A stretch of 64,000 nt of DNA from a virus, in the IMG/VR virus record IMGVR_UViG_3300032267_000607, positions 62,001 to 126,000 of that record, one strand, 5' to 3'. A program made the position numbers and the translations under genes. The notes below the pieces were generated by a model, which was given only the letters and a program-made list of their open reading frames with translations, did no database searches and was not told the DNA's origin. Shown here piece after piece: positions 1-64,000 of the stretch. How positions within the stretch are numbered: the first letter of the stretch is position 1; each line of letters opens with the position of its first letter.

Positions 1-1
1 G

Positions 2-598
2 ACTGGTACTGGTACTAGTACACAAACTTTCACTGGTGATACTGCTACAGGTACTGCAACTATCTCTGGTGGTTTGGTCACAGCAGTTGCTGTCACTGAC
101 TCAGGTTCTGCGTACACATCAGCTCCAACTGTTGTTGTTGGCAAACCTCGTCGTACTATTCCTACTTCTGGAATTACAACAGCTACTGATACTATTGCTT
201 ACACTACACATGGCTTAAATGCTGCTGATGTACTTGTTTATAACAATGGTGGTGGATCTTCTGCAACTGGTTTAACTTCTGGTACAACATACTATGTTAT
301 ATCTTCTGGTTTAACTGCAAATGCATTTAAAGTTTCTGCTACTGATGGTGGATCAGCTGTTGATATTACTGGTACTGGTAATAATGCTCAGTACTTTGAA
401 ATCCAAGCATCTACTAACCAAGCAACTGCTACATCTTCACTAGGAGATTCTTCTACAAGTGGAACAGCTCATGCTGGTTGGGTACTAAGAACAGTAGGAA
501 CAGGTGGACGTGCTGGTAGAGTAAATTATGAAACACTTGTTGCTATGGGAACAATCGCTGGCGATCAAGCTGACGATACTGAGTTCAAAGATAGTTAA
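2..598 (+). CDS. Virion structural protein, C-terminal part (5' end outside window)
   Basis: The reading frame is open from the second base of the window, so the gene starts upstream and about 198 residues are visible. The segment is rich in Gly, Thr, Ser and Ala, with short beta-strand-like repeats and almost no charge, as in fibre or sheath-associated virion proteins. The last 50 residues (GWVLRTVGTGGRAGR, then YETLVAMGTI) match what I recall of a conserved tail end of T4-like cyanophage structural proteins. It is followed by a strong hairpin and another fibre-like gene. The class 'virion protein' is fairly secure; the exact virion position is unknown. Confidence 0.75.
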   Translation, partial: TGTGTSTQTFTGDTATGTATISGGLVTAVAVTDSGSAYTSAPTVVVGKPRRTIPTSGITTATDTIAYTTHGLNAADVLVYNNGGGSSATGLTSGTTYYVISSGLTANAFKVSATDGGSAVDITGTGNNAQYFEIQASTNQATATSSLGDSSTSGTAHAGWVLRTVGTGGRAGRVNYETLVAMGTIAGDQADDTEFKDS

Positions 599-626
599 TA
601 AATAAAATAAAAACAATCCTAGAGTT

Positions 627-654
627 GGGATGGTTAGATACAAATAATCATCCC
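627..654. terminator. Intergenic hairpin after the structural gene
   Basis: A 10-bp stem with one G-T wobble (GGGATGGTTA pairing with TAATCATCCC) closes an 8-nt loop, between the stop of the upstream virion gene and the ribosome site (aggag) of the next. There is no long U tract behind it, so it could be a weak terminator or an mRNA end/stability element. Confidence 0.5.
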
Positions 655-681
655 CTCTATAACATATAATAGGAGAAAATA

Positions 682-1275
682 ATGGCTGATCAAAAAATAT
701 CAGATTTAACTGCTGCAACCAGTGCTGCTGGTGCAGATCTATTCACACTCGTACAGGGTGGTTCGAATAAAAAAATAACAATTACAAACTTCTTAGCAAA
801 CTTGAATTCTGCTGTAATAGTAAATTCAAATGGTGCTGACCAAGATACTCGTATCTCTGGAGATAACGATAACAATCTACTTTTCACAGATGCTTCTGCT
901 GATAAAGTAGGTATCGGTACTTCTACACCATCTGAGAAACTTGACGTTGCTGGTAATTTAGCAATATCAAATGGATTCTTAACTTTTTCACAAACACCTC
1001 AAGCTGCAACAGGTAATGCTGCTGCAAGTTTGTCAACAGCTATAACTAACTTTACTTTATCTTCTGGAAGTGATTCTTTATCTCTTGCAGCAGGTTCAAC
1101 AGGTCAAGTTAAAATTATAAATGTAATAGCAGGTGCTGGTTCAGTATCAATTAACGTTGCGACTCGAGTTGGATTCACAACAGTTAATAGTAGTACTGTT
1201 GGTGGGACAATAACGTTATTAGCATTAGCTAGTGGATGGATAATTCTATCAGCTAGAAATATGACAATAGCATAA
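682..1275 (+). CDS. Fibre-like structural protein
   Basis: This 197-residue protein starts after a clear AGGAG. The N-terminus (MADQKISDLTAA, then ADLFTLVQGGSNKKIT) is the 'KISDLTA...' opening common in tail-fibre and appendage proteins of marine phages. Residues 68-95 contain a KVGIGTSTPSEKLDVAGN segment of the kind that precedes fibre trimerisation or chaperone domains. The rest is Ser/Thr/Ala-rich and beta-prone, with no charged clusters. Together with the upstream gene it forms the end of a virion-protein region. An appendage role is inferred from the N-terminal motif and composition; a receptor-binding role is not shown. Confidence 0.6.
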   Translation: MADQKISDLTAATSAAGADLFTLVQGGSNKKITITNFLANLNSAVIVNSNGADQDTRISGDNDNNLLFTDASADKVGIGTSTPSEKLDVAGNLAISNGFLTFSQTPQAATGNAAASLSTAITNFTLSSGSDSLSLAAGSTGQVKIINVIAGAGSVSINVATRVGFTTVNSSTVGGTITLLALASGWIILSARNMTIA

Positions 1276-1296
1276 TATATAATAAAGGTTTAAATT

Positions 1297-1518
1297 ATGA
1301 CATATAATGTAAAAAGTAAAATTGAAGAGTATTCTAAAATTTTAGGAGAAAAACAAAGTTTCTTAATTCAACTTCGCAATACAACAGCTCAAACTATAAA
1401 AGAGATTGATATGTTGACTGGTGCTATACAAGCATTAAATGAAGTAGAAATTTCAACTAAATTAAAAGAAGAAACTTCAACCAAAGATAATGACAGAGCA
1501 AAAACTAGCGGAAAATAA
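1297..1518 (+). CDS. Small coiled-coil protein, unknown
   Basis: This 73-residue protein is predicted mostly helical. Residues 5-55 show heptad-like spacing of I/L (IEEYSKIL, FLIQL, IKEIDMLTGAIQALNEV), followed by a Lys/Glu/Thr-rich tail. The next gene starts inside its 3' end (29-nt overlap), suggesting co-translation. Small coiled-coil proteins next to fibre genes can be assembly helpers, but I do not recognise a family. Confidence 0.6.
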   Translation: MTYNVKSKIEEYSKILGEKQSFLIQLRNTTAQTIKEIDMLTGAIQALNEVEISTKLKEETSTKDNDRAKTSGK

Positions 1519-1879
1519 TTTCCTAAGTTATGCTATTAAATATTATGATAATCCTACTATTGGGAATTTATCAGAATTTGAAGATGATTTAAAAAGATTT
1601 ATTCATCTTTCTAAACTTTTAAAAAGATATAAACTTTCTTTAAATATAGATGATTTAAAAGAAAGACTTATATTAAATCATATAATTATTATCTATAATC
1701 TTTGGGGACAATCTGCAACAAAAATGTTGTTTTTTAAGATAGGTGAAGATAATTGGAATGTATTAATTCCTTTTCTTACCTATCTTGGAAGACTGCCTGA
1801 GTTTATTCCAGACACAGCAGTTCGCACAACAAGTTTGACGATTGATGAAAACGTACAAAAGAAATTAAGAGAAATATAA
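1490..1879 (+). CDS. Conserved T4-like phage protein, unknown function
   Basis: This 129-residue helical protein has a core (LSYAIKYYDNP, LKRFIHLSKLLKRY, LKERLILNHIIIIYNLWG, MLFFKIG) that I recall as a conserved hypothetical of T4-like marine phages (possibly the DUF7207 family, from memory). It overlaps the 3' end of the preceding coiled-coil gene. Its last base is the first base of the next start codon (taATG), so the two genes are translationally coupled. No catalytic motif is visible; a small structural or adaptor role is possible. Confidence 0.65.
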   Translation: MTEQKLAENNFLSYAIKYYDNPTIGNLSEFEDDLKRFIHLSKLLKRYKLSLNIDDLKERLILNHIIIIYNLWGQSATKMLFFKIGEDNWNVLIPFLTYLGRLPEFIPDTAVRTTSLTIDENVQKKLREI

Positions 1880-2649
1880 TGGCAAATCTAGTAGTAGATA
1901 ATCTTATCGCTTTAAGAATTTTATATTTGCTTGTCACACCTTTCGTGAAGACAAAAGCATATGAATATGGAATTATTGATGATAAAGGTAATTATCTTAA
2001 AAAATATTCAGAATTAAAAACTTCAGCAGAACGTGAATCATTTTCATATTTGCATCGACTAGTTTTTAAATTAAAAATGTTATTAGCGAAACTTCCTGGA
2101 GGAGATAATCGTCTTAAATCTCTAGTTGCAGCATTATACTTAATCAAAGAATTTTATATTAAAAAAGAATCACTATATCTAGTTGAATCAAGATATAATG
2201 AATTATTATCATCTAATGAGTCAATGAGTTTAGATGAACAAGAAGTAAAAGATTTTTTAAGAGATTTATATTTAACAGAAGAAGTACAAGAAGATATAGC
2301 AAATGTCACAGGTGCTGGTGTAAGTACAGATGCCCCAGTTGTTTCACAAAAAGCTGCAAGACGTTATGCTATGTTTAATGTTAAAGATTCTATATATGGT
2401 AAATTTAAAAATGGTAAAACTAAATGGACTCGTTGGTCTGAATATTTAAATTTAGAAGATGAAGGAGAAAGTTTAATTTATAATTTTGCTCGTAAAAATC
2501 CTAAAGGAATTATAGTTTTAAAAAATGGTGATAAAATGAAAGCAATACGTTTTAATCGCTATGGTGGTGGATCTTGGTCTTCTATTAAAAGAAATAAAGA
2601 ATCTAAAGAACAAGAAATAGCAAATATAGTAGCAACAGAATTAAATTAA
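1879..2649 (+). CDS. Conserved T4-like marine phage protein, unknown function
   Basis: This 256-residue protein has two parts. Residues 1-140 are helical, with a conserved-looking core (RILYLLVTPF, YGIIDDKGNYLKK, FSYLHRLVFKLKMLLAKLP, LKSLVAALYLIKEF). Residues 150-256 are basic and aromatic (RRYAMFNVKDSIYGKFKNGK, WTRWSEYLNLEDEGESLIYN, RYGGGSWSSIKRN). I remember this architecture from cyanophage T4-like genomes, always without a function. It is translationally coupled to the gene before it. The C-terminal basic part may bind nucleic acid or peptidoglycan; that is only composition-based. Confidence 0.65.
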   Translation: MANLVVDNLIALRILYLLVTPFVKTKAYEYGIIDDKGNYLKKYSELKTSAERESFSYLHRLVFKLKMLLAKLPGGDNRLKSLVAALYLIKEFYIKKESLYLVESRYNELLSSNESMSLDEQEVKDFLRDLYLTEEVQEDIANVTGAGVSTDAPVVSQKAARRYAMFNVKDSIYGKFKNGKTKWTRWSEYLNLEDEGESLIYNFARKNPKGIIVLKNGDKMKAIRFNRYGGGSWSSIKRNKESKEQEIANIVATELN

Positions 2650-2652
2650 TTT

Positions 2653-3315
2653 ATGTTTGAATTTTTAAGTATAAAATCATTAAGTAGTTTTTTCACATTA
2701 TCAACATTATTTACATTAATACCTGATTTTGTGTTTCATGCAATATTTCTTACAGGTCTAGTAGGGTTTATAATTACATCTATTCCTTTTATACCAATCC
2801 CACTTAAATTTTTCTATCGTATAATGTTTTTAATTGTATTAATATTAGGAACATGGTTAGAAGGATTAAATTATGCGAATAGTTCTTCTGCTACTAAAAA
2901 AGCATTAAATGAAAGTAAAAATAAAATAAAAACATACGAAAAACAAATAAAAGATTTGTCTGAAGCTTCAGATAAAAATTTAGAGAGAATAGTTAAAAAA
3001 ATAAATGAAAGAGGTGAAAATGTCCATGCAAAAGTATCAAAGATTATCCCTGACAATCTTAATAGGCAGTGTGCTCTTCCTTATGATGTCAAATTGCTCC
3101 ATAATGAAGCCATCACAGGTATCCCCGAAATACCCAATGCCACCAGAGGTGTTGATGGAAAGTCCAAAACAAATGAAAACAATAAAGTAGAATTAATAAC
3201 GTTATTAGAAACAACTGTTGATAATTATACAGAATGTAATATAGTACGTGAAAAATTAATTGCTTTACAAAATTGGGTAAAAGAAGCAGAAAGACTACAA
3301 AAAAATGTCAGATAA
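2653..3315 (+). CDS. Rz-like inner-membrane spanin (i-spanin) candidate
   Basis: This 220-residue protein has hydrophobic segments at about residues 25-45 and 50-75, then a charged helical, coiled-coil region (residues 80-125, KKALNESKNKIKTYEKQIKD). The C-terminal domain has a cysteine and helical ending (YTECNIVREKLIALQNWVKE). This is the N-terminal anchor plus periplasmic coiled coil of Rz-type i-spanins, which disrupt the outer membrane in the last lysis step. The decisive support is a lipoprotein ORF encoded inside it in the +1 frame, the usual embedded Rz/Rz1 layout. It has two membrane segments rather than one. A coiled-coil membrane protein follows immediately. Confidence 0.6.
   Translation: MFEFLSIKSLSSFFTLSTLFTLIPDFVFHAIFLTGLVGFIITSIPFIPIPLKFFYRIMFLIVLILGTWLEGLNYANSSSATKKALNESKNKIKTYEKQIKDLSEASDKNLERIVKKINERGENVHAKVSKIIPDNLNRQCALPYDVKLLHNEAITGIPEIPNATRGVDGKSKTNENNKVELITLLETTVDNYTECNIVREKLIALQNWVKEAERLQKNVR
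3020..3190 (+). CDS. Rz1-like outer-membrane lipoprotein (o-spanin), embedded gene
   Basis: This 56-residue ORF lies wholly inside the i-spanin candidate, in the +1 frame. The chosen ATG is preceded by GAGGTGAAA (good Shine-Dalgarno, 5-nt spacing); an upstream in-frame ATG exists but lacks a site. The protein starts MSMQKYQRLS, then a hydrophobic stretch ending LFLMMSNC, which is a lipobox-like lipidation site with unusual Asn at -1. A Pro-rich tail follows (SPKYPMPPEVLM, SPKQMKTI), resembling the PP-x-LM pattern of known o-spanins. It would pair with the Rz-like protein across the periplasm. The nonstandard lipobox is the main doubt. Confidence 0.6.
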   Translation: MSMQKYQRLSLTILIGSVLFLMMSNCSIMKPSQVSPKYPMPPEVLMESPKQMKTIK

Positions 3316-3754
3316 CTATGAAAATGGTAATGGTAATGGTAATGGAAATGGAAACACTAAGTCACGTTTCGTTAAATTAACATCTGATATCGAATTACTT
3401 AAAACATTATTAGGCAAACTTGATAGAAATGTAGATAAATTAGCAGATGCTTCATTAGAAGTAAGTAAGTTAATTTCTCAACATGAAGTAAGAATTGAAA
3501 ATAATGAACAAAAGAGTGAGCATTTAAATAGCGAAATACACGATTTAAATATGCGTATAATGGATGTGCATAAAGAAATTAAAGAAGTAAGCTACCATTT
3601 ATCAAATACAAGTTCAACCAATATTGAGAAATTATCAAATAAAGTACATAATATTGAACGTTGGAAATGGTATGCTGGTGGTGCTATTTTAGCTATTGCT
3701 ATGGGTATGGAATATAAGAGTTTAGCCCAAATATTGTTAAAATTGTTTAGTTAA
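3305..3754 (+). CDS. Coiled-coil, C-tail-anchored membrane protein (XhlA-like lysis accessory?)
   Basis: This 149-residue protein opens with a low-complexity (NG)n tract (residues 7-17). A long charged amphipathic helix region follows (residues 25-110), then a basic-aromatic boundary (IERWKWYAGG) and a hydrophobic segment (residues 122-145). Coiled coil plus single C-terminal membrane span, with a 'KW..' motif before the span, is the architecture of XhlA-type haemolysin/holin accessory proteins. Its start overlaps the i-spanin candidate, so all three would form a lysis unit. Alternative: a generic membrane-tethered scaffold. No catalytic residues are seen. Confidence 0.5.
   Translation: MSDNYENGNGNGNGNGNTKSRFVKLTSDIELLKTLLGKLDRNVDKLADASLEVSKLISQHEVRIENNEQKSEHLNSEIHDLNMRIMDVHKEIKEVSYHLSNTSSTNIEKLSNKVHNIERWKWYAGGAILAIAMGMEYKSLAQILLKLFS
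3323..3352 (+). repeat. Hexanucleotide tandem repeat (AATGGW x5) in coding sequence
   Basis: Five tandem copies of AATGGT/AATGGA encode Asn-Gly repeats near the N-terminus of the coiled-coil membrane protein. The unit is a multiple of three, so copy-number change would alter linker length without a frameshift. Confidence 0.85.
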
Positions 3755-3759
3755 AACAC

Positions 3760-3788
3760 TTTACATACAAGTTAAAATATAGTATAAT
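3760..3788 (+). promoter_or_regulatory. Sigma70-like early promoter upstream of primase
   Basis: TTTACA (-35), exactly 17 bp of spacer ending ATAG, then TATAAT (-10). The expected transcription start (about 7 nt after the -10) is only about 4 nt before the primase ATG, so the mRNA is nearly leaderless. The same TTTACATACAA opening is found upstream of the genes near 15.1 kb and 30.8 kb. Confidence 0.8.
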
Positions 3789-3798
3789 ATACGTTATT

Positions 3799-4827
3799 AT
3801 GTTGTTTATTGACATCAAATACATTGATTTAGTATCTCCAAAATTGAGAAACTTTAAAAAGAAAAATACTTATCTTTGGAATTTCAGTTGTCCAATATGT
3901 AAAGATTCTAAACGTAGTATATTAAAGGCAAGAGGTTTTATTTACAAGATTAAAAATAATTTAAACTTCAAATGTCATAATTGTAGTGCTAGTATGGGGT
4001 TTAGTAATTTTTTAAAATTTATTGATCCTAAATTAGAAAGTGAATATAATGTTGAAAAATATAAAAGTAATTCTAAAGTTGGAGTCTCTAAAGAACCGAT
4101 TAAAGACTTCTTTGACCAATTTAAACCAGAGAATAAGAAAGAAACTATTTCTGGTCTTCTTAATGCTGAGTGTGTCACCACTCTACAAAATGAACATCCT
4201 GTTCGTAAGTACTTATCAAAACGTAAAATACCAACTGAATACCTTGCATCTTTATATTGGGTTAATACATTTAAAAAATGGGTTAATGACAATGTTGCAC
4301 CGAAGTTTGCTTCGATTGAAGAAGATCATCCAAGGTTAGTAATACCATTTTACGATAAGAAAAAGAATTTACTTGCAATACAAGGACGTACTTTAGGAAA
4401 AGAATTACCAAAGTATTATACAATTAAGACAAACGAGAAGAACGAAAAGATATTTGGTTTAGAAAAGTTAGATGAGAATAAGACTATATATGCTGTTGAA
4501 GGACCGATTGATAGTATGTTCTTACCTAATGCTGTTGCTGTTGCAGGTACTTCTTTTGAAATAAAAAGACTTTTAAAAAATAAAGAACGTGTAATAGTAA
4601 TAATAGATAATGAACCAAGAAATGTTGAAATTTGTAAATCGATATATAAGTGTATAAACTTAGGATATGGAGTGTGTTTGCTTCCTTCAAATATATCTGG
4701 TAAAGATATAAATGAAATAGTTTTAAAACAACCTAAGATAAATATAGTAAATTTAATTAATGAAAATACGTATCGTGGACTAGAAGCAGAACTTGCTTTT
4801 AATAAATGGGTACGTTGTAAAATATAG
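3799..4827 (+). CDS. gp61: DNA primase, T4 gp61-like
   Basis: This 342-residue protein matches the length of T4 gp61, which makes short RNA primers for lagging-strand synthesis with the gp41 helicase. An N-terminal zinc-binding motif is visible: C31-P-I-C34 and C59-H-N-C62. A Toprim-like catalytic half follows, with TIYAVEGPIDSM (acidic residue after the strand) near residue 230 and an acidic strand motif VIVIIDNEP near 265. The start lies immediately behind a strong promoter, leaving almost no leader and no ribosome site. No helicase gene lies next to it in this window. Confidence 0.88.
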   Translation: MLFIDIKYIDLVSPKLRNFKKKNTYLWNFSCPICKDSKRSILKARGFIYKIKNNLNFKCHNCSASMGFSNFLKFIDPKLESEYNVEKYKSNSKVGVSKEPIKDFFDQFKPENKKETISGLLNAECVTTLQNEHPVRKYLSKRKIPTEYLASLYWVNTFKKWVNDNVAPKFASIEEDHPRLVIPFYDKKKNLLAIQGRTLGKELPKYYTIKTNEKNEKIFGLEKLDENKTIYAVEGPIDSMFLPNAVAVAGTSFEIKRLLKNKERVIVIIDNEPRNVEICKSIYKCINLGYGVCLLPSNISGKDINEIVLKQPKINIVNLINENTYRGLEAELAFNKWVRCKI

Positions 4828-4835
4828 AGGAAAAT

Positions 4836-5210
4836 ATGAGCGACGATAATAATACGATTGACATAACTAAGATACAAGAACAACAAAGACGTATAGAGCA
4901 TGAGCAAAATGTTCTTCTTCAACCTCTTTGGAGATCTGTTATGAATATTAAAACACCAAGACAAGCTATATCTTGTGCTTCAGCAATGATTGTTGCTGGT
5001 AAAGATTTATTAGTTTTAGAATTGGGTGCTGATGTCGCTAAAAACTTTATTGATAATTTAAATTATAATACTCTTGATCTAGTGACGAGTAAACAAGAAG
5101 AAATACAGAATGAATTAGATAAGATAGCAAAAGAAGCTATTTCACCAACAGTTGTGAAAGCTGATTTTACAAAGAAAAAAGAAAAGGAAAAAGAAAATGA
5201 CAAACAATAA
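4836..5210 (+). CDS. Hypothetical protein
   Basis: This 124-residue protein is helical and begins 8 bases after the primase stop with a gagg ribosome site. It has a charged N-terminus (DITKIQEQQRRIEHEQ), a central less polar region (ISCASAMIVAGKDLLVLELG) and a Lys/Glu-only tail (KKKEKEKENDK). No family is recognised. Its position behind the primase in the same transcript suggests an early/replication-time gene. The next gene starts inside its last codons. Confidence 0.65.
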   Translation: MSDDNNTIDITKIQEQQRRIEHEQNVLLQPLWRSVMNIKTPRQAISCASAMIVAGKDLLVLELGADVAKNFIDNLNYNTLDLVTSKQEEIQNELDKIAKEAISPTVVKADFTKKKEKEKENDKQ

Positions 5211-5397
5211 ATTCGATAGAACGATGGCAATATATTCTGCTAATCAAGAAATCGAAAAGAAAGAAAAAGCTTTATTAAGAGCAAGAAAAGAAGTTGCAAT
5301 AAATGCAAATGGAACTTCTGGATATTCTATTAAAGAAGGAAAGAATGCTGGTAAAGTGGTAGGTCATCTTAAAAAAGATAAAAATATTATTGAATAG
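5197..5397 (+). CDS. Small charged hypothetical protein
   Basis: This 66-residue, strongly charged protein (KKEKALLRARKEV, KEGKNAGKVVGHLKKDK) overlaps the end of the preceding gene. Its ribosome site lies within the upstream Lys-rich tail. The N-terminal half is a predicted helix; no motif is recognised. It is kept because of the tight packing with neighbours on both sides. Confidence 0.55.
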   Translation: MTNNKFDRTMAIYSANQEIEKKEKALLRARKEVAINANGTSGYSIKEGKNAGKVVGHLKKDKNIIE

Positions 5398-5401
5398 TTA
5401 A

Positions 5402-5611
5402 ATGTTGAATTGGTTATTCTATACCATTCCTGAAAAGAAAAGAATACATTATGGTATTTGTCTATGGCTTGTTATGTGGATTATACCTGAATATTTACTT
5501 AAAGTGCATTTTACAATAGTAATGCAATTTATAAATTTTATAACATATGATATACTATATTTTAATATGTTAAAAGCTGAAGCAAAATTTAAAGATGACG
5601 AAGAAAAATAA
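5402..5611 (+). CDS. Small membrane protein
   Basis: This 69-residue protein has two hydrophobic segments (about residues 17-33, YGICLWLVMWIIPEYLL, and 35-55) and a short acidic tail (AKFKDDEEK). No family is recognised. It is one of many small membrane proteins in this genome and sits in the same run as the primase. Confidence 0.55.
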   Translation: MLNWLFYTIPEKKRIHYGICLWLVMWIIPEYLLKVHFTIVMQFINFITYDILYFNMLKAEAKFKDDEEK

Positions 5612-5619
5612 ACAAGTAC

Positions 5620-6180
5620 ATGATTAATAAAACTCTCTTACAAATTGATAATAGACAATTAACTATATTTGATGATGTTTATTCAGCAGCAGACAGAGAA
5701 AGACTTTATCATTTTTGTTCAACTAGGCATTTCACTACAGATGGAAGTGATACAGCAAGATTAGAATATAAAGGCGATTTTAATTTATACTGTAATCTAC
5801 TCGCAGGCAATCAATTACAACAATCAAATTTTCTTAACTTAGAAGGAACTAAAGAAATACTTTCTATGTTAGATGGGTACGAGATTATTCAAGCAAGAGT
5901 TAATCTAAGTACACTTCACGATAAGAATCGTTTTCACTGCGATGCTGCAGGATCAAACGATGTAAGAACTATATTATACTATCCTAATATGACATGGAAT
6001 ATTGAGTGGGGTGGTTATACTATGTTTACAAATCAGAACATGAGTAAATTAGAATATTGTTCTTTTTATATTCCAGGAAGAGTAATACTTTTCGATGGCA
6101 CAATACCACATTGCATTTCATCACCAAGCCCATCGGCTCCCACTTACAGATTCAGTTTCGTAATTCAATACTACAAATAA
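5620..6180 (+). CDS. 2OG-Fe(II) oxygenase-like protein (subfamily A)
   Basis: This 186-residue protein has the facial-triad layout of 2-oxoglutarate/Fe(II) dioxygenases. HxD is at H106-C-D108, then a strand with WGGYTMF. PGRVILFDG leads to the distal His in IPHCIS (H164), and an Arg near the end (YRFSFVI, R177) could bind 2-oxoglutarate. The family hydroxylates or otherwise oxidises small molecules, proteins or nucleic acid bases; the substrate is not visible. It stands directly before nrdA. It does not share the longer motifs of the other oxygenases here, so I treat it as a separate subfamily. Confidence 0.72.
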   Translation: MINKTLLQIDNRQLTIFDDVYSAADRERLYHFCSTRHFTTDGSDTARLEYKGDFNLYCNLLAGNQLQQSNFLNLEGTKEILSMLDGYEIIQARVNLSTLHDKNRFHCDAAGSNDVRTILYYPNMTWNIEWGGYTMFTNQNMSKLEYCSFYIPGRVILFDGTIPHCISSPSPSAPTYRFSFVIQYYK

Positions 6181-6186
6181 TAAACT

Positions 6187-7986
6187 ATGACACAAGAACT
6201 ATATAACGACATACGAGTTGACTACTCTCGAGATTCATTATTCGATGAAATAGGCAAAATTCGTATGAAAGAGTCCTACATGAAGGACGATGAAACATCT
6301 CCACAACAAAGATTTGCTTTCGTAAGTAAAACATTTTCTTCAAATAAAGAACATGCCCAGAGACTTTATGATTATGCTTCGAAACATTGGCTATCATATT
6401 CTACTCCTATTCTTTCATTTGGAAGAAGTAAAAAAGGATTACCGATTTCTTGTTTTCTAAATTATATAGAAGACACAGCTGAAGGATTAGTTAAAAATCT
6501 TTCAGAAACTAACTGGCTATCTATGGTTGGGGGTGGAGTTGGTATAGGATTTGGTATAAGATCAGCTGATGATAAATCAACAGGTGTATTGCCACATTTA
6601 AAAATATACGATGCAGCAACACTCGCATACAGACAAGGACGCACACGAAGAGGATCGTATGCTGCTTATCTTGATATATCTCATCCTGATATAATTGAAT
6701 TCTTAGAAATAAGAAAGCCGACAGGAGATCCAAATGTTCGTTGTTTAAATATGCATCATGGTATTAATATACCACATGAGTTCATGGAACTTATTGAAAA
6801 ATGTATGTTAGATACTGAAGCAGATGATAAATGGGCTTTACGTGATCCACATACACAAGAAGTTAAATCTTATATAAGTGCAAGAGATTTATGGCAACGT
6901 GTATTAGAAATGCGTATGATGACTGGAGAACCATATCTTCATTTTATCGATACATCAAACGAACATCTTCCAGCATTTCTTAAATCAAAAAATTTAAAAA
7001 TTCATCAATCAAATCTTTGTTCTGAGATTATACTTCCAACCAGTGTCGAAAGAACTGCTGTGTGTTGTTTATCATCAGTCAACTTAGAATACTTTGATGA
7101 ATGGAAGAAAGACGATCAGTTTTTAGCAGATATAGCAGAGATGTTAGATAATGTTCTTACATATTTTATAACTCACGCTCCGAATGCTATATCTAGAGCA
7201 AAATACTCAGCTGAAAGAGAAAGAAGTATCGGAGTTGGTGCACTCGGTTTTCATGCTTACCTACAAAGCAAAAATATTCCATGGGAGTCTGCAATGGCAG
7301 TATCTGCCAATACTCGAATGTTCATGCATATTAGAAATCAATTAGATAAAGCGAACATTAAACTTGGAAAAGAAAGAGGTGAAGCACCAGATGCAGTTGG
7401 AACAGGGCAGAGATTTTCTCATGTAATGGCAATAGCACCTAATGCTTCATCTTCTATCTTAATGGGAAATACTTCACCATCAATTGAACCATTTAGAGCA
7501 AACGTTTATAGACAAGATACCCTTTCTGGTGCGTCTATAAATAAAAATAAACACTTAGATAAATTAATTAAAAAAGCTTGTGAAAAAAATAGTAAGCTTG
7601 ATTATAATGAAATTTGGTCGAGTATTATAATGAATGATGGTTCGGTTCAACACTTAGATATATTAAAAGAAAACGATAAAGATACTTTTAAAACAGCTAT
7701 GGAAATAGATCAACGTTGGGTTGTAGAACACGCAGCAATACGTCAAGAGTTTATTGACCAAGCACAATCAGTTAATTTATTCTTTAGACCAGATACAGAT
7801 ATTAAATATTTACATGCTTGTCACTTTATGGCTTGGAAAAAAGGTTTAAAGACTTTATACTATTGTCGTAGTGAGAAAATTGGTAAAGCTGATAAAGTTG
7901 CTAAGAAAATTGAACGAAGAATCATAGAAGAAATTAAAATAAAAGACTTAACAAATGAGGATACATGTTTAGCTTGCGAGGGTTAA
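6187..7986 (+). CDS. nrdA: Ribonucleoside-diphosphate reductase, large (alpha) subunit, class Ia
   Basis: This 599-residue protein reduces ribonucleotides to deoxyribonucleotides together with NrdB. Active-site landmarks are visible: C89 (PISCF) and C293 as the redox pair, N276-x-C278-x-E280 for the thiyl radical site, and Y558-Y559 for the radical path. A C-terminal CLACEG (C594/C597) can be reloaded by glutaredoxin or thioredoxin. The protein lacks the N-terminal ATP-cone of about 90 residues found in bacterial NrdA, so dATP feedback inhibition is probably absent. This short form is usual for marine T4-like phages. nrdB is 2 kb downstream, separated by four genes. Confidence 0.93.
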   Translation: MTQELYNDIRVDYSRDSLFDEIGKIRMKESYMKDDETSPQQRFAFVSKTFSSNKEHAQRLYDYASKHWLSYSTPILSFGRSKKGLPISCFLNYIEDTAEGLVKNLSETNWLSMVGGGVGIGFGIRSADDKSTGVLPHLKIYDAATLAYRQGRTRRGSYAAYLDISHPDIIEFLEIRKPTGDPNVRCLNMHHGINIPHEFMELIEKCMLDTEADDKWALRDPHTQEVKSYISARDLWQRVLEMRMMTGEPYLHFIDTSNEHLPAFLKSKNLKIHQSNLCSEIILPTSVERTAVCCLSSVNLEYFDEWKKDDQFLADIAEMLDNVLTYFITHAPNAISRAKYSAERERSIGVGALGFHAYLQSKNIPWESAMAVSANTRMFMHIRNQLDKANIKLGKERGEAPDAVGTGQRFSHVMAIAPNASSSILMGNTSPSIEPFRANVYRQDTLSGASINKNKHLDKLIKKACEKNSKLDYNEIWSSIIMNDGSVQHLDILKENDKDTFKTAMEIDQRWVVEHAAIRQEFIDQAQSVNLFFRPDTDIKYLHACHFMAWKKGLKTLYYCRSEKIGKADKVAKKIERRIIEEIKIKDLTNEDTCLACEG

Positions 7987-8387
7987 GAATATGGAGTGTT
8001 TTACTCCTTTTAACAGTATTAACATCTTGCATTCCTGCAGCAATACTTACAGTTAAGAAGTTATTACCATCAGCATATGATGATAATGAAATGTTAATGA
8101 TTTCAAATCTAAGATATGATGTACGACAAGTACAATGCACTGGTGACAAATCACACGAAACCATAGTAAAAATATGGGAAGGGAAAGAAAAACTGTATTA
8201 CTATTCATCAGCAAAAGAAAATGAAGATGTTTTAAAAATGGTAAGACCATTTTCTGAAAGTATGAGAGGTCTTTATGACTCTTCAAAATCAGGTTCAATG
8301 AAAGAACTTTACTGTATTGAAAAAGTAATTAATTTAACAAAACAAGTGGATATTATAGCAAATGCACTTGCAGCGAGGAACAAATAA
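7965..8387 (+). CDS. Putative lipoprotein
   Basis: This 140-residue protein has a classic lipoprotein signal: short basic N-terminus (MFSLRGLR), hydrophobic stretch WSVLLLLTVL, lipobox LTSC at residues 19-22. The mature part has three further cysteines (VQCTG, ELYCIEK) and is helical, with no recognised domain. The start overlaps the end of nrdA by 22 nt and its last base begins the next ATG, so it is part of the nrd transcript. Phage lipoproteins often act in superinfection exclusion, but nothing here proves that. Confidence 0.6.
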   Translation: MFSLRGLRIWSVLLLLTVLTSCIPAAILTVKKLLPSAYDDNEMLMISNLRYDVRQVQCTGDKSHETIVKIWEGKEKLYYYSSAKENEDVLKMVRPFSESMRGLYDSSKSGSMKELYCIEKVINLTKQVDIIANALAARNK

Positions 8388-8638
8388 TGACTATAAATGA
8401 AGCAATACAAGAAATGCAAGCATTAACACAATCTGATAATGCATGGTTAAGAGAAAAAGCAACTAAAGTAATAAGATATAATCATCAACATGACTCAGGA
8501 CAACTATCAACAGCTGAATATACAGATCTATTAAATGATTTGGCTCGTATTGAAGAAATACAAGAAGAAGCTGATACAATGAAATACAAAGCAGCAATTG
8601 AAAAAATAATTACGACTACATTTTCATTACTTAGTTAA
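8387..8638 (+). CDS. Small helical hypothetical protein
   Basis: This 83-residue acidic all-helical protein (INEAIQEMQALTQ, EYTDLLNDLARIEEIQEEADTM) is coupled by a TAATG overlap to the lipoprotein gene. It resembles short conserved proteins next to nrd genes in T4-like cyanophages, from memory only. No functional motif is seen. Confidence 0.55.
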   Translation: MTINEAIQEMQALTQSDNAWLREKATKVIRYNHQHDSGQLSTAEYTDLLNDLARIEEIQEEADTMKYKAAIEKIITTTFSLLS

Positions 8639-8642
8639 TATT

Positions 8643-9341
8643 ATGTTCATATTTAAAAATATAGATAATTGGATTACTGACGAAGAACGTTTAAATATAA
8701 AAAATAAAGTTGAAGATTTAAAATCTGATTGGAAACATATAAAAGATTTTCCTTTAGCAAAGTCTGCTAAACTTTTAGCAGCACAAGATCCTGAACTTTA
8801 TAAGTCAGCTGAAAATCAATATTTTTTAGGTGATGCTACATATGTATTAGAAAATCTAGATCAAAGAAATAAATTTTTATCAGAAAACTTAAATGTTTCA
8901 TTCTTTGATTTGTATGGAAAAATAATTAGTACAATTAAAGATATAACAGGATTGCCTACTTCTTACTTGTCTGAATATCCACGTCCTGGATTTCATATAT
9001 TTCGAGGTAAGCAAACACCACATCCTTTTGAATATCATATAGATACTACAATATGCAGATATGATACTAATTATAAACCAGAACAATGTTATTCTTTTTT
9101 ATCTTTAATTGAATCACCAAGCAGTGATCCTGCTGGTTTAGAGTATAAAGATACAAATGATTTTGATGCTTTAAGAGATTATCCTGAAAAAGTAAAGCTA
9201 TATAACTTAAATACTTTTTATTATTGGAAAGGTGATCATTTTCATAGGATGAAAAAGTTTGGTATGAATGACGGAGAAAGTAGAATTACTTTACAAGGTC
9301 ATTATGTACTTAAAGATAATAGAGCATATATTTACTGGTAA
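8643..9341 (+). CDS. 2OG-Fe(II) oxygenase-like protein (subfamily B, copy 1)
   Basis: This 232-residue protein carries PRPGFHIFRGKQT followed by H132-I-D134, a distal histidine in KGDHFHRMK (H199 or H201) and R214 in ESRITLQGHYVL. This order (H-x-D, His, Arg) is that of 2OG-Fe(II) dioxygenases. The next gene repeats all three motifs (PGFHIF.GKQT, H.DTT.C, RITLQGH), so the pair is a tandem duplication. Sitting between nrdA and nrdB it is probably expressed with them. The substrate is unknown; DNA base, nucleotide or small-molecule oxidation are all possible. Confidence 0.72.
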   Translation: MFIFKNIDNWITDEERLNIKNKVEDLKSDWKHIKDFPLAKSAKLLAAQDPELYKSAENQYFLGDATYVLENLDQRNKFLSENLNVSFFDLYGKIISTIKDITGLPTSYLSEYPRPGFHIFRGKQTPHPFEYHIDTTICRYDTNYKPEQCYSFLSLIESPSSDPAGLEYKDTNDFDALRDYPEKVKLYNLNTFYYWKGDHFHRMKKFGMNDGESRITLQGHYVLKDNRAYIYW

Positions 9342-9345
9342 GATT

Positions 9346-10032
9346 ATGAAACGTTTTTCTTTTGCTGAAATACAAAATTTCTTTTCAGAGGGCGAGCGAA
9401 ACCAAATAGCAAGAAAGGTTTTAGAATTAAAATCACATTGGAAAAAATTACACGACTATAATGTGTATAAAAATAGTCTTGATATGAAATCTGATTATTC
9501 TAAAAACCAATATTTACTTGGTGATAGTATATATCCACTTACTCCCAAAGATACAAGTGAGATAAATAAAGAAGTTCAAGGAATACTTTTAAAAGAATTT
9601 AAAGACCTAATATATAAAAAACTAATTGATAATGTTGGTAAGTGGTTTGAAGTATTTAATTATAAAGAAACTGAATTTTATCCAAATTTACCAATTCCTG
9701 GATTTCATATATTTGACGGAAAACAAACTGCTCAGCCATTTGGATGGCATACTGATACGACACTTTGTTTATGGGAAGATAATATAGATCCTAAAAGACT
9801 GTTTTCTTTTTTATCTCCTATTATAATGCCAGAAAGAGGAGCACACTTAGAGTGGTTAATGCCATCAGGAAAAGAAACTATGATACCATATGAGTATGGT
9901 ACACTTCATATATGGAATGGTTTAGAACAGCATAGAATAGGTCGCCACTCATTAGCTAATTTTGAAAAACGAATTACATTACAAGGACATATTTACATTA
10001 ATCCAAACGGAAAAGTACAACTATTTTTTTAA
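9346..10032 (+). CDS. 2OG-Fe(II) oxygenase-like protein (subfamily B, copy 2)
   Basis: This 228-residue paralogue of the preceding gene has IPGFHIFDGKQT, the metal motif H135-T-D137, the distal H196 (EQHRIG) and R209 (KRITLQGH). The start is the ATG four bases after the previous stop. An upstream in-frame ATG would overlap the preceding gene by 70 nt and gives a non-homologous N-terminus. Outside the motifs the two copies differ strongly, so the duplication is old or the substrates diverged. Confidence 0.72.
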   Translation: MKRFSFAEIQNFFSEGERNQIARKVLELKSHWKKLHDYNVYKNSLDMKSDYSKNQYLLGDSIYPLTPKDTSEINKEVQGILLKEFKDLIYKKLIDNVGKWFEVFNYKETEFYPNLPIPGFHIFDGKQTAQPFGWHTDTTLCLWEDNIDPKRLFSFLSPIIMPERGAHLEWLMPSGKETMIPYEYGTLHIWNGLEQHRIGRHSLANFEKRITLQGHIYINPNGKVQLFF

Positions 10033-10050
10033 CTTAACACACAGAGGAAC

Positions 10051-11052
10051 ATGAACGTGCCAAAAACGACAGAAACTCTATCTTTAACAAAAGAAAGAAA
10101 TTATTTTAAACCATTCAATTATCCATGGGCATATGATGCATGGCTTAAACACGAACAATCACATTGGTTGCATACAGAAGTACCAATGTTAGAAGACGTG
10201 AAAGATTGGAAAAGTAAATTAACACCATCTCAAAAGAGTTTTCTTACAAATATTTTTAGATTCTTTACACAAGGGGATATTGATGTAGCAGGTGGTTATG
10301 TGATGAATTATCTTCCATATTTTCCACAACCTGAAGTAAGAATGATGATGTGTGGATTCGCAGCACGTGAAGCATTACACATAGCAGCATATTCTCATTT
10401 AATTGAAACATTGGGTTTGCCAGAAGCAACTTATAATGAATTTAATAATTATAAAGAAATGGCAGCAAAGCATAATTACTTTGTTGACTTAGCATCTAAA
10501 ACTACAAGCAAAGCAAGTATTGCTACAAGTATAGCAGCATTCTCAGCATTTACAGAGGGTATGCAATTGTTTTCATCTTTTATTATGTTGTTAAATTTTC
10601 CAAGACATGGTTTGATGAAAGGTATGGGACAAATTGTCACTTGGTCGATAGTAGATGAAACACAACATTGTGAGAGTATGATAAGATTATTCCGTACATA
10701 TATAGAAGAAAATAATGAGATATGGAATGATTCTCTTAAAAAGAAAATATATGATATCGCTGAAAAGATGGTAGAGTTAGAAGATAACTTTATTGATCTT
10801 GCTTTCTCAATGGGCGATATGCAAAATTTAAAAAAAGAAGAGGTGAAAGAATATATTCGTTATATTTGTGATCGTAGACTCATATCAATGGGATTACGAG
10901 GTATTAATAAAAGAAAAACAAACCCACTTCCTTGGGTAGAGGACATGATAAATGCTCCAATACATGGAAACTTTTTTGAAAATCGTATTACTGATTATGC
11001 AAAAGGATCTCTAAAAGGTAATTGGGGTGATGTTTGGGGTGCAAAAAAATAA
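10051..11052 (+). CDS. nrdB: Ribonucleoside-diphosphate reductase, small (beta) subunit, class Ia
   Basis: This 333-residue ferritin-like protein carries the di-iron/tyrosyl-radical site. Metal ligands fit D76, E107-x-x-H110, E169 and E203-x-x-H206. A tyrosine four residues after the first ligand histidine (EALHIAAY, Y114) is in the position of the radical Tyr122 of E. coli. The spacing E169-E203 (34) equals that of E. coli E204-E238. It generates the radical passed to NrdA. It follows two oxygenase genes after a gagg ribosome site. Confidence 0.92.
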   Translation: MNVPKTTETLSLTKERNYFKPFNYPWAYDAWLKHEQSHWLHTEVPMLEDVKDWKSKLTPSQKSFLTNIFRFFTQGDIDVAGGYVMNYLPYFPQPEVRMMMCGFAAREALHIAAYSHLIETLGLPEATYNEFNNYKEMAAKHNYFVDLASKTTSKASIATSIAAFSAFTEGMQLFSSFIMLLNFPRHGLMKGMGQIVTWSIVDETQHCESMIRLFRTYIEENNEIWNDSLKKKIYDIAEKMVELEDNFIDLAFSMGDMQNLKKEEVKEYIRYICDRRLISMGLRGINKRKTNPLPWVEDMINAPIHGNFFENRITDYAKGSLKGNWGDVWGAKK

Positions 11053-11228
11053 TGAAAATACAAACAGTTAAATTTCATTGTATGTCTTGTGAAACAGAGG
11101 GTAAAATTTCATTTACTACTCAAGATGATACATTGTCTAAAGCAGATGTTGCTTATTGTCCAATGTGCGCACATGATATAGCTGAAAATAACGATAATGA
11201 GTTTGAAGAACAAGAACAAGATGAATAA
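11052..11228 (+). CDS. Small zinc-ribbon protein
   Basis: This 58-residue protein has two CxxC pairs: C-M-S-C near the N-terminus (KFHCMSCETEG) and C-P-M-C in AYCPMCAHD, followed by an acidic tail (EFEEQEQDE). The start at the ATG overlapping the nrdB stop is preferred over an ATG 18 nt upstream inside nrdB. Small zinc-ribbon proteins behind nrdB are common in T4-like marine phages; a role in RNR reduction or protein binding is speculative. Confidence 0.65.
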   Translation: MKIQTVKFHCMSCETEGKISFTTQDDTLSKADVAYCPMCAHDIAENNDNEFEEQEQDE

Positions 11229-11236
11229 ATATAAGT

Positions 11237-11659
11237 ATGACACAATGGTTATACGAAAACAAAGAGTTCAATGATCCTTCAAAATATTTCGGATTTATAT
11301 ATTCTATTACAAACCTTTTAAATAATAAAGTTTATATAGGACGAAAATATTTCACTTCTGCTAAAACGAAACAGCCACTCAAAGGAAGAGTTAATAAAAG
11401 ACGTTCGAGAGTAGAAAATGATTGGAAAGACTATTGGGGATCTTCATCTACGTTTTTAAAAGAAATAGAAGAAACAGGAAAACAAAATTTTAAAAGAGAA
11501 ATACTTCGACTTTGTAAAACAAGAGGAGAAGTTAATTATTGGGAAGTGAAGTATATGTTTGAATTTGATGTATTAAATGCAAAACTTCCTAATGGTGAGA
11601 ACAAATATTATAATGAAAATATAATGATGAAATTTACAAGAAAGAACATAGGTAAATGA
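11237..11659 (+). CDS. GIY-YIG family endonuclease (SegE-like)
   Basis: This 140-residue protein contains a GIY-YIG nuclease signature: GFIYSITN at residues 19-26 and VYIGRK at 32-37 (catalytic Tyr and Arg), then DYWGSSSTFLKEI and an acidic helix LCKTRGEVNYWEVKYMF with a candidate metal-binding Glu. T4 has several such free-standing endonucleases (Seg proteins) that cut DNA at phage loci and bias inheritance. It follows the nrd genes, a frequent homing target. The same arrangement could serve DNA processing rather than homing. Confidence 0.75.
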   Translation: MTQWLYENKEFNDPSKYFGFIYSITNLLNNKVYIGRKYFTSAKTKQPLKGRVNKRRSRVENDWKDYWGSSSTFLKEIEETGKQNFKREILRLCKTRGEVNYWEVKYMFEFDVLNAKLPNGENKYYNENIMMKFTRKNIGK

Positions 11660-12765
11660 AAACCTTACTATTAATTAACGCATTATTTCTATCAACCATC
11701 GCAGCATTTTATGCGATTACTGGATTGATAGCTATATTTGCAACAGCTGTAATACCAATAGCAATTATGGGTACAGCTTTAGAAACAGCAAAGCTTGTTA
11801 TAGCATCTTGGTTATATAGAAGATGGAACGATATAACAAAAGTAATGAGATATTATTTTAGTGTATCATTAGTTGTACTTATGCTCTTAACGAGTATGGG
11901 TATTTTTGGCTTTTTAAGTAAAGCACATTTAGATCAAGCAGTACCAAGTGGTGAAGTATCTTCTAAAGTTTATATATTAGATGATAAAATTAAATATCAA
12001 AGAGAATTAATCTCAAGAAACCAAAAAACTATTAAACAATTAGATGATTTAGTTGAACAAAGTATCGGTCGTACAAATGATGAAAAAGGTATTAATGCAG
12101 CAACTGAACTAAGACGTAAGCAAGAGGGTCAAAGAAATAAATTAGTTGCTGAAATAGAAAAAGCACAGAATACAATCAATAGTTTAAATAATGAAAGAGC
12201 TCCAATCGCAGGACAACTAAGAAAGATCGAAGCAGAAGTTGGTCCGATTAAATATATTGCTGCTTTAATATATGGCGATAAAATAGATGAAAATATACTT
12301 GAGAAAGCTGTAAGATTTGTAATTATTATTATTGTATTGGTATTTGACCCATTAGCAGTTATGATGTTAATTGCTTGGAACAGAGAAATAGTATTTACAA
12401 GTGGAGTAAAACCACAAGATCCAACTCCAACAACACCATTAACAATATTACCAACTATTAAACCATTAACAGAAGTAAAAGAAATAGTTAAAGATATAAA
12501 AACTGAGATAAAATCTAAATTAAAAGAAACTTTAAATAAAGTAAAAGAAAAAATAACTGATGGTAATTCATATTTGGAACGTAAGCGAAAAGAAAGAGCA
12601 AACGATTTATCAAATATAAATACAAATAAGACACCTACTGCGTTTTATGAAATTGATAACGTAGACGTGTATGAAAGAAAGTCAGATATAAAAGAAACAA
12701 TAACAAGACCATTACACGGAAGACCAGAAGAACCTAAAAATTCTGTGATTCCTAAGAAAGAATAA
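11656..12765 (+). CDS. Multi-span membrane protein with central coiled coil
   Basis: This 369-residue protein has hydrophobic spans at about residues 3-25, 28-50 and 65-88. A periplasmic or cytoplasmic coiled-coil region spans residues 100-200 (KIKYQRELISRNQKTIKQLDD, then KLVAEIEKAQ). A further span (VRFVIIIIVLVFDPLAVMMLIAW) lies at 215-238, followed by a charged, Pro-rich soluble tail. This architecture is a conserved hypothetical of T4-like marine phages. It is adjacent to a holin-like gene, so a role in membrane remodelling or lysis is possible but not shown. Confidence 0.65.
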   Translation: MKTLLLINALFLSTIAAFYAITGLIAIFATAVIPIAIMGTALETAKLVIASWLYRRWNDITKVMRYYFSVSLVVLMLLTSMGIFGFLSKAHLDQAVPSGEVSSKVYILDDKIKYQRELISRNQKTIKQLDDLVEQSIGRTNDEKGINAATELRRKQEGQRNKLVAEIEKAQNTINSLNNERAPIAGQLRKIEAEVGPIKYIAALIYGDKIDENILEKAVRFVIIIIVLVFDPLAVMMLIAWNREIVFTSGVKPQDPTPTTPLTILPTIKPLTEVKEIVKDIKTEIKSKLKETLNKVKEKITDGNSYLERKRKERANDLSNINTNKTPTAFYEIDNVDVYERKSDIKETITRPLHGRPEEPKNSVIPKKE

Positions 12766-12767
12766 TT

Positions 12768-13088
12768 ATGAATAATGAAGAAATTAAATCTTTATGGCGA
12801 CCAGCAATTGCTTGGTTGTATATTGCTATTTGTTTTGTTGACTTTATGGTATTTCCAATTTTATGGAATATAGCACAAATATCATTTTTAAAAACAATAG
12901 TAATTACTGCATGGACACCATTAACATTACAAGGTGGTGGATTATTTCATATTTCGATGGGAGCAATATTAGGTGTGACTGCTTATGGAAGAACACAAGA
13001 AAAACTTAATGGTTCTTCGATCACAACAACAGTAATGCAACCACCAGCAGCAAAACCACCTACACCAAATTTCCCAGTTCGTGATTAA
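12768..13088 (+). CDS. Holin-like membrane protein (GTA-type 3TM holin family candidate)
   Basis: This 106-residue protein has three hydrophobic segments: residues 11-32 (AIAWLYIAICFVDFMVFPIL), 38-55, and 60-75. The last ends with GVTAYGRTQEKL and a Pro-rich tail. The opening WRPAIAWLY and the '..G..AYGRTQEK' ending resemble the 3TM holins of gene-transfer-agent type. Holins set lysis timing by permeabilising the inner membrane. It lies directly behind a multi-span membrane gene; endolysin candidates are far away, at 32.7 and 36.5 kb. Confidence 0.6.
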   Translation: MNNEEIKSLWRPAIAWLYIAICFVDFMVFPILWNIAQISFLKTIVITAWTPLTLQGGGLFHISMGAILGVTAYGRTQEKLNGSSITTTVMQPPAAKPPTPNFPVRD

Positions 13089-13129
13089 TATGACTGAAAA
13101 AAACTAAACAAACAACTTAAAGATAAATT

Positions 13130-13282
13130 ATGGCAAAACGTGCAGCAAATTATGGAACAAATACTAAGAGAGAATCAAAACCAAAACGCACAAGTATTGG
13201 AAATGGCTTTTTTAGTAAATCAATGATGAATAAGCATAAACGAAGATCGCATAAAGCTTATCGTGGTCAAGGAAGACCTTAA
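13130..13282 (+). CDS. Small very basic protein
   Basis: This 50-residue ORF is MAKRAANYGTNTKRES at the start and NKHKRRSHKAYRGQGRP at the end; Arg, Lys, His and Gly dominate. It resembles the short MAKR...KHKRR.HK.YRGQGR proteins I recall in T4-like cyanophages, which supports it as a real gene despite its size. The composition suggests nucleic-acid binding. It precedes the SDR gene. Confidence 0.7.
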   Translation: MAKRAANYGTNTKRESKPKRTSIGNGFFSKSMMNKHKRRSHKAYRGQGRP

Positions 13283-13298
13283 AAAAGTATTTTTTATT

Positions 13299-13859
13299 AT
13301 GAATAATGTTATGAAATATGTGATTACAGGTCATAGATCTGGTATAGGTAAATCTATATTTGATTATTATGTAAAACAACCTAATGTATATTGTGTTGGT
13401 TATGATTTATCACATCATTTAGATTTAAACGATTCAAAAGTACATTCAGATTTTATAGATAGTTGTAAAGATGCTTCAGTCATAGTATTGAATGCACATA
13501 CTGGACAACAACATGTTTCTTTAGAAGTTCTTTATAATCTTTATAAACAAGAATTAAAACATATAATCATAATGGGTTCAATGGTGAGTAAAATATGGAA
13601 GACTCTACAAGAAGTTCCTCAAGGATTTGAAAGCTATTGGTCGCAAAAGAAATTACTTGATAAAACAATAGAAGAATTATATAATCCAAACATACCTCTT
13701 AAAATTAGTATCATTCGTCCAGCTTGGGTTGATACTCAACTCGCAAAAGAATATTCAGGAAAAAAATTAACAATAGATTCAGTTTTAAATGTAATAAGAT
13801 TTATAATTGAGAATAAAGACACACACATAACAAATATGGAATTACAATGTACGAATTAA
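13299..13859 (+). CDS. Short-chain dehydrogenase/reductase (SDR)
   Basis: This 186-residue protein has a Rossmann nucleotide-binding motif at the N-terminus (VITGHRSGIGKS, the GxxxGxG pattern at residues 11-17). It also has an NA-type motif (VLNAHTG, N65) and a catalytic triad: S94 (IMGSM), Y113 and K117 (YWSQK). It therefore probably oxidises or reduces a hydroxyl/keto group with NAD(P)(H). It is shorter than typical SDRs (about 250), losing part of the substrate-binding C-terminus. The start is the first ATG behind the small basic ORF; a GTG further upstream would overlap that ORF. It overlaps the aminotransferase start by 13 nt, so the two products likely act together. Confidence 0.78.
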   Translation: MNNVMKYVITGHRSGIGKSIFDYYVKQPNVYCVGYDLSHHLDLNDSKVHSDFIDSCKDASVIVLNAHTGQQHVSLEVLYNLYKQELKHIIIMGSMVSKIWKTLQEVPQGFESYWSQKKLLDKTIEELYNPNIPLKISIIRPAWVDTQLAKEYSGKKLTIDSVLNVIRFIIENKDTHITNMELQCTN

Positions 13860-15070
13860 GAAACAGTGCTGATGGTGAACTTCCTAAAATAGTCACAAAC
13901 ACTCATCGTTATTGGGTTGAAATGAATGATGGTAAAAAATACTTAGATATTCAATCTGGTAATAGTGCTTTCACACTTGGTTATGGTAATACTGAAATAG
14001 TAAAAGCAATGGCTGATAAAATTACTTCAGTTGGTTTTATAAGAGGAAATACTGGTGAGAGTGATACAGATACTCAAGAGATGGTTCATTTTGTTTTATC
14101 TGAATCAAGAATGTCAGTTATGTCTTGGGCTATTTCTGGAACCTCAGCAGTAGAGTGTGCTATTATGATGAATGATAGTTATTGGAAACAAGTAAATCCT
14201 AAAAAACATTTAATTGTATCTTGCACTCCAGGATATCATGGCACAAGTTATCTTACAAGAGCAATGGCTAGTCCATATACAGCTGATTTTCCATCTGATA
14301 GATTAAGATGTATTAGAGCACCTAAGTGGAACACAATAGAAGAACGTGCATTGGAAGAAGAAAGAGCATTAGCAGAATTAGAAAAAAGATTTACTAAATT
14401 TGATGACTCTTCAAACGTTGGTGCTTTTATAATGGAAACATGTCCTTGGATGGATGGAATACTTCCTTACAGTAAAAGATGGTGGGATGGTGTTAGACAT
14501 CTTTGCACACAATATAATATAAATTTTATCACAGATGATGTGGCAGTTTGTTGGGGTAAATCATTATCTTATTTTGGTTATTCAACAGCAGGGTACAATG
14601 TTCAACCAGATATTATCGCTTGTGGTAAATCATTATCAGCAGGATATGCACCAATTGGATTTGCAGCAGGTAATTCTCGTATTGGTGAAATTCTTTCAAC
14701 ACAAGAATGGGGATGGGGTCATACTTGGCAACCTTACATGGCTGGTATTGGTGCAATGAAAAAAGTAAAACAAATTATTCAAGATAATGGTCTATTTCAT
14801 ACAGCAAAAAGAACAGTTATACGTTTAGATGAAATTGCAAAAGATTTATTTAATCAAGGATATATAAAAAGTTATAGGCAACAAGGATTGTTTTTAGAAT
14901 TAGATTGTAAGAATCCAACTGTTGGAGTAATGGGTAAGCTTGTTCGTTCAGGAATGCTTTCAACTACTCAACAAAACAATTCAGTAAGAATTATAGCAAA
15001 TTTAATTGCTGATGATGAGTATTTTAATGAATTAAAGACTAGATTAAAGGATTTTTTTAGTAAAAGCTAA
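13847..15070 (+). CDS. Class-III PLP-dependent aminotransferase (copy 1)
   Basis: This 407-residue protein has the fold-type-I class-III layout: substrate region YLDIQSGNSAFTLGYG, SGTSAVECA (phosphate contact), GYHGTS at 129-134 and ITDDVAVCWGK with the cofactor Asp at 230/231. The Schiff-base lysine is K261 in DIIACGKSLSAGYAP. The family includes glutamate-1-semialdehyde aminomutases and omega-amino acid transaminases; the exact reaction cannot be assigned. It overlaps the SDR, which could supply or consume the aldehyde/ketone. A second, diverged copy lies at 34.2 kb. Confidence 0.85.
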   Translation: MYELRNSADGELPKIVTNTHRYWVEMNDGKKYLDIQSGNSAFTLGYGNTEIVKAMADKITSVGFIRGNTGESDTDTQEMVHFVLSESRMSVMSWAISGTSAVECAIMMNDSYWKQVNPKKHLIVSCTPGYHGTSYLTRAMASPYTADFPSDRLRCIRAPKWNTIEERALEEERALAELEKRFTKFDDSSNVGAFIMETCPWMDGILPYSKRWWDGVRHLCTQYNINFITDDVAVCWGKSLSYFGYSTAGYNVQPDIIACGKSLSAGYAPIGFAAGNSRIGEILSTQEWGWGHTWQPYMAGIGAMKKVKQIIQDNGLFHTAKRTVIRLDEIAKDLFNQGYIKSYRQQGLFLELDCKNPTVGVMGKLVRSGMLSTTQQNNSVRIIANLIADDEYFNELKTRLKDFFSKS

Positions 15071-15073
15071 CCA

Positions 15074-15102
15074 TTTACATACAAGTATTTTTAGAGTATA
15101 AT
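15074..15102 (+). promoter_or_regulatory. Sigma70-like early promoter
   Basis: TTTACA, 17-bp spacer beginning TACAAGT and carrying TAGAG before the -10, then TATAAT. It shares TTTACATACAAGT with the primase promoter. The -10 ends directly before one ATG, so transcription should start at about the second ATG (six bases on), giving a leaderless mRNA. Confidence 0.78.
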
Positions 15103-15108
15103 ATGTCT

Positions 15109-15582
15109 ATGATTATAGTATCAAATCATATTAATATGTCACATACTGATCCATTTAAAATTGATATGATTGAAAACGATTTAGAAGCTAACAGAACATC
15201 AAAGAACATTGTTCCTTTGTTTGGAAGCATATTTGATATTGAGAAAAAAGGTACCAAATATTCGCTTGTGAATAAAAACTGGAACAATCGTATCCATGGT
15301 AAAGTAATTAGTTATGATCGATCCTCTCCTAATTCTATCTTTTTTGAAATTCAAACAAAATACGTTCCACCAATTTCTTTTTTTGATTATCTAGTTGAAT
15401 CAAAAAGATATTCAATTGAAGCAACTTATGGTACTGAAAAAACAAACTATGAAGATTTTAATGAGTTTGGTTTTGTTGGTGCTTATGATAATGGCGATGA
15501 TGAGTGTTGGGAAACTACACCACATAATTTAAAAGATGATTTAATACCACCACATTTATTGGCTTTATATAATATAGTATGA
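15109..15582 (+). CDS. Hypothetical protein (possible ferredoxin-like Api92 relative)
   Basis: This 157-residue protein uses a start chosen because the upstream promoter should begin transcription at this ATG; a second ATG six bases upstream touches the -10 and would not be in the mRNA. The body has NKNWNNRIHGKVISYD, IFFEIQTKYVPPISFFDYL, YSIEATYGTEK, FGFVGAYDNGDDECWE. This order (W..NFRIHG, F.T.W..P...F..L, Y...G.F.G....G) recalls the ferredoxin-like domain found in Api92-type phage proteins, without function. Its stop overlaps the methyltransferase start. Confidence 0.6.
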   Translation: MIIVSNHINMSHTDPFKIDMIENDLEANRTSKNIVPLFGSIFDIEKKGTKYSLVNKNWNNRIHGKVISYDRSSPNSIFFEIQTKYVPPISFFDYLVESKRYSIEATYGTEKTNYEDFNEFGFVGAYDNGDDECWETTPHNLKDDLIPPHLLALYNIV

Positions 15583-16436
15583 GAAAATCTGTAATAGTTA
15601 AATCTGCAATCGGTCGAGTATATCATGTCGAAGAAAATGATACTTTCTATGGTTCAAGATTAAAGAGCAGTGGATATCAAATAAACAATTTAAGATATTT
15701 TAGATCATTAACACCAAACGCAAGAACAATTATTGATGTAGGTGGTCATTTAGGAACTAATACTATTGAATATGCCACGTGGGCTAAGAATGTAAAAACG
15801 TTTGAACCAACATCATATTTAAGAAAATGGTTATTAGAAAATATTGAGTTGAATAAAAATGCTAAAACTAATGGCAAAGGTTGGTTTAAATTAGCTGATA
15901 AATCTTATGCTCCTATTTTAATGACTGGTGATATAGAAGTATTTCCATATGCTTTAAGTGATAGTGAGGGAGAACAAATTTTAAATACACTTACTTGTGC
16001 TTCTGGACATAATCATATAGAATTAGATTTTAATGGAAAAAAATTAACAAAAAAAGGTTGGGTTAAAAAATCTGAAAGCAAATCTACAAGAACTATTAAA
16101 GAAAAGATATTAACAAGAACATTAGATAGTTTTAAATTTACAAAAGTAGATGGAATTAAAATAGACGTAGAAGGATTAGAATTTCAAGTTATAAAGGGTG
16201 CTATTAATACAATTAAAAAGTATCGTCCAGTGATTCAAACTGAAATTCAAATAGGAATGTGTAGACGTGCTGGTTATGAAGCTAATGAATTATGCGAATA
16301 CTTAGCAAATATGGATTATGTACAGACACTTTCTGATGGAACAGTTATAAACCCATCAAATGTTTTTAGTGAAGTCAAAGCTAAAATAGATAGATTTTGG
16401 ATACCAAAAGAAAAATTAAAAAATGATATTAATTGA
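15579..16436 (+). CDS. FkbM-family methyltransferase
   Basis: This 285-residue protein carries the S-adenosylmethionine-binding motif TIIDVGGHLGTNTIEYA (about residues 50-66) with acidic motif KTFEPT. The FkbM-type post-motif is TLDSF...KVDGIKIDVEGLEFQVIKGA (about 180-208). FkbM enzymes O-methylate sugars and other small hydroxyl groups, often capping glycans. It is expressed from the promoter at 15.1 kb, overlaps both neighbours, and lies directly behind the aminotransferase. It could act on a sugar or lipid product of this region. Confidence 0.8.
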   Translation: MRKSVIVKSAIGRVYHVEENDTFYGSRLKSSGYQINNLRYFRSLTPNARTIIDVGGHLGTNTIEYATWAKNVKTFEPTSYLRKWLLENIELNKNAKTNGKGWFKLADKSYAPILMTGDIEVFPYALSDSEGEQILNTLTCASGHNHIELDFNGKKLTKKGWVKKSESKSTRTIKEKILTRTLDSFKFTKVDGIKIDVEGLEFQVIKGAINTIKKYRPVIQTEIQIGMCRRAGYEANELCEYLANMDYVQTLSDGTVINPSNVFSEVKAKIDRFWIPKEKLKNDIN

Positions 16437-17289
16437 TTATTCACAAGTAGCAATCGCAAATATACTTTCTTTTAAACAAGATGTTCAAAAAGGAAGACCA
16501 ATGCAAGAAGTATCTAATATTATTCGTCATGCGATACTCTCTACTATTAAATATTATAAGAAGAAATTCTCAGCAGATTATGGTGATTTAGTTATATGTG
16601 CTGATGGTAAAGACGTTTGGAGAAAAGTAGAATTTCCTTTATATAAAGCACATCGTAAGAAAGATAGAGAAGCAGATCCAGTTGATTGGAAACTTATTTT
16701 TGAAACTATGTCTGATGTAAGAGAAGATTTAGTTAAATATTTTCCTTATAAAGTATTACATATTAATCATGCTGAAGCAGATGATGTAATTGCTACACTA
16801 GTGAAAGAAAGACCTTTAGAAAAACATATGATTGTTTCTTCTGATAAAGATTTTAAACAATTACAAAAATTTGGAAACGTTGAACAATATTCACCATTAC
16901 TTAAAAAACAAGTAAATAAATCATCAGTAAGAGAAGCTGAGCAATATATAATAGAACATATAGTAAGAGGTGACTCTGGAGATGGTGTTCCAAATGTACT
17001 TTCACCTGATGATATCTTTAACAAAGATGAAAGACAAAAACCAATTACTAAAAAGATATTAAATAATTTCTTAGAAAAAGGTTTCAATGCTTGTGAAAAC
17101 GATGAGCAGAAAAAAAACTATTTAAGAAACCAAAAATTAGTATGTCTTGACTCTATACCTAAAAATATAGCAGATGATATACTAAATGCTTATAATAACA
17201 TAAAACCAACAGGAGATAAAATGACAGTATACAACTATTTAATTGAAAAACGTTGTAGTCTATTACTCCAAGAAATAGAGGAGTTTTAA
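16423..17289 (+). CDS. rnh: RNase H / 5'-3' exonuclease (T4 Rnh-like, FEN-1 family)
   Basis: This 288-residue protein (T4 Rnh has 305) removes RNA primers and flaps from lagging-strand fragments. Metal-binding acidic positions are visible: D5 (ILIDYSQ), D61 (ICADG), E118/D120/D121 (HAEADDV), D141/D143 (SSDKDF) and D184/D187 (RGDSGDGVPN). The last is also the helix-hairpin-helix entry typical of the family. It overlaps the methyltransferase by 14 nt and precedes a DUF6433-like gene. Confidence 0.9.
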   Translation: MILIDYSQVAIANILSFKQDVQKGRPMQEVSNIIRHAILSTIKYYKKKFSADYGDLVICADGKDVWRKVEFPLYKAHRKKDREADPVDWKLIFETMSDVREDLVKYFPYKVLHINHAEADDVIATLVKERPLEKHMIVSSDKDFKQLQKFGNVEQYSPLLKKQVNKSSVREAEQYIIEHIVRGDSGDGVPNVLSPDDIFNKDERQKPITKKILNNFLEKGFNACENDEQKKNYLRNQKLVCLDSIPKNIADDILNAYNNIKPTGDKMTVYNYLIEKRCSLLLQEIEEF

Positions 17290-17292
17290 AAC

Positions 17293-17685
17293 ATGGGAAG
17301 ACGTGTTTATGAAATATTAGAAGAACTAAATAATGATATAACTGCCATTGTTAAATACAAGAATAATGCTCAGTTAAAATTAGTTTTACAAAACAACTTT
17401 GATAGCAATTTAAAATGGGATTTACCAGAAACAAATCCACCATTTAAAGCTGCAATTGAGCCACAAGATATGGCTCCATCAAATCTTACTTTAGAAGTAA
17501 GAAAGTTTTATATCTTTAGAAGAAAAGATTTAAAACCTGCTCAAAGAGAATTATTATATATTCAAATGTTAGAAAGATTAGACGCAAAAGAACAAAAGAT
17601 TCTTCTTGCATTAAAAAATCAAGAATTAACATCTTTATATCCAAATATTACGAAAGAATCTGTTTCAACATACATCAATGCTTAA
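17293..17685 (+). CDS. DUF6433-like conserved phage protein
   Basis: This 130-residue protein has N-terminal helical region YEILEELNNDI, LKLVLQNNFDSNLKWDLP, central PPFKAAIEP, then LTLEVRKFYIFRR and the C-terminal helix RELLYIQMLERLDAKEQKILL. This series matches my memory of a widespread T4-like marine phage family (DUF6433) lying near replication genes. The function is unknown. It follows rnh by three bases and overlaps the next gene. Confidence 0.7.
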   Translation: MGRRVYEILEELNNDITAIVKYKNNAQLKLVLQNNFDSNLKWDLPETNPPFKAAIEPQDMAPSNLTLEVRKFYIFRRKDLKPAQRELLYIQMLERLDAKEQKILLALKNQELTSLYPNITKESVSTYINA

Positions 17686-17920
17686 AATAGGCAATATAAT
17701 AGAAAAAATATCTAATCGTTCATTCCCAGCTGAAATAAGAGTTTGGGATGATGAAACATTAGTCACAGTGCATCGTTCAACTGAAACTGCACAATTAATA
17801 ACAACAGAATTTACTTCTTTTAATAATGGTACTTGGGAAAATGAAGAATTTAAAATATCATATCCTAAAGTAGATAGAACTAAAAAGATAGAGACATTAG
17901 TTAGAGTTAAAAAGAAGTAG
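17678..17920 (+). CDS. Small hypothetical protein
   Basis: This 80-residue protein is beta-rich (IIEKISNRSFPAEIRVWDD, TLVTVHRSTETAQLI, FKISYPKVDRTKK). It overlaps the DUF6433-like gene by 8 nt. I do not recognise the family; coupling suggests co-expression with the replication genes. Confidence 0.55.
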   Translation: MLKIGNIIEKISNRSFPAEIRVWDDETLVTVHRSTETAQLITTEFTSFNNGTWENEEFKISYPKVDRTKKIETLVRVKKK

Positions 17921-17930
17921 AAATTATATT

Positions 17931-18407
17931 ATGTCAAGTGAAAAAAACATCGTAGGAATACGTCATAAGTTCGCTACACTGCGAAATCAAACTATCCACA
18001 TAGATATCAATGGTTTTCAATTAAAAACTACAATTGACAAAGTTGATGAACTTTTCGAATATAACGTAATACGTTATTGTGTTAATTCTGTATTGTATCA
18101 ACTTGATAGAGCAAGACAAGACGCAATTGATTATAATATGGTAGAGCAAATGGGGTTTCCGTGTAAATTTAATAACACAGCAACTGTACCAGCAGATATG
18201 TCTGGTCATGCTGAACCTCAAAGAGTTTCTATTATTATATTAGTTGATGATGTTAATTCTAAATTACCAGATTATTGCGTAAAAGGAATGACTGGAACAT
18301 CATGGGATATACATTCAAACCCAGAAGCACCAGAATTTTTAGATTATATTAATTATTTGACTGGAACTATTGATAAACCAGAAGCTGAAATAGTATCAAT
18401 ACACTAA
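17931..18407 (+). CDS. Hypothetical protein
   Basis: This 158-residue protein has a mixed helix/strand pattern: FATLRNQTIHIDINGFQLKT, helical YNVIRYCVNSVLYQLDRARQ, strand VSIIILVDDVNS, and an acidic end. No family or catalytic motif is recognised. It is the last gene of this transcript before a new promoter. Confidence 0.55.
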   Translation: MSSEKNIVGIRHKFATLRNQTIHIDINGFQLKTTIDKVDELFEYNVIRYCVNSVLYQLDRARQDAIDYNMVEQMGFPCKFNNTATVPADMSGHAEPQRVSIIILVDDVNSKLPDYCVKGMTGTSWDIHSNPEAPEFLDYINYLTGTIDKPEAEIVSIH

Positions 18408-18445
18408 GTCATTGAAATATAATGCTTTTTTATTTTTTATAAGTA

Positions 18446-18474
18446 TTTACTTAATTACTCAAATATAGTAAAAT
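18446..18474 (+). promoter_or_regulatory. Sigma70-like early promoter
   Basis: TTTACT, 17-bp spacer ending ATAG, then TAAAAT, in a 101-nt gap between genes. The leader (about 28 nt) contains aaaaggag before the ATG, so unlike its relatives this transcript has a normal ribosome site. Confidence 0.72.
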
Positions 18475-18508
18475 ATACCTATAAACAAATAATAAAAAGG
18501 AGTATATT

Positions 18509-18715
18509 ATGGGAAATGTGAAAAATTGGTTAATGCAAATGGAAGATGATACATTTGTATTATCTAGAGAAGAGTTTGTTAAAAAACATGGTGAAAGACA
18601 AGCTAAGAGTATCTTTGATAAATTACAAGACCCAGAGTTTGATTTAACTGACGCACAACAAGCAATGGCTGAAGTTGCTTTAGATTTAGAAATAGCAGCA
18701 GAGGAGGGTAGATAA
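18509..18715 (+). CDS. Small helical protein
   Basis: This 68-residue acidic protein (NWLMQMEDDTFVLSREEFVKK, KSIFDKLQDPEFD, MAEVALDLEIAAEEG) is first after a promoter and has a strong AAGGAG. It looks like short conserved hypotheticals of T4-like marine phages; no function is known to me. Confidence 0.6.
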   Translation: MGNVKNWLMQMEDDTFVLSREEFVKKHGERQAKSIFDKLQDPEFDLTDAQQAMAEVALDLEIAAEEGR

Positions 18716-18716
18716 T

Positions 18717-19037
18717 ATGTTTCCTCTTAGAGAACCACTTCCTTATGCAACATTTGGTATAGCTGACTACAAATATTCACCACATAGAATTACTTTATTA
18801 AAAGTTGTTAATTCAGTATGGCAAGATTATTTGGGTGGAGTTATTTGTGATGTAGTGAGCACAGAAGATGGTGTTTTTGAAGCAATGGCAAGACCTGAAA
18901 CTGTAAGTGCTGAATTTACAAATAGAATTAAAGCATTCGAAGATGCTGATGATATCTTTAATGATATAAATTATTTAGAAATTAAAGATGATTTAGAAAC
19001 ATTTGTAGATGAAAACAATATAAGCCATAGTCACTAA
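18717..19037 (+). CDS. Hypothetical protein
   Basis: This 106-residue acidic protein starts one base after the preceding stop (taatATG). It is aromatic in the first third (PLPYATFGIADYKYSPH) and Asp-rich at the end (FEDADDIFNDINYLEIKDD). No family is recognised. Confidence 0.55.
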   Translation: MFPLREPLPYATFGIADYKYSPHRITLLKVVNSVWQDYLGGVICDVVSTEDGVFEAMARPETVSAEFTNRIKAFEDADDIFNDINYLEIKDDLETFVDENNISHSH

Positions 19038-19038
19038 T

Positions 19039-19164
19039 ATGCTTAATACATTTTTATTAATTGTTTTAATTTGGGGGATTTACTCTCACGTACAAGTACA
19101 AAGACGTATAGAACTTCACTTAGAAGAAATAAAATATAATCTAAGAGAAAGAATGAGAAAATGA
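19039..19164 (+). CDS. Small single-span membrane protein
   Basis: This 41-residue ORF starts one base after the preceding stop and overlaps the next start as ATGA. It has an N-terminal hydrophobic span (LNTFLLIVLIWGIY) followed by a basic helical tail (RRIELHLEEIKYNLRERM). Coupling to both neighbours argues that it is translated; function unknown. Confidence 0.5.
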   Translation: MLNTFLLIVLIWGIYSHVQVQRRIELHLEEIKYNLRERMRK

Positions 19165-19370
19165 AAGAAGTCACTATCATTAGAAATAGAAAATCTAAAA
19201 CTTTTACATTTAACAAAAATACTTTCTTAAAATTCTTAGATGAAAAAGAATATTTTAGATCTGAAGAGTTAGCAAAACAAGTAGTAAATGAAGTTTGGGC
19301 ATTAGAAAAAGGTGAAAGTTTTAAAGTAATGGGATATATGTTCACAACAGAAAATTATATAAATGATTAA
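19161..19370 (+). CDS. Small hypothetical protein
   Basis: This 69-residue mixed charged protein (KEVTIIRNRKSKTFTFNKNTF, ELAKQVVNEVWALEKGE) is coupled by ATGA to the small membrane protein and overlapping the next gene by 8 nt. No motif is recognised. Confidence 0.5.
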   Translation: MKEVTIIRNRKSKTFTFNKNTFLKFLDEKEYFRSEELAKQVVNEVWALEKGESFKVMGYMFTTENYIND

Positions 19371-19626
19371 ACAATTAGTAATACCAAAACAAACACATTA
19401 TTGTGCTGATGCCTATGCATCATCAATTGATAAAACCACAATAAATTTTATCAAAGAATATATGTTTTTAAAACTTAAATTTAAAGCAGAAGTGAAATAT
19501 AATGAGCAAAAAGATATTACTTTTGTTGAAATAGATCAAATTGATGGCGATTATACAAATGTCGTTATGTTAAAAGGTAATCCACAAGTAAATAATATTA
19601 AAGATTGGTTAATAAACAAATGGTAA
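19363..19626 (+). CDS. Small hypothetical protein
   Basis: This 87-residue protein has two halves: N-terminal LVIPKQTHYCADAYA and a beta-rich end (FKAEVKYNEQKDITFVEID, NVVMLKGNPQVNNIKDWL). It is overlapped by both neighbours. The family is unknown. Confidence 0.5.
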   Translation: MIKQLVIPKQTHYCADAYASSIDKTTINFIKEYMFLKLKFKAEVKYNEQKDITFVEIDQIDGDYTNVVMLKGNPQVNNIKDWLINKW

Positions 19627-19835
19627 ATAATAACATAATTTTAATAGAAGAATATAAAAAGAAACTAGACCAGCAAGAAAAACTTATTGCAGAACAATCT
19701 TTTAAAATAAATGATTTAAAAGATGTGATTGATCGTATGCACGAAGATATGGAAAATTTAACAAGAACCATAAAAAAAATGACATACTTAGATCCTGTTG
19801 ATAGTATGTCTTTTAAAGATGATGAGAAAGATTAA
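19620..19835 (+). CDS. Small coiled-coil protein
   Basis: This 71-residue protein starts at the ATG overlapping the previous stop; a TTG start upstream is not needed. Residues 5-50 form a continuous charged helix (LIEEYKKKLDQQEKLIAEQ, DLKDVIDRMHEDMENL), typical of a short coiled coil, then an acidic tail. No function is assigned. Confidence 0.55.
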   Translation: MVNNNIILIEEYKKKLDQQEKLIAEQSFKINDLKDVIDRMHEDMENLTRTIKKMTYLDPVDSMSFKDDEKD

Positions 19836-19841
19836 TATTAA

Positions 19842-20084
19842 ATGAACGATCCAATAAGACAACAGGACTTATATCATCTTTATGCCAGTATTCGTGAACG
19901 TTTGCATAGGATAGCAAATGAAAATCATCCAGATCCTCTGCAGAATCAGATCCGTCGCGAGATGGCAGAAGAATTGCTAGAATATTTACGCAATAATGAA
20001 GCAGGATTAAATAGTCAAGTTAGTTATAAAGAACAATGGATAACTGGTGAAATAGAAAATAGAAAGAATAATCAATATGAATAA
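19842..20084 (+). CDS. Small helical protein
   Basis: This 80-residue Arg/Glu/Asn-rich protein is predicted all-helical (QDLYHLYASIRERLHRIANE, QIRREMAEELLEYLRNNEAG). It overlaps the following small basic ORF by 8 nt. The family is unknown. Confidence 0.5.
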   Translation: MNDPIRQQDLYHLYASIRERLHRIANENHPDPLQNQIRREMAEELLEYLRNNEAGLNSQVSYKEQWITGEIENRKNNQYE

Positions 20085-20217
20085 AAAGAAAAAATTAAGT
20101 AAAAAATGGGTATTGGATGGTTTTTATTTTGATGGTAAAGATCACTTTGATTTATATAAAGATCATAGTGGTAATGTAAAACGTGTTAAACAAAAGAAAA
20201 AATTAAAAGTTTGTTAA
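20077..20217 (+). CDS. Small basic protein
   Basis: This 46-residue ORF is coupled on both sides (8-nt overlap upstream; TAATG overlap with the next gene). It has a Lys-rich start (NKKKKLSKKW), a short aromatic/acidic centre (DGFYFDGKDHFDLYK) and a Lys-rich end. No family is recognised; the tight packing is the reason to keep it. Confidence 0.45.
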   Translation: MNKKKKLSKKWVLDGFYFDGKDHFDLYKDHSGNVKRVKQKKKLKVC

Positions 20218-20759
20218 TGCAAAAAGAACCAGTTAAATGGTATGATCGCTCGGCTGATTTTAGAAGACTTTCAGATATTGAAATGAGTGAATGCTTACGC
20301 AAATTAAAAATTTCTAAATTACATGTTAATATTCAAGACGATATGTATATGTGTCTTGCTAATTTAAGAGATTTAGGTTCTATTTCATCATTTAATAATG
20401 AATTAAAAGAAAACTTCTTTGTTTATTGTAAAGAAGTTGGCATAGATATTGAAAACTATAAAAGATCAGATGAAAAAAGAGTTATGACTGCTTCTTTTGC
20501 TAGTATAATATGGGATAAAATAGTTAAATTAATAAATGCTAATGAAGCAGATTCTTCTAAAAGAGTTAAGGGTATAAAAAAACTAGTTCTCTTTCGTTTA
20601 TTACAAAAAGAATTACCAGATCTTGATAAGAAACATATTCATAAGAATGTAAAGAATAATATTAAATTAGGTGCTTTAGAATATCATCAACAATCAAAAT
20701 CAAGTAAGTTAATTCGTAAAGGACAATACTGGAGCACGTATGTTAAAGTCAATAAGTAA
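20217..20759 (+). CDS. Helical hypothetical protein
   Basis: This 180-residue basic, helical protein (DFRRLSDIEMSECLRKLKIS, MYMCLANLRDLGSIS, KKLVLFRLLQKELPD, KHIHKNVKNNIKLGAL) starts at the ATG of a TAATG overlap; the upstream TTG would add two residues only. I considered helicase loader gp59 because of size and neighbourhood, but the residues do not match what I remember of T4 gp59, so no function is given. It overlaps the desaturase by 20 nt. Confidence 0.55.
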   Translation: MQKEPVKWYDRSADFRRLSDIEMSECLRKLKISKLHVNIQDDMYMCLANLRDLGSISSFNNELKENFFVYCKEVGIDIENYKRSDEKRVMTASFASIIWDKIVKLINANEADSSKRVKGIKKLVLFRLLQKELPDLDKKHIHKNVKNNIKLGALEYHQQSKSSKLIRKGQYWSTYVKVNK

Positions 20760-21585
20760 TTTTAGTTGGGAAGAATTTTCAACACGTAATAATTTATATT
20801 TTCGTGTTGCTTATTATATTTTTGTACATGTATTAGCATTACTCGCATTTAAATATGCTACACTAACTACATTCTTTACATTTATATTATTCTGGTGGTT
20901 TGGTGCTTGGGCTGTATCAGGTTATACTCATAGAACACTATCACATAAATCTATTGTAGTTAAGAATAAATATTTAGAGCATTTAAGTAATATATTTGCT
21001 ATATACGCAGGGATTGGCACACCTTTAGGATGGGCAGCATTGCATCGTATGCATCACACTCATCTTGATACTGAGTTAGATCCACATAGCCCACATAGAA
21101 TAGGGTTTTGGAGATCTTATTTACATTTATGGGATTGGCGTAAAGAAGATGTACCATTAAAATATACAGCAGGATTATTTCGTAATCGTATTGCTGTTTA
21201 TTATCACAATCGTGCTTTACCTACTTTATTATTATTCTGGTTTGGTTTATTCTTTATATCAGAATTTTTAAAAGTAAATCTAGGACTATTAGGTGGATTA
21301 GAAGTTTGTATTGGTGCAGCATTAGCTGTAGTTGCAGGATTGCATGGTATGGGTGTGACAAATGCAGTAAGTCATAGTCACGAAATACCAAAACAAGTTG
21401 TGTCTCTTGATCCAATCGCAGGAGCATTCGTTAATTGGGGCGAAGGAAATCATGAATATCATCACGCAAAACCAATGAATTATAGTTTTGGTGATGGCAT
21501 ATCAGATCCTGTCGCAAGAACTGCCGAATTATTCGAAAAATTAGAATTAGTTCAAATCAACAGAACGAGTGAATTAAATGGATAA
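20740..21585 (+). CDS. Fatty-acid (acyl-lipid/acyl-CoA delta-9 type) desaturase
   Basis: This 281-residue integral membrane enzyme introduces a double bond into an acyl chain using a di-iron centre. All three histidine boxes are present and correctly ordered: H64-R-T-L-S-H69, H102-R-M-H105-H106 and H238-E-Y-H241-H242. Hydrophobic spans lie at about residues 25-60, 85-100, 160-180 and 190-207. The length fits the bacterial DesC/cyanobacterial group. An electron donor is not encoded nearby. Together with the ketosynthase 3 kb downstream it suggests that the phage alters host acyl lipids. Confidence 0.88.
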   Translation: MLKSISNFSWEEFSTRNNLYFRVAYYIFVHVLALLAFKYATLTTFFTFILFWWFGAWAVSGYTHRTLSHKSIVVKNKYLEHLSNIFAIYAGIGTPLGWAALHRMHHTHLDTELDPHSPHRIGFWRSYLHLWDWRKEDVPLKYTAGLFRNRIAVYYHNRALPTLLLFWFGLFFISEFLKVNLGLLGGLEVCIGAALAVVAGLHGMGVTNAVSHSHEIPKQVVSLDPIAGAFVNWGEGNHEYHHAKPMNYSFGDGISDPVARTAELFEKLELVQINRTSELNG

Positions 21586-21733
21586 AACATTATATAAAAC
21601 TGGTATATTTTTTGCTGTAATAACAATTATAGCATTTTTTTTAATTTCGTGTACAACTACTCCAACGGAAACTACAAAACCGATGGAAAAAGTTATAGAT
21701 GGATTTAAAAGTATAATCATACCAACACCATAA
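21578..21733 (+). CDS. Small lipoprotein
   Basis: This 51-residue ORF overlaps the desaturase end by 8 nt. A hydrophobic signal (GIFFAVITIIAFFLISC) ends in a canonical lipobox LISC at residues 23-26, followed by a Thr/Pro-rich mature part (TTTPTETTKPM, SIIIPTP). It would be lipid-anchored at the inner or outer membrane. Possible roles are entry exclusion or membrane modification with the desaturase; neither is shown. Confidence 0.6.
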   Translation: MDKTLYKTGIFFAVITIIAFFLISCTTTPTETTKPMEKVIDGFKSIIIPTP

Positions 21734-21743
21734 TCCGTTTTAT

Positions 21744-21820
21744 TCACTCGTAGTTCAATTGGATAGAATACCAGTCTACGAAACTGGGGGTTGCAAGTTC
21801 GAGTCTTGCCGAGTGAGCCA
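21744..21820 (+). tRNA. tRNA-Arg (anticodon ACG)
   Basis: The 77-nt cloverleaf is complete. It has a 7-bp acceptor TCACTCG/CGAGTGA, a D arm, anticodon stem CCAGT/ACTGG with loop CTACGAA (anticodon ACG), T stem GCAAG/CTTGC with loop TTCGAGT, discriminator G and encoded CCA. It reads CGU (and CGC/CGA if A34 is deaminated to inosine by host TadA); CGT is a common Arg codon in this window. It lies between the small lipoprotein and a conserved phage gene. Confidence 0.93.
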
Positions 21821-21827
21821 AATGATA

Positions 21828-21835
21828 ACTAAATA
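21828..21835 (+). promoter_or_regulatory. Possible T4-type late promoter box (ACTAAATA)
   Basis: ACTAAATA lies 6 nt before the ATG of the next gene. It differs from the T4 late box TATAAATA at two positions. The same CTAAATA occurs just before gp25 (54.4 kb) and before a small membrane gene (31.7 kb). This is a weak inference from repeated placement. Confidence 0.35.
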
Positions 21836-21841
21836 GATTAT

Positions 21842-22513
21842 ATGAATTTTGTTGTAAATTTACCACATATACAATGCTGGATTAAAAAAGAGTTTCTCTA
21901 TGACTTTAAAAAAGGTTTCGGAGAATATGTTCCATGTACTTGGGTGACTCTTAAATCTATTCCACGTAGAGCATTCTACATTGAGAGTTATTTACCAGAG
22001 TATGGAGCACTCTATGATAAACTTCCTATAAGTGCTTATGTGTGGAAAACTGATATTGATTTAGATAAACAACTTCCTTTAGATTTTTTACAACTATGGG
22101 ATGGTTTTAGTTATCATATTACAGTAATTGAAAAACAATACCTACAACATTCTCGTGTTGAGATTATATTAAGAGATGGTTCACGTATGGGTGGTGAATA
22201 TCTATTTACAGTAGATAGTGCTCATGCTGATCCAAATATTCCAAACGTCACCGAGTCAGAAGTTCCTACAGAACACAAATCACACAATATTGGTAAATTA
22301 GATAATGGGCAATGGTTCGCTCAGCCAAATAATCGTATGCTTTTCTTCGAATCAAGTGCAAATAAAGCTAAAGGTTTAAATGTGCCTGATTTTAAAGTAA
22401 GTTCAAAATATTATCATTGTGAACAGAATCCAAAATGGGTATTCGGAGATTCCGATGAATACTTTTATCCATCATATGAAATCAACAAGAAACCTACTAA
22501 AAATGATAATTAA
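21842..22513 (+). CDS. Conserved T4-like marine phage protein, unknown function
   Basis: This 223-residue protein shows a strongly patterned sequence: IQCWIKKEFLYD, GALYDKLPISAYVWKTD, LQLWDGFSYHITVIEKQYL, VEIILRDGSRMGGEYLFTVD, HADPN, EHKSHNIGKLDNGQWFAQPN, NPKWVFGDSDEYFY. I recall the same series in T4-like cyanophage genomes as a conserved hypothetical. No enzyme motif is evident. It may be expressed late, given the box in front of it, and overlaps the following oxygenase-like gene. Confidence 0.7.
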   Translation: MNFVVNLPHIQCWIKKEFLYDFKKGFGEYVPCTWVTLKSIPRRAFYIESYLPEYGALYDKLPISAYVWKTDIDLDKQLPLDFLQLWDGFSYHITVIEKQYLQHSRVEIILRDGSRMGGEYLFTVDSAHADPNIPNVTESEVPTEHKSHNIGKLDNGQWFAQPNNRMLFFESSANKAKGLNVPDFKVSSKYYHCEQNPKWVFGDSDEYFYPSYEINKKPTKNDN

Positions 22514-23186
22514 TCATAAAGCATTAGATTCTAAACTTTGTCCTTTACCATTAACTGCAGAGGGTATGCAGTGGATGGAAAATGATAATACATATGAAAA
22601 ACAAACTAAATTATGGGTGCCAATTAAATACCATAATTCTGATTTTTTAAAATGGACTATGAATATAGGATTAAGTATTACAGACATAGAATTATTTTGT
22701 AATCCAGCAAATCATTCAATGCCTGTACATCTAGATGGAAATGAATTACATGATGAATTTAAATTGAATTATGCATTTAATCCAAGAGGAAATAGTTTAA
22801 TGAATTGGTTTAAACCAAAACCTAACACAATTGGCAAACGTGAGGGTGTTAGATATAAAAATAAAGATGAGAGAAATATTGATACAGCAGATTTATATTG
22901 GTATCCTGAAGAAGTTGATTTAATTGAAAGTCATGATGTTGAAGTTTCAATTGTTCAAGTAGGACAACCACATAACGTGACAACTACTCAACATTCTAGA
23001 AAATGTTTGTCTTGTGTATTTGATAAGAGACTTGTAAATGGTTATACTACAAACGAAGATATTATATTAAAAGAAGATCTACACATAATTGCGAAAAGAA
23101 GAGATGAAGCTGTTGGTAAAAAAATACTTCAAGATATTGTTCCTATGTGGGAAGCAATAGATTTATTTAAAAAATATATTATATGA
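22503..23186 (+). CDS. 2OG-Fe(II) oxygenase-like protein (subfamily C, copy 1)
   Basis: This 227-residue protein has its start at the ATG overlapping the previous gene by 11 nt; an ATG 84 nt upstream would only add overlap. The metal motif is H76-L-D78 (MPVHLDGNE), followed by MNWFKPKP, a YWYPEEVDLI segment, and the distal histidine H157 in VGQPHNVTT with Arg166 nearby. The two genes after next repeat this order (HxDG/N, W.P/..., [LV].[NV].G.PH). The fold assignment rests on the triad and the PH motif; the substrate is unknown. Confidence 0.65.
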   Translation: MIINHKALDSKLCPLPLTAEGMQWMENDNTYEKQTKLWVPIKYHNSDFLKWTMNIGLSITDIELFCNPANHSMPVHLDGNELHDEFKLNYAFNPRGNSLMNWFKPKPNTIGKREGVRYKNKDERNIDTADLYWYPEEVDLIESHDVEVSIVQVGQPHNVTTTQHSRKCLSCVFDKRLVNGYTTNEDIILKEDLHIIAKRRDEAVGKKILQDIVPMWEAIDLFKKYII

Positions 23187-23356
23187 GTCAAGGAACAATT
23201 ATAGAAACTGCAGCGAATACAGTTTATTGTGATGGCTACGATTCTAGTGTAGATGACGATACTCATCCAAGAGTATTTTATACATTAAAAGAATATAAAG
23301 ATGGTGAAACAAAAGCTGTTTGTTTTTATTGTGGTACAATTTTTAAAAAAATATGA
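23183..23356 (+). CDS. zf-CHCC zinc-finger protein
   Basis: This 57-residue ORF is coupled by ATGA overlaps to the oxygenase-like genes on both sides. It carries the C...H...CxxC pattern of the zf-CHCC family: VYCDGYD (C16), HPRVFYTL (His), then AVCFYCGTIFKK. In bacteria and mitochondria this domain (NDUFS6 C-terminus) binds one zinc. Being sandwiched between two oxygenase-like genes it may be an accessory or adaptor of those enzymes. Confidence 0.7.
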   Translation: MSQGTIIETAANTVYCDGYDSSVDDDTHPRVFYTLKEYKDGETKAVCFYCGTIFKKI

Positions 23357-23946
23357 AAAACATTTATTGCGCAAATTTAAAACTTCCAGTTAATGATGTG
23401 ATGATAGATAAAAATTGGTTAAGTAAAATGCCAAACAAAGGACACTTTCCTATACCAGAAAAAGAAGTAAATCCTGAATTATTAGATTTTTTTGAAGGAA
23501 AGGGGATGTACTTAAAAAATGCTGATGTGTTTTGTTCTCCTCCAGGATTTTATTTACAAATACATATCGATGGAACTGATTTAGGAACAAATTCGTGTGC
23601 GATTAACTGGCAATATTGTTCTGAAAAAGGATCTTATATGCAATGGTGGAATCCAAAACCTGAATTCGCAAATAAAAATATTATAGAGCCAGAAAGTTTT
23701 AGTGAAAATAGTTATAAAATAGAAACAACACCATATGCTTATGCTTGGACTCCTGAAGAATGTGATTTGGTTAATACTTCTGAAGTAGGTTTTCCATCAT
23801 TAGTAAATATAGGTGTGCCACACTCAATGAAAAATGATACAAAAGTTAATCGATATGCGATTAGTTTGACATGGAAACGTTATAATGGTTCAACAGTAGA
23901 ATGGGATTATGTATATGAGAAATTACAGTCATACGTTGTGGCGTGA
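23353..23946 (+). CDS. 2OG-Fe(II) oxygenase-like protein (subfamily C, copy 2)
   Basis: This 197-residue protein has metal motif H71-I-D73 (IHIDGTD), then MQWWNPKPEF, YAWTPEECDLVN, distal H157 (NIGVPHSMK) and R167 (NRYAISLTW). The W-N-P-K-P and W-x-P-E-E segments are shared with copy 1 (WFKPKP, WYPEEVDL), which supports common descent. The start forms an ATGA overlap with the zinc-finger gene. Confidence 0.68.
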   Translation: MKNIYCANLKLPVNDVMIDKNWLSKMPNKGHFPIPEKEVNPELLDFFEGKGMYLKNADVFCSPPGFYLQIHIDGTDLGTNSCAINWQYCSEKGSYMQWWNPKPEFANKNIIEPESFSENSYKIETTPYAYAWTPEECDLVNTSEVGFPSLVNIGVPHSMKNDTKVNRYAISLTWKRYNGSTVEWDYVYEKLQSYVVA

Positions 23947-24535
23947 ATTAAATCTGCCAATATCACCGATTAAAAAGGATTATGTATTTCCTAAAGAATC
24001 AGATCAAGATATAGTAGCAAAATACACAGACCATTATCATGAAAGACATTTAATTAATCAAGATTTAATTGATTGGGCTAAGTCTATAGATCTTGGTGTA
24101 CTTCGTATTGAAAGGTTTTCATCTAAGCCAGACTATCGAATGTATGTTCACACTGATAATGATGATTGGATAGATGATTTAGTTAAAATTATTTGGTGTT
24201 ATTGCCCCACTGACGATCATACAATGAATTGGTATGATATAAAAGATACCAATTATTACGATGTTGAAACAAATAACGATTCTGGTCCCACGATGCACTT
24301 TCCAGATTTTAATATTGATAAGTTAATTACGAGTACTACTATTAAGAATAATCCTATATTGGCTAATACTGGGCGACCACACAATATTCAGAATGGAAAA
24401 AGTTATAGACATGTAGTTTGTGCTTGGTTTCACGACTTAAAATCAAATGAAAAAATTACAGTTGATGGAAATATTTACCCAAAACCTCTTCAATGGGACG
24501 TTGCAGTGTCAAGAATGAGAAACATTATTTTATAA
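23909..24535 (+). CDS. 2OG-Fe(II) oxygenase-like protein (subfamily C, copy 3)
   Basis: This 208-residue protein has the metal motif H81-T-D83 (YVHTDND), then MNWYDIKD, distal H158 in NTGRPHNIQ and R167 in YRHVVCAWF. It lacks the WxPEE segment of the other two copies and is the most diverged. It overlaps copy 2 by 38 nt; a second ATG two codons in would shorten the overlap slightly. Its stop lies within a late-promoter-like box for the ketosynthase gene. Confidence 0.65.
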   Translation: MYMRNYSHTLWRELNLPISPIKKDYVFPKESDQDIVAKYTDHYHERHLINQDLIDWAKSIDLGVLRIERFSSKPDYRMYVHTDNDDWIDDLVKIIWCYCPTDDHTMNWYDIKDTNYYDVETNNDSGPTMHFPDFNIDKLITSTTIKNNPILANTGRPHNIQNGKSYRHVVCAWFHDLKSNEKITVDGNIYPKPLQWDVAVSRMRNIIL

Positions 24536-24538
24536 ATA
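24531..24538 (+). promoter_or_regulatory. T4-type late promoter box TATAAATA
   Basis: A perfect match to the T4 late-promoter core lies 17 nt upstream of the ketosynthase ATG, overlapping the preceding stop. T4-like late genes are transcribed by host polymerase carrying gp55/gp33 and the sliding clamp. This would put the ketosynthase, SpeD and amidinotransferase genes under late control. Confidence 0.65.
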
Positions 24539-24555
24539 GAATTAAGATTTTAATT

Positions 24556-25734
24556 ATGAAACCAGTATATGTAGTTGGATATGGAATGATCGACAGTCTT
24601 GGGAATAACCCAAAAGATTGTTTTGATAAGATGTTAGATAATAAAGATTATTCTTCTGATATACCTGAATTGAAAGCAGAGAACGCAAAAGTTTTTCGTG
24701 GTGCTATATTCAATCCTGACGATTGCATTATACCAAAAGATTTTGACATTAAGATGCTTCGTTCAATGACGAATGCACAAAAGATGATGCTTCATGCAGT
24801 TGATGCAGCATTAAAAATGTCAAACCTACCCCATCATTATGATGTTGCAACTCTTCTTTCAACAGTTTCAAACGATACTGAATTTTTAGATGAGTTGTAC
24901 TTACCTACAAAGAATCATAAAAGAGTAAATCCTAGAAAATCAGCAAATCGTATTCCAGATATGGGATGTTCGCATATTTCATCTCATTATAAATTTATGG
25001 GATTAAGTGCAGCAACATTCGCAAGTTGTTCTACTGGTCTTGTGACTATTGATTATGGAATGCGATTAGTTGATGAATATGAATATGTAATTGTCGGAGG
25101 ATCTGACGCAGGTTGTTTTCCGATGGCAATTAAATATTTTAATACATTAGGTGCTGTAGGAAATTACAGTATGCCTTTTGATAATGATCGTACAGGATTT
25201 TTAATGGGTGATGGTTGTGGTGTTTTAATATTACAATCAGAAGCAATGGTTAAAAAGTACGGAAGTAAGGTATTCGCTAAGTTATATCCTTGTGGTATGG
25301 CGAGCGATGCTTTAGATATGACAAGCCCAGCCAATGATGGCAGAGGTGCTCGTATAAGCATGTCTAAAGCAACAAAAGATATTGGAGAAATAGATTTTGT
25401 GTGTGCGCATGCAACATCTACACCAGTTGGTGATCCAATAGAATACGAGACTGTAGTTAGTTTCTTGGGAGAAAAACCTATTTGGGCACCGAAGTCAAAA
25501 ATAGGACATACCCTTGCAGCTGCTGGAGTGTTAGAGTGTATATATGCGATTCTTTCAATGCAAAGAGGAATCATACCACATATACAAAATTTAAAAAGTG
25601 CTTTTTGTGACACTAAAAATATTTTAGTTCGCGAGAATTTAAATACTAACAAAAAAGTTTTGCGAACATTAAATAACTCATTCGGATTTGGGGGAAAATG
25701 TATGTCGCAAGTAATAGAGGTAAATAAAGAATGA
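24556..25734 (+). CDS. fabF-like: Beta-ketoacyl-ACP synthase (KAS II / FabF-like)
   Basis: This 392-residue thiolase-fold condensing enzyme has a complete Cys-His-His site. C158 is in FASCSTG, H285 in CAHATSTPVGDPIE, and H318 in KSKIGHTLAAAG with K313 five residues before it. The C-terminal NSFGFGG motif is also present. It would elongate an acyl-ACP (or another thioester) by Claisen condensation with malonyl-ACP. The start is the ATG behind the late-type box; an earlier in-frame ATG would overlap the previous gene and adds an unrelated extension. No acyl-carrier protein is encoded nearby, so the host ACP would be used. This is very unusual in a phage. Confidence 0.9.
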   Translation: MKPVYVVGYGMIDSLGNNPKDCFDKMLDNKDYSSDIPELKAENAKVFRGAIFNPDDCIIPKDFDIKMLRSMTNAQKMMLHAVDAALKMSNLPHHYDVATLLSTVSNDTEFLDELYLPTKNHKRVNPRKSANRIPDMGCSHISSHYKFMGLSAATFASCSTGLVTIDYGMRLVDEYEYVIVGGSDAGCFPMAIKYFNTLGAVGNYSMPFDNDRTGFLMGDGCGVLILQSEAMVKKYGSKVFAKLYPCGMASDALDMTSPANDGRGARISMSKATKDIGEIDFVCAHATSTPVGDPIEYETVVSFLGEKPIWAPKSKIGHTLAAAGVLECIYAILSMQRGIIPHIQNLKSAFCDTKNILVRENLNTNKKVLRTLNNSFGFGGKCMSQVIEVNKE

Positions 25735-25883
25735 CAACAATAATACTTTTATCAATCGGTGTTATAATCGGTTGGACTTATAAGCCAGCATTTGCTGATA
25801 ATTTTATAAACAAATCTAAAGAAATTTTAAGTGGTGTTTTAACTTACTTAAAAGCTCTTGTTAAAAAAGGAGACAATAAGTAA
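25731..25883 (+). CDS. Small single-span membrane protein
   Basis: This 50-residue ORF is joined to the ketosynthase by an ATGA overlap. It has an N-terminal hydrophobic segment (TTIILLSIGVIIGWTYKPAF) with an AFA-like possible cleavage site, then an amphipathic basic helix (NKSKEILSGVLTYLKALVKK). It might tether the neighbouring enzymes at the membrane; this is speculation. Confidence 0.5.
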   Translation: MTTIILLSIGVIIGWTYKPAFADNFINKSKEILSGVLTYLKALVKKGDNK

Positions 25884-25884
25884 A

Positions 25885-26301
25885 ATGGCACAAGTAGAAA
25901 CAAACACAAAAACGGAATTGACAAATTCCAAGGAGATTCCCCAACGTCAAACATCTTGGGGTTATCATTTAATTATTGATGCAGCAGGTTGCACTAAAAA
26001 CTTTCAAGACCCAGTGGTTTTGAAAACTTTTTTAAATGACCTTTTAGTTCGCATCGACATGAACGCATGGGGTGAGCCATGGATAACTCACTTTGCTGAA
26101 AAACCAGAGATCGCTGGATGGACAGTAATACAAGCATTGACTACAAGTTCATTAACAATACACTTTTTAGATAATAATGGTGATTGTTATTTTGACTTGT
26201 TCTCATGCAAAACTTTTGATATTGAAATGGTGAAAACTATGATAAAAGAATATTTTGATCCTATTTCAATGAAGGATCAATATTTTGTTAGACAAGCATA
26301 A
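25885..26301 (+). CDS. speD-like: S-adenosylmethionine decarboxylase-like protein (SpeD homologue)
   Basis: This 138-residue protein has the SpeD layout: WGYHLIIDAAGC at 25-36, LLVRIDMNAWGEPWITHF at 53-70, and the processing region ALTTSSLTIHF at 84-94. FDLFSCK follows, with C108 in the place of the catalytic Cys. In classic SpeD the chain self-cleaves at Glu-Ser to make the pyruvoyl group. Here Ser88 is kept but the preceding Glu and following His are Thr and Ser, so processing may be altered. SpeD supplies decarboxylated AdoMet for spermidine synthesis and is known from cyanophages. The start is the ATG after aaaggagacaataagtaaa. Confidence 0.75.
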   Translation: MAQVETNTKTELTNSKEIPQRQTSWGYHLIIDAAGCTKNFQDPVVLKTFLNDLLVRIDMNAWGEPWITHFAEKPEIAGWTVIQALTTSSLTIHFLDNNGDCYFDLFSCKTFDIEMVKTMIKEYFDPISMKDQYFVRQA

Positions 26302-26770
26302 TATAACACCAAAAGAAGCATTACAAGAGTGGTTGGCGAGACTTAAAATACCTCGCCAAGCACTTGATGGTCATTCTATATGTCCATTTAGTAAAGGAGT
26401 CAGTGTACCTACACCTGAAGACTTAAACATCGATAACTCTTTTCGTCCTCCTGCATTATGGGAGATTAAAAAAATTAAAATTTACAACATAATCAATCCG
26501 AATATTACACCAACAGAATTAGATGAATGGTGTGATTATTACATAAACAAATATGAAAATTATATGTTTATAGCAGACCATAAAGACAGAGATACACACA
26601 TTAATGGAATTAAAACAAATAATGGTTATTTTAACTTTATGTTAGTTCAAAGTTTGCCTGAATTGAATGAAGCACGTAGAAATTTATTAAAAACAACCAA
26701 CTATTATAGTTTCTGGGATCCTGAATATTTAAAAGATACTTGGAATAATAGTTTTGATAAAGAAGAATAA
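26285..26770 (+). CDS. Conserved hypothetical protein, TTG start likely
   Basis: This 161-residue protein has no in-frame ATG before residue 93, so a TTG inside the end of the SpeD gene is the probable start. The opening EALQEWLARLKIPRQALDGHS, then ICPFSKG, is a pattern I have seen next to oxygenase and hydroxylase genes in marine phages and bacteria. It has a single CPF motif, then LWEIKKIKIYNIINP, and an aromatic end (NYYSFWDPEYLKDTW). The function is unknown. It sits between SpeD and amidinotransferase and may be a partner of one of them. Confidence 0.55.
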   Translation: MLDKHNITPKEALQEWLARLKIPRQALDGHSICPFSKGVSVPTPEDLNIDNSFRPPALWEIKKIKIYNIINPNITPTELDEWCDYYINKYENYMFIADHKDRDTHINGIKTNNGYFNFMLVQSLPELNEARRNLLKTTNYYSFWDPEYLKDTWNNSFDKEE

Positions 26771-26772
26771 TT

Positions 26773-27855
26773 ATGAGTGTTTGGACAGATTATGATCCGT
26801 TGAAAGAAATTATTATAGGAAGTATTCCTACACCTGAATACTTTTCAAACTTTCTAAAACCAGATATCCTAGAAGTCCTTACACCCATTATAAAAGAAAC
26901 ACATGAAGACTTAAACAAGTTTGCTAATATATGTATTTCTTTAGGAGTAAAAGTATATAGACCAAAAGTGTTAGACTTTCGTGAACCACTTAGACTTCCA
27001 GGATTTAAAATTAAGAATCCAATATCACCTTTAGTGCCAAGAGATAGTTATCTTGTTTATGGTAATACAATTTATTCTTCATATACTAGTATGGCTGATA
27101 GATGGTTAGAGTCATTATCATTCTACGATATCTTTATGGAAAAGTTTGTAGAAGGATATAATTGGTTATCAACACCAGTACCACAATTAAAAGACTTTAG
27201 ACCTGACACTCAATGGTACACGCATGGTGGCGATCGTTATGGAGTAGAATTAAAAGATAAAATATTATGGCATTGTGCTACTATGTACAAATGTGGTGAT
27301 AGTTTAATTATTAATTCTTCGGGTCCAGGAACTAAATTAGGATATGACTGGATGCAACGTAATATACCTGATACTAAATTTATAAAGAATTCAAATAAGC
27401 CACACAAAGGATGGGGACATATAGATCAATTTTTCTTTCAAACGGATGATAATACAGTATTTTGTACTAATAAAAATTATGTCCCAGATGTATTCCTAAA
27501 TAATAGTAAGTTCAAAGTACATGAATTTGGTCACTTAATTAAAGATGTAGATATGAAACAATATGAACATCGTCTAGCACAAACAGATGGTAAATATAGT
27601 ATTGAATGGATTGATGAGTGGATAGATGAATGGAGAGGTTTCGCACAAGAAGTAGCATTTGATAGTAATGTAGTTGTAGTTGATAGTAAAAATGTAATTG
27701 TCACTAATGAACAACCAGCATTATCAAATTGGTTTAAAGAATTTGGTATAACACTACATCCTGTTAATTTAAGACAGGGTGGTTTTTGGGATGGTGGTGT
27801 TCACTGTTTATCGCTTGATATTAAAAGAGATGGAGAGAAAAGAAATATCGTATGA
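26773..27855 (+). CDS. Amidinotransferase (glycine amidinotransferase-like)
   Basis: This 360-residue protein of the arginine-modifying pentein fold moves the amidino group of arginine to an acceptor amine through a cysteine thioester. The catalytic triad can be placed at C345 (GGVHCLSLDI), H216 with D218 (WGHIDQFFF, as in the H-x-D of human GATM) and an Asp near 176 (CGDSLII). The N-terminus VWTDYDPLKEIIIGS is the usual 'E.D.L..V..G' entry. The acceptor is not known; glycine, a diamine or an amino sugar are possible. It lies behind SpeD and is coupled (ATGA) to the first of five oxygenases. Confidence 0.8.
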   Translation: MSVWTDYDPLKEIIIGSIPTPEYFSNFLKPDILEVLTPIIKETHEDLNKFANICISLGVKVYRPKVLDFREPLRLPGFKIKNPISPLVPRDSYLVYGNTIYSSYTSMADRWLESLSFYDIFMEKFVEGYNWLSTPVPQLKDFRPDTQWYTHGGDRYGVELKDKILWHCATMYKCGDSLIINSSGPGTKLGYDWMQRNIPDTKFIKNSNKPHKGWGHIDQFFFQTDDNTVFCTNKNYVPDVFLNNSKFKVHEFGHLIKDVDMKQYEHRLAQTDGKYSIEWIDEWIDEWRGFAQEVAFDSNVVVVDSKNVIVTNEQPALSNWFKEFGITLHPVNLRQGGFWDGGVHCLSLDIKRDGEKRNIV

Positions 27856-28850
27856 GAAAAATTTATAACTGGATTAATCCAACCTATTATGTAGATTATG
27901 ATAAATTAAAGGATGTAATAGTTCCTTTGATGCAAGAAGATTTACGTGAATGGATGATTAACAATCCGATCGAAACAAGCACTGAGTGTGCTTATGCTCC
28001 ACCAGAAGAAGTAGAAGAAAAGATATTATCCAAAAAAGAAGAGTTGAAGGCACATAAAAATCGAGCAATTGCTTATAAAGAAATTCTTACAGATGAAGCT
28101 GAAAGAAAACATTACAATGATTGGCGTTCTATTGATTTTCTTTATGAGTGTAAATGGAATAAAGAAGTTTTTAAAAGATCTTGGCAATTAATGTCTGAAT
28201 GTAAAGGTATTAAACAAATCTTTATTAATTTTATAAAACCAAATGGAATTATAACACCACATTTAGATACTTCTACTTGGGAAAAGATAGAAGAAGATTG
28301 GGGTTTGCCACTTTATTCATTAGAGGGTGGAAGTATTATTGCTACATTATTTACAGGTATGAAAAACAGAGAAGAAAAGACTGTTGGAATGAAAGTAAAT
28401 GGTGTTTATAAGTTTCCATTAGCAGGAGAATTAGTTTGTTTTGATGGAAGATGGAATGAACATCAAATGTGGAACAACACAAACGAGTGGAGAATTACAG
28501 CAGTAATAGATATTGATAGAAAATACTTTACTCAAGTGTTAGAGGATGTTGATGAAGAAAAGAAAGAAATAAACAGACCAAAAGATAGTCTTACGATAAC
28601 AGAAAATGCAACAATTAAATTTCAAAAATCTTTTAGTAAAGAAGAAGTAGAATATTATTTAAATCATGGTTTAACTGAAAAAATAGAATTTTTAAAAGAA
28701 AAAATACTTTGGTTGAATGAATATTCTGGGCGTAAAATATACGCAGACCATTTAGATGAAATTTCAACAACAACTTTTTTAAATGCTAATATAACAAAAA
28801 TAGATATATATTTTAAAAATTATAAGGAATATTATGTACATAGCACCTAA
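27852..28850 (+). CDS. Aspartyl/asparaginyl hydroxylase-type oxygenase (subfamily D, copy 1) with C-terminal extension
   Basis: This 332-residue protein has metal motif H137-L-D139 (ITPHLDTSTW), then IEEDWGLP, distal H204 (NEHQMWNN) and R214 (EWRITAVID). The INFIKPNG strand before HxD and the 'H.MWN.T..WR' ending recall aspartyl/asparaginyl beta-hydroxylase-like dioxygenases. Beyond residue 222 it carries about 110 extra residues (KSFSKEEVEYYLNHG, EKILWLNEYSGRKIYADHLD) absent from its four neighbours, possibly a substrate- or partner-binding domain. The start overlaps the amidinotransferase stop. Confidence 0.72.
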   Translation: MRKIYNWINPTYYVDYDKLKDVIVPLMQEDLREWMINNPIETSTECAYAPPEEVEEKILSKKEELKAHKNRAIAYKEILTDEAERKHYNDWRSIDFLYECKWNKEVFKRSWQLMSECKGIKQIFINFIKPNGIITPHLDTSTWEKIEEDWGLPLYSLEGGSIIATLFTGMKNREEKTVGMKVNGVYKFPLAGELVCFDGRWNEHQMWNNTNEWRITAVIDIDRKYFTQVLEDVDEEKKEINRPKDSLTITENATIKFQKSFSKEEVEYYLNHGLTEKIEFLKEKILWLNEYSGRKIYADHLDEISTTTFLNANITKIDIYFKNYKEYYVHST

Positions 28851-29520
28851 TTCATATATTAATTATGTTCAATTATTAGATCATTATCCTAAATTAGTTG
28901 AGGATATGAATAAATGGCTTAATACACATACACCAGAAAGAGATTCAATTGCTGTATATTCTGATGATCCTGCAAATAAGTTTTTGTCCACTACAACAAA
29001 CTTTGTAGAAAGCTGGACAACTGAAGAAGAAAAGCAACATCGTTATGATTGGAAATCTATTCCTGTGTTTTTTGAAAAAGCGTGGAACACAAAAGACTTT
29101 CCTAGATTTTCAGAATTTGGTAAAGATTTAAAAGGATTGAGACAATGTCTTATTAATTTTATTGCTCCACGTGGTAAAATTACAATACATAAAGATCACG
29201 ACAATTGGGGTAAGATGACAGAAGATTGGGGATTTAAGTGTGAAGGATATTCATTAGTTGCTACTTTAAAAACAGGAATGAAAAAAGCTACAGATAAAAC
29301 AGTAGGAACATGTATTAGAGATATTAAAACTGGAACTGACACTTGGAGTTATGCATTAGTAAATGAATTTGTTTGTTTTGATGGATTAAATTATAACCAT
29401 GCAATTACTAACAATACAGATGAATGGAGAATTTCAGCAGTATTTGATATTGATAAAGAAAAATTTGATCCTAGTTTTGTTAAAACTGATAAACAAGTTT
29501 GTGATTATTATGTGGATTGA
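28834..29520 (+). CDS. Aspartyl/asparaginyl hydroxylase-type oxygenase (subfamily D, copy 2)
   Basis: This 228-residue paralogue has H119-K-D121 (ITIHKDHDNW), EDWGFKCEGYSLV, distal H189 (NYNHAITNNT) and R199 (EWRISAVFDID). It keeps INFIAPRGKIT before the metal motif and ELVCFDG-like FVCFDGLN before the distal His. It overlaps copy 1 by 17 nt and copy 3 by 11 nt. The N-terminal 100 residues (SYINYVQLLDHYPKLVEDMN) align with the other copies as helical. Confidence 0.72.
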   Translation: MYIAPNSYINYVQLLDHYPKLVEDMNKWLNTHTPERDSIAVYSDDPANKFLSTTTNFVESWTTEEEKQHRYDWKSIPVFFEKAWNTKDFPRFSEFGKDLKGLRQCLINFIAPRGKITIHKDHDNWGKMTEDWGFKCEGYSLVATLKTGMKKATDKTVGTCIRDIKTGTDTWSYALVNEFVCFDGLNYNHAITNNTDEWRISAVFDIDKEKFDPSFVKTDKQVCDYYVD

Positions 29521-30193
29521 TGTAAAAAGATATAAAGATTATAAAAAATTATTTGATTATCAAAATATTTTAAATCTAGACATAAAAAACTGGTTAAAAA
29601 ACAATGATCCTATAAAGAATACAGAACCAGTTTATGAAGAAAGAGCAAGTAGTCAAGAGTCATATGGGAAACTTAATCCTGATGGTACTATAACTTCTAT
29701 CAGTTCGAAGTTTAGTGAACCACCAGCAGATCCTACAAAGAATCCAGAAGAATACGCACACAGAAAAGATTGGAGATGCGTAGGTGGGTTTTATGAACGT
29801 ACATGGAACACAAAAATAATAAAAGAATCATTAAAAGCTTTAACTATGTTAAGTGGTTTAAAACAATTAAATATAAATTTTCTTTGTCCCTTTGGTAAAA
29901 TAACTTCTCATTTAGACGATGGTGGGTGGAAAAAAATATCAGAAGATTGGGGTAAAGAAACTTACGGATATAGTATAGTACAAACAATTCAATCAGGTAT
30001 GACTGAATCATCATCAGAGTTAGTTGGCATGCGTGTAAATGATGTTGATAAATATCCATTAGTTGGAGAATTAGTTTGCTTTGATGGTATAAAAGGATTA
30101 CATAGCATGTGGAATAATACAAATATATGGCGTATTACTGCTGTGTATGATATAGATATAAACGCATTTAATAAATATAGTATATGTGGATAG
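29510..30193 (+). CDS. Aspartyl/asparaginyl hydroxylase-type oxygenase (subfamily D, copy 3)
   Basis: This 227-residue paralogue starts MWIDVKRYKDYKK, the same opening as copy 4 (MWIDATKYKHYE), which fixes the start. It has H134-L-D136 (ITSHLDDGGW), SEDWGKETYGYSIV, distal H198 (GLHSMWNNT) and R208 (IWRITAVYDID). The central insert at residues 40-85 is Ser/Pro-rich and unique. Tandem copies 1-3 share the EDWG motif; copies 4-5 have a shortened loop there. Confidence 0.72.
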   Translation: MWIDVKRYKDYKKLFDYQNILNLDIKNWLKNNDPIKNTEPVYEERASSQESYGKLNPDGTITSISSKFSEPPADPTKNPEEYAHRKDWRCVGGFYERTWNTKIIKESLKALTMLSGLKQLNINFLCPFGKITSHLDDGGWKKISEDWGKETYGYSIVQTIQSGMTESSSELVGMRVNDVDKYPLVGELVCFDGIKGLHSMWNNTNIWRITAVYDIDINAFNKYSICG

Positions 30194-30771
30194 ACGCAAC
30201 AAAATATAAACATTACGAAGTTCTTAAAACAAGTTTAATTCCTGCATTGGAGTTAGACTACAATAGATTCATTCGTAAATTTGATATTACAGAAACAGGT
30301 GTAAATGTATTTCGATTTGAATATCCTAATCGAGAAGACGATCATGCTGATGATTGGTGGGCTATACCACTTATTCAAGGAGGTGAAGCAGTACCACCTT
30401 TAAGAAATCCATGGCAACATGCAACAGCAAGTTTAAAAGAAATTCCTGGAGTATTTCAATCAATCGTAAATTTTATAAAACCAAATGGTGGATTGCCAAT
30501 GCATCATGACTTTGGTAGTTGGCAAAGAATAGAAGAAGCATTAGGTTATCCAGTAAAAGGATATACAATAGCTATTGGTATTGACATGCCATCAAACGAT
30601 CCGAATATTTGTGGTATGGAATTTGAAAATGATACTTTTCCAAGAACTTATGGAAATAAGGAAATAGTAGCATTTAATGGACGTGACTTTATGCATAAAG
30701 TATGGAATAAAACAGGAAATTGGCGTGTTTCTTGTGTAATTGATACTGATATAAAGGATTGGAACAATTAA
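30184..30771 (+). CDS. Aspartyl/asparaginyl hydroxylase-type oxygenase (subfamily D, copy 4)
   Basis: This 195-residue protein has H107-H-D109 (LPMHHDFGSW), the distal H171 in RDFMHKVWNKT and R181 (NWRVSCVIDTD). VNFIKPNGGLP precedes the metal motif exactly as in copy 1. It overlaps copy 3 by 10 nt and shares its N-terminal MWIDATKY. It is followed by a new early promoter, so copy 5 can be transcribed separately. Confidence 0.72.
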   Translation: MWIDATKYKHYEVLKTSLIPALELDYNRFIRKFDITETGVNVFRFEYPNREDDHADDWWAIPLIQGGEAVPPLRNPWQHATASLKEIPGVFQSIVNFIKPNGGLPMHHDFGSWQRIEEALGYPVKGYTIAIGIDMPSNDPNICGMEFENDTFPRTYGNKEIVAFNGRDFMHKVWNKTGNWRVSCVIDTDIKDWNN

Positions 30772-30776
30772 AACCC

Positions 30777-30805
30777 TTTACATACAATAAAAAATATAGT
30801 ATAAT
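30777..30805 (+). promoter_or_regulatory. Sigma70-like early promoter between oxygenase copies 4 and 5
   Basis: TTTACA, 17-bp spacer starting TACAATAA and ending ATATAG, then TATAAT. The expected start of transcription is within a base or so of the ATG of the next oxygenase gene, so its mRNA is probably leaderless. It is closely similar to the primase promoter. Confidence 0.8.
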
Positions 30806-30812
30806 ATAATCT

Positions 30813-31412
30813 ATGTGGCTTGGAAATCCTACATCTTATTCAAATTATAGTGCTTTAAGTGCTATGATGATTGCTTTAATGAGCGACTATGCTGAATGGC
30901 GAAGTCAAAGATCATTCGAAGATACAGTAAATGCTGACGATCGTTATTCTATGCCTATTAATAATAGAGGTGGGTTTAAAGCATTACCATTGATTGATGC
31001 TCGTAAAATAAACGAACAATTAGAAGATAGATATCTTTGGAAACGTACTACTACTCAATTCTATAATATTCCTGGAGCAATAGACTTATGTGTCAATATG
31101 ATACGTCCAGGAAAAATGTTGCCAGTACATCACGATGGTTATGTTTGGGATTGGATACGTCAAAGTATGGGAGATCCTACAATTGAAGGATATACTGTAA
31201 GTTTTGGTATTGATATACCTGAACCTGAAAAGCAAGCATTATTATTTGATGGTGAAAAGAAAATCTGGAAGACAGGTGAGTTTGTAGCATTTAACGGACA
31301 CGATATTCAACACAGTTTAAAAAATGAAGCAACAAACCCAGAGCATTGGCGAGTGACGGCTGTAATGGAAATTGATAAAAAATATTTTAACAACTATTCT
31401 GTTGGTTTATGA
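30813..31412 (+). CDS. Aspartyl/asparaginyl hydroxylase-type oxygenase (subfamily D, copy 5)
   Basis: This 199-residue protein has H106-H-D108 (LPVHHDGYVW), GYTVSFGIDIPEP (cf. GYTIAIGIDMPSN of copy 4), FVAFNGHDIQHSLKN with distal H167, and R180 (HWRVTAVMEID). It is closest to copy 4. Unlike the other four it has its own early promoter, so it may be made early while the others belong to the transcript coming from the ketosynthase side. Confidence 0.73.
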   Translation: MWLGNPTSYSNYSALSAMMIALMSDYAEWRSQRSFEDTVNADDRYSMPINNRGGFKALPLIDARKINEQLEDRYLWKRTTTQFYNIPGAIDLCVNMIRPGKMLPVHHDGYVWDWIRQSMGDPTIEGYTVSFGIDIPEPEKQALLFDGEKKIWKTGEFVAFNGHDIQHSLKNEATNPEHWRVTAVMEIDKKYFNNYSVGL

Positions 31413-31672
31413 GTTTAGATAACGATCAATTACAACAAGAAATTTACGATGATATATTTAAGAATGCTATGGATCTTATAGTTAAACATTCAAGTAATTT
31501 AGAAGTTAATCAATTAGTTTCAAGTACGATGCTCGCAATAGCTATTCGTTTTTATAAATCAGCTTTAACTGATTTAGATTATCAAAAATTTTTAAATTCA
31601 ATTATAGAAGTTGGACAAGAAGCAAGACCATTTGGTGTTGCTGAAATATTACCAAAAAGAAAATTGAATTAA
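31409..31672 (+). CDS. Small conserved hypothetical protein
   Basis: This 87-residue helical, acidic protein (QEIYDDIFKNAMDLIVKH, NQLVSSTMLAIAIRFYKSAL) is coupled by ATGA to oxygenase copy 5. It resembles short T4-like marine phage proteins but I cannot name a family. The end is Pro/Lys-rich. Confidence 0.55.
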   Translation: MSLDNDQLQQEIYDDIFKNAMDLIVKHSSNLEVNQLVSSTMLAIAIRFYKSALTDLDYQKFLNSIIEVGQEARPFGVAEILPKRKLN

Positions 31673-31679
31673 CTAAATA
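31673..31679 (+). promoter_or_regulatory. Possible late-type box CTAAATA
   Basis: CTAAATA directly follows a stop codon and lies 27 nt before a small membrane gene with a very strong ribosome site. It is the same heptamer as before gp25. Weak evidence, based on recurrence. Confidence 0.3.
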
Positions 31680-31706
31680 GGTTTGCTTTTAACAGAGGAG
31701 GGTATT

Positions 31707-31811
31707 ATGACTCTTTTTGTTTATGAAGTAATAGTTCTTATTTTATCTGTTATTATGTTAGGAATATCTGTTTTTTATATGTTTAAAATTGACAAAGCAA
31801 AGAAAAAATAA
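31707..31811 (+). CDS. Very small single-span membrane protein
   Basis: This 34-residue ORF sits behind one of the strongest ribosome sites in the window (agaggaggg). It is almost entirely one membrane helix (VYEVIVLILSVIMLGISVFYMF) with a positively charged end (KIDKAKKK), N-out/C-in by the positive-inside rule. The strong initiation site argues that it is a real, well-expressed peptide, possibly a membrane-acting toxin or lysis regulator. Confidence 0.55.
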   Translation: MTLFVYEVIVLILSVIMLGISVFYMFKIDKAKKK

Positions 31812-31826
31812 TTATTATTTTATACT

Positions 31827-32402
31827 ATGAATATCTTTTACTTAGATAAAAATCCTAAAATTTGTGCGACAATGCACTGCGATAAACATGTAGTCAAAAT
31901 GATTATAGAGTATGCGCAGTTATTGTCAACTGCGCACCGAGTCCTAGACGGAACTTCAAACAACATCCTTACCAAATCAAAACGCAAATATACCACTTGG
32001 ATTCATCCAACTCCATTAATGGAATCTACATTGTATAAATCTACTATGAAGAATCATCCATCAGCTATATGGGTTCGTGAGAGTGTGTCACATTATGAGT
32101 ATTTGAAAGAATTATGGAAACATTTATCAGACGAATATACTCATCGTTATGGTAAGACACATAGCACTTATATCAAATTAAAAGATGTATTAAAATTAAA
32201 TCCAATCAACATACCTAATATTCCATTCAAAGATCCACCACCAGCAATGAGTAATTTTCCATTATGTATTGTACCAAATAATAGTCTTTACTCTTATTAT
32301 AATTATTACATAGTGGCAAAGAATTATTTTGCTAAATGGACTAATCGACCGATACCTGAATGGTACTCAACAGGGTTATCAACAAAGAAATTATATGCCT
32401 AA
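31827..32402 (+). CDS. Conserved phage/bacterial protein of unknown function
   Basis: This 191-residue protein opens with MNIFYLDKNPKICA, then MHCDKHVVKMIIEYAQLLST and AHRVLDGT. Later come KNHPSAIWVRESVSHYEYL, EYTHRYGKTHSTY, and a W.NRP.PEWY-like ending (KWTNRPIPEWY). I recall this set (MNIF.LD..P..AA..HCDKHVVKM...AQLLSTAH) from many phages, always unannotated. The conserved Cys, two Lys and several His suggest an enzyme, possibly acting on nucleic acid, but nothing is proven. Confidence 0.68.
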   Translation: MNIFYLDKNPKICATMHCDKHVVKMIIEYAQLLSTAHRVLDGTSNNILTKSKRKYTTWIHPTPLMESTLYKSTMKNHPSAIWVRESVSHYEYLKELWKHLSDEYTHRYGKTHSTYIKLKDVLKLNPINIPNIPFKDPPPAMSNFPLCIVPNNSLYSYYNYYIVAKNYFAKWTNRPIPEWYSTGLSTKKLYA

Positions 32403-32655
32403 TTATACATTTGAAAATAAAAAAACTAAAAAAGAATTTTCATTAACAATGAAAATGGATGAACTTGAATTATATTTAAAAGCAAATCCAGATGTTCAAC
32501 AAATATTTAATACATTTCCTGGAATTGCTGCACCATGGAACGTTGGAGGTGTGACTGGAAAAGCTACAAATGCAAAAAAAGGTTTTAAAGAGGTATTAAA
32601 TAGAATACACAAACGTACTCCTGGAAGTCGTTTAAATAAAACAACGGACATGTAA
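32395..32655 (+). CDS. Small conserved T4-like phage protein
   Basis: This 86-residue protein starts at the ATG overlapping the previous stop (MPNYTFENKKTKKEF); an earlier in-frame ATG lies inside the upstream gene. The opening MPNYTF and the PGI..P..VGG core with KKGFKEVLNRIHKRTPGSRLN match a short family I recall from T4-like cyanophages. It is not a zinc ribbon: there is no Cys. Unknown role, perhaps virion assembly. Confidence 0.62.
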   Translation: MPNYTFENKKTKKEFSLTMKMDELELYLKANPDVQQIFNTFPGIAAPWNVGGVTGKATNAKKGFKEVLNRIHKRTPGSRLNKTTDM

Positions 32656-32664
32656 GGATAAAAA

Positions 32665-33285
32665 ATGAGTATATTTACAGAAGAAAGATTAGGAAAAGCA
32701 TTATATTTAACAGATGCAAATACATTAACCAATTGGTATAATGCCTTACTCGATTCATTACCAGAAGATATGATTGAGAGTCCGAGTCGTATTGCTGGTT
32801 TCTTAGCACAAACATCACACGAGTCTGGTAAATATAAATTTTTAGCAGAAAATTTAAACTATTCTGATAAAGGTTTATTAAAAACATTCCCAAAATACTT
32901 TAATGAGAGTAATGTAATGGATTATGCTCGTAAGCCAGAAGCAATCGCAAATAGAGTTTATGCGAATCGTATGGGAAATGGTGATGAAGCATCAGGTGAT
33001 GGTTGGAGATATTGTGGAAGAGGACTTATACAATTGACAGGTAAGAATAACTATCAAGCATTTGCTAATAGTGAACAAATGAATATAGAAGAAGTTCCTG
33101 ATTATTTAATTACATATGTTGGTGCTGTAAGATCTGCTCTTTGGTTTTGGAATAAAAATAATTTAAATGACACAGCTGATCTCGGAGATTTACTAATGAT
33201 GACAAAGAAAATAAATGGAGGAACACATGGACTTGCTGAAAGAACAGCTGAATACAAAAGAATCCTTGAAATATATTCAGCCTAG
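32665..33285 (+). CDS. Endolysin, glycoside hydrolase family 19 (chitinase-like)
   Basis: This 206-residue protein degrades peptidoglycan (or chitin-like glycan). Catalytic glutamates are E53 (AQTSHESGKY) and E62 (FLAENLNYS). The substrate region ANRMGNGDEASGDGWRYCGR, followed by GLIQLTGKNNY, is a hallmark of GH19 phage endolysins. There is no signal peptide, so it needs a holin to cross the membrane. Spanin and holin candidates lie far away at 2.7-3.7 and 12.8 kb, so the lysis genes are dispersed. Confidence 0.88.
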   Translation: MSIFTEERLGKALYLTDANTLTNWYNALLDSLPEDMIESPSRIAGFLAQTSHESGKYKFLAENLNYSDKGLLKTFPKYFNESNVMDYARKPEAIANRVYANRMGNGDEASGDGWRYCGRGLIQLTGKNNYQAFANSEQMNIEEVPDYLITYVGAVRSALWFWNKNNLNDTADLGDLLMMTKKINGGTHGLAERTAEYKRILEIYSA

Positions 33286-33967
33286 CAAAAGGTTCACTCA
33301 TCTTTCAATTGAGTTTCCTAAGTTAGAAAGAATAGATTCTGCTGGGAGTAGAGTTTATAAAACACCAACAGGAAATCTATATCCTTCAGTGACAAGCATC
33401 ACATCATTACAAAATAGATCAAGTATTATTGAATGGAGGACTAGAGTAGGAAATACTGAAGCAAATCGTATATCAAAACAAGCATCATCACGTGGTACTT
33501 TAATTCATAAATGGTCTGAAAAGTATTTACTTAATGATGGATTTGAATATGATACAGAAGATTTAGTAGAAACAACTTTGTCTCAAGATTTTACTAATTT
33601 TATGCCAGTGTTAAATGAAATTGATAATATAATGGCACTTGAAACACCTTTATATTCTCATGAATTACAATGTGCTGGTACAGTTGATTGTATAGCTACA
33701 TTTAAGAATAAAGTTTCTTTAATTGATTTTAAAACAGCATCAAGACCAAAAGAAAAGAAATGGATTCAAAACTACTTTATGCAAGCATCAGCATACGCAC
33801 ATATGTTTAAAGAATTAAAAGGACAACCTATACAACAAACTGTATTATTGTTTTTAGTAGATGGTGGTGAAACACAAATATTCACTGAGAATCCAAATAG
33901 TCATCTTGAGATGTTTAGATTTTATAGAGAACAATATAGAAAAGAAAATGAATTGGCAGTCGAATAA
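33227..33967 (+). CDS. PD-(D/E)XK exonuclease, RecB/Cas4-like
   Basis: This 246-residue nuclease-type protein has its active site visible as AGTVDCIATF (Asp), followed by VSLIDFKTAS (D-x-K) and the QAS.Y motif (YFMQASAYAHM), the set seen in RecB-family exonucleases. The N-terminal half contains YPSVTSIT, then SSIIEWRTRVGN and GTLIHKWSE (His of motif I). The start is the ATG 5 nt behind TGGAGG inside the endolysin gene, overlapping it by 59 nt. The role is DNA processing or recombination, common in T4-like marine phages. Confidence 0.82.
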   Translation: MDLLKEQLNTKESLKYIQPSKRFTHLSIEFPKLERIDSAGSRVYKTPTGNLYPSVTSITSLQNRSSIIEWRTRVGNTEANRISKQASSRGTLIHKWSEKYLLNDGFEYDTEDLVETTLSQDFTNFMPVLNEIDNIMALETPLYSHELQCAGTVDCIATFKNKVSLIDFKTASRPKEKKWIQNYFMQASAYAHMFKELKGQPIQQTVLLFLVDGGETQIFTENPNSHLEMFRFYREQYRKENELAVE

Positions 33968-34130
33968 AGGATTCGTCGCAAAAGAGTATAAAGCATTTGG
34001 TGAAAATGCATGGGGTCAAAAAGTATTTGTAATTAAGTATAAGGGATTTTCTAATGTCACAGTAGAGAATGATTTTAACCAATGGATAAAAGAAGTAGAT
34101 GACCTCGCAATTGAAAAGAAAACAAAATAA
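33948..34130 (+). CDS. Small hypothetical protein
   Basis: This 60-residue protein starts at the ATG within the end of the exonuclease gene (20-nt overlap). It is aromatic and basic (NWQSNKGFVAKEYKAFGENA, QKVFVIKYKGFSN) with a helical end. No family is recognised; it could be a small partner of the exonuclease. Confidence 0.5.
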   Translation: MNWQSNKGFVAKEYKAFGENAWGQKVFVIKYKGFSNVTVENDFNQWIKEVDDLAIEKKTK

Positions 34131-34212
34131 AACATTTAAATCTCCTTTTTTAAGTGGAAGTGATATGAAACATGTACGAACTAAAAGAAATAAGTCCAGC
34201 AGAAAATCTTAA
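34099..34212 (+). CDS. Possible small basic ORF overlapping two genes
   Basis: This 37-residue ORF overlaps the previous gene by 32 nt and the aminotransferase by 41 nt. It is strongly basic (QLKRKQNKTFKSPF, MKHVRTKRNKSSRKS). It is the only reading that fills the 41-nt gap between the two larger genes. There is no clear ribosome site, so it may be chance. Confidence 0.22.
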   Translation: MTSQLKRKQNKTFKSPFLSGSDMKHVRTKRNKSSRKS

Positions 34213-35392
34213 GAGAGTTATTAAGACTGATGGATATTGGGTACATTACGAGAATCGTACTAACTTAGAAGTACAGTCTGGTAATTGTTCGTTCACATTA
34301 GGTTATAATCATAAAGAATTAAAGAGTCTATTACCAACGAATGAGATTGATTTTCTTCGTGGTAATAGTGGTGAGTCCGCAGAGCCTGTTGATCGTTTAA
34401 GTGAAACACTAACAAAAGAAGCTGGTATGGATGGCATCGCCTATGCTGTATCTGGTTCAGATGGTAATGAGTGTGCTTTTTATATTAATGATTTATATTG
34501 GACTAATAAAGGTGAACCGAATCGAAGATATATAATTTCAATACCACCTTGTTATCATGGAACTACAGTTGTTTGTCGAAGTGCAAATAATGATATCGTA
34601 GAGAAAAGACAGAGTCGTTTTGTACCGATACGTGGAAGAACTTGGTACACAACAGAAGATAGTATTGCGAACGAAACAAATGTACTCGAACAAATAATCG
34701 AAACATTTAAGAGTCGTAATGATATTGGTGCTATTTTAATTGAGAGTTATCCATGGAATAAAACAATTGCTCCATGGAGTCATAACTTCTATCAACTACT
34801 ACGTGCAACTGCTACGTTATATGGTGCAAATTTAATCGTAGATGATATTGCAGGTTATGGTGGTAAGATAGGAACACTCTTTACTCATACAGCTTATAAT
34901 ATAAAACCTGATATGGTGACAATTGGTAAAGCACTTACAAATGGACTAATACCATTATCAGCTTGTTTAATTAATGATAAAGTATTGAAACAAGTAAAGA
35001 CTACATTTAATTGGGGGCATACTTGGCAACCGAATATGTATGGTGTGCGAGTAGCGAATCGTTGTATAGAGTTAATCAAAGAACGAATGGCATACTCGAA
35101 AGTAATCGAAAAGAATTTAAACGATATAGGTGATCGTTTAAAGAGTAAAGGACTCGTGAGAAACGTAATTGGGAATGGAGTATGGAAGTCTTTTGTACCA
35201 GAACCAAATCCAATACCAATCTCGTTAGCTGAGATTGATAAAGCAGGAATGTCAGCAACAACGAACGAGAATACAATTAAGACAATTATACCACTAATTG
35301 CTGATGATATATACTTTGAAGAATTAGAAAAGCGATTAGAGGTTTGCTTTACAAATATAAAAGAACAAAGAACACAAGGACTATTGATATGA
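34172..35392 (+). CDS. Class-III PLP-dependent aminotransferase (copy 2)
   Basis: This 406-residue diverged paralogue of the 13.8-kb gene also starts MYEL. Matching elements are LEVQSGNCSFTLGY, LRGNSGES, VSGSDGNECAF, CYHGTT, VDDIAGYGGK (cofactor Asp at 224) and the Schiff-base K253 in MVTIGKALTNGLIPL. The pairing SGN.(S)FTLGY and RGN.GES between copies shows a common origin. The copies differ strongly elsewhere, so they may take different substrates or form a heterodimer. Ribosome site ggaag; its stop overlaps the next start. Confidence 0.83.
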   Translation: MYELKEISPAENLKRVIKTDGYWVHYENRTNLEVQSGNCSFTLGYNHKELKSLLPTNEIDFLRGNSGESAEPVDRLSETLTKEAGMDGIAYAVSGSDGNECAFYINDLYWTNKGEPNRRYIISIPPCYHGTTVVCRSANNDIVEKRQSRFVPIRGRTWYTTEDSIANETNVLEQIIETFKSRNDIGAILIESYPWNKTIAPWSHNFYQLLRATATLYGANLIVDDIAGYGGKIGTLFTHTAYNIKPDMVTIGKALTNGLIPLSACLINDKVLKQVKTTFNWGHTWQPNMYGVRVANRCIELIKERMAYSKVIEKNLNDIGDRLKSKGLVRNVIGNGVWKSFVPEPNPIPISLAEIDKAGMSATTNENTIKTIIPLIADDIYFEELEKRLEVCFTNIKEQRTQGLLI

Positions 35393-35874
35393 ACGATAAA
35401 CAATCTGCAGAAAAAACTACATATTTTCAATCAGAAAATGAAATACCTGATTGGTATATAAACTATGCTGAAGGAACACCTGCATTTGCAGAGTACTTTA
35501 AACTTCAACTTCTTAAATTTGAACAGTTTGAAGATCAATCACTTTTAAACACTGTTGCTCTTACAGTTGCAACTGTAAACAATTCAAAAGATCTAATGCA
35601 TGATATAAGTCAAACGATGTTTGATAGAAATTTCGTGTATAGTCGAGATATGGTAATGGGAGCAATCGCTGAGTGCTTAAATGACTATGCATTAATCGAT
35701 AAGAATTATATACTAGGAGAAGATACCGATGAAGCGAGAGTTCGAATGACTGTTGCAATATTAAGAGGTATGCCTAAATCGTTATTCCTTGATTGGAACG
35801 AAACAAGAACAGAAGAAGAGCATAAAATACGTGCGATTATTGGTATAGTTGACGTTATAAGCAAAATCATCTAA
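35389..35874 (+). CDS. Hypothetical protein
   Basis: This 161-residue acidic, helical protein is coupled by ATGA to the aminotransferase; a longer reading upstream would overlap it by 49 nt. Segments include YINYAEGTPAFAEYFKLQLL, AIAECLNDYALIDKNYILG and EEEHKIRAIIGIVDVISK. No family is recognised. Confidence 0.55.
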   Translation: MNDKQSAEKTTYFQSENEIPDWYINYAEGTPAFAEYFKLQLLKFEQFEDQSLLNTVALTVATVNNSKDLMHDISQTMFDRNFVYSRDMVMGAIAECLNDYALIDKNYILGEDTDEARVRMTVAILRGMPKSLFLDWNETRTEEEHKIRAIIGIVDVISKII

Positions 35875-36073
35875 ACCACTCTCAAAACACGTTAAAATAG
35901 GTTTAAACCCTATTCTATAATGAGAGTGAACTATTCTAAACCATTGATTTATATAGCTTATTTTTTACTACCTTTGGTTTAAAAAGCTTTACTTTTAAGA
36001 ATTTTTAAGGTATAATATACCTAAATAACATATAAGATTTGTTCTTATTCTTCTTCCCAAGAAGTTTAAGATT
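35875..36073 (+). other. Intergenic region (199 nt)
   Basis: It contains an imperfect inverted repeat (AATAGG...CCTATT around TTTAAA) near its start, the family early promoter at 35,988, and a CTAAATA just behind that promoter. I see no ORF in it. It divides the metabolic region from the early-type gene region. Confidence 0.6.
35988..36016 (+). promoter_or_regulatory. Sigma70-like early promoter
   Basis: TTTACT, 17-bp spacer, then TATAAT. The spacer ends TAAGG rather than ATAG. The predicted leader is about 50 nt and runs to a GTG start. Confidence 0.7.
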
Positions 36074-36421
36074 GTGAACTATATTGATGAAAAAACTATG
36101 AAGCCATATAATCGAAACTTTCGAAGCACAAAAGACTTCAAGTCAAACGACAAAAGAAATAGATTTGACTCGCCAAAGAAAACTTATTCAACACCTCATT
36201 ACGAGCGTCCAAAAGAAACTGGTCTTGAAGTATTGGTTGAGAATGATAATATTGAAAAGGCAATCCGAAGACTTAAAAAGAAAGTTGATCGCGAGGGTTT
36301 GATCCGTGAGATAAGAGATCGAGCCACTTATAGCAAACCATCAGAGAAACGTAAGATTGCAGCACAGAACGCAAGAGATCGTTGGCTGAAATATAAACGT
36401 GACCGAGATCGTTTGATTTAA
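36074..36421 (+). CDS. Small basic protein, GTG start
   Basis: This 115-residue protein is very rich in Arg/Lys (KPYNRNFRSTKDFKSNDKRN, KAIRRLKKKVDREGLIREIR, RDRWLKYKRDRDRL). The GTG start gives NYIDEKT before an internal ATG (8 codons in) that could also serve. It is the first gene behind an early promoter. The composition suggests RNA or DNA binding, perhaps a ribosome-associated or early takeover protein; some resemblance to a mitochondrial-type S21 basic helix protein (RRLKKK..REGL..E.R) is noted but uncertain. Confidence 0.6.
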   Translation: MNYIDEKTMKPYNRNFRSTKDFKSNDKRNRFDSPKKTYSTPHYERPKETGLEVLVENDNIEKAIRRLKKKVDREGLIREIRDRATYSKPSEKRKIAAQNARDRWLKYKRDRDRLI

Positions 36422-36462
36422 AATAAAACCTAATATAATCTAATTCGAAAGGAAAAGAGTAT

Positions 36463-37056
36463 ATGAAAAGTTTGAATTTACAGGATGTGGGTAGGCGAGT
36501 GCGTCTCGCTATATTCCTCCTAATCCTATTACCATTCCTAATTATTCCAAGCATTACTACTTCAGCAGACGAAGAGTCACCTGAGTTTATTTGCTTAGTT
36601 GAGAACATTTACTTTGAGAGTAAAGGTGAATCAATGCGAGGAAAGATCGCTGTTGGAGTTGTCACTCTGAATCGTCTCAAAGATTCTCGATACCCTAAAA
36701 CAATCTGCGAGGTTGTAAAGCAGGGTCCAGTAAGAGAATCTTGGAAAACAAGACAAGATCCCAATCTTACAGCCGACCAACGTTTATACAATCCAGTCCG
36801 TCATCGTTGCCAATTCTCTTGGTGGTGTGATGGATATAAAGAACGGATTAAGTATGATGAAAACTGGATCGATTCAGTGCGAGCAGCAAAGTCTGCTCTG
36901 ACTGGTAAGTACGATGATCTAGTGGATGGAGCAACACATTACCATGCTGTCTATGTGACACCTGAATGGGCGAATCGTTTAAGATTCATCGTTCAGATTG
37001 ATAATCATAAATTCTATGAATACCCAAAAACTTCCAAAGTCGCAAGTCTATTCTAA
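36463..37056 (+). CDS. Cell-wall hydrolase, SleB/CwlJ family (hydrolase_2)
   Basis: This 197-residue protein has a clear signal or anchor segment (residues 14-33, LAIFLLILLPFLIIPSITTS). The catalytic domain follows: CLVENIYFESKGES with the catalytic Glu, KIAVGVVTLNRL, CQFSWWCDG, then THYHAVYVTPEWA and IDNHKFYEY. SleB-type enzymes are lytic transglycosylases/amidases of peptidoglycan. With a Sec signal it could reach the periplasm without a holin, unlike the GH19 enzyme. Ribosome site cgaaaggaa; terminator directly after the stop. Confidence 0.85.
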   Translation: MKSLNLQDVGRRVRLAIFLLILLPFLIIPSITTSADEESPEFICLVENIYFESKGESMRGKIAVGVVTLNRLKDSRYPKTICEVVKQGPVRESWKTRQDPNLTADQRLYNPVRHRCQFSWWCDGYKERIKYDENWIDSVRAAKSALTGKYDDLVDGATHYHAVYVTPEWANRLRFIVQIDNHKFYEYPKTSKVASLF

Positions 37057-37060
37057 ATCC

Positions 37061-37093
37061 AAAGGCACTCATCCTTCTCAACCGAGTGCCTTT
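37061..37093 (+). terminator. Rho-independent terminator after the SleB-type gene
   Basis: AAAGGCACTC pairs perfectly with GAGTGCCTTT around a 13-nt loop, directly after the stop. Because the arms are flanked by A's and T's it could act in both directions. Confidence 0.85.
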
Positions 37094-37152
37094 GCAACCC
37101 TCGCATCCCTCTCTCCTATATACTTAAATCTAACCAGAGCGTCGTCGTTTTT

Positions 37153-37326
37153 ATGAAAAGAACTGCAATCTGCTCAATCTGCGGAATTACTGCATACGTT
37201 CCAATCTCAAGATCATTACTCGCACTCTTACAATTTAACTGTAATTCGAAGCATGCTGAAAGATTCGGAGTCTGTGAATTTAAGCTTACAAAGAAGACTC
37301 AGAAGAGAAAGGTTTCGGGCACCTAG
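37153..37326 (+). CDS. Small cysteine-containing protein overlapping tRNA-Val
   Basis: This 57-residue ORF has C-S-I-C-G near the N-terminus and two further Cys (FNCNS, FGVCEF), a possible zinc site, then a basic end (LTKKTQKRK). The last 10 nt including the stop lie inside the tRNA-Val gene. The four-Cys pattern makes it more than a random ORF, but there is no clear ribosome site. Confidence 0.4.
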   Translation: MKRTAICSICGITAYVPISRSLLALLQFNCNSKHAERFGVCEFKLTKKTQKRKVSGT

Positions 37327-37391
37327 TTCATTGGTAGAACACGTGGTCGACATCCACGGGGTGGCAGGTTCGATTCCTGCGGTGCCCACCA
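37317..37391 (+). tRNA. tRNA-Val (anticodon GAC)
   Basis: The 75-nt cloverleaf has acceptor GGGCACC/GGTGCCC, anticodon stem CGTGG/CCACG with loop TCGACAT (GAC), T stem GCAGG/CCTGC with loop TTCGATT, discriminator A and encoded CCA. It reads GUC/GUU. One base separates it from tRNA-Thr. Confidence 0.94.
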
Positions 37392-37392
37392 T

Positions 37393-37468
37393 GCCCTAAT
37401 AGCTCAATTGGTAGAGCAACTGATTTGTAATCAGTAGGTTGGGAGTTCAAGTCTTCCTTAGGGCACCA
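37393..37468 (+). tRNA. tRNA-Thr (anticodon TGT)
   Basis: The 76-nt cloverleaf has acceptor GCCCTAA/TTAGGGC, anticodon stem ACTGA/TCAGT with loop TTTGTAA (TGT), T stem GGGAG/CTTCC (one G-U pair) and encoded ACCA end. It reads ACA, a favoured Thr codon in this AT-rich genome. It must be processed from a shared precursor with tRNA-Val. Confidence 0.94.
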
Positions 37469-37600
37469 AATTCTTGGAAACGGATGATTTGGTGTTAAAA
37501 AGCAAGGAAATACGATGCTGAACCTCACGAACGACACACAGCGACATTCTCCTCGCATTCCTTCGCGCAGACCCAGACACTCCCACACTCCCCTTCGAAA

Positions 37601-37614
37601 CACTAGATCTAGTG
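37601..37614. repeat. Perfect 14-bp palindrome
   Basis: CACTAGATCTAGTG, in the C-rich region after the tRNA genes. It could be a dimeric protein's binding site, a hairpin, or a recombination site core. Confidence 0.6.
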
Positions 37615-37659
37615 GGTACTCTTTTCGTTCTCTCTAAAACCATGTAAATAAATTCAGTT

Positions 37660-37681
37660 TTCGCCTTAATTTCGCCTTAAT
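37660..37681 (+). repeat. Tandem 11-bp direct repeat overlapping a promoter
   Basis: Two perfect copies of TTCGCCTTAAT lie end to end, covering the -35 position of the following promoter. Repeat spacing of 11 bp puts both copies on the same helix face, as expected for an operator. Confidence 0.6.
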
Positions 37682-37694
37682 TGTAGGGTATAAT
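37666..37694 (+). promoter_or_regulatory. Sigma70-like promoter with weak -35
   Basis: TTAATT, 17-bp spacer, TATAAT. The -35 is poorer than in the other family members and lies in the tandem repeat, so it may need an activator or be repressed there. Confidence 0.5.
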
Positions 37695-37727
37695 ATTCGT
37701 ATGAAAACAAATAAAAAGGAAATAAGT

Positions 37728-37916
37728 ATGACTGATACGTTTTGGAAACTAACTTACTCGGATGGTGAAATTGAATATACTGAATTCGCTCCCTATTCGA
37801 ATAAGTCTTATTATGAGTATGAGCGTCTTGAAAGTGTTGGAAATCCTGTGATTCGATTTGAACTAGTTCGTGCTGATAAATCGAATAATGATTTAAGATT
37901 TGTGAGTGTTGCTTAA
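37728..37916 (+). CDS. Small hypothetical protein
   Basis: This 62-residue protein starts at the ATG behind aaaaaggaaataagt. An in-frame ATG 27 nt upstream lies at the predicted transcription start and would be leaderless, adding MKTNKKEIS. The body is acidic and aromatic (TDTFWKLTYSDGEIEYTEF, KSYYEYERLESVGNPVIRFE). Its stop overlaps the next start (TAATG). No family is recognised. Confidence 0.55.
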   Translation: MTDTFWKLTYSDGEIEYTEFAPYSNKSYYEYERLESVGNPVIRFELVRADKSNNDLRFVSVA

Positions 37917-38023
37917 TGAAAAACTTTATAAATGAATCTTGGGTTGCTGTGCTAGTATTGGTGGCATTGATTGCTGCTGGTTATGGTGCAATGCATTTAA
38001 TTCTATACTTCGGAGGATACTAA
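37916..38023 (+). CDS. Very small membrane peptide
   Basis: This 35-residue ORF is coupled by TAATG at both ends. It consists of one membrane helix (SWVAVLVLVALIAAGYGAMHLILYF) with short polar ends. It contains GYG-type small residues that favour helix packing. Coupling on both sides argues for translation; role unknown. Confidence 0.5.
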   Translation: MKNFINESWVAVLVLVALIAAGYGAMHLILYFGGY

Positions 38024-38199
38024 TGAAAACGAGAGAACTTTGGCTTGACTTCGAAACATGGTTGGAAAGAAATTATAATAGGAATGTGTCGGATCTATCC
38101 TGGAATGCATATGTTTTATTAAGTAAAGAATATAATTCTGAAAGATTGTCTACTCGAAAGTACGAGACAAGGACAGAGAAAGGAATAGCGAATGATTAA
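38023..38199 (+). CDS. Small hypothetical protein
   Basis: This 58-residue charged helical protein (TRELWLDFETWLERNYNRN, SERLSTRKYETRTEKG) starts at the ATG of a TAATG overlap with aggagg upstream. It overlaps the next gene by 8 nt. The family is unknown. Confidence 0.52.
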   Translation: MKTRELWLDFETWLERNYNRNVSDLSWNAYVLLSKEYNSERLSTRKYETRTEKGIAND

Positions 38200-38515
38200 A
38201 ACTGCATTATATTTAAATAAAGAGAATATGCATCAATCAGTGTATAAATTCACTGGTAAATACGAACTCGTAGTGGAACAGGAAATACTCGCTTCTTCGA
38301 GAGATGAAGCATTTGAACTGTATTTAAAAGAGGGTGGATTAAACTACTCGAGAATAACATCGGATTTGACCGAAAACTCTCCGAGAATCGAAACTACTTA
38401 TATTGATGCGATGACACCAGAGATGGAGATTAAGTATGTCGGAACTGTGGTGGCTTCGAGAGATGACGAGAACGAAGTGGAACTCGAGAATGCGTTAGGA
38501 GGATATAGTGGCTAA
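38192..38515 (+). CDS. Hypothetical protein
   Basis: This 107-residue acidic, beta-rich protein (YKFTGKYELVVEQEILASSR, YIDAMTPEMEIKYVGTVV, DDENEVELEN) resembles small adaptor or inhibitor proteins in composition only. It overlaps both neighbours by 8 nt, part of a string of small early-type genes. Confidence 0.52.
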   Translation: MIKTALYLNKENMHQSVYKFTGKYELVVEQEILASSRDEAFELYLKEGGLNYSRITSDLTENSPRIETTYIDAMTPEMEIKYVGTVVASRDDENEVELENALGGYSG

Positions 38516-38726
38516 GTTGTTTAAATTGAACTCTGGGAGAAGAAAAACACTCCGTGCACATATACCAAATTTGAGTGGAAAGAGAGAGATTGCAATTACT
38601 CAGATCTCGGCATTATTAAGAGAAGATACGAATATGAGTCACGAGCAGAGTATTGAGTTTGCGACTCGAGTATTGAATAGCTATTTGGCAGCGAATATGC
38701 AGTCACCAAGTGGAAGAGTACACTAA
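38508..38726 (+). CDS. Small hypothetical protein, GTG start
   Basis: This 72-residue protein starts at a GTG 5 nt behind aggagg. It has a basic start (KLFKLNSGRRKTLRAHIP) and a helical end (HEQSIEFATRVLNSYLAANM). Its stop overlaps the next start as TAATG. The family is unknown. Confidence 0.5.
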   Translation: MAKLFKLNSGRRKTLRAHIPNLSGKREIAITQISALLREDTNMSHEQSIEFATRVLNSYLAANMQSPSGRVH

Positions 38727-38890
38727 TGAATAAAAAGGTGGTAATCTCATTCGTTGACGAGTCTGGCGAGAATCGAGTGTTTAATGATTGGGCTTCTGCC
38801 GAGGAGTATTTAAAGACAGTAATCGCATTAAATCGTGAATTTACAGGAATACAAGCTTCGTTAATTGTGAATACACGAAAAAAGGTATAA
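38726..38890 (+). CDS. Small hypothetical protein
   Basis: This 54-residue ORF is coupled by TAATG to the preceding gene. The sequence has a strand-helix-strand pattern (KKVVISFVDESGENRVFND, SAEEYLKTVIALNREF, ASLIVNTRKK) with normal codon use. It is the last gene before the next promoter. No family is recognised. Confidence 0.5.
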   Translation: MNKKVVISFVDESGENRVFNDWASAEEYLKTVIALNREFTGIQASLIVNTRKKV

Positions 38891-38920
38891 AAAACAATGA
38901 CTTATTTTGCACGATTTTGC

Positions 38921-38949
38921 TTTACTTATTCACTAAAATAGACTATAAT
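38921..38949 (+). promoter_or_regulatory. Sigma70-like early promoter
   Basis: TTTACT, 17-bp spacer with ATAG three bases before the -10 end, TATAAT. Leader about 23 nt to the start of a helix-turn-helix gene, with no strong ribosome site (taaaatatataaa). Confidence 0.75.
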
Positions 38950-38978
38950 AGAGGATATAAACAACTAAAATATATAAA

Positions 38979-39206
38979 ATGAACTATCTTGAAGAAATAA
39001 AAGAACTAAAAAAAAGAAAACTAAATAATGGTGAAATCGCAGAACACTTAGGTATTACAAAGAGCCAAGTGCGTAAGTTATTGAATGATGAATACGAAGA
39101 ATTAAGTGATTCATCTTATACTGATGCTGATTGCTCATATAGCTATTCGAATGACGATTCGGATATAGGTGATATAATCAGTACAATGCGAGGACAATCA
39201 TACTAA
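38979..39206 (+). CDS. Small helix-turn-helix DNA-binding protein
   Basis: This 75-residue protein has residues 5-38 forming a HTH (EIKELKKRKLNNGEIAEHLG, then ITKSQVRKLLND), where GEIAEHLGITKSQV is the classic turn and recognition helix. The C-terminal half is acidic and Ser/Tyr/Asp-rich (SSYTDADCSYSYSNDDSD). It is first behind an early promoter, as expected for a transcriptional regulator; the 11-bp tandem repeat at 37.66 kb is one conceivable target. Confidence 0.7.
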   Translation: MNYLEEIKELKKRKLNNGEIAEHLGITKSQVRKLLNDEYEELSDSSYTDADCSYSYSNDDSDIGDIISTMRGQSY

Positions 39207-39227
39207 CCTTATAAGGAAAACATAAAC

Positions 39228-39506
39228 ATGAAAAGATTCGAATTTATATGTAAAGGAAAGCGAAGTCACTTTCTTGAAGCATTAACAGAAGAAGCAGCAA
39301 GATCATTCTTTGCTGAAAATCGTACGACAGCTACATTAGAGATTATCGATGTAATTGAAGTAGCAATACCAACTCCAATTGACAAGTCTGGAGCATCAAT
39401 GAAACTTGAAGGATTCGAGAGAATTAATTCTGAAGTTAAAGTATCAAAAGCAGATCTTGATGCATTAGCAGCTTCGACTCCAAACGATAATAAGATTGGA
39501 TATTAG
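39228..39506 (+). CDS. Hypothetical protein
   Basis: This 92-residue protein with ribosome site ataaggaaa has N-terminal RFEFICKGKRSHFLEALTEE and AARSFFAENRTTATLEII, a strand-helix-strand pattern like small nucleic-acid or protein-binding modules. The C-terminal half is flexible. The family is unknown. Confidence 0.55.
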   Translation: MKRFEFICKGKRSHFLEALTEEAARSFFAENRTTATLEIIDVIEVAIPTPIDKSGASMKLEGFERINSEVKVSKADLDALAASTPNDNKIGY

Positions 39507-39521
39507 TTTATTTTTATTATT

Positions 39522-39869
39522 ATGCCATTGATGCCGATATATTATAATTCAACGAATCTAAACCCTCGTATGCGCAAATCAAAGAATAAAAAACTTCGGA
39601 ACGCAAACCTTGAGCATGAAGAATGGCTCAAATCACGAGGGTTGCATTCGTCACAGTTAAGTAATCACTCAGAAGAATACAAGCTTGAAGTGAATCGAAA
39701 AGAACCTTACAATACAAATCACAATATTACTGGGAATACAAATCGAGTTTCTGAGAACGTTTATACAGGGACGTTGATTAAAGGAATCGCAACGATGCAT
39801 AAGAGCAATGCAGTTCCAATCATTAACGAAGAACAAGCAGTCGAAATATCAAAAATGAGAAGAGGATAA
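39522..39869 (+). CDS. Conserved phage protein, unknown function
   Basis: This 115-residue protein opens with MPLMPIYYNSTNLNPRMRKSK. It is basic in the first half, then shows a C-terminal segment LIKGIATMHKSNAVPIINEE, ending AVEISKMRRG, which I recall from many unrelated phages' small proteins. No function is known to me. It starts 15 nt after the previous stop and ends one base before the next start. Confidence 0.62.
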   Translation: MPLMPIYYNSTNLNPRMRKSKNKKLRNANLEHEEWLKSRGLHSSQLSNHSEEYKLEVNRKEPYNTNHNITGNTNRVSENVYTGTLIKGIATMHKSNAVPIINEEQAVEISKMRRG

Positions 39870-39870
39870 C

Positions 39871-40146
39871 ATGATCGAAACATACATATTATTCGGAGCA
39901 GCAATATTCGGTATTGGTTGGCTTCTAGGCAATTTTACGAAAGACAAAGAGAAAGCAGACTATACAATGTTTATTATTGATTCATTGATACAGAATCGCT
40001 TTCTCAGAACACATCCAATCGAGATACTCCCAAGAGTATTCGTGAAACATATTATTCGTTGGGATACACCAAAGGAACACTTGAAAAACCCAGTGAAATT
40101 GGAAGAATTTCATTTTCCAAAGAACTTTACAAACAATCCAAAATAG
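39871..40146 (+). CDS. Small membrane-anchored protein
   Basis: This 91-residue protein has an N-terminal membrane span (TYILFGAAIFGIGWLLGNF), then a soluble basic domain (KDKEKADYTMFIIDSLIQNR, VFVKHIIRWDTPKEHL, EEFHFPKNF). Its last 21 nt overlap the next promoter. The family is unknown. Confidence 0.55.
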   Translation: MIETYILFGAAIFGIGWLLGNFTKDKEKADYTMFIIDSLIQNRFLRTHPIEILPRVFVKHIIRWDTPKEHLKNPVKLEEFHFPKNFTNNPK

Positions 40147-40154
40147 TATATAAT
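40126..40154 (+). promoter_or_regulatory. Sigma70-like early promoter
   Basis: TTTACA, 17-bp spacer carrying AAATAG, TATAAT. It starts inside the end of the upstream gene. The predicted transcript start is 1-2 nt before the ATG of the gp33-like gene, so the mRNA is essentially leaderless. Confidence 0.78.
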
Positions 40155-40162
40155 ATATCATT

Positions 40163-40726
40163 ATGAAATCATTGACACCTGAATTTTTAAGAAATATTCA
40201 AGACAATATAACGAGAATGAGTAATGAAGACAAGAAACGATTATCGAGTAAGAGAAGAATTGAGATAATCGGTTATTGTAATCTAAAGAAAAGACAGATT
40301 GATTCCTGGATCTCTTCATTACTTCATCTCGATAGTCGTATTGCAACGAGTGAGTCGACGAGTCTACAATCTTCAATTACTTCTCCAAATACTCCATTAT
40401 GGAAACTCTATAATACATTGACTTCAATTTCGAATGATTTAGCAACTGAGATTGATTCCTATACTTATTGGAATTCAACGAGTAATGAGCGAATACTTAT
40501 TGGATCGAATAATTTAAGTAATCGAATTGAGAATCGTGTATTCACCAAAGGAAAAAACAATCCCTATTATTCATATATTGAAGCGATAATCGAGATCGCC
40601 GAAGAAGAAGGAATCGAACTAAGTAATATAAAGAATTCATTGAGTAAGTCTATACTTCAGAAGATTGAAGCAATCGGCTATTCGAGAAAAGAATTAAAAG
40701 GCAGTACTGCTACATTGCCATTTTAA
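40163..40726 (+). CDS. gp33-like late-transcription co-activator (candidate)
   Basis: In this 187-residue protein, residues 134-187 (YSYIEAIIEIAEEEGIELSN, then ISKS/LSKS, LQKIEAIGYS and the ending STATLPF) resemble the region of cyanophage gp33 that binds RNA polymerase. There the pattern is '..EA...LCE..GIE.E.I...I...L...IE.EA..LNFL......ARLP'. gp33 bridges host polymerase to the sliding clamp at T4 late promoters, fitting the TATAAATA boxes seen. The N-terminal 130 residues, rich in Ser/Asn/Thr, are an extra domain not in T4 gp33 (112 residues). Assignment is tentative. Confidence 0.5.
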   Translation: MKSLTPEFLRNIQDNITRMSNEDKKRLSSKRRIEIIGYCNLKKRQIDSWISSLLHLDSRIATSESTSLQSSITSPNTPLWKLYNTLTSISNDLATEIDSYTYWNSTSNERILIGSNNLSNRIENRVFTKGKNNPYYSYIEAIIEIAEEEGIELSNIKNSLSKSILQKIEAIGYSRKELKGSTATLPF

Positions 40727-40831
40727 ACGATATTTCAGTGGAAGAAATTTCATTGAAATCAAATCCGACTTTTGAACGTTTTGGTCGGGAACCCTAAAAC
40801 GTATCATTACATTATAACAAAGGAGACAATT

Positions 40832-41032
40832 ATGTTTAAACATTTAATTACGTTTCTAACTGCATTACTCTTCACAGTATCAGTTTCTGCACAAACACCA
40901 GCACCTAAAAAGGAAGAGCCAAAAGCTCCGACTGTAGTATGTGTAGAAAAAGATAAGAATGGTAAAGCAATCATTGATGCAAAGACAAATAAACCTGTCG
41001 TGTGTCCAAAGAAAGACGAAAAGAAGAAGTAA
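40832..41032 (+). CDS. Small secreted (periplasmic) protein
   Basis: This 66-residue protein has a good signal peptide (FKHLITFLTALLFTVSVSAQ, cleavage after SVSA), then a Pro/Lys-rich mature part with two Cys (VVCVEKDK, VVCPKKDEKKK). The start is the ATG behind aaaggagacaatt; an upstream in-frame ATG lacks a ribosome site and would bury the signal. It has its own terminator. Two periplasmic Cys could form a disulfide. Function unknown. Confidence 0.65.
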   Translation: MFKHLITFLTALLFTVSVSAQTPAPKKEEPKAPTVVCVEKDKNGKAIIDAKTNKPVVCPKKDEKKK

Positions 41033-41054
41033 TTCTTCTCTCTGTCGCTGTATT

Positions 41055-41077
41055 GGGCGAAGTAAATCTCGCCCTTT
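41055..41077 (+). terminator. Rho-independent terminator
   Basis: GGGCGA pairs with TCGCCC around an 8-nt loop, followed by TTTACTT, just after the small secreted-protein gene. Its T tract is also the -35 of the next promoter, a compact back-to-back arrangement. Confidence 0.75.
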
Positions 41078-41103
41078 ACTTACACGAAAAAATAGAGTAT
41101 AAT
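41075..41103 (+). promoter_or_regulatory. Sigma70-like promoter of gene 32
   Basis: TTTACT, 17-bp spacer beginning TACACG and carrying AATAGAG, TATAAT. It gives an unusually long leader, about 85 nt, before gp32. Confidence 0.78.
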
Positions 41104-41161
41104 AACTCTAGTAGTGTGAAATCTATATTATATTGAAGTAAAGACCTATATTATTATACAA

Positions 41162-41179
41162 CGCATATAACGCATATAA
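41162..41179 (+). repeat. Tandem repeat in the gp32 mRNA leader
   Basis: Two perfect copies of CGCATATAA lie just upstream of the ribosome site (aaaaaaggagataacc). In T4, gp32 represses its own translation by binding a leader pseudoknot and adjacent unstructured A/T-rich repeats. This A/T-rich tandem repeat is in the equivalent place. Confidence 0.5.
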
Positions 41180-41195
41180 AAAAGGAGATAACCAC

Positions 41196-42083
41196 ATGGT
41201 GGATCTAAATGCTCTTCGTAAAGAGAGCCAAAATGACTTTACGAAAATTAATCAAGAGTTCGATCGAATTAATAAAGGATCGAGCGCAAAATCAGACTCT
41301 TCTGAAGACACTCGTTTTTGGAAACTAGAACCAGATAAACTGGGCAATGCAACAGCAGTCATTCGTTTTCTTCCACGTAGCAATGGTGATGAACTTCCAT
41401 GGGTGAGATTATTTTCACATGGTTTTCAGGGACCATCTGGTAAATGGTATATAGAGAACAGCCGAACAACATTGAATGAAAAAGATCCTGTCGGAGAATT
41501 GAATTCTAAGTTGTGGGCGAGTAATCTTGAGAGTAATCGAGAGATTGCGAGAAAGCAAAAGAGACGTATGCATTACATCGCGAATGTTTATATTATCAGT
41601 GATCCGAAGAATCCTGCAAACGAAGGAACAGTGAAACTGTTTAAGTTTGGAAAGAAGATCTTTGATAAGATTATGGAAAAGGCGAAACCTACATTTGCTG
41701 ATGAGAAACCAATGAATGTATTCGATATATTCGCTGGTGCTGACTTTAGATTGAGAATGCGTAAAGTAGATGGTTATGCAAACTACGATCAGAGTAGTTT
41801 TCTTGAACCAAATGCATTCTTGAGTAGTGATGAGAAGAGATTAACAGAAACGTTAGCAAAAGCTCATCCATTGGCTCCTTTCATTGCACCGACACAGTTT
41901 AAGTCATATGAAGATTTAAATCGTCGACTGAATGAGGTACTTGAAACTCTTCCAGAATCTAAATCATCTGGAACAATTGCAAAACCAAAAACAGCTGAGA
42001 ATACAACTTTGACTTCGGCGAAAAAAGAAGAAGAGGATGTATTAAGCTATTTTCAAGGAATAGCAAATGACCTTGAATCATAA
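41196..42083 (+). CDS. gp32: Single-stranded DNA-binding protein, T4 gp32-like
   Basis: This 295-residue protein (T4 gp32 has 301) coats ssDNA at the fork and in recombination. N-terminal basic 'LAST'-type segment MVDLNALRKESQN; core with FWKLEPDKLGNATAVIRFLP, LPWVRLFSHGFQGPSGKWY, IANVYIISDPKNPANEGTVK, LFKFGKKIFDKI, and FDIFAGADFRL. The acidic C-terminal tail (KKEEEDVLSYFQGIANDLES) serves partner binding. The zinc-finger cysteines of T4 are absent (NSRTTLNEKDPVGELNS), as in cyanophages. Confidence 0.92.
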   Translation: MVDLNALRKESQNDFTKINQEFDRINKGSSAKSDSSEDTRFWKLEPDKLGNATAVIRFLPRSNGDELPWVRLFSHGFQGPSGKWYIENSRTTLNEKDPVGELNSKLWASNLESNREIARKQKRRMHYIANVYIISDPKNPANEGTVKLFKFGKKIFDKIMEKAKPTFADEKPMNVFDIFAGADFRLRMRKVDGYANYDQSSFLEPNAFLSSDEKRLTETLAKAHPLAPFIAPTQFKSYEDLNRRLNEVLETLPESKSSGTIAKPKTAENTTLTSAKKEEEDVLSYFQGIANDLES

Positions 42084-42087
42084 GAAT

Positions 42088-42348
42088 ATGAATAAATCGA
42101 ATCTGACGTTTTATTTGCTTCTGATTAGTTGGACAACTACAATACTTGTGGGAGTTTGGGCTTGGAATGTAAATAGTAAGTATGATCGAGCGAAGTTTAT
42201 ATTACGTGAGTATTTTGATCGAGAGGTTGCGAAGAGTAAAGTATTGCAATTATTCGAGCCGAATATTCATAATCGATTGCTGGATAAGCTATTCGAAGAG
42301 TGGTTAAGGAATAAGAATAGTAATGTTTTAACCTCGAATATTAAATAA
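42088..42348 (+). CDS. Small membrane-anchored protein
   Basis: This 86-residue protein uses the ATG 4 nt after the gp32 stop; an earlier ATG would overlap gp32 by 17 nt. It has one N-terminal span (FYLLLISWTTTILVGVWAW), then a charged helical domain (YDRAKFILREYFDREVAKSK, RLLDKLFEEWLRNK). It may be co-transcribed with gp32. The family is unknown. Confidence 0.55.
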   Translation: MNKSNLTFYLLLISWTTTILVGVWAWNVNSKYDRAKFILREYFDREVAKSKVLQLFEPNIHNRLLDKLFEEWLRNKNSNVLTSNIK

Positions 42349-42363
42349 ACGTAGTAGTTTAAT

Positions 42364-42401
42364 TTCTAATCCCTTTACTTCCAAGAAGAGAGGGGTTAGA
42401 A
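42364..42401. terminator. Hairpin at the end of the gp32 transcript
   Basis: TTCTAATCCC pairs with GGGGTTAGAA (10 bp, one G-T) around an 18-nt loop, behind the last plus-strand gene before the strand switch. No U tract follows directly, so termination is probable but not certain. Confidence 0.5.
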
Positions 42402-42444
42402 TAAACACCTGTAGAGGTTTCAAGGAATATAGAATTAGAAATTT

Positions 42445-42519
42445 ATGATAGAATTAATTATAGGAATTAGTTTGGCACTTGCGATTGCTGTAATTGTGAT
42501 GTATAACTTTCCGATTTAA
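42445..42519 (+). CDS. Possible 24-residue membrane peptide
   Basis: The ORF is almost wholly a membrane helix (IELIIGISLALAIAVIVMYNF). The ribosome site is weak (aaggaat is 20 nt away). It is one of several tiny membrane ORFs in this genome. Its stop overlaps the stop of a converging tiny ORF. It may be chance in AT-rich DNA. Confidence 0.28.
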   Translation: MIELIIGISLALAIAVIVMYNFPI

Positions 42520-42581
42520 AACCGAATATAAATTTCAACGATCAATATAATCATTCCAGCAATAAGTATTATCGGATCCAT
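42516..42581 (-). CDS. Possible 21-residue membrane peptide, coupled to the HAD gene
   Basis: On the minus strand an ATG overlaps the stop of the HAD phosphatase gene as TAATG. The peptide is hydrophobic (PIILIAGMIILIVEIYIRF). It would be the last gene of the minus-strand operon. The coupling favours translation, but the size makes it uncertain. Confidence 0.3.
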   Translation of the reverse strand: MDPIILIAGMIILIVEIYIRF

Positions 42582-43213
42582 TAGATTGAACGAAATACTC
42601 GAATCTCACCATCCTCAATTACACGATAAGCTTCAAAGGTAATTGAAGAATATTCACGACTTAATCTTAAAAAAGCTTTTAAATTCTCTCGGTCATCATC
42701 AAAGAATCTTACTTTCGAGAAAGACTTTGTATTCAAATACTTACGAATAATCATTGCTTTTCTCGCAGCACCTGATCCACTCTCTATATTCCCTGCACGT
42801 TCAACTCGAACACTATCAATGTCAAAGCCATATTTACGGAAAGTTTTAAGGAATACATTCTTACTATCAAAATCAGTTCTTGCGGTTAATATAATTACAC
42901 GTGAGTTTTCGTATTTCTTTGCTGATGCTAATATCAATTTGGCACGTCGCATCATTCGTCCGATCGGTTGAGATTCTTTATAGAACTTCGCTGCATCTTT
43001 AAATTCAGTATAATCAAACATTTCATTTGCTCCTAAAGTATAGGAAGCATATTCTGCAGTTGTTAATGTACGGATTGTTTCTTTTGTGATTGAATTGCGA
43101 ACTCGAATAGTTGCTGTTGTACGGAAGAGTGTATCATCAATATCGAATATTGTTAGCCAACCATTCGCATACTCGTCATGAGTCTTTACGTAATTACTAA
43201 ACGTTTGAACCAT
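42581..43213 (-). CDS. HAD-superfamily phosphatase
   Basis: This 210-residue protein has the four HAD motifs: I, TIFDIDDTLF (nucleophile Asp and acid Asp at about residues 24 and 26); II, VIILTART; III, a Lys/Arg helix region (GAARKAMIIRK); IV, VRFFDDDREN. Between I and II lies a cap-like helical insert. It likely dephosphorylates a nucleotide, sugar or nucleic-acid 3' end (compare T4 PseT phosphatase). T4-like marine phages often carry it behind the tape-measure gene. It overlaps that gene by 17 nt. Confidence 0.82.
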   Translation of the reverse strand: MVQTFSNYVKTHDEYANGWLTIFDIDDTLFRTTATIRVRNSITKETIRTLTTAEYASYTLGANEMFDYTEFKDAAKFYKESQPIGRMMRRAKLILASAKKYENSRVIILTARTDFDSKNVFLKTFRKYGFDIDSVRVERAGNIESGSGAARKAMIIRKYLNTKSFSKVRFFDDDRENLKAFLRLSREYSSITFEAYRVIEDGEIRVFRSI

Positions 43214-44771
43214 AGAGAGAACCTACATATTTCGAAAGAGTATTCTCATCGTTTCGAACAGTTTTTGACGTCATTAAATTACTCTCTTTTGGAGCATTTA
43301 CAGTTGAACTTGGTGCATTAATAATTACATTTGAACTCGCAGCACTCTTTGCACTCTCAGCATCAGCAGAAGAAGACATTATTTGATTGCCAACATCGCT
43401 CGGTGTTCCAGAACTAATTACATTATTGAATCCTGTCGGCGAAACACCAGAGAGTGTATTCGTAGAACTAAGTTCACTAGATTTTGAAAGATTGTTTTCA
43501 GAAGCTACCTTTTTATTAATATGTTTTTGGTTTGAAGTAATCACATCTTCGTTTATTTTACGATATGCTTGTACTTCTTGTTTTGTACCAATTTCAGAGA
43601 GAGCAGTATTAATATTCGAATCTGTTAATTCTTTACCTGAAGTTGAAGCACTCATCATTAATGAATTCATTCGAATATTCATTGCATCTTGTAAACCCTC
43701 ATTTTTATCAAGTATTGATTTTGCAGATTCTTTTGTCATTGGAGTCTTCGGAAGAGAAACTGATTCACCAGTCAATGATTTATTAATCACTGGTGAAACT
43801 GGAGTCACTGGAGCTCTACTTGGGTTTCCATCAGATCCTATTGTTCTATCTGAATTTAATCCTTCTACATTGTTTACCTTTGGTAAAACATTTTTTGAAG
43901 GAATAGGTTTCTCAGCACCAACTGTATCTTGTTGCGGTGTTGAAATTTCAGATTTACGGAAAGGATAGAAAGGACCGATTGAAACACCAAATACTTTAAA
44001 CTCTGGTATTCCTAGATTATTTAAAAAGCCTGATAACATTTGTCCTAAACGTTCTGGTAATTTCGATATGTAATCTCCGATGCTTGTAAAGAATTTCTTA
44101 ATTGAATTTACAATTATATCCCCAAGATTGTCAGGTAAATCTAAACCGAATAAATTAGCAACCCAATCAACAATACCAAATACGAAATTAAGTGCACCTT
44201 TGAAAAATCCTTCTACGAATGAACCTACGATATCAAAGAAAGAACCACCTGATTTATACATTGCGAATGCATCTTTAATTCCACGAACGAATCCTGCAAT
44301 TGCAACTGTAATTCCTCCAATAATCGCAGCAGCAAGTCCTGCAGGAAGTCCTGCTAAGAATCCAAAGAATCCTACAATTATTCTTAAAAAACCTTTTGTA
44401 AGGAATGGAAGTACTCCTTTAAAAATAAATCTAGAAGCAGCAGCAATACCTGAGAAAAGAGCACCAAATAATTTAGAAATTAACATTGCACCATAAAAGC
44501 CAAGCATATTACCAAAATTCATTTTAGAATCTGTATTCTCTTCTAATGCATTACTGTCTCTTCCAGATACACCTTTTGCTATTACTTCAAGTAAATCTAC
44601 CATTCTTTGAATGTTTAATGAAGTTTCTCTTGCTGTTTCTTCATTAGCAGGTTTATTTGAACTGTTTTCTACGTTTGAAACAAGAGGTTGACCTTTAGCA
44701 TCAACTAAGAGTGCTTTCGGTTGTCCATCGTTTACAATAGATTGTTGTACAAGTACGTTTGTAAGTGCCAT
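43197..44771 (-). CDS. Tail tape-measure protein candidate (gp29 position)
   Basis: In this 524-residue protein, residues 85-260 are strongly hydrophobic with Gly/Ala/Phe-rich helices (GFYGAMLISKLFGALFSGIA, VGFFGFLAGLPAGLAAAIIG, ALNFVFGIVDWVANLFGLDL). Flanking regions are polar and Ser/Asn/Thr-rich. Hydrophobic helices in a long tail protein, placed next to gp51 and gp26, fit the tape measure that sets tail length and is ejected at infection. T4 gp29 is 590 residues. The classification rests on position and composition, not on a motif. Confidence 0.65.
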   Translation of the reverse strand: MALTNVLVQQSIVNDGQPKALLVDAKGQPLVSNVENSSNKPANEETARETSLNIQRMVDLLEVIAKGVSGRDSNALEENTDSKMNFGNMLGFYGAMLISKLFGALFSGIAAASRFIFKGVLPFLTKGFLRIIVGFFGFLAGLPAGLAAAIIGGITVAIAGFVRGIKDAFAMYKSGGSFFDIVGSFVEGFFKGALNFVFGIVDWVANLFGLDLPDNLGDIIVNSIKKFFTSIGDYISKLPERLGQMLSGFLNNLGIPEFKVFGVSIGPFYPFRKSEISTPQQDTVGAEKPIPSKNVLPKVNNVEGLNSDRTIGSDGNPSRAPVTPVSPVINKSLTGESVSLPKTPMTKESAKSILDKNEGLQDAMNIRMNSLMMSASTSGKELTDSNINTALSEIGTKQEVQAYRKINEDVITSNQKHINKKVASENNLSKSSELSSTNTLSGVSPTGFNNVISSGTPSDVGNQIMSSSADAESAKSAASSNVIINAPSSTVNAPKESNLMTSKTVRNDENTLSKYVGSLYGSNV

Positions 44772-44957
44772 TTATTTTTGTATTCTTCTTTGTTCTGCTT
44801 TTTGTTTTTCTTCTTGTAAATGTTTAATCAACATTTCAACATATATTTCACGTTCAAAAGGTATCTGATTTTCAAGCTCAGTCAAAGAGTATTTATGATA
44901 TTGCATTAATGCGAAGTTAGTCTTATAATGGTTGACTAACGACTCATGGCTGAGCAT
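44772..44957 (-). CDS. gp51: gp51-like baseplate hub assembly / tail chaperone protein
   Basis: This 61-residue protein has YHKYSLTELENQIPFEREIYVEML and a Lys/Gln/Glu helix end. 'LTELE.MLPFEREIY' is typical of small tail chaperones that act downstream of a gp26-type protein. In T4 gp51 helps assemble the baseplate hub without staying in it. It is coupled to the gp26 gene by TAATG and abuts the tape-measure gene; together they form the gp26-51-29 order of T4-like phages. Confidence 0.68.
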   Translation of the reverse strand: MLSHESLVNHYKTNFALMQYHKYSLTELENQIPFEREIYVEMLIKHLQEEKQKAEQRRIQK

Positions 44958-45694
44958 TATGAAAAAAAATTGGCTAAACCCTCTATCTTTCTTGTATGTG
45001 ATTTATTACACCCTTTACAAGTCCAGATTATTTCTTTACTTAATCTTGGCATAGTTTCGAAAAACTTTTGTATTTTACTAAATTGACCTGTTGTTAAGTT
45101 ATTAACAAATTCACTTAGTTCTTTTTTAGTTTGTTCTTTACTATGATATATTTGTTGTCCATCATATATGTAATCTATACTATCAGTTATAATATCAAAG
45201 AAAACTTCTGTATCTAGTTTATTTTGATCTGCTAATTTCAATGTCTTTAATTTTAAAAGTAAATCTAATGATGGGTATTTCATTACAACACCTACATCAT
45301 TAAATAGAGATATTTTATTCTCATGTCCTTCTGGTGTAATTACAGGAACATTCATTATATTAATTTTTAATATACTCTTAGCTTCCTTATTATCTTTACA
45401 CTCTGGTGTATCGCATTTAGCGATTAATTCTACTTCTTCACCAACTGACTTACCACGTAATTGACAAAAAATATATTCTAAGTCAAATAATGCTAAATCA
45501 TTTGTATCGAGTCCGACTACACACTCACCAACAATTGTTTTAAGTGTGTTCATCATTGTCTTTTCATCTTCAGATTGGAACGCAAGCAATAAAGCTTTTT
45601 CTTGTTTCACTAGAAATGGCTTATACTTATATTCTTTCTTAGAAGATGGAACAGTTAATGTATAGGTTGGTGTACTACTTATTGGCAATGCCAT
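44957..45694 (-). CDS. gp26: Baseplate hub subunit gp26-like (T4_baseplate family)
   Basis: This 245-residue protein opens LPISSTPTYTLTVPSSKKEY, KYKPFLVKQEKALLLAFQSE, as T4-like gp26 homologues do. It continues with LFDLEYIFCQLRGKSVGEEV and NDVGVVMKYPSLDLLLKL. Two Cys pairs (C94/C99 and C226-x-x-C229) could form a zinc site. It is required for central hub assembly at the baseplate. Upstream on the same strand lies the small terminase gene. Confidence 0.8.
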   Translation of the reverse strand: MALPISSTPTYTLTVPSSKKEYKYKPFLVKQEKALLLAFQSEDEKTMMNTLKTIVGECVVGLDTNDLALFDLEYIFCQLRGKSVGEEVELIAKCDTPECKDNKEAKSILKINIMNVPVITPEGHENKISLFNDVGVVMKYPSLDLLLKLKTLKLADQNKLDTEVFFDIITDSIDYIYDGQQIYHSKEQTKKELSEFVNNLTTGQFSKIQKFFETMPRLSKEIIWTCKGCNKSHTRKIEGLANFFS

Positions 45695-45698
45695 ATTA

Positions 45699-46139
45699 TT
45701 ATTCTCCTTCAGTTTCTTTATAATTTTTAATTATCTTATTCAATTCATTCGTAGAACCTATAAACACATTATTGTTTACAGTTTTTGTTTCTGTTTTCTG
45801 TATTCGTCCTACATCTGCTTGTTGTTTGTGTAAATCTAATAATTGCTGGTTTACATCAGCAAGTTGTTTTATCATATTACCTACAACTTCAAAGGCTCTT
45901 GGATGCTCTGATTGTTTTGCTATCTCGAGTGAATGCTTTAATGCTTCTTCTCCTTTTAAAAGGAGATTGTGAAGATTAGAACGAGAAGTGTTAAAATCAG
46001 TAGCAATCGTATTCTCTTTTTCATTTGCTATCTCTTTTGGACTTATTACTTCCAAATTTGTATATGGCTCAGTTGGCTCACTGACCTTTAATTTCTCACT
46101 GTTAAACACTTCACTTAATTTATCATCTATAATAGACAT
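45699..46139 (-). CDS. gp16: Small terminase subunit gp16-like
   Basis: This 146-residue protein matches T4 gp16 in order of segments. An acidic start (EPTEPYTNLEVISPKE) is followed by a paired-helix core (DFNTSRSNLHNLLLKGEEAL, LEIAKQSEHPRAFEVVGNMI, KQLADVNQQLLDLHKQQADV) and the ending NNNVFIGSTNELNKII; compare T4 'NATVFMGSPTELM'. gp16 rings regulate the gp17 motor during DNA packaging. The large subunit is not in this window, and the position between gp54 and gp26 is unlike T4. Confidence 0.78.
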   Translation of the reverse strand: MSIIDDKLSEVFNSEKLKVSEPTEPYTNLEVISPKEIANEKENTIATDFNTSRSNLHNLLLKGEEALKHSLEIAKQSEHPRAFEVVGNMIKQLADVNQQLLDLHKQQADVGRIQKTETKTVNNNVFIGSTNELNKIIKNYKETEGE

Positions 46140-46154
46140 TTTATAATCCTATAA

Positions 46155-47054
46155 TTAAACTACTCTAAATGTGCTTCCTAACATACCATCTAAAGTTTTT
46201 TGACTGAAACGAACATTCGCATCTAGTATTTCAGGAGTTGCTTGTTCGTATTGTGGTGCGAATTGATTTGTTCGATTATTACTAATTGAATTACTCAATC
46301 CAGTAAATGTATCTTGAAATCCTGCAAAATCACTAAAGTAATTTGCTGCAACTGGTAAAGAATTTACAATTACACCAGCAGGGTCAGTTAATACTTGATT
46401 ACCAACACCTTGTATTCCCTCTAATATAGATTGAATCCATCCTTTATTTTGTTTTGGAGGAGGAGCATATAAACTTGTAGTAAAATACTTATAAGCAAAA
46501 GTCACATTAAGTTTTGCAACTTCATTTGATCCTTGTGCTAAATTAATACTCTGCACTGTCTTAGGATATGCTTCATGTAATTTAACTAAGTATCTTGTAT
46601 TATTTGCTACATCATTTACAAATAGATAAACTGTACTTACATAATTTTCATAAAACTGTATTGTTCTATCTGTTGTATTTTGAATTGAATCTTGCCAAGC
46701 TTCAAAGAAAGCTTTCACTTTAAATCCTGTATCTATGTAATAATTAGCAGTCACTGGATCGAATACTTTCTCATAAGGCATTTCTCTTGTTTCGCCGAAA
46801 GTACGAGCAGGAGTTGTAGATATATTTACTCCAGGAATATTAATTGATTCACAATATAAAAATAACTTTCTGTAAAAATCAGCTGCAGCAAATGCTGGGT
46901 TTGTTCTTAAGGTCTTTGGTGCATCAACAGTACAACCAAAACGATTCGTTCTGCTTAACCCATCTTTTTTAACCTCAGCGATAAATCTTTTTATATCTTG
47001 TGGTGATGTTGGTGCTTCTGCTCGTGTTAATCCGAATATATCTAAAATTGACAT
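46155..47054 (-). CDS. gp54: Baseplate tail-tube initiator gp54-like
   Basis: This 299-residue protein starts at the ATG overlapping the preceding stop (TAATG); a longer reading adds nine residues inside that gene. It has a tail-tube-like fold signature: CESINIPGVNISTTPARTFG, FKVKAFFEAWQDSIQN, TVYLFVND, and LHEAYPKTVQSINLAQGSNE followed by VAKLNVTFAYKYF. gp54 nucleates tube polymerisation on the baseplate, with gp48 beneath it. The gp48 homologue is divergently encoded at 48.1 kb. Confidence 0.78.
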   Translation of the reverse strand: MSILDIFGLTRAEAPTSPQDIKRFIAEVKKDGLSRTNRFGCTVDAPKTLRTNPAFAAADFYRKLFLYCESINIPGVNISTTPARTFGETREMPYEKVFDPVTANYYIDTGFKVKAFFEAWQDSIQNTTDRTIQFYENYVSTVYLFVNDVANNTRYLVKLHEAYPKTVQSINLAQGSNEVAKLNVTFAYKYFTTSLYAPPPKQNKGWIQSILEGIQGVGNQVLTDPAGVIVNSLPVAANYFSDFAGFQDTFTGLSNSISNNRTNQFAPQYEQATPEILDANVRFSQKTLDGMLGSTFRVV

Positions 47055-47647
47055 TAAATTTTTCCTATACTGTCTGCCCAAACGTTTGATTTGTTTACTG
47101 TAAATCTTTCAACAGGCAACATCATAACTGTAAACCAATTCTCAGGAGAGACTCTTAACATTGTTGATTGTATGTGATCATATAAGTATGAGTGTACACA
47201 TGGCTTTGCTAAAACGAATTTACTTGCTGATCTTATAGTTGCCCAACTATAACGTATTCGAGTTGTTTCATCATATTTTTTATTATTCGCATATTCTAAT
47301 AATCTATCTAATAATCTTACTCTTAATTGATATGGTAGATAATGCATATTCAATCCAGTAAATCCTTTATCAGTAGTTGAAAATGGAAACACTAAAGGAA
47401 ACATATCATAATATGGTAATTGTTCTTTTAACTTTGCATCGTAAAAGTACATATACAAGTTTCCTGGAACCATCACAGTTGATGTACGATTCTTACTGTC
47501 TGGTCTTAACAAAGATTGTGGCTGAATACGAGCAGTTCTTAATTTTGCAGTTTCCCTTTGAAACCAATTTAATGATTTCGTTAATATAGTCTTATCTTGA
47601 CCATATTTGGTGAAAATGTCCTGTGCTGTTTGTCTTACTTGAGCCAT
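47054..47647 (-). CDS. Hypothetical structural-region protein
   Basis: This 197-residue basic, aromatic protein (LNWFQRETAKLRTARIQPQS, VPGNLYMYFYDAKLKEQLPY, YDMFPLVFPFSTTDKGFTG, LPYQLRVRLLDRLLEYANNK) is placed between gp4 and gp54. The '...PGNLYMYFYDAK...LPYYD.FPL' block is conserved in T4-like cyanophages as I remember them. A neck, baseplate or DNA-end role is possible; no homologue with known function comes to mind. Confidence 0.65.
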   Translation of the reverse strand: MAQVRQTAQDIFTKYGQDKTILTKSLNWFQRETAKLRTARIQPQSLLRPDSKNRTSTVMVPGNLYMYFYDAKLKEQLPYYDMFPLVFPFSTTDKGFTGLNMHYLPYQLRVRLLDRLLEYANNKKYDETTRIRYSWATIRSASKFVLAKPCVHSYLYDHIQSTMLRVSPENWFTVMMLPVERFTVNKSNVWADSIGKI

Positions 47648-47655
47648 ATTACTAT

Positions 47656-48105
47656 TTATTTACTATTGTCTAATCCTAAGTCTTTTTCTGTTAAAATAAT
47701 GAACTTTTGATTACGATCTAAAGCATACTCTTTTGCAGCTTTCCATTTAGCTGAATTAACTATAAAATTATGACATTCTTTCAAATACCTACGTGTTTGG
47801 CTTCCAGGATATTCAGGCTGAATAGTTTGAGAATATGGTTTGATTTCAACTAAATAAGTCTTAAGAGTATTAGTTTCTTTATCTTTAATAGTGACTGAAA
47901 AGTCAACGAAATATCTATGTATTCTTTTATCAATAGGAGAGCGATAGGGTACAATAACTTCCTCACTCTTCCAAGAAACTACTGCTGGATTTTTATCGCA
48001 CCAAAGAGCGAATCTTGTTTCCCAAGATGAACGTAAATAGATTGATGTAGGGTCGCCTACATACTTCTCAGGGAATATTGGTTTATATCGTCTAGTGTGA
48101 AACAT
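47656..48105 (-). CDS. gp4: Head completion protein gp4-like
   Basis: This 149-residue protein aligns along its length with T4 gp4. KPIFPEKYVGDPTSIYLRSS corresponds to the T4 'KPLNPDKYIGDVTKIIFRSS'. It also has SEEVIVPYRSPIDKRIHRYF, VEIKPYSQ, and the ending FIILTEKDLG ('FQILTEKDLG' in T4). gp4 with gp50/gp65 completes filled heads before tail joining, and the fold resembles an endonuclease. It is first gene of the minus-strand operon, behind a T4-type late box. Confidence 0.9.
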   Translation of the reverse strand: MFHTRRYKPIFPEKYVGDPTSIYLRSSWETRFALWCDKNPAVVSWKSEEVIVPYRSPIDKRIHRYFVDFSVTIKDKETNTLKTYLVEIKPYSQTIQPEYPGSQTRRYLKECHNFIVNSAKWKAAKEYALDRNQKFIILTEKDLGLDNSK

Positions 48106-48123
48106 AATTAATAAGGACTCAAC

Positions 48124-48131
48124 TATTTATA
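48124..48131 (-). promoter_or_regulatory. T4-type late promoter box TATAAATA for the minus-strand operon
   Basis: On the minus strand TATAAATA lies 18 nt before the gp4 start, the right place for a T4 late promoter. Its last base is the first base of the divergent gp48 ATG. Confidence 0.72.
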
Positions 48132-49303
48132 TGTCTATTTTAAACTCAACCACTCCAACAGCTAACTTTGGTGATTATGGCGATTCAGTATATCGCACAA
48201 AACAGTTCATGTATCCAACTGATTTACTATCAGTAGATCCAAATAAAAATGAATATGGTGGTCAATACATGATGATTTATATTAACGTCACATCAGATTC
48301 TACATTCACAAGAGCAGATGAACAACAATCAGCAATACCAAATATAAGTAAAAGAGTAGGAAAAGAATTATCAGGAGTAAAAGCATCAGGATTGTTAAAA
48401 AAAGAAAGTATTATTTCAGCAATAGCTTTGGCTGGTGGAGTAGCAGGTGGTGCTGGTGGAGCAATCGCAGCAGGAGCTCCAGGAGGAATAGTTGGTGGAG
48501 GAGTAGGTGCTGTTTTAGCAGGAGCATTAGGTGTATCATTAGGAGGTGATTTTTCTAAACCAAGAAAAAGATTATTAACAGCTATCGCTTTACATATACC
48601 AAATAATATTGCTATAAATTATGGTGTTAATTATGGTGAAGCTGATGGAGCTCTTACTGATTTAGTAATGAGAGGAATTGATACAGGGGCAGCAGGTTTA
48701 GAAGCATTAATCACAAGTCCAGGAGGAGCAGGAAAAGAAGTTTTTAACAACATAGGAAAAAGTGGAATCGGTGGAGGATTACAAGGTCAAGCACTTAATG
48801 TTTTAGGAGACACAGGAAAGATTATAGGAAAACTAGCAGGTGTTGCTTCTAATCCAAAAAAAGAACAAATATTTGAAGGTGTGCCTTTTAGATCATTCAG
48901 TTATACATATGATTTTTATCCTCGTAGTGAAGAAGAATCAGAGAATGTTAAAAGAATACTTGATGAATTAAAATATCACATGCATCCTAATTTTAAAGAT
49001 GATGCTGGTTTTTTATTTGAATATCCAGCAGAGTTTGATATATTCTTTATGCATAAAGGACAAGAGAATAAATTTATACACAAACATAGATCAGCTGTAC
49101 TAGAATCAATGTCTGTTAATTATGCACCGAATGGTCAATTCTCATCATTTCCTAATGGTTCACCAACATCATATCAAGCCACATTAAATTTCAAAGAAGT
49201 TTCAATTATTACAAAAGAAGCTTTAGAAAATATGGGTGAAGTTCAACAAAGAAACACAAACAGTCCTGTAAGAAACTTTGGTGGACAAGCTGATACATTT
49301 TAA
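48131..49303 (+). CDS. gp48: Baseplate tail-tube cap gp48-like
   Basis: This 390-residue protein has N-terminal polar region FGDYGDSVYRTKQFMYPTDL, a Gly/Ala-rich hydrophobic centre (residues 100-145), then a tube-like C-terminal domain (FRSFSYTYDFYPRSEEESEN, ILDELKYHMHPNF, LFEYPAEFDIFFMHKG, then VLESMSVNYAPNGQFSSF). This C-terminal series fits gp48 homologues of T4-like cyanophages; T4 gp48 has 364 residues. It caps the baseplate and starts the tube with gp54. It is first gene of the plus-strand baseplate operon. Confidence 0.78.
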   Translation: MSILNSTTPTANFGDYGDSVYRTKQFMYPTDLLSVDPNKNEYGGQYMMIYINVTSDSTFTRADEQQSAIPNISKRVGKELSGVKASGLLKKESIISAIALAGGVAGGAGGAIAAGAPGGIVGGGVGAVLAGALGVSLGGDFSKPRKRLLTAIALHIPNNIAINYGVNYGEADGALTDLVMRGIDTGAAGLEALITSPGGAGKEVFNNIGKSGIGGGLQGQALNVLGDTGKIIGKLAGVASNPKKEQIFEGVPFRSFSYTYDFYPRSEEESENVKRILDELKYHMHPNFKDDAGFLFEYPAEFDIFFMHKGQENKFIHKHRSAVLESMSVNYAPNGQFSSFPNGSPTSYQATLNFKEVSIITKEALENMGEVQQRNTNSPVRNFGGQADTF

Positions 49304-49314
49304 AGGAGATAACA

Positions 49315-49830
49315 ATGTACTTTAGAAAATTTCCAAAAATATATTATACTCTACGAGAAAAAAACGTAGATGTATTTAAAATAGTCACAGACATAACAGC
49401 AAATGTTAGAATAAGAAAAGCAGCACTTTCTAATATAACTATATGGGAAAGTTATGATATACGTGAAGGAGAAACACCTGAAATTATTGCTGAGAAGTTC
49501 TATAAAGATGCTACATTACATTGGGTGATTATGCTAGTAAATAATCGTTATAATATGTATAATGATTTCCCTTTATCATATAATGAGTTAATGTCATATG
49601 TAGATAAAAAATATCCTGGAGTACAAAACCAAATTAAAGAATATAGAGTAGATGGATATGTGGTTGATAGTAATGTGATTGGAGCTGTCGGAATTACAAA
49701 TAAAGAATATGAAGTTGAAAAGAACGAAGCTAAAAGAAGAATTAAAATTATAGCACCAGCACTTATTAACACTGTAGTTCAAGAATTAAATGATTTAATG
49801 AGTGATGCTAATGGTCAAACTTTAGTATAA
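49315..49830 (+). CDS. gp53: Baseplate wedge subunit gp53-like
   Basis: This 171-residue protein starts behind aaaggagataaca. Matching T4 gp53 elements: wedge start FRKFPKIYYTL, a LysM-like segment ESYDIREGETPEIIAEKFYK, DATLHWVIMLVNNRYNMYND and the end RRIKIIAPALINTVVQELND ('QIKIIAPSDINSFINDIIRE' in T4). gp53 joins neighbouring wedges into the hexagonal baseplate. It precedes the hub gene. Confidence 0.85.
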   Translation: MYFRKFPKIYYTLREKNVDVFKIVTDITANVRIRKAALSNITIWESYDIREGETPEIIAEKFYKDATLHWVIMLVNNRYNMYNDFPLSYNELMSYVDKKYPGVQNQIKEYRVDGYVVDSNVIGAVGITNKEYEVEKNEAKRRIKIIAPALINTVVQELNDLMSDANGQTLV

Positions 49831-49834
49831 AATT

Positions 49835-51097
49835 ATGAATAAAATATCATACGCAGGTGATGTAGAAACTAAACAGATTGATCTAGTTGGTAAATATTCA
49901 ACAGTTAGTTTAATTGCACTTTTTAATCAAGTAGAAATTTACGAAGACTTATTCTCTCCTTTTATTACAGGAACTATTACAATTTCAGAATCATTTGATT
50001 TAATTAATAATCTCCCATTAATTGGAGAAGAGTTTTTAATTTTAGATATAACAACTCCTGGATTTGAGAAAAGAATTAAAGGAAGATTTTATGTATTTAA
50101 ATGTTCTGAAAAAGTAGCAATAAGAGATAAGTTATCAGGATATACTTTACATTTCATTTCAATAGATGCTATAAACGATTTAAATATTCGTTTGAATAAT
50201 GCTTGGTCTGGTTTTTGTTCAGATATAGCTTTTCGTTTAATCGCTAAAGATAAATCTGGTGTTCAAACAGAAAAACCAATTAATATAGAAGATACAATTA
50301 ATGGTATAAAATTTGTTTGTAATAATTGGTCTCCTGTTAAAGCGATTAATTATGTAGCTGAGAAGAGTGTAAACAAAGATGGAATATCATCTTATTTATT
50401 TTTTGAAAATAGAGAAGGATTTAATTTCGTTTCACTTCATACACTATATCAAGGAAACCCTATTCAAGATTTTATATTTGATAATTACGAAAGAACAGAG
50501 ACTAATGTAGGTGATACTATACGTGATGCTGAACAAGATTACAGACGTATCATTACAATGTCTATGCCAAGTGGATTTGATTTTATAGATAGACTTTCTA
50601 AAGGTATGTTCACTTCTAATCTTACAAGTTATGACATGGTGACAAAAAGATTTAAAAGACAATATTTTTCGTATCAAGAAGAATTTAATAAAATACCACA
50701 CTTAAATAAATTTCCATTAAATAGCACAGAAGTTATTTCTGCTCCAGATAGTTTAGTATATAATAAAATAAAACACACAGCTATGCATAATGGGTTTGAT
50801 GACATATCAAATAGTGATAAATTTCTTTTTAGATTATCAGCACTCGCAAACACACAAGGGTTTAAATTAAGAGTTGAAACTCTCGGAAGAACAGATTATA
50901 CAGTTGGTAAAGTTATTTCATTAAAAACATTTAGAATAGAAACTGTTAATGATAAGTCAAATGATTTAGTAGATCCAACATACACTGGTAAATATTTAAT
51001 ATCAGCAGTTAAACACACTGTAGCTGGAAATAAACATACTTGTACTTTAGAATTAATTAAAGATAGTTTATCACAAGGTATTGGAGAATTAGCATAA
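49835..51097 (+). CDS. Baseplate hub subunit gp27-like
   Basis: This 420-residue protein has VSLIALFNQVEIYEDLFSPF, TGTITISESFDLI and GRFYVFKCSEKVAIRDKLSG with a VgrG/gp27-type tandem beta-barrel pattern. A long C-terminal barrel ends KYLISAVKHTVAGNKHTCTL. In T4 the gp27 trimer holds gp5 and links hub to tube; here the gene directly precedes gp5 and overlaps its start by one base (taATG). The call comes from position and fold-like pattern, since gp27 sequences diverge strongly. Confidence 0.68.
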   Translation: MNKISYAGDVETKQIDLVGKYSTVSLIALFNQVEIYEDLFSPFITGTITISESFDLINNLPLIGEEFLILDITTPGFEKRIKGRFYVFKCSEKVAIRDKLSGYTLHFISIDAINDLNIRLNNAWSGFCSDIAFRLIAKDKSGVQTEKPINIEDTINGIKFVCNNWSPVKAINYVAEKSVNKDGISSYLFFENREGFNFVSLHTLYQGNPIQDFIFDNYERTETNVGDTIRDAEQDYRRIITMSMPSGFDFIDRLSKGMFTSNLTSYDMVTKRFKRQYFSYQEEFNKIPHLNKFPLNSTEVISAPDSLVYNKIKHTAMHNGFDDISNSDKFLFRLSALANTQGFKLRVETLGRTDYTVGKVISLKTFRIETVNDKSNDLVDPTYTGKYLISAVKHTVAGNKHTCTLELIKDSLSQGIGELA

Positions 51098-54054
51098 TGA
51101 AAATATTTATTGGTAAAGTTGAAAACAGAAATGATCCTTTAAAACTTGGTAGATGTCAAGTGAGAGTAATGGGTGTTCATGATGAAAACCCTGCAATACT
51201 TCCCACAATAGATTTACCATGGGCTATGCCTATATCACCAGTCAATTCAGCATCAAGTGCTGGTATTGGTGTATCACCAACAGGAATAGTTTTAGGAAGT
51301 ATAGTTCTTGTCACATTCACTGATAAAGATGATCAAACTCCAGTCATACTTGGTACACTTGCAGGTGTTCCGCAAAATCAAAATAATTCTTTAGTTCTTA
51401 AACCATCTGATAGAAAAGGAAATATAAACACAGCAGTAAAGATTGGTTCTGATGGTGTTTCAAAACTTGTATCAGGTCAAATAGATTCAAATGTAAACAC
51501 AATTAATGCTGTTGCCACAAGAAGTGGTGGCGATGTAGAAACAGCAGCACAAGTATCTGAAGATTCTAAAGCTTTATTGAGAGGAGATTTAGAGATAGAA
51601 AAAGCAAGACCTCTTTCTACTTTCACTGTATCAGATGATAGTGTAAAAGATATTATAAAAAATACTTCATTCACTGATGTTGCTGTTCCGATTACAGACT
51701 CATCTGGTAAAGTAATTAAAACTGTAATTGGATATGGACAAGACACATATCAAGGAAAACCTGTCACAACTTCTTATCCAGGAAGTATAGACAAAGCAAC
51801 TGCTGAAACAGAATTCAAAAACTATTTACAAACAGATGTGGCTGATAAACTTACAAGTGTTGTAAGAGCACCAGTCAATCAAGAAATGTTTGATTCATTA
51901 TTAAGTGTAGCATCAGATATCGGTGTAGAAAATTTCTCTAATTCGTCAATCCCTAAATTAATCAATTCATTAGACTATCAAGGAGCAGCAGGTGCTATTC
52001 AAGGAATAGGAAATGAAAAGAGTTTTGATAACGTATTAGGTGGTGTCACATCAGCATCTTTAGATTCTTCTATCACAACAGGAAAAGAATTATTCGCAAA
52101 TTTAACAGACGGAACAGATTTAACTGGAACTATTACAGGTTCAGTTCAAAATATATCAGGAAACCTTTTAAATAGTTTGGGAGGTAATGCTGAATCTATA
52201 ACTTCAAATTTAACTAACATAGCAGATGGTTCTTTATCAGGTATATCGACTGTCTTATCTGATTCAGGTATTGGAAATATTTTAAATAGTTCAACTGGTA
52301 TTTCAAATATATCAAACGTTTTGAATACAACAGACATTGGTGCTACAGTGACAAATGTATTAGGTGGTGTAAGTGGAAATATTTCTTCTGCTATATCAAA
52401 TATAACTTCAGGTAATGTAGCAAATTTACTCGGAGGATTTGGTGGTTTTAGTTTAGGTGGAGCAGGTGGTTCATTATTCGGTGGTAAATCATCAACTAAA
52501 AAAGCAAGACGATCAGCAGCAGCAAGTAAATTTACTTCTGTTGGTTATCCAAATTTGGGTGGAACATTATTTGATGAAAATACTGCATATGTAAAACCAA
52601 TTTCTGATAATGGTGAATTAGGTAATGCTGGTTTAGTTTCAAATCCAGCATCAGGATCTTTTGGTGTTGCTTCAGGATACTTAGAATATGTAAATGAGCC
52701 AGATACATCTAGATTAGCACGCCATGAGAACATAGATAAAACTTCAGTCTATGTAAAAGAATCAGCAAGAGCATTAGGTATTGAAAGATTTAATTATGAT
52801 ACTTGGGATCAATCTGAAATACCTTATAATGCAGAATATCCATTTAATAAAGTTGTTGAAACTGAAAGAGGACATGTATTTGAATTAGATGACACACCAA
52901 ATGCTGAAAGAATTAACATATTCCATAAACGTGGAAGTTGGATGGAATGGGATCATAATGGTACATTAACTGATCGTGTAGTGGGAGATCGTTATCAATT
53001 AAGCGAAAGAAATACTTATGAATTAGTTGGTGGTACAAAAAATTTAACAGTTTATGGTGAATTGAATGCAGTACTTAAAGCTGGAGCAAAAATAAGAATA
53101 GATGGTCCAGGAGAAGTTGTAATTAATAATGATTGTAAAGTCACAGTTGCTGGTGATATGAATTTAAATGTTGGTGGTGAATTTAGATTAGTTGCTGGAC
53201 AAATACGTATGGAGTCAAAAGGAATGGCTACATTAGGTGCAGCACAAGTTTTAGAATTAGATGGTAGTAAAGTAGAAATAGCTAATGGATTTACTCCATC
53301 AGGATTAGCACATACAACAAACGAAATTATTGATACACAAATGCCAGTTATACCTGAATTACAAATCAATTCACGTTCAGCAAGAGAGTATTTTGTTTAT
53401 GAAGTTCCTGATGAAGGAGACGCTCAAACTCATCGTGAACGCCAAATACAACGTGGTTTATATATTCGTAAGAATTTAGATTTAGGTAATGTTTCTGTTA
53501 AAACTGTACCAACAGTTAAATCAGAAATTGAAACAGCAGAGCAAAAATGTGAATACATTTATGGGTTATCTAGCTATGAACCAAGCTTACAATTATCTGC
53601 TCGTATTCAATTAGGAGCATTAAATCGAAATGGTGGTATTCCTATTATATCACAAATGGGAGTAGATCCAAAACAAATAGTTTGTAATTTAAAAGGAATG
53701 GCAACATATCTTATTGAACCAATGAAAGATTTATTCAAAAACGTTTTAATTGTAAATGGATATAGAAACAATCAAATTCAAGCAGGATCTCCTGAAACAT
53801 CTCAACATTATACAGGTGAAGCTGTTGATATTATATTCTCAAGCTGGAATCGTGCTCAACATTATCAAGCAGCAATAGACTTAGCTTTATCTTTACCTTA
53901 TGGATTTGATCGTATAGTATTATCGTATGCAGGTAAAAAATCAGTTTGGTTGCATTGTTCATGGAAATATACAGGAAATAGATTCGAAACATTTACTATG
54001 AGAGACCATCTAAAAGTATCAGATGGTTTATCTTTAATACCAGAGGTTAAATAA
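51097..54054 (+). CDS. gp5: Baseplate hub/puncturing protein gp5-like with degenerate lysozyme and M15 peptidase domains
   Basis: This protein has 985 residues (T4 gp5 has 575). The N-terminal OB-fold (1-95) contains GRCQVRVMGVHDENPAILPT, LPWAMPI and TPVILGTL. A phage-lysozyme-like domain at about 178-305 shows TVIGYGQDT, TAETEFKNYLQTDVADKL and NQEMFDSLLSVASDIGVENF, but there is no Glu between residues 169 and 236, so the catalytic acid is missing. Residues 310-470 are Gly/Ser/Asn-rich. A beta-helix needle spans about 600-760 (IRIDGPGEVVINNDCKVTVA). The C-terminus (880-960) is M15-peptidase-like: SQHYTGEAVD (H904, D911) and H953 (WLHCSW). The active wall-cutting unit is probably the peptidase. 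Confidence 0.85.
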   Translation: MKIFIGKVENRNDPLKLGRCQVRVMGVHDENPAILPTIDLPWAMPISPVNSASSAGIGVSPTGIVLGSIVLVTFTDKDDQTPVILGTLAGVPQNQNNSLVLKPSDRKGNINTAVKIGSDGVSKLVSGQIDSNVNTINAVATRSGGDVETAAQVSEDSKALLRGDLEIEKARPLSTFTVSDDSVKDIIKNTSFTDVAVPITDSSGKVIKTVIGYGQDTYQGKPVTTSYPGSIDKATAETEFKNYLQTDVADKLTSVVRAPVNQEMFDSLLSVASDIGVENFSNSSIPKLINSLDYQGAAGAIQGIGNEKSFDNVLGGVTSASLDSSITTGKELFANLTDGTDLTGTITGSVQNISGNLLNSLGGNAESITSNLTNIADGSLSGISTVLSDSGIGNILNSSTGISNISNVLNTTDIGATVTNVLGGVSGNISSAISNITSGNVANLLGGFGGFSLGGAGGSLFGGKSSTKKARRSAAASKFTSVGYPNLGGTLFDENTAYVKPISDNGELGNAGLVSNPASGSFGVASGYLEYVNEPDTSRLARHENIDKTSVYVKESARALGIERFNYDTWDQSEIPYNAEYPFNKVVETERGHVFELDDTPNAERINIFHKRGSWMEWDHNGTLTDRVVGDRYQLSERNTYELVGGTKNLTVYGELNAVLKAGAKIRIDGPGEVVINNDCKVTVAGDMNLNVGGEFRLVAGQIRMESKGMATLGAAQVLELDGSKVEIANGFTPSGLAHTTNEIIDTQMPVIPELQINSRSAREYFVYEVPDEGDAQTHRERQIQRGLYIRKNLDLGNVSVKTVPTVKSEIETAEQKCEYIYGLSSYEPSLQLSARIQLGALNRNGGIPIISQMGVDPKQIVCNLKGMATYLIEPMKDLFKNVLIVNGYRNNQIQAGSPETSQHYTGEAVDIIFSSWNRAQHYQAAIDLALSLPYGFDRIVLSYAGKKSVWLHCSWKYTGNRFETFTMRDHLKVSDGLSLIPEVK

Positions 54055-54056
54055 AT

Positions 54057-54359
54057 ATGCCATTAGCTGCAACAATTTTAACTCTTTCTTCTGGTCATGG
54101 TTGTTTTCCAGCAAGATTACCTGCGGGACCATTTGCTTTAAAAACAACTATACAAGGATTAGCTATTCCTTTAACACTTAATACAATTTATATATCACAT
54201 ACATGTGGTTTAATAACACATGCTGGGTCAAGTAGAATAGTGGTATTAGGATCAAAAAAAGTCTTTATAGAAGGAAAAATGGCAGTTAGATTAGGAGACC
54301 CAATAGCCTGTGGTGATTCTGTCGGACCACTTTGTTCACCAAAAGTTAATATAGGATAA
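54057..54359 (+). CDS. PAAR-repeat tip protein (gp5.4-like)
   Basis: This 100-residue protein begins SSGHGCFPARLPAGP and has paired Gly/His/Cys turns (ISHTCGLITHAGSSRIVVLG, KKVFIEGKMAVRLGDPIACG, PLCSPKVNIG) typical of PAAR cones. The metal-binding His/Cys residues fit a zinc site at the tip. PAAR proteins sharpen the end of the gp5 needle. It is placed directly after gp5. Confidence 0.85.
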   Translation: MPLAATILTLSSGHGCFPARLPAGPFALKTTIQGLAIPLTLNTIYISHTCGLITHAGSSRIVVLGSKKVFIEGKMAVRLGDPIACGDSVGPLCSPKVNIG

Positions 54360-54366
54360 CTAAATA
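54360..54366 (+). promoter_or_regulatory. Possible late-type box CTAAATA before gp25
   Basis: CTAAATA directly after the PAAR gene stop and 4 nt before the gp25 ATG. It recurs before two other genes in the window. If used, the transcript would be leaderless. Confidence 0.35.
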
Positions 54367-54370
54367 CAAT

Positions 54371-54763
54371 ATGCCTACAAATACAAGAACATTTACAGAT
54401 TTAGATCTTAATTTTACAGCACATCCAGTTAATAAAGATGTAGCTATAAAATATGATGAACAAGCGATTAAACAAAGTGTTCGAAATTTAATACTTACTA
54501 AAAATTTTGAAAGACCATTCCATAGCGAAATTGGTAGTCAAGTTCGTGGTTTATTATTTGAACCAGTCACTGAAATGTCTGTTTCAATTATTAAAAGAAG
54601 TATAGTAGATGTAATAAGAAATTACGAACCAAGAGTACAACTAGTTGATGTTTTTGTTAATGTTCGACCTGATGAGAATTACGTAGATATTCGTATTATA
54701 TTTAAAATCATTAATACAGCTACACCAATAGAATTAACTTTAACACTTGAAAGAACACGATAA
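54371..54763 (+). CDS. gp25: Baseplate wedge subunit gp25-like
   Basis: This 130-residue protein (132 in T4) of the GPW_gp25 family has FTDLDLNFTAHPVNKDVAIK, IKQSVRNLILTKNFERPFHS, EIGSQVRGLLFEP and a C-terminal strand pair (VDVFVNVRPDENYVDIRIIF). gp25 forms the inner wedge core that binds the sheath start and shares its fold with type VI TssE. It is coupled by one-base overlap to gp6. Confidence 0.92.
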   Translation: MPTNTRTFTDLDLNFTAHPVNKDVAIKYDEQAIKQSVRNLILTKNFERPFHSEIGSQVRGLLFEPVTEMSVSIIKRSIVDVIRNYEPRVQLVDVFVNVRPDENYVDIRIIFKIINTATPIELTLTLERTR

Positions 54764-56610
54764 TGGCAGAAACAAGTAGAAACATTAAAGTCACTGAATT
54801 AGATTTCGATGAAATAAAAAAGAATATAAAGACATATTTAAAATCACAAAATGCATTTAGCGATTACAATTTTGAAGGATCTGGTCTTTCGATTTTATTA
54901 GATGTACTTGCTTACAACACACATTATAATGCTTTGTATTATAATTTAAGTGTTAATGAAATGTTTTTAGATAGTGCTGTTAAACGTTCATCAGTTGTAA
55001 GTCTTGCTAAATCGTTAGGATATACTCCATCATCAAGTATTGCTTCAAGAGCACTTATTGATGTGATAGTATCTAACGTGTCAGGAAATCCAACCACACT
55101 TACTATACCAGCAGGAACTTCATTTAGTTCAAATTTTAGTGGAAGTAATTTTAATTTCTCAACTGATAGTGCATTCACTGTTTCTCGTTCAGTCACAAAT
55201 ACATATTCATTTTTAAATATTCCTATAATTGAAGGAAGACTATTACAAAAAACATATTCAATGGTGACGAATGGAACTTATACAATTCCAAACCTTAAAT
55301 TAGATTCTTCAACAATTAAAGTGAATGTTCAAGAGGTAGCAGGCTCAGCAGCAAACACAGTATATACTCTTGCTGATAATTTCGCTACATTAACTCCAAC
55401 ATCACGTGTTTATTTCTTAAAAGAAAATGATGATGGTAATTATGTTATTTCTTTTGGTGATGGTTTATTAGGATTTGCTCCAGCAAATGGTGCAAATATT
55501 CTTATAGATTATTTTGTTTGCAGTGAATCAGAACCAAATGGTACATCTACTTTCACATACACAGGAAACGCATTCACAAATACAGCTAACTTATCAATAG
55601 TGACTAAATCGATTGCAGCAGGTGGTTCTATACCTGAATCAATAGACAGTATAAAATATAATGCTCCTAAATCTTTTACATCTCAAAATCGTGCTGTGAC
55701 TGCAGAAGATTATAAAACAATTATTCCTAAATTTTATAATAACGTAGATGCTATTTCTGTTTGGGGTGGTGAAGAAAATGATCCACCAATTTATGGAAAA
55801 GCATACATTTGTATTAAACCAAAAACAGGAGATACTCTTACATTAAGTACAAAACAAATTATAATTAAAGATATTATAAAAGGAAAGAGTTTGGTGAGTA
55901 TTATTCCTGAAATAGTAGATCCTGACATATTATACATATCAGTAAATACAAATGTATATTACAATCCTAAATTAACAACTCGTAGTGCTGACACTATAAA
56001 GAGCATTGTGTTTGATATAATTAAAAATTATAACACAGGTAATTTAAATAAATTTGATGCTGTATTTCGCGAATCAGCATTGTCAACTTTAATTGATACT
56101 AGCGAAAGCAGTATTGTTTCAAACATTACTAAAATACAATTAAAGTATCTTTTAACACCACAATTTAATACGAATACAAAATATACATTCTCATTAAATA
56201 ATCCAATTTATACACCAACTTCAACACAAAATGCTTCTATTTCTTTATCAACATCAGGATTTAAAATAGCAGGAAGCACATATACATATTATATCGAAGA
56301 CAATGCAATCGGTAATTTAAGATTATTTTATCTTACTGCTGCAAACGTTAAAATTTACACAACATCATATATTGGTACAGTAGATTATGCAACTGGTAAA
56401 ATATCAATTGATAGCATCAATATAACACAAGGTGACACTAATGGTAAAATAACTTTTAGAATAGAGCCTGCTTCTTATGACGTAATATCTGTTAGAAATC
56501 AATTAGCATTTATAAGAGAACAAGATATAGAAGTAAATATTATATCTGATAAAATTGCTTCTGGTGAAAGTGTATCAGGAAAAGATTTTATATTCACAAA
56601 CAGTAGATAA
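54763..56610 (+). CDS. gp6: Baseplate wedge subunit gp6-like (gpJ-related)
   Basis: This 615-residue protein (660 in T4) shows the gp6 opening: VTELDFDEIKKNIKTYLKSQ, FEGSGLSILLDVLAYNTHYN, ALYYNLSVNEMFLDSAVKRS, and SLGYTPSS. Later it has FGDGLLGFAPANG and SFTSQNRAVTAEDYKTIIPK, the gpJ-like motif 'NRAVT..DY'. gp6 dimers form the continuous ring of the baseplate. It overlaps the gp25 stop. Confidence 0.93.
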   Translation: MAETSRNIKVTELDFDEIKKNIKTYLKSQNAFSDYNFEGSGLSILLDVLAYNTHYNALYYNLSVNEMFLDSAVKRSSVVSLAKSLGYTPSSSIASRALIDVIVSNVSGNPTTLTIPAGTSFSSNFSGSNFNFSTDSAFTVSRSVTNTYSFLNIPIIEGRLLQKTYSMVTNGTYTIPNLKLDSSTIKVNVQEVAGSAANTVYTLADNFATLTPTSRVYFLKENDDGNYVISFGDGLLGFAPANGANILIDYFVCSESEPNGTSTFTYTGNAFTNTANLSIVTKSIAAGGSIPESIDSIKYNAPKSFTSQNRAVTAEDYKTIIPKFYNNVDAISVWGGEENDPPIYGKAYICIKPKTGDTLTLSTKQIIIKDIIKGKSLVSIIPEIVDPDILYISVNTNVYYNPKLTTRSADTIKSIVFDIIKNYNTGNLNKFDAVFRESALSTLIDTSESSIVSNITKIQLKYLLTPQFNTNTKYTFSLNNPIYTPTSTQNASISLSTSGFKIAGSTYTYYIEDNAIGNLRLFYLTAANVKIYTTSYIGTVDYATGKISIDSINITQGDTNGKITFRIEPASYDVISVRNQLAFIREQDIEVNIISDKIASGESVSGKDFIFTNSR

Positions 56611-56615
56611 AAACT

Positions 56616-59252
56616 ATGCCAGCTTCAGTAAAAGCAACAGCATCAATAGTAGTTAATAAACAAGTCCCTGAAATTGTAAGGGATGATAATCAAAAGTTTA
56701 TTGACTTTCTAAAAGCATACTACGAATGGCTTGAAAATTTTTACCCACAACAACATTTAGAAGATATAAGAGATATTGACAACACAGTCAATATGTTTGT
56801 TGAATATTTTTCAAGAGAAGTGATGCAGAGTATTCCAAGAGAAGTTATATCAGATAAAAGATTCTTAGCGAAACACATTAAAGATTTATACTCTTCAAAA
56901 GGAACAGAAGCTTCATATAAGTTTCTTTTTCGCATATTATTTAATGAAGATGCTGAAGTGTATTTTCCTAAAGTTGACATGCTTCGTGTATCAGATGGTA
57001 AATGGAGTGAAAGACAATTAATTCGTGTTATTTCTACTACAGGTGATGCTCGTAATTTATTAGGACAATTAATTACTCAAACAAGAATATTTCCAAATGG
57101 CGATATAGAAAAAGCAACAGCTCGAGTAGAAAACGTAATTCTTTTTCGTTATCTAACACAAGACATAGCTGAATTAACATTAAGCAAAGATAGTATTACA
57201 GGAGATTTTAAACAAACAAATGATATTCAAACATATACTATTACTGGAACATCTTTTATTGATAACACTCCAATAGTTTGTACTGTATTACCAATCATTC
57301 AACAATTTTCAATTATTAATAGTCAAGGTGGAACTTATAGTAATGTTGGAGACATAGTTTATTTTTCTTCACCAACAGGAGTTCTTGCTCGTTCAGAAGT
57401 GGGAGCAGTTTCTCCTGGATCTGTTTCTGAATTAATTGTAGCAGCAGGTGGTACTGGTTATCAAATAGGTGATGTAATTAGTTTTAATAATACAGGAACT
57501 GGTGGACCAGAATTATCACCATCATTAACTGCAACTGGATTTGTTTCAGAAGTAGATAGAGATTCTTTTTTATTAGAAGATAATTCAGGAAAATTACTTT
57601 CAGAAGAATTAGGAGATATCGATATTGAGTCTTCAAATTCAGGCGCAATTAAGAAAGCAACTTTACTTTCAGGTGGTGCTTTTTATAATAAACTTCCTAT
57701 TTGTTCTTTACCAACTGGATCTGGAAGAGCAAATGGTAAAATATTAGCAGCATCAAACAGTATTGGTAGAATCACAAATATTGTGACTTCTGAGAGTGGA
57801 TTTGATTATATAAATCCTCCTTATTTTTTTGTACCTCTTTCAGTAGTTATTAAAAATCCATCAGGAAGTTTTCTAACAGGTGAAACTATTACAAGCTTAT
57901 CACAATCAATTCGTTTAGAAAGAAATACTGACGATAATTTAATCTTAGAAAATGGTGATAAATTTTTAGATGAGAAACAACAAGTTGCTCAAGCTATATT
58001 GGAAAAAATAGATAATGATACACATTTAATTAAATTAAAAGAAGGAACATCTTTTAGTGGATTTTTAAAAGAAGATGAGAGTGGTTATGTATTAGATGAA
58101 AATGCTGATATATTTGTAAAAGAAGAATCAGGACAATTTCAGCATAATATGAGAATTAAAGGTTTAACTTCTAATACAACTGCAATTATTTGTTCTATAT
58201 CTAATCCAAATATTCGAGTAAAAGTAAATGCAGTCACTTCTCAAGTTGGTGGATTTAGTTCTTCAGACGGACAAATATCTGAAAGTTCTAAACGTATTCA
58301 AGACTCTTTTTATTATCAAGATTTTTCATATGTTGTAAAGGTAGGACAGAGTATTAATCTATATCGTGATGCTGTAAAAAAACTATTACACCCTATTGGT
58401 CTAGCATTATTTGGAGAAGTTAAAATTAAAAACAGTATATCCACTCCAATTACTCTTCAAACTAGAGTATTAAACTATCAAATTCGTCAATTAATAGACT
58501 TAAAAATGAAAGCTGTAGGAAACTATCGTACAGCAGGAGAAATGTATTCTACTTTAAGTAAGAATCAGATAGTTTTAAGTATAACAGACTTTGTAGTTTC
58601 GGCACTAAATATAAGTGTATTAACTTCAGAATTCTTACCAACATTAAACTTTCCAAACCTTACACCACAAGAAGTGTATTTGTTGGATTTAAGAGCAGAA
58701 GTTATAGGGTTCGAACAAGCGAAACAGCTTGAAATTAATCTTGCTAAATTATTAACAAAAGCGAACGCATTAAATAGAAATCCAGTCACTTTACTTAATA
58801 AATCAACTCCTGCTTTCGATGGAAGTGCAAGAAGATATGGTATAAATTTAGTTGATCTTGAAAGATATAAATTTACTCATAAACCAAGTGTTTCAGGTAC
58901 TAAATTCGCAAACAGTGATGGAACTCCTGCATATACAACAGGTACATATGGATTAGTGAATACTTACCCAAATCCAAACTTTAATTATTGGAATTATGGT
59001 AATACTCAAATTAAAGATTTTACTAACTTAACTGTAGGAGAAATACTAAATAACCCTTATAGGAAAGTCAATTTTGCAATTGAATCAGAGATTGGTATTA
59101 TCAGGCTTCCAGCATCAGCTTTAAGATTCTCGACAGACGATGCTCGATTCACGTTTGATGATACATTTACTATGGATGCAGACAGTGTAGAAATGGATGC
59201 ATCTATTTACAAGTGGGATAATAACAATTTATTATTCGACTTATACACATAA
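56616..59252 (+). CDS. gp7: Baseplate wedge protein gp7-like
   Basis: This 878-residue protein lies between gp6 and gp8, as gp7 does in T4 (1,032 residues). The N-terminal segment IVRDDNQKFIDFLKAYYEWL, FLAKHIKDLYSSKGTEASYK, FLFRILFNEDAEVYFPK is the conserved entry of the marine T4-like form. The middle holds repeated beta-sandwich-like pieces with 'GGTGYQIGDVI' and 'LSGGAF' motifs. gp7 clamps the wedge and binds gp10, gp8 and gp53. The assignment is by order and the N-terminal pattern. Confidence 0.78.
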   Translation: MPASVKATASIVVNKQVPEIVRDDNQKFIDFLKAYYEWLENFYPQQHLEDIRDIDNTVNMFVEYFSREVMQSIPREVISDKRFLAKHIKDLYSSKGTEASYKFLFRILFNEDAEVYFPKVDMLRVSDGKWSERQLIRVISTTGDARNLLGQLITQTRIFPNGDIEKATARVENVILFRYLTQDIAELTLSKDSITGDFKQTNDIQTYTITGTSFIDNTPIVCTVLPIIQQFSIINSQGGTYSNVGDIVYFSSPTGVLARSEVGAVSPGSVSELIVAAGGTGYQIGDVISFNNTGTGGPELSPSLTATGFVSEVDRDSFLLEDNSGKLLSEELGDIDIESSNSGAIKKATLLSGGAFYNKLPICSLPTGSGRANGKILAASNSIGRITNIVTSESGFDYINPPYFFVPLSVVIKNPSGSFLTGETITSLSQSIRLERNTDDNLILENGDKFLDEKQQVAQAILEKIDNDTHLIKLKEGTSFSGFLKEDESGYVLDENADIFVKEESGQFQHNMRIKGLTSNTTAIICSISNPNIRVKVNAVTSQVGGFSSSDGQISESSKRIQDSFYYQDFSYVVKVGQSINLYRDAVKKLLHPIGLALFGEVKIKNSISTPITLQTRVLNYQIRQLIDLKMKAVGNYRTAGEMYSTLSKNQIVLSITDFVVSALNISVLTSEFLPTLNFPNLTPQEVYLLDLRAEVIGFEQAKQLEINLAKLLTKANALNRNPVTLLNKSTPAFDGSARRYGINLVDLERYKFTHKPSVSGTKFANSDGTPAYTTGTYGLVNTYPNPNFNYWNYGNTQIKDFTNLTVGEILNNPYRKVNFAIESEIGIIRLPASALRFSTDDARFTFDDTFTMDADSVEMDASIYKWDNNNLLFDLYT

Positions 59253-59271
59253 ACATTAAGGAAAAATAACC

Positions 59272-60687
59272 ATGGCAGCAATTATTTCAAATAAATTCCG
59301 CATTCATAATGCGCAATCATTTTTAGAGGGATTCGATGAAGCATCCCCAACATCAATATATCTTGGCATAGGTCGTCCACAAAGTTGGACTGATGATAAC
59401 TTACCAGATACACCAAAAGATACAGTCGGCGACGAATTATATTACTGGGATGACATGATCGCTTTAAAGCGAGTACAAGCATCTGATGTAATATTAGCAA
59501 TCCCAAGAAGAGATTGGACATCAGGAAAGTATTATGACATTTATCGTCATGATTACAATGGTACGACTGCTGGAGTAAATATAAACTCTGGTGGTGCTAC
59601 AGCCCCTGCAACTTTATTTGATGCAAACTTTTTCGTAATAACAGATGAATATAACGTTTATAAAGTTATTGATAACAGAAATTCAAATGGTGTTGTTGTT
59701 GCTTCTGTAAATAAGCCAACAGGAACAGGAACTGCTATATTTTCTACAGCTGATGGTTATGCTTGGAAATATATGTTTACAGTTTCTCCTGCTAACGTTT
59801 TAAAATTCGTTTCTACCGATTTTATTCCAGTTAAACGTCTTGTGACGAATCCTGGAGTGACTGATGCATATTACAATCAATATCTAGTTGAACAAGCTGC
59901 TGTTGACGGACGTATTGATAATATAATTGTCACAAATGCAGGATCTGGTTATTCAGGTACTCCAACTGTAGCAATCACAGGTGATGGTACTGGTGCTACA
60001 GCAACTGCTGTGCGTGATGCTGGTACAAATACAATTATAAGAGTAGACATCACTTCAGGTGGTTCAGGATACACTTATGCCAATGTAGCATTTACAGGTG
60101 GTAGTGGTGCGAATGCTGCTGCAACTTCAATCATTTCACCAAAAGGTGGACATGGTTCTGATGCTATAAAAGAATTAGGTGGATTCTATGTGATGATGAA
60201 CGTAAGATTAGAATACAATGATGGTTCAGGCGATTTCCCAGTTGATAATGATTATCGTCGTATTACATTAATACGTGATCCTTACAATTTCGGTTCAACA
60301 ACAGCTGCAACTCTTTCAACAAGAACAGCATCTAAATCAATTGCTTATTCCTCATTAGCTGGTACATTACTAAATGATAGAATAATCATAGGTGGTACTT
60401 CAGGTGCAAAAGGAAGAATTACTAGCATTGATACAGCGACTACAACTATTAGATATATACAAACAAGAACAGATAATCCAAATGGTATAGCATTTCAAGC
60501 TGCTGAAACTGTGACGATGTATGCTACTGATGGAACTACACCAACTGCTGTGACATTTACTTCTGGCTCTTTAACAAGTCCAGAAATACAGCCAGACAGT
60601 GGTGATGTAATCTATGTTGAAAATCGTAGACCAATCAATCGTGCTATCGATCAAATCGAAGATATTAAAATTATCGTAGAAATGTAG
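59272..60687 (+). CDS. gp8: Baseplate wedge subunit gp8-like
   Basis: This 471-residue protein opens IISNKFRIHNAQSFLEGFDE, YLGIGRPQSW, as gp8 of T4-like phages. It goes on to DDMIALKRVQASDVILAIPR, RDWTSGKYYDIYRHDYNGTT, FFVITDEYNVYKVIDN, WKYMFTVSPANVLKFV and a C-terminal YVENRRPINRAIDQIEDIKI. The residues 230-290 insert has GSGYSGTPTVAITGDGTGAT-type repeats resembling virion beta-repeats. T4 gp8 has 334 residues, so this form is extended. gp8 dimers sit on the wedge periphery. Confidence 0.85.
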   Translation: MAAIISNKFRIHNAQSFLEGFDEASPTSIYLGIGRPQSWTDDNLPDTPKDTVGDELYYWDDMIALKRVQASDVILAIPRRDWTSGKYYDIYRHDYNGTTAGVNINSGGATAPATLFDANFFVITDEYNVYKVIDNRNSNGVVVASVNKPTGTGTAIFSTADGYAWKYMFTVSPANVLKFVSTDFIPVKRLVTNPGVTDAYYNQYLVEQAAVDGRIDNIIVTNAGSGYSGTPTVAITGDGTGATATAVRDAGTNTIIRVDITSGGSGYTYANVAFTGGSGANAAATSIISPKGGHGSDAIKELGGFYVMMNVRLEYNDGSGDFPVDNDYRRITLIRDPYNFGSTTAATLSTRTASKSIAYSSLAGTLLNDRIIIGGTSGAKGRITSIDTATTTIRYIQTRTDNPNGIAFQAAETVTMYATDGTTPTAVTFTSGSLTSPEIQPDSGDVIYVENRRPINRAIDQIEDIKIIVEM

Positions 60688-60726
60688 AATTTAGTTTCTA
60701 CTTTCTTAACAACTATATAAAGAAGC
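60688..60726 (+). other. Short gap before the last gene
   Basis: 39 nt between gp8 and the next ATG. It contains CTATATAAAG, which may be a degenerate late box, and a weak ribosome site (aaagaagc). Confidence 0.3.
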
Positions 60727-63700
60727 ATGAGTATAAATTTTAACGTCACTCCATATTTTGATGACTTTAATGAGTCAAAACAATTCCTTCGTGTATTGTT
60801 TCGTCCAGGATATGCAGTACAAGCACGTGAATTAACTCAACTTCAAACAATCCTTCAAAATCAAATTAGTCGTTTTGGAAACCATGTCTTTAAAAACGGA
60901 TCAATGGTTGTTCCAGGAGAAGTCAATTTTGATAATCAAGTACATTTTGCAAAACTAGAAGATCTATTTGGCAATACAAATGTCACTTCTTATCTAACTC
61001 AATTCAGAGATAAAATAATCACAGGTCAAACATCAGGTGTTAAAGCTGTTGTAATTGATACATCTGAGTGCGGATGTATGGTTTCAGGAGATAGCGATGT
61101 TGCTACTCTTTACTTTAAGATGACTGATACTGCTGATGATGGTGAAACAAAAAGATTTATTCCAGGAGAAATAATCACTGCAGCTGCAGCTGATAATACA
61201 ACTGCAAATAATTATAGATTAACAGCGAATCAAGTATCTGACATTTCAGTGACTATTAAAACATTCGGTGATACAGGTCAAGCTGCAACTGTTTATACAA
61301 ATAGCCCAACAACTGATGTATTAGGTTATGGAACAGTTGTTGAAGTAAAAGAAGGAATATACTACATCGATGGATATTTTGTAAAAAATCCTGAATTACA
61401 TTTATACGTTGGAAGATTTACAAATACAGTCACTGCTCGTGTAGGATTTGAAGTAATAGAAGAAGTAATCACACCAGAACAAGATTCATCATTAAACGAT
61501 AATGCACAAGGTTCAAATAACTTTGCTGCTCCAGGAGCACACAGATATAAAATTTCAGTTGGATTGAAGAGACTTGATTTAAACACTACAGATACAATTA
61601 AGTTTATAGAATTATTACGTTTAAAAGATGGTCAATTATTACATAAAGTTGATAAAACTTCTTATGCTGAATTAGAAAAAACTTTTGCTCGAAGAACATT
61701 TGATGAATCTGGTTCTTATGAAGTGAATAAATTTAATCTTACATCTAGAGAACATTTAAACACTGGCACAAATGGTGGTGTATTCCCTGTTGCTCCAACA
61801 ACTCCAGTTGCAGGAATTACATATGGAAGCAACGATAAAATAGCAATCGCTGTTGATCCAGGAAAAGCATACATCGAAGGATATGAAGTTGAATCAATTT
61901 CAACTAGATTTTTAAGTATAAACAGAGCAAGACCAATTAACAATGTTGAGAATGGTCATGTATCAAGATTAGATGACCAACCTATCGGAACAACTGTAGG
62001 AAATCATATATTAGTCAATTCAGTACAAGGACTTCCACCAATAAGCACATTTGGAATAATATATCTTTGGGCTGGTATTGATAATCACATTAGTACTGTG
62101 ACTATTGGAACAACAACTAATATAAACAAAACTGGATTAATCGGAACTGCTAGAATTAAATCGTTTCAATTACATTCATCTTCTTATTCTTCTCCAACTT
62201 TTAAACTTGGTTTATTTGATCTTAAATTAGAGTCAGGTTATAATTTTGAGAGAGATGTAAAATGGATCTCAGATGTTGGTGCAACTAACCCAATTGGATT
62301 TTTCGCACAAGTAGATCAAACAACAACTCCAGTATCTTTACTCGGCACAGTATCAGGCACTTCTGGTGCTGCTACACTTACAGGTGTTGGTACTAGATTT
62401 CAAGATGAATATAAAATAGGAGATGCTGTAGTTCTTACAACATCAAATACATTTGTTGGATTTATAGATGCAATAGCTTCATCAACTTCATTAACGATTG
62501 ATAGAAACTTTGGGGCATCTTACGCAGGTGTGGTTTATGCTCGTGGTTCATCACCAATTTATAATCCTGAATTTCAATCATTAGTATTCAATACAGGAAT
62601 TGAAAATACAAAAACTTTACGTGGTTTAGATGCAGCAACTCTTCAAGATACTGTACTTTCTTCTACTCAAACTGTAAGACGTACAATAACTGCAACGTCA
62701 ACTTCTGGTGGTGATTGGATTCATACATTAACAGAAGCCACAGAATTTTTCTTAACAGATACAGATTTATCGAATTATACATTATTTGACAATGTAGCAA
62801 AAACAGTTATAAATTTAACTGCTGCAGCAATTTCTTTCGATAGTGAATCAAATCGTAAAACTATCACAATTACTGGATTAACAGGTTCAAGAAGTTATAC
62901 ACTTTTAACAAGTATATTTCAAAATGGTGTAAGTGCTAGAGAAAAAATTAAAACAAAAACTTCATATACACAAACTATCACAACTGCGTTAGCTGTGACT
63001 AGTAAATCTATTTTATTAGATCATGCTGATGTTTGTGAAATAGTTTCTGTTTTTATGACTCCAGGAAACTACAATTCATACAGTTCAACTGGTGCAATTA
63101 ATATAACTGATAGATTTACATTAGATTCAGGACAAAGATTATCTCATTATCAAAAAGGTGCATTAGTATTAAAAGATGGTGTAGGAATACCAACTGGTGC
63201 TATACAAGTAGTTTATAGATATTTTGCTTATAGTAGTACAGGAAACTATTTCAGTGTTGATAGTTATTCATCTATACCTTATGAAGATATACCAGAATTT
63301 AAAATAACAAATCCTGATGGTACAACAACTACAATTCCATTACATGATGTTATTGATTATCGTCCAGTAATTTCTGGTGCAAATACATTCACACCAAATA
63401 TACCAAAAATTGGCACAGATTTCAATACAAGTATTGCAAATTATCTACCACGTTGGGATAAATTAGTTTTAGACAGTGTTGGTAATTTTTCTATTCTTAC
63501 AGGAGTACCAGCATTTGAACCAAAACAACCAGAAGATCCAAAAGAAGGATTAATTTTAGGAACAGTTTTCTTACCAGCTTATACTAAGAGAGCATCAGAT
63601 GTACAAATATTTAAACGTGATAATCGTAGATACACAATGCGTGATATTGGTTTTCTTGAAAAACGTCTTTCAAATTTAGAATATTACACAAGCTTAAATT

Positions 63701-64000
63701 TATTAGAAAAAGAAACATCAACATTTAGTATCAAATCAGCTACAAGTGGTTTAGATAGATTTAAAAATGGATTCTTAGTAGATCAATTCACAGGTCATGG
63801 TGTAGGAAATGTTCAACATCCTGATTATCGTATTGCAGTTGATAGTGCAAAAAGAGAATTAAGACCAATGCACTTTACAGATGCTTTAGATATTATTGAA
63901 AACTTAGATTCTGGTCCGCAAAGAGCAAGTAGAGATTATCAGAGAACAAATGACTTAATTACATTACCATATACTGAATCATCATTTATTTTTAATCCAA
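60727..64000 (+). CDS. Long baseplate/fibre-connector protein, DUF4815-like (3' end outside window)
   Basis: The frame stays open to the window edge with at least 1,091 codons. The start VTPYFDDFNESKQFLRVLFR, PGYAVQARELTQLQTILQNQ, ISRFGNHVFKNGSMVVPGEV is the entry of the DUF4815-type virion proteins common behind gp8 in marine T4-like phages (the gp9/gp10 place in T4). Later segments are beta-rich, e.g. VKEGIYYIDGYFVK and IAVDPGKAYIEGYEVE. A domain near 63.6 kb (RYTMRDIGFLEKRLSNLEYY) is helical. It probably links the baseplate to the tail fibres. Confidence 0.8.
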   Translation, partial: MSINFNVTPYFDDFNESKQFLRVLFRPGYAVQARELTQLQTILQNQISRFGNHVFKNGSMVVPGEVNFDNQVHFAKLEDLFGNTNVTSYLTQFRDKIITGQTSGVKAVVIDTSECGCMVSGDSDVATLYFKMTDTADDGETKRFIPGEIITAAAADNTTANNYRLTANQVSDISVTIKTFGDTGQAATVYTNSPTTDVLGYGTVVEVKEGIYYIDGYFVKNPELHLYVGRFTNTVTARVGFEVIEEVITPEQDSSLNDNAQGSNNFAAPGAHRYKISVGLKRLDLNTTDTIKFIELLRLKDGQLLHKVDKTSYAELEKTFARRTFDESGSYEVNKFNLTSREHLNTGTNGGVFPVAPTTPVAGITYGSNDKIAIAVDPGKAYIEGYEVESISTRFLSINRARPINNVENGHVSRLDDQPIGTTVGNHILVNSVQGLPPISTFGIIYLWAGIDNHISTVTIGTTTNINKTGLIGTARIKSFQLHSSSYSSPTFKLGLFDLKLESGYNFERDVKWISDVGATNPIGFFAQVDQTTTPVSLLGTVSGTSGAATLTGVGTRFQDEYKIGDAVVLTTSNTFVGFIDAIASSTSLTIDRNFGASYAGVVYARGSSPIYNPEFQSLVFNTGIENTKTLRGLDAATLQDTVLSSTQTVRRTITATSTSGGDWIHTLTEATEFFLTDTDLSNYTLFDNVAKTVINLTAAAISFDSESNRKTITITGLTGSRSYTLLTSIFQNGVSAREKIKTKTSYTQTITTALAVTSKSILLDHADVCEIVSVFMTPGNYNSYSSTGAINITDRFTLDSGQRLSHYQKGALVLKDGVGIPTGAIQVVYRYFAYSSTGNYFSVDSYSSIPYEDIPEFKITNPDGTTTTIPLHDVIDYRPVISGANTFTPNIPKIGTDFNTSIANYLPRWDKLVLDSVGNFSILTGVPAFEPKQPEDPKEGLILGTVFLPAYTKRASDVQIFKRDNRRYTMRDIGFLEKRLSNLEYYTSLNLLEKETSTFSIKSATSGLDRFKNGFLVDQFTGHGVGNVQHPDYRIAVDSAKRELRPMHFTDALDIIENLDSGPQRASRDYQRTNDLITLPYTESSFIFNP

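What the first reader, a model, noticed from the sequence alone, without database searches (positions are those of the whole stretch)
13299..35392. Possible phage-encoded biosynthetic programme: ketosynthase, SDR, desaturase, two aminotransferases, amidinotransferase, SpeD-like, FkbM methyltransferase and oxygenases
Within 22 kb the phage carries enzymes for C-C bond formation (complete Cys-His-His ketosynthase), ketone/alcohol redox (SDR), desaturation (three His boxes), amination (two PLP enzymes), guanidinylation, AdoMet decarboxylation, O-methylation and hydroxylation. Each motif set is visible in the sequence. Together they could make or tailor an acyl-derived, aminated or guanidinylated compound, a modified lipid or a surface glycan. 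No carrier protein, adenylation domain or export gene is visible, so host ACP would be needed. This is the strongest candidate here for an undescribed system. The pathway itself is a hypothesis.
Basis: partly seen in the sequence, partly recalled or inferred. Interest (0 to 1): 0.93.

Follow-up and report, generated by a model that had tools for sequence, protein, structure and literature searches.

The report
Phage lipid and arginine enzyme modules
A lake virus of bacteria carries three small sets of enzymes, shared in the same order by related viruses, that probably rework the fats and the arginine-derived amines of the infected cell; single genes of this set were reported before, but the set, and relatives with their own fatty-acid carrier system, look undescribed.

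Summary
The enzymes are real and where stated. The phage is T4-like and fits freshwater pelagimyophages, in which fabF, a desaturase, speH and a 2OG oxygenase were reported in 2020 (PMC7029224). The genes form modules in one shared order in about four lineages: SDR-aminotransferase (adjacent in 14 of 14 contigs holding both), desaturase/oxygenases/ketosynthase, and SpeD-u262-amidinotransferase (adjacent in 19 of 19), followed by oxygenases. They are not one obligate pathway: a sister clade keeps desaturase and ketosynthase without aminotransferase or amidinotransferase, and 20 of 50 ketosynthase contigs show none of the others. The 'SpeD-like' protein seems to carry the residues of phage ornithine decarboxylases; beside an arginine amidinotransferase this suggests arginine to ornithine to putrescine. 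The ketosynthase belongs to a phage clade (34 rows; at most 31% identity to eight cell-type proteins) with an intact Cys-His-His triad. New: the sister clade encodes a FabI-type enoyl-ACP reductase, a holo-ACP synthase, an acyl-carrier domain and a probable hotdog dehydratase, most of a fatty-acid elongation cycle; the window's phage lacks these and would need host ACP. Aminotransferase-amidinotransferase and SDR-aminotransferase-desaturase sets in other phages keep a wider pathway possible. No activity was tested.

The parts
13299..13859 (+). short SDR-like protein; overlaps and is paired with AT1
   Evidence: weak adh_short match; within 200 bases of an AT in 14 of 14 contigs holding both
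13847..15070 (+). AT1, class-III PLP aminotransferase with Lys motif GKSLSAG
   Evidence: PF00202 7.4e-47; PDB 4-aminobutyrate and polyamine:pyruvate transaminases among the hits; motif
15579..16436 (+). FkbM-type methyltransferase; not in all lineages that have the modules
   Evidence: PF05050 7.3e-15; not found between AT and exonuclease in L163 and L161
16423..17289 (+). T4 RNase H-like exonuclease (phage core gene, marks the locus)
   Evidence: PF02739/PF09293, phrog_107
20740..21585 (+). membrane fatty-acid desaturase, three His boxes
   Evidence: homologues near the ketosynthase in relatives
22455..23186 (+). oxA1, Fe(II)/2OG oxygenase-like
   Evidence: HxD...H invariant in 14 of 14 aligned paralogues
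23353..23946 (+). oxA2, Fe(II)/2OG oxygenase-like
   Evidence: AF2 pLDDT 88.5; Foldseek best hits 1vrb (putative asparaginyl hydroxylase), MINA53, KanJ at 1-2e-4
23909..24535 (+). oxA3, Fe(II)/2OG oxygenase-like
24556..25734 (+). FabF-like beta-ketoacyl-ACP synthase of a phage clade; Cys158, His285, His318
25858..26301 (+). SpeD homologue, read here as pyruvoyl-dependent ornithine decarboxylase (SpeDC); start not settled
   Evidence: PF02675 1.3e-13; residues against PMC10407285 and PMC9992855
26285..26770 (+). u262, unknown conserved protein between SpeD homologue and amidinotransferase
   Evidence: no Pfam match; within 150 bases of both in 19 of 19 contigs
26773..27855 (+). arginine amidinotransferase (StrB/AGAT/HsvA/SxtG superfamily)
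27852..28850 (+). oxB1, Asp/Arg-hydroxylase-type oxygenase
   Evidence: PF05118 2.9e-5, above cut-off
28834..29520 (+). oxB2, same type, weak
   Evidence: PF05118 0.0042, below cut-off
29510..30193 (+). oxB3, paralogue (listed ORF 29399-30193; start not settled)
   Evidence: no Pfam hit; relatives found by the local oxB profile
30184..30771 (+). oxB4, Asp/Arg-hydroxylase-type oxygenase
   Evidence: PF05118 1.1e-6, above cut-off
30813..31412 (+). oxB5, same type, weak
   Evidence: PF05118 0.002, below cut-off
34172..35392 (+). AT2, second class-III aminotransferase, Lys motif GKALTNG
   Evidence: PF00202 9.6e-41

Best explanation
Three co-inherited host-reprogramming modules. (1) Lipid: the ketosynthase extends host acyl chains with malonyl-ACP and the desaturase adds a double bond, changing the acyl make-up of the infected cell's membrane; the window's phage needs host ACP and host reductases, while its sister clade brings its own holo-ACP synthase, ACP domain, enoyl-ACP reductase and probable hotdog dehydratase. 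(2) Arginine/polyamine: the amidinotransferase moves the amidino group of arginine to an amine acceptor and releases ornithine, which the SpeD homologue decarboxylates to putrescine; removing ornithine would pull the transfer forward. (3) SDR-aminotransferase: interconverts a hydroxyl/keto group and an amine, acting on putrescine or making the amine that is guanidinylated. Shown: families, catalytic residues, gene order, co-inheritance, purifying selection. Inferred: every substrate, the ornithine decarboxylase activity, and the effect on the cell.
For: Ketosynthase triad invariant in 34 of 34 full-length distinct viral sequences; dN/dS 0.08-0.12, lowest of the 16 genes in the most distant comparison. 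Desaturase seen in 26 of 50 ketosynthase contigs, many of the rest fragments. Sister clade: FabI-type protein, PF13561 6e-70, PDB 5koi 2e-64; AcpS PF01648 6e-10 above cut-off, in 14 of 15 FabI contigs; ACP domain with a DSL site, PF00550 above cut-off in the three longest records of that clade; dehydratase-like protein in the same three, Foldseek first hit R-hydratase 5cpg, 4.9e-5. SpeD homologue, u262 and amidinotransferase contiguous in 19 of 19 contigs, SDR-AT in 14 of 14. Ornithine decarboxylase: Gln/Thr/Phe/Tyr in 44 of 48 homologous ORFs, proven activity of five other phage homologues (PMC9992855), no spermidine synthase family match in 8 of 8 records.
Against: No enzyme was assayed. The FabI, AcpS and ACP proteins score below the NCBIfam equivalog or subfamily cut-offs (262 against 446, 40 against 60, 37 against 71 bits). 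The dehydratase model has low confidence (pLDDT 51.7), TM-scores of only about 0.4 to the query, and no Pfam, NCBIfam or PDB sequence hit. No second SDR (FabG) and no FabD were found in the sister clade. Ten of 29 ketosynthase records show no desaturase. The ODC residues were placed by order and spacing; the paper's figure was not seen, and L156 lacks the Tyr.
Confidence: 0.5

Rival explanations
1. One biosynthetic pathway: an acyl chain is made by the ketosynthase, desaturated, turned into a ketone and aminated by SDR-AT, guanidinylated by the amidinotransferase and hydroxylated by the oxygenases, giving a guanidino- or amino-lipid.
For: All 17 amidinotransferase-bearing ketosynthase contigs carry an aminotransferase; colinear order in about four lineages; SDR-AT-desaturase overlap end to end in L183, and AT lies with an amidinotransferase in L185, L188, L196, L200; L200's is StrB-like. 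SDR-AT-amidinotransferase copies streptidine logic (recalled).
Against: The sister clade keeps ketosynthase-desaturase and lacks AT and amidinotransferase in 7 of 7 records; in L156 the ketosynthase and the SpeD-amidinotransferase module lie about 6.5 kb apart; 20 of 50 ketosynthase contigs show none of the others.
Confidence: 0.15
2. Unrelated auxiliary genes gathered in a variable region of a T4-like genome, each acting alone.
For: The annotation of the isolate Melnitz shows none of them between flap endonuclease and lysin; FkbM varies; the ketosynthase is often alone.
Against: Adjacency in 19 of 19 and 14 of 14 contigs and shared order down to about 40% identity are more than a random collection gives.
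Confidence: 0.25
3. The enzymes decorate a surface glycan or virion component (aminated and guanidinylated sugar) rather than lipids or polyamines.
For: FkbM, SDR and aminotransferase are common in sugar modification (recalled); L200's amidinotransferase is closest to inosamine-phosphate amidinotransferase, 3e-60.
Against: No glycosyltransferase among the 20 segment proteins scanned with Pfam; the freshwater pelagimyophages are reported to lack LPS genes (PMC7029224).
Confidence: 0.1

Closest known systems
Freshwater pelagimyophages of group PMP-D putatively infecting Ca. Fonsibacter (Zaragoza-Solas 2020, PMC7029224; section 8 read whole, other passages)
   Same: T4-like myophage with speH, fabF, stearoyl-CoA desaturase and a 2OG oxygenase
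   Different: Its main text has no occurrence of amidinotransferase, aminotransferase or acyl carrier; in the section read the genes are only listed
Phage SpeD-derived ornithine decarboxylases (PMC9992855, PMC10407285; passages read)
   Same: Small SpeD homologue with the residues called diagnostic of ornithine decarboxylase, as in lake and freshwater phages
   Different: Here it sits beside u262 and an amidinotransferase; 'amidino' does not occur in the main text of PMC9992855
Bacterial type II fatty-acid synthesis (FabF, FabI, AcpS, ACP, 3-hydroxyacyl-ACP dehydratase)
   Same: FabF-like ketosynthase in the window; FabI-type reductase, AcpS and ACP domain in the sister clade
   Different: Ketosynthase is a separate phage clade far below the FabF equivalog cut-off; no FabG or FabD found; ACP domain lies inside a 323-aa protein
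Viral fabF/fabG/fabZ, fatty-acid pathway and desaturase auxiliary genes in surveys (PMC10653327, PMC11360552, PMC7678222; passages read)
   Same: Fatty-acid or desaturase genes in viral sequences
   Different: The passages found show no cassette with AcpS, ACP and FabI; 'acyl carrier' does not occur in these three main texts
Streptidine, HsvA and OroA amidinotransferase pathways (PMC12833800, PMC13123061, passages; streptidine recalled)
   Same: Amidinotransferase working with an aminotransferase or a decarboxylase
   Different: No homologous full pathway shown here; acceptor unknown

Membership tests
FabF-type beta-ketoacyl-ACP synthase | Both ketoacyl-synthase domains and Cys-His-His triad | tested here: met
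   Pfam above cut-off; 34 of 34 full-length sequences
FabF-type beta-ketoacyl-ACP synthase | Scores above the FabF equivalog cut-off | tested here: not met
   TIGR03150 211.5 bits against 493.75: works like FabF, not filed as FabF
Pyruvoyl-dependent ornithine decarboxylase (SpeDC) | Ser-His-Cys at the spacing of S63/H68/C83 | tested here: met
   spacing 5 and 15 in the window protein (residue numbers from PMC10407285)
Pyruvoyl-dependent ornithine decarboxylase (SpeDC) | Diagnostic Gln, Thr, Phe, Tyr | tested here: inconclusive
   present in that order in 44 of 48 ORFs, but the figure that fixes the columns was not seen
Pyruvoyl-dependent ornithine decarboxylase (SpeDC) | Decarboxylates ornithine, not AdoMet | not testable with these tools
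   needs an assay
Arginine amidinotransferase superfamily | Similarity to solved amidinotransferases and Cys/His/Asp motifs | tested here: met
   PDB matches 5e-24 to 2.3e-16; all three motifs in 40 of 48 ORFs, 6 lacking the Cys motif and 2 lacking all, not followed up
Arginine amidinotransferase superfamily | Hit to a Pfam or NCBIfam model | tested here: not met
   none at E 0.1 and 0.001
Complete type II fatty-acid elongation cycle (sister clade) | KS, dehydratase, enoyl reductase, ACP, AcpS | tested here: inconclusive
   KS, FabI, AcpS and ACP domain above Pfam cut-offs but below NCBIfam cut-offs where tested; dehydratase only by fold and motif
Complete type II fatty-acid elongation cycle (sister clade) | Ketoacyl reductase (FabG) | tested here: not met
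   PF13561 finds one SDR only, the FabI, in each of three records
Freshwater pelagimyophage (PMP-D) | T4-like core with speH, fabF, desaturase, 2OG oxygenase | tested here: met
   against PMC7029224
Freshwater pelagimyophage (PMP-D) | tRNA match to Ca. Fonsibacter | not tested
   no host genome could be reached with the scans left
Fe(II)/2OG oxygenase (oxA) | HxD...H and similarity of fold to 2OG oxygenases | tested here: met

The most novel reading that the evidence does not exclude
These phages carry a phage-evolved, acyl-carrier-dependent synthesis system: in the sister clade with its own ACP domain, AcpS, FabI and dehydratase; in the window's lineage joined to an SDR-aminotransferase and an amidinotransferase-decarboxylase so that one phage pathway makes an aminated or guanidinylated acyl product.
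Probability: 0.15. Interest if true: 0.9.

Novelty: new variant of a known kind. Interest (0 to 1): 0.62.

Why it matters
If right, phages of abundant streamlined aquatic bacteria steer membrane lipids and arginine/polyamine pools during infection.

Tried and rejected
Rejected: AdoMet decarboxylase for spermidine synthesis (no spermidine synthase family match in 8 of 8 records; ODC-type residues). Saxitoxin- or cylindrospermopsin-like cluster: suggested only by SxtG similarity; no class I/II aminotransferase domain in 8 of 8 records and no carrier in G000; dropped. Campylobacter phage CP220 also has an amidinotransferase (26%), among radical-SAM genes; the gene upstream of it shows no similarity to u262 (E 0.5). 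A cellular source of the ketosynthase: one scan of the genome collection, 215 pattern matches, one relative at 25%; the two patterns are narrow, so this is a weak negative. Searches of named phages with amidinotransferase, desaturase and AT1 gave only distant hits. No near DNA match of the 22-kb segment in the phage collection, where near relatives may be left out. The search for the ketosynthase in 14 aminotransferase records found none but had no positive control. Pfam's desaturase model misses the window's own desaturase, so its negatives are weak; the local profile saw only the loci held.

Dropped before counts: four of 38 distinct ketosynthase sequences, not longer than 360 aa. Loci not entered in my contig list were left out of the table: AT1-only fragments L050-L053, L057, L058, L063, L064, L067, L068; ketosynthase fragments L151 and L152; ACP-domain loci L103, L104, L106-L111, L113, L114. 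The eight 'cell-type' ketosynthases of the tree are one Spirochaete and seven records filed as phages that I take to be bacterial DNA or host-type genes. The words 'marine' and 'freshwater' for IMG/VR contigs are recalled from dataset numbers and come from no call.
Full report
What the window is. The window is bases 62001-126000 of a 144,834-base virus record. Baseplate and tail proteins match T4-type families; the nearest isolates by a baseplate wedge protein are Methylophilales phage Melnitz (41%), Pelagibacter phage HTVC008M (41%) and Mosig (39%). The annotation of Melnitz shows none of the enzymes discussed here between its flap endonuclease and lysin genes. Zaragoza-Solas et al. 2020 (PMC7029224, section 8 read whole) describe two freshwater pelagimyophages, assigned to Ca. 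Fonsibacter by tRNA genes, with speH, fabF, stearoyl-CoA desaturase and a 2OG oxygenase. The window fits that description, so those genes are not new. The host is taken from that paper by likeness and was not tested. The habitat words used below for other contigs are recalled, from no call.

The enzymes. Families were checked with Pfam, PHROGs, NCBIfam and the PDB. Ketosynthase: FabF-like, PDB 4r8e 1e-40. Amidinotransferase: PDB StrB 5e-24, SxtG 7e-22, HsvA 3.4e-20, arginine:glycine amidinotransferase 8e-18 to 2e-16. Two class-III aminotransferases, NCBIfam matches far below cut-offs. The SDR is weak. oxA1-3 had no Pfam hit; 14 aligned paralogues share HxD...H without exception, and the model (pLDDT 88.5) matches 2OG hydroxylases at 1-8e-4. 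oxB1-5 are Asp/Arg-hydroxylase-like: two above the Pfam cut-off, two below, one without a hit. Across all loci, overlapping ones counted more than once, the Lys motif was seen in 63 of 71 aminotransferase ORFs and all three His boxes in 74 of 89 desaturase ORFs; the rest were not looked at.

The ketosynthase is a phage family. A single-sequence scan gave 28 viral loci and an alignment scan 50, two of them short fragments. Cys, His and His are invariant in 34 of 34 full-length distinct sequences. In a tree with eight cell-type sequences the 34 phage rows are one side of a branch with support 100/100, though long branches meet there; lowest phage-phage identity is 44%, highest phage-cell identity 31%. 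A scan of the bacterial and archaeal genome collection found one relative, at 25%. One member sits in a 333-kb contig among genes that read by eye as terminase, RecA-like and helicase.

Three modules. I mapped profiles of every gene on the loci. Of 50 contigs with the ketosynthase, window included (3300009160_000029 is nearly the same phage), 17 carry the amidinotransferase; all 17 also carry the SpeD homologue, u262 and an aminotransferase, AT1 or AT2. Of the other 33, one (3300028025_002828) carries an aminotransferase. The desaturase was seen in 26 of 50; 20 of 50 show none of the other profiles at the thresholds used. SpeD homologue, u262 and amidinotransferase are neighbours (within 150 bases) in 19 of 19 contigs that hold all three; SDR and aminotransferase (within 200 bases) in 14 of 14. 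Desaturase, oxA and ketosynthase are looser, within about 8 kb. The order SDR-AT, exonuclease, desaturase, oxA-ketosynthase, SpeD-u262-amidinotransferase-oxB is the same in the window type and in 3300017917_001739, 3300021962_000556 and 3300044630_000786, down to about 40% identity for AT1. Most of the 17 are close relatives, so independent lineages number about four, and most contigs are fragments. In L156 the ketosynthase ends at 2685 and the SpeD homologue starts at 9225, so these modules can be apart. dN/dS in three comparisons is 0.08-0.12 for the ketosynthase, 0.10-0.27 for the amidinotransferase and 0.11-0.23 for the exonuclease used as yardstick; the range over 16 genes is 0.05-0.65, and dS is near saturation in the most distant comparison.

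The sister clade. In the tree the ketosynthases of L021, L023 and L026-L029 (marine by recalled dataset numbers) are sister to the window's clade. In L034, of the same kind, there lie upstream of the ketosynthase a FabI-type enoyl-ACP reductase (PF13561 6e-70; PDB 5koi 2e-64; NCBIfam FabI 4e-78 but 262 bits against a cut-off of 446), a holo-ACP synthase (PF01648 6e-10, above cut-off; acpS model 40 against 60 bits), the desaturase and two oxA proteins. FabI is in 15 contigs; AcpS and desaturase in 14 of these 15, the ketosynthase in 7 of 15; the other eight loci end less than 5 kb behind FabI, about where the ketosynthase would start. PF00550 rings above its cut-off in G001, G002 and G003, in an open frame of 326-331 aa with a DSL site, about 29 kb from the cassette, and in none of the other 13 of 16 records, nor in 11 further ones; most of these are fragments. 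The same three records carry a 171- to 179-aa protein with D-x-N-P-x-H. It has no family or PDB sequence hit, its model is of low confidence (51.7), and Foldseek puts R-hydratase PhaJ1 first, with human HTD2 and HadBD among the first eight, mixed with hotdog thioesterases. I read it as a probable dehydratase. PF13561 finds no second SDR and PF00698 no FabD in these records. The window's phage has neighbours of both genes (u115 by BLAST; primase-like gene by eye) but no match to either gene.

The SpeD homologue. PMC9992855 (passages) reports that five lake or freshwater phage SpeD homologues decarboxylate ornithine, one of them also arginine and another with a trace of it, and do not restore spermidine in a speD mutant. 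PMC10407285 (passages) names Gln, Thr, Phe and Tyr as diagnostic and a Pro as typical of true AdoMet decarboxylases. The window protein reads VIQALTTSSLTIHFLDNNGDCYFDLFSC: Ser, His and Cys at the spacing of S63/H68/C83, with Gln, Thr, Phe and Tyr in that order. 44 of 48 homologous ORFs, overlapping loci counted more than once, read alike; L155-L157 and L065 did not match the pattern. L156 has Gln, Thr and Phe but not the Tyr, and L065 is cut by its end. I could not see the figure that fixes the columns. With an amidinotransferase two genes downstream the simplest chemistry is arginine + acceptor to ornithine + amidino-acceptor, then ornithine to putrescine. An amidinotransferase paired with a decarboxylase is reported for sponge oroidin (PMC12833800, passages).

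Is it one pathway? For: in the aminotransferase scan (38 loci) I examined the 27 new ones. Four outside the window's lineage (L185, L188, L196, L200) also hold an amidinotransferase, roughly 6-9 kb away on the other strand; L200's matches StrB at 3e-60. In L183 SDR, aminotransferase and desaturase overlap end to end. Against: 11 of 29 ketosynthase records have the amidinotransferase and 12 of 29 an aminotransferase; the sister clade has neither in 7 of 7 records; ten of 29 records show no desaturase by Pfam over the record or by the local profile in the locus. I therefore favour separable modules (0.5), with a single pathway at 0.15.

Prior work. Fatty-acid or desaturase genes as viral auxiliary genes are in PMC10653327, PMC11360552 and PMC7678222 (passages). 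Ten library searches, judged by titles and starts of abstracts, listed no paper on a phage cassette of FabI, AcpS, ACP and ketosynthase or on a phage SpeD-amidinotransferase pair; subscription journals and supplements were not searched, and Roitman 2018 on cyanophage desaturases was not held.

Noticed in passing
L034:15033-15608 and other loci of the sister clade: Alternative oxidase (PF01786 1.2e-65) close to the fatty-acid cassette
   Followed up: partly
L080:11784-15923 (-): A 1379-aa protein that starts like a nucleotidyltransferase (by eye), next but one to the ACP-domain protein; its first 200 aa match G000 at L004:12676 (50%)
   Followed up: no
L194 and L195, about 7.4-12.8 kb: Aminotransferase-SDR pair between proteins that read by eye as radical-SAM enzymes, in a 220-kb and a 127-kb contig; looks like another phage biosynthetic cluster
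   Followed up: no
L031:3948-4370, L130:1137-1631, L160:10385-10837: dCMP-deaminase-like gene (PF00383 in L031; by eye in the others) overlapping the start of the desaturase frame in three lineages, not seen there in the window
   Followed up: partly
L147:11216-13178: Three Asp/Arg-hydroxylase-like genes in a row directly behind a ketosynthase (two confirmed by PF05118); ketosynthase and oxygenase arrays recur together
   Followed up: partly
window 42581-48105: Block of minus-strand genes before the tail genes; the 524-aa protein has no PHROG match
   Followed up: no
phages collection, hits: Several unverified 'phage' records carry host-type FabF or FabB genes and look like bacterial contamination
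   Followed up: no
L069 (Pelagibacter phage Mosig) 3.9-20.6 kb: Isolate with its own cluster of aminotransferases, desaturase, Asp/Arg hydroxylases, carbamoyltransferase and nitroreductases beside tail-fibre genes (annotation)
   Followed up: no
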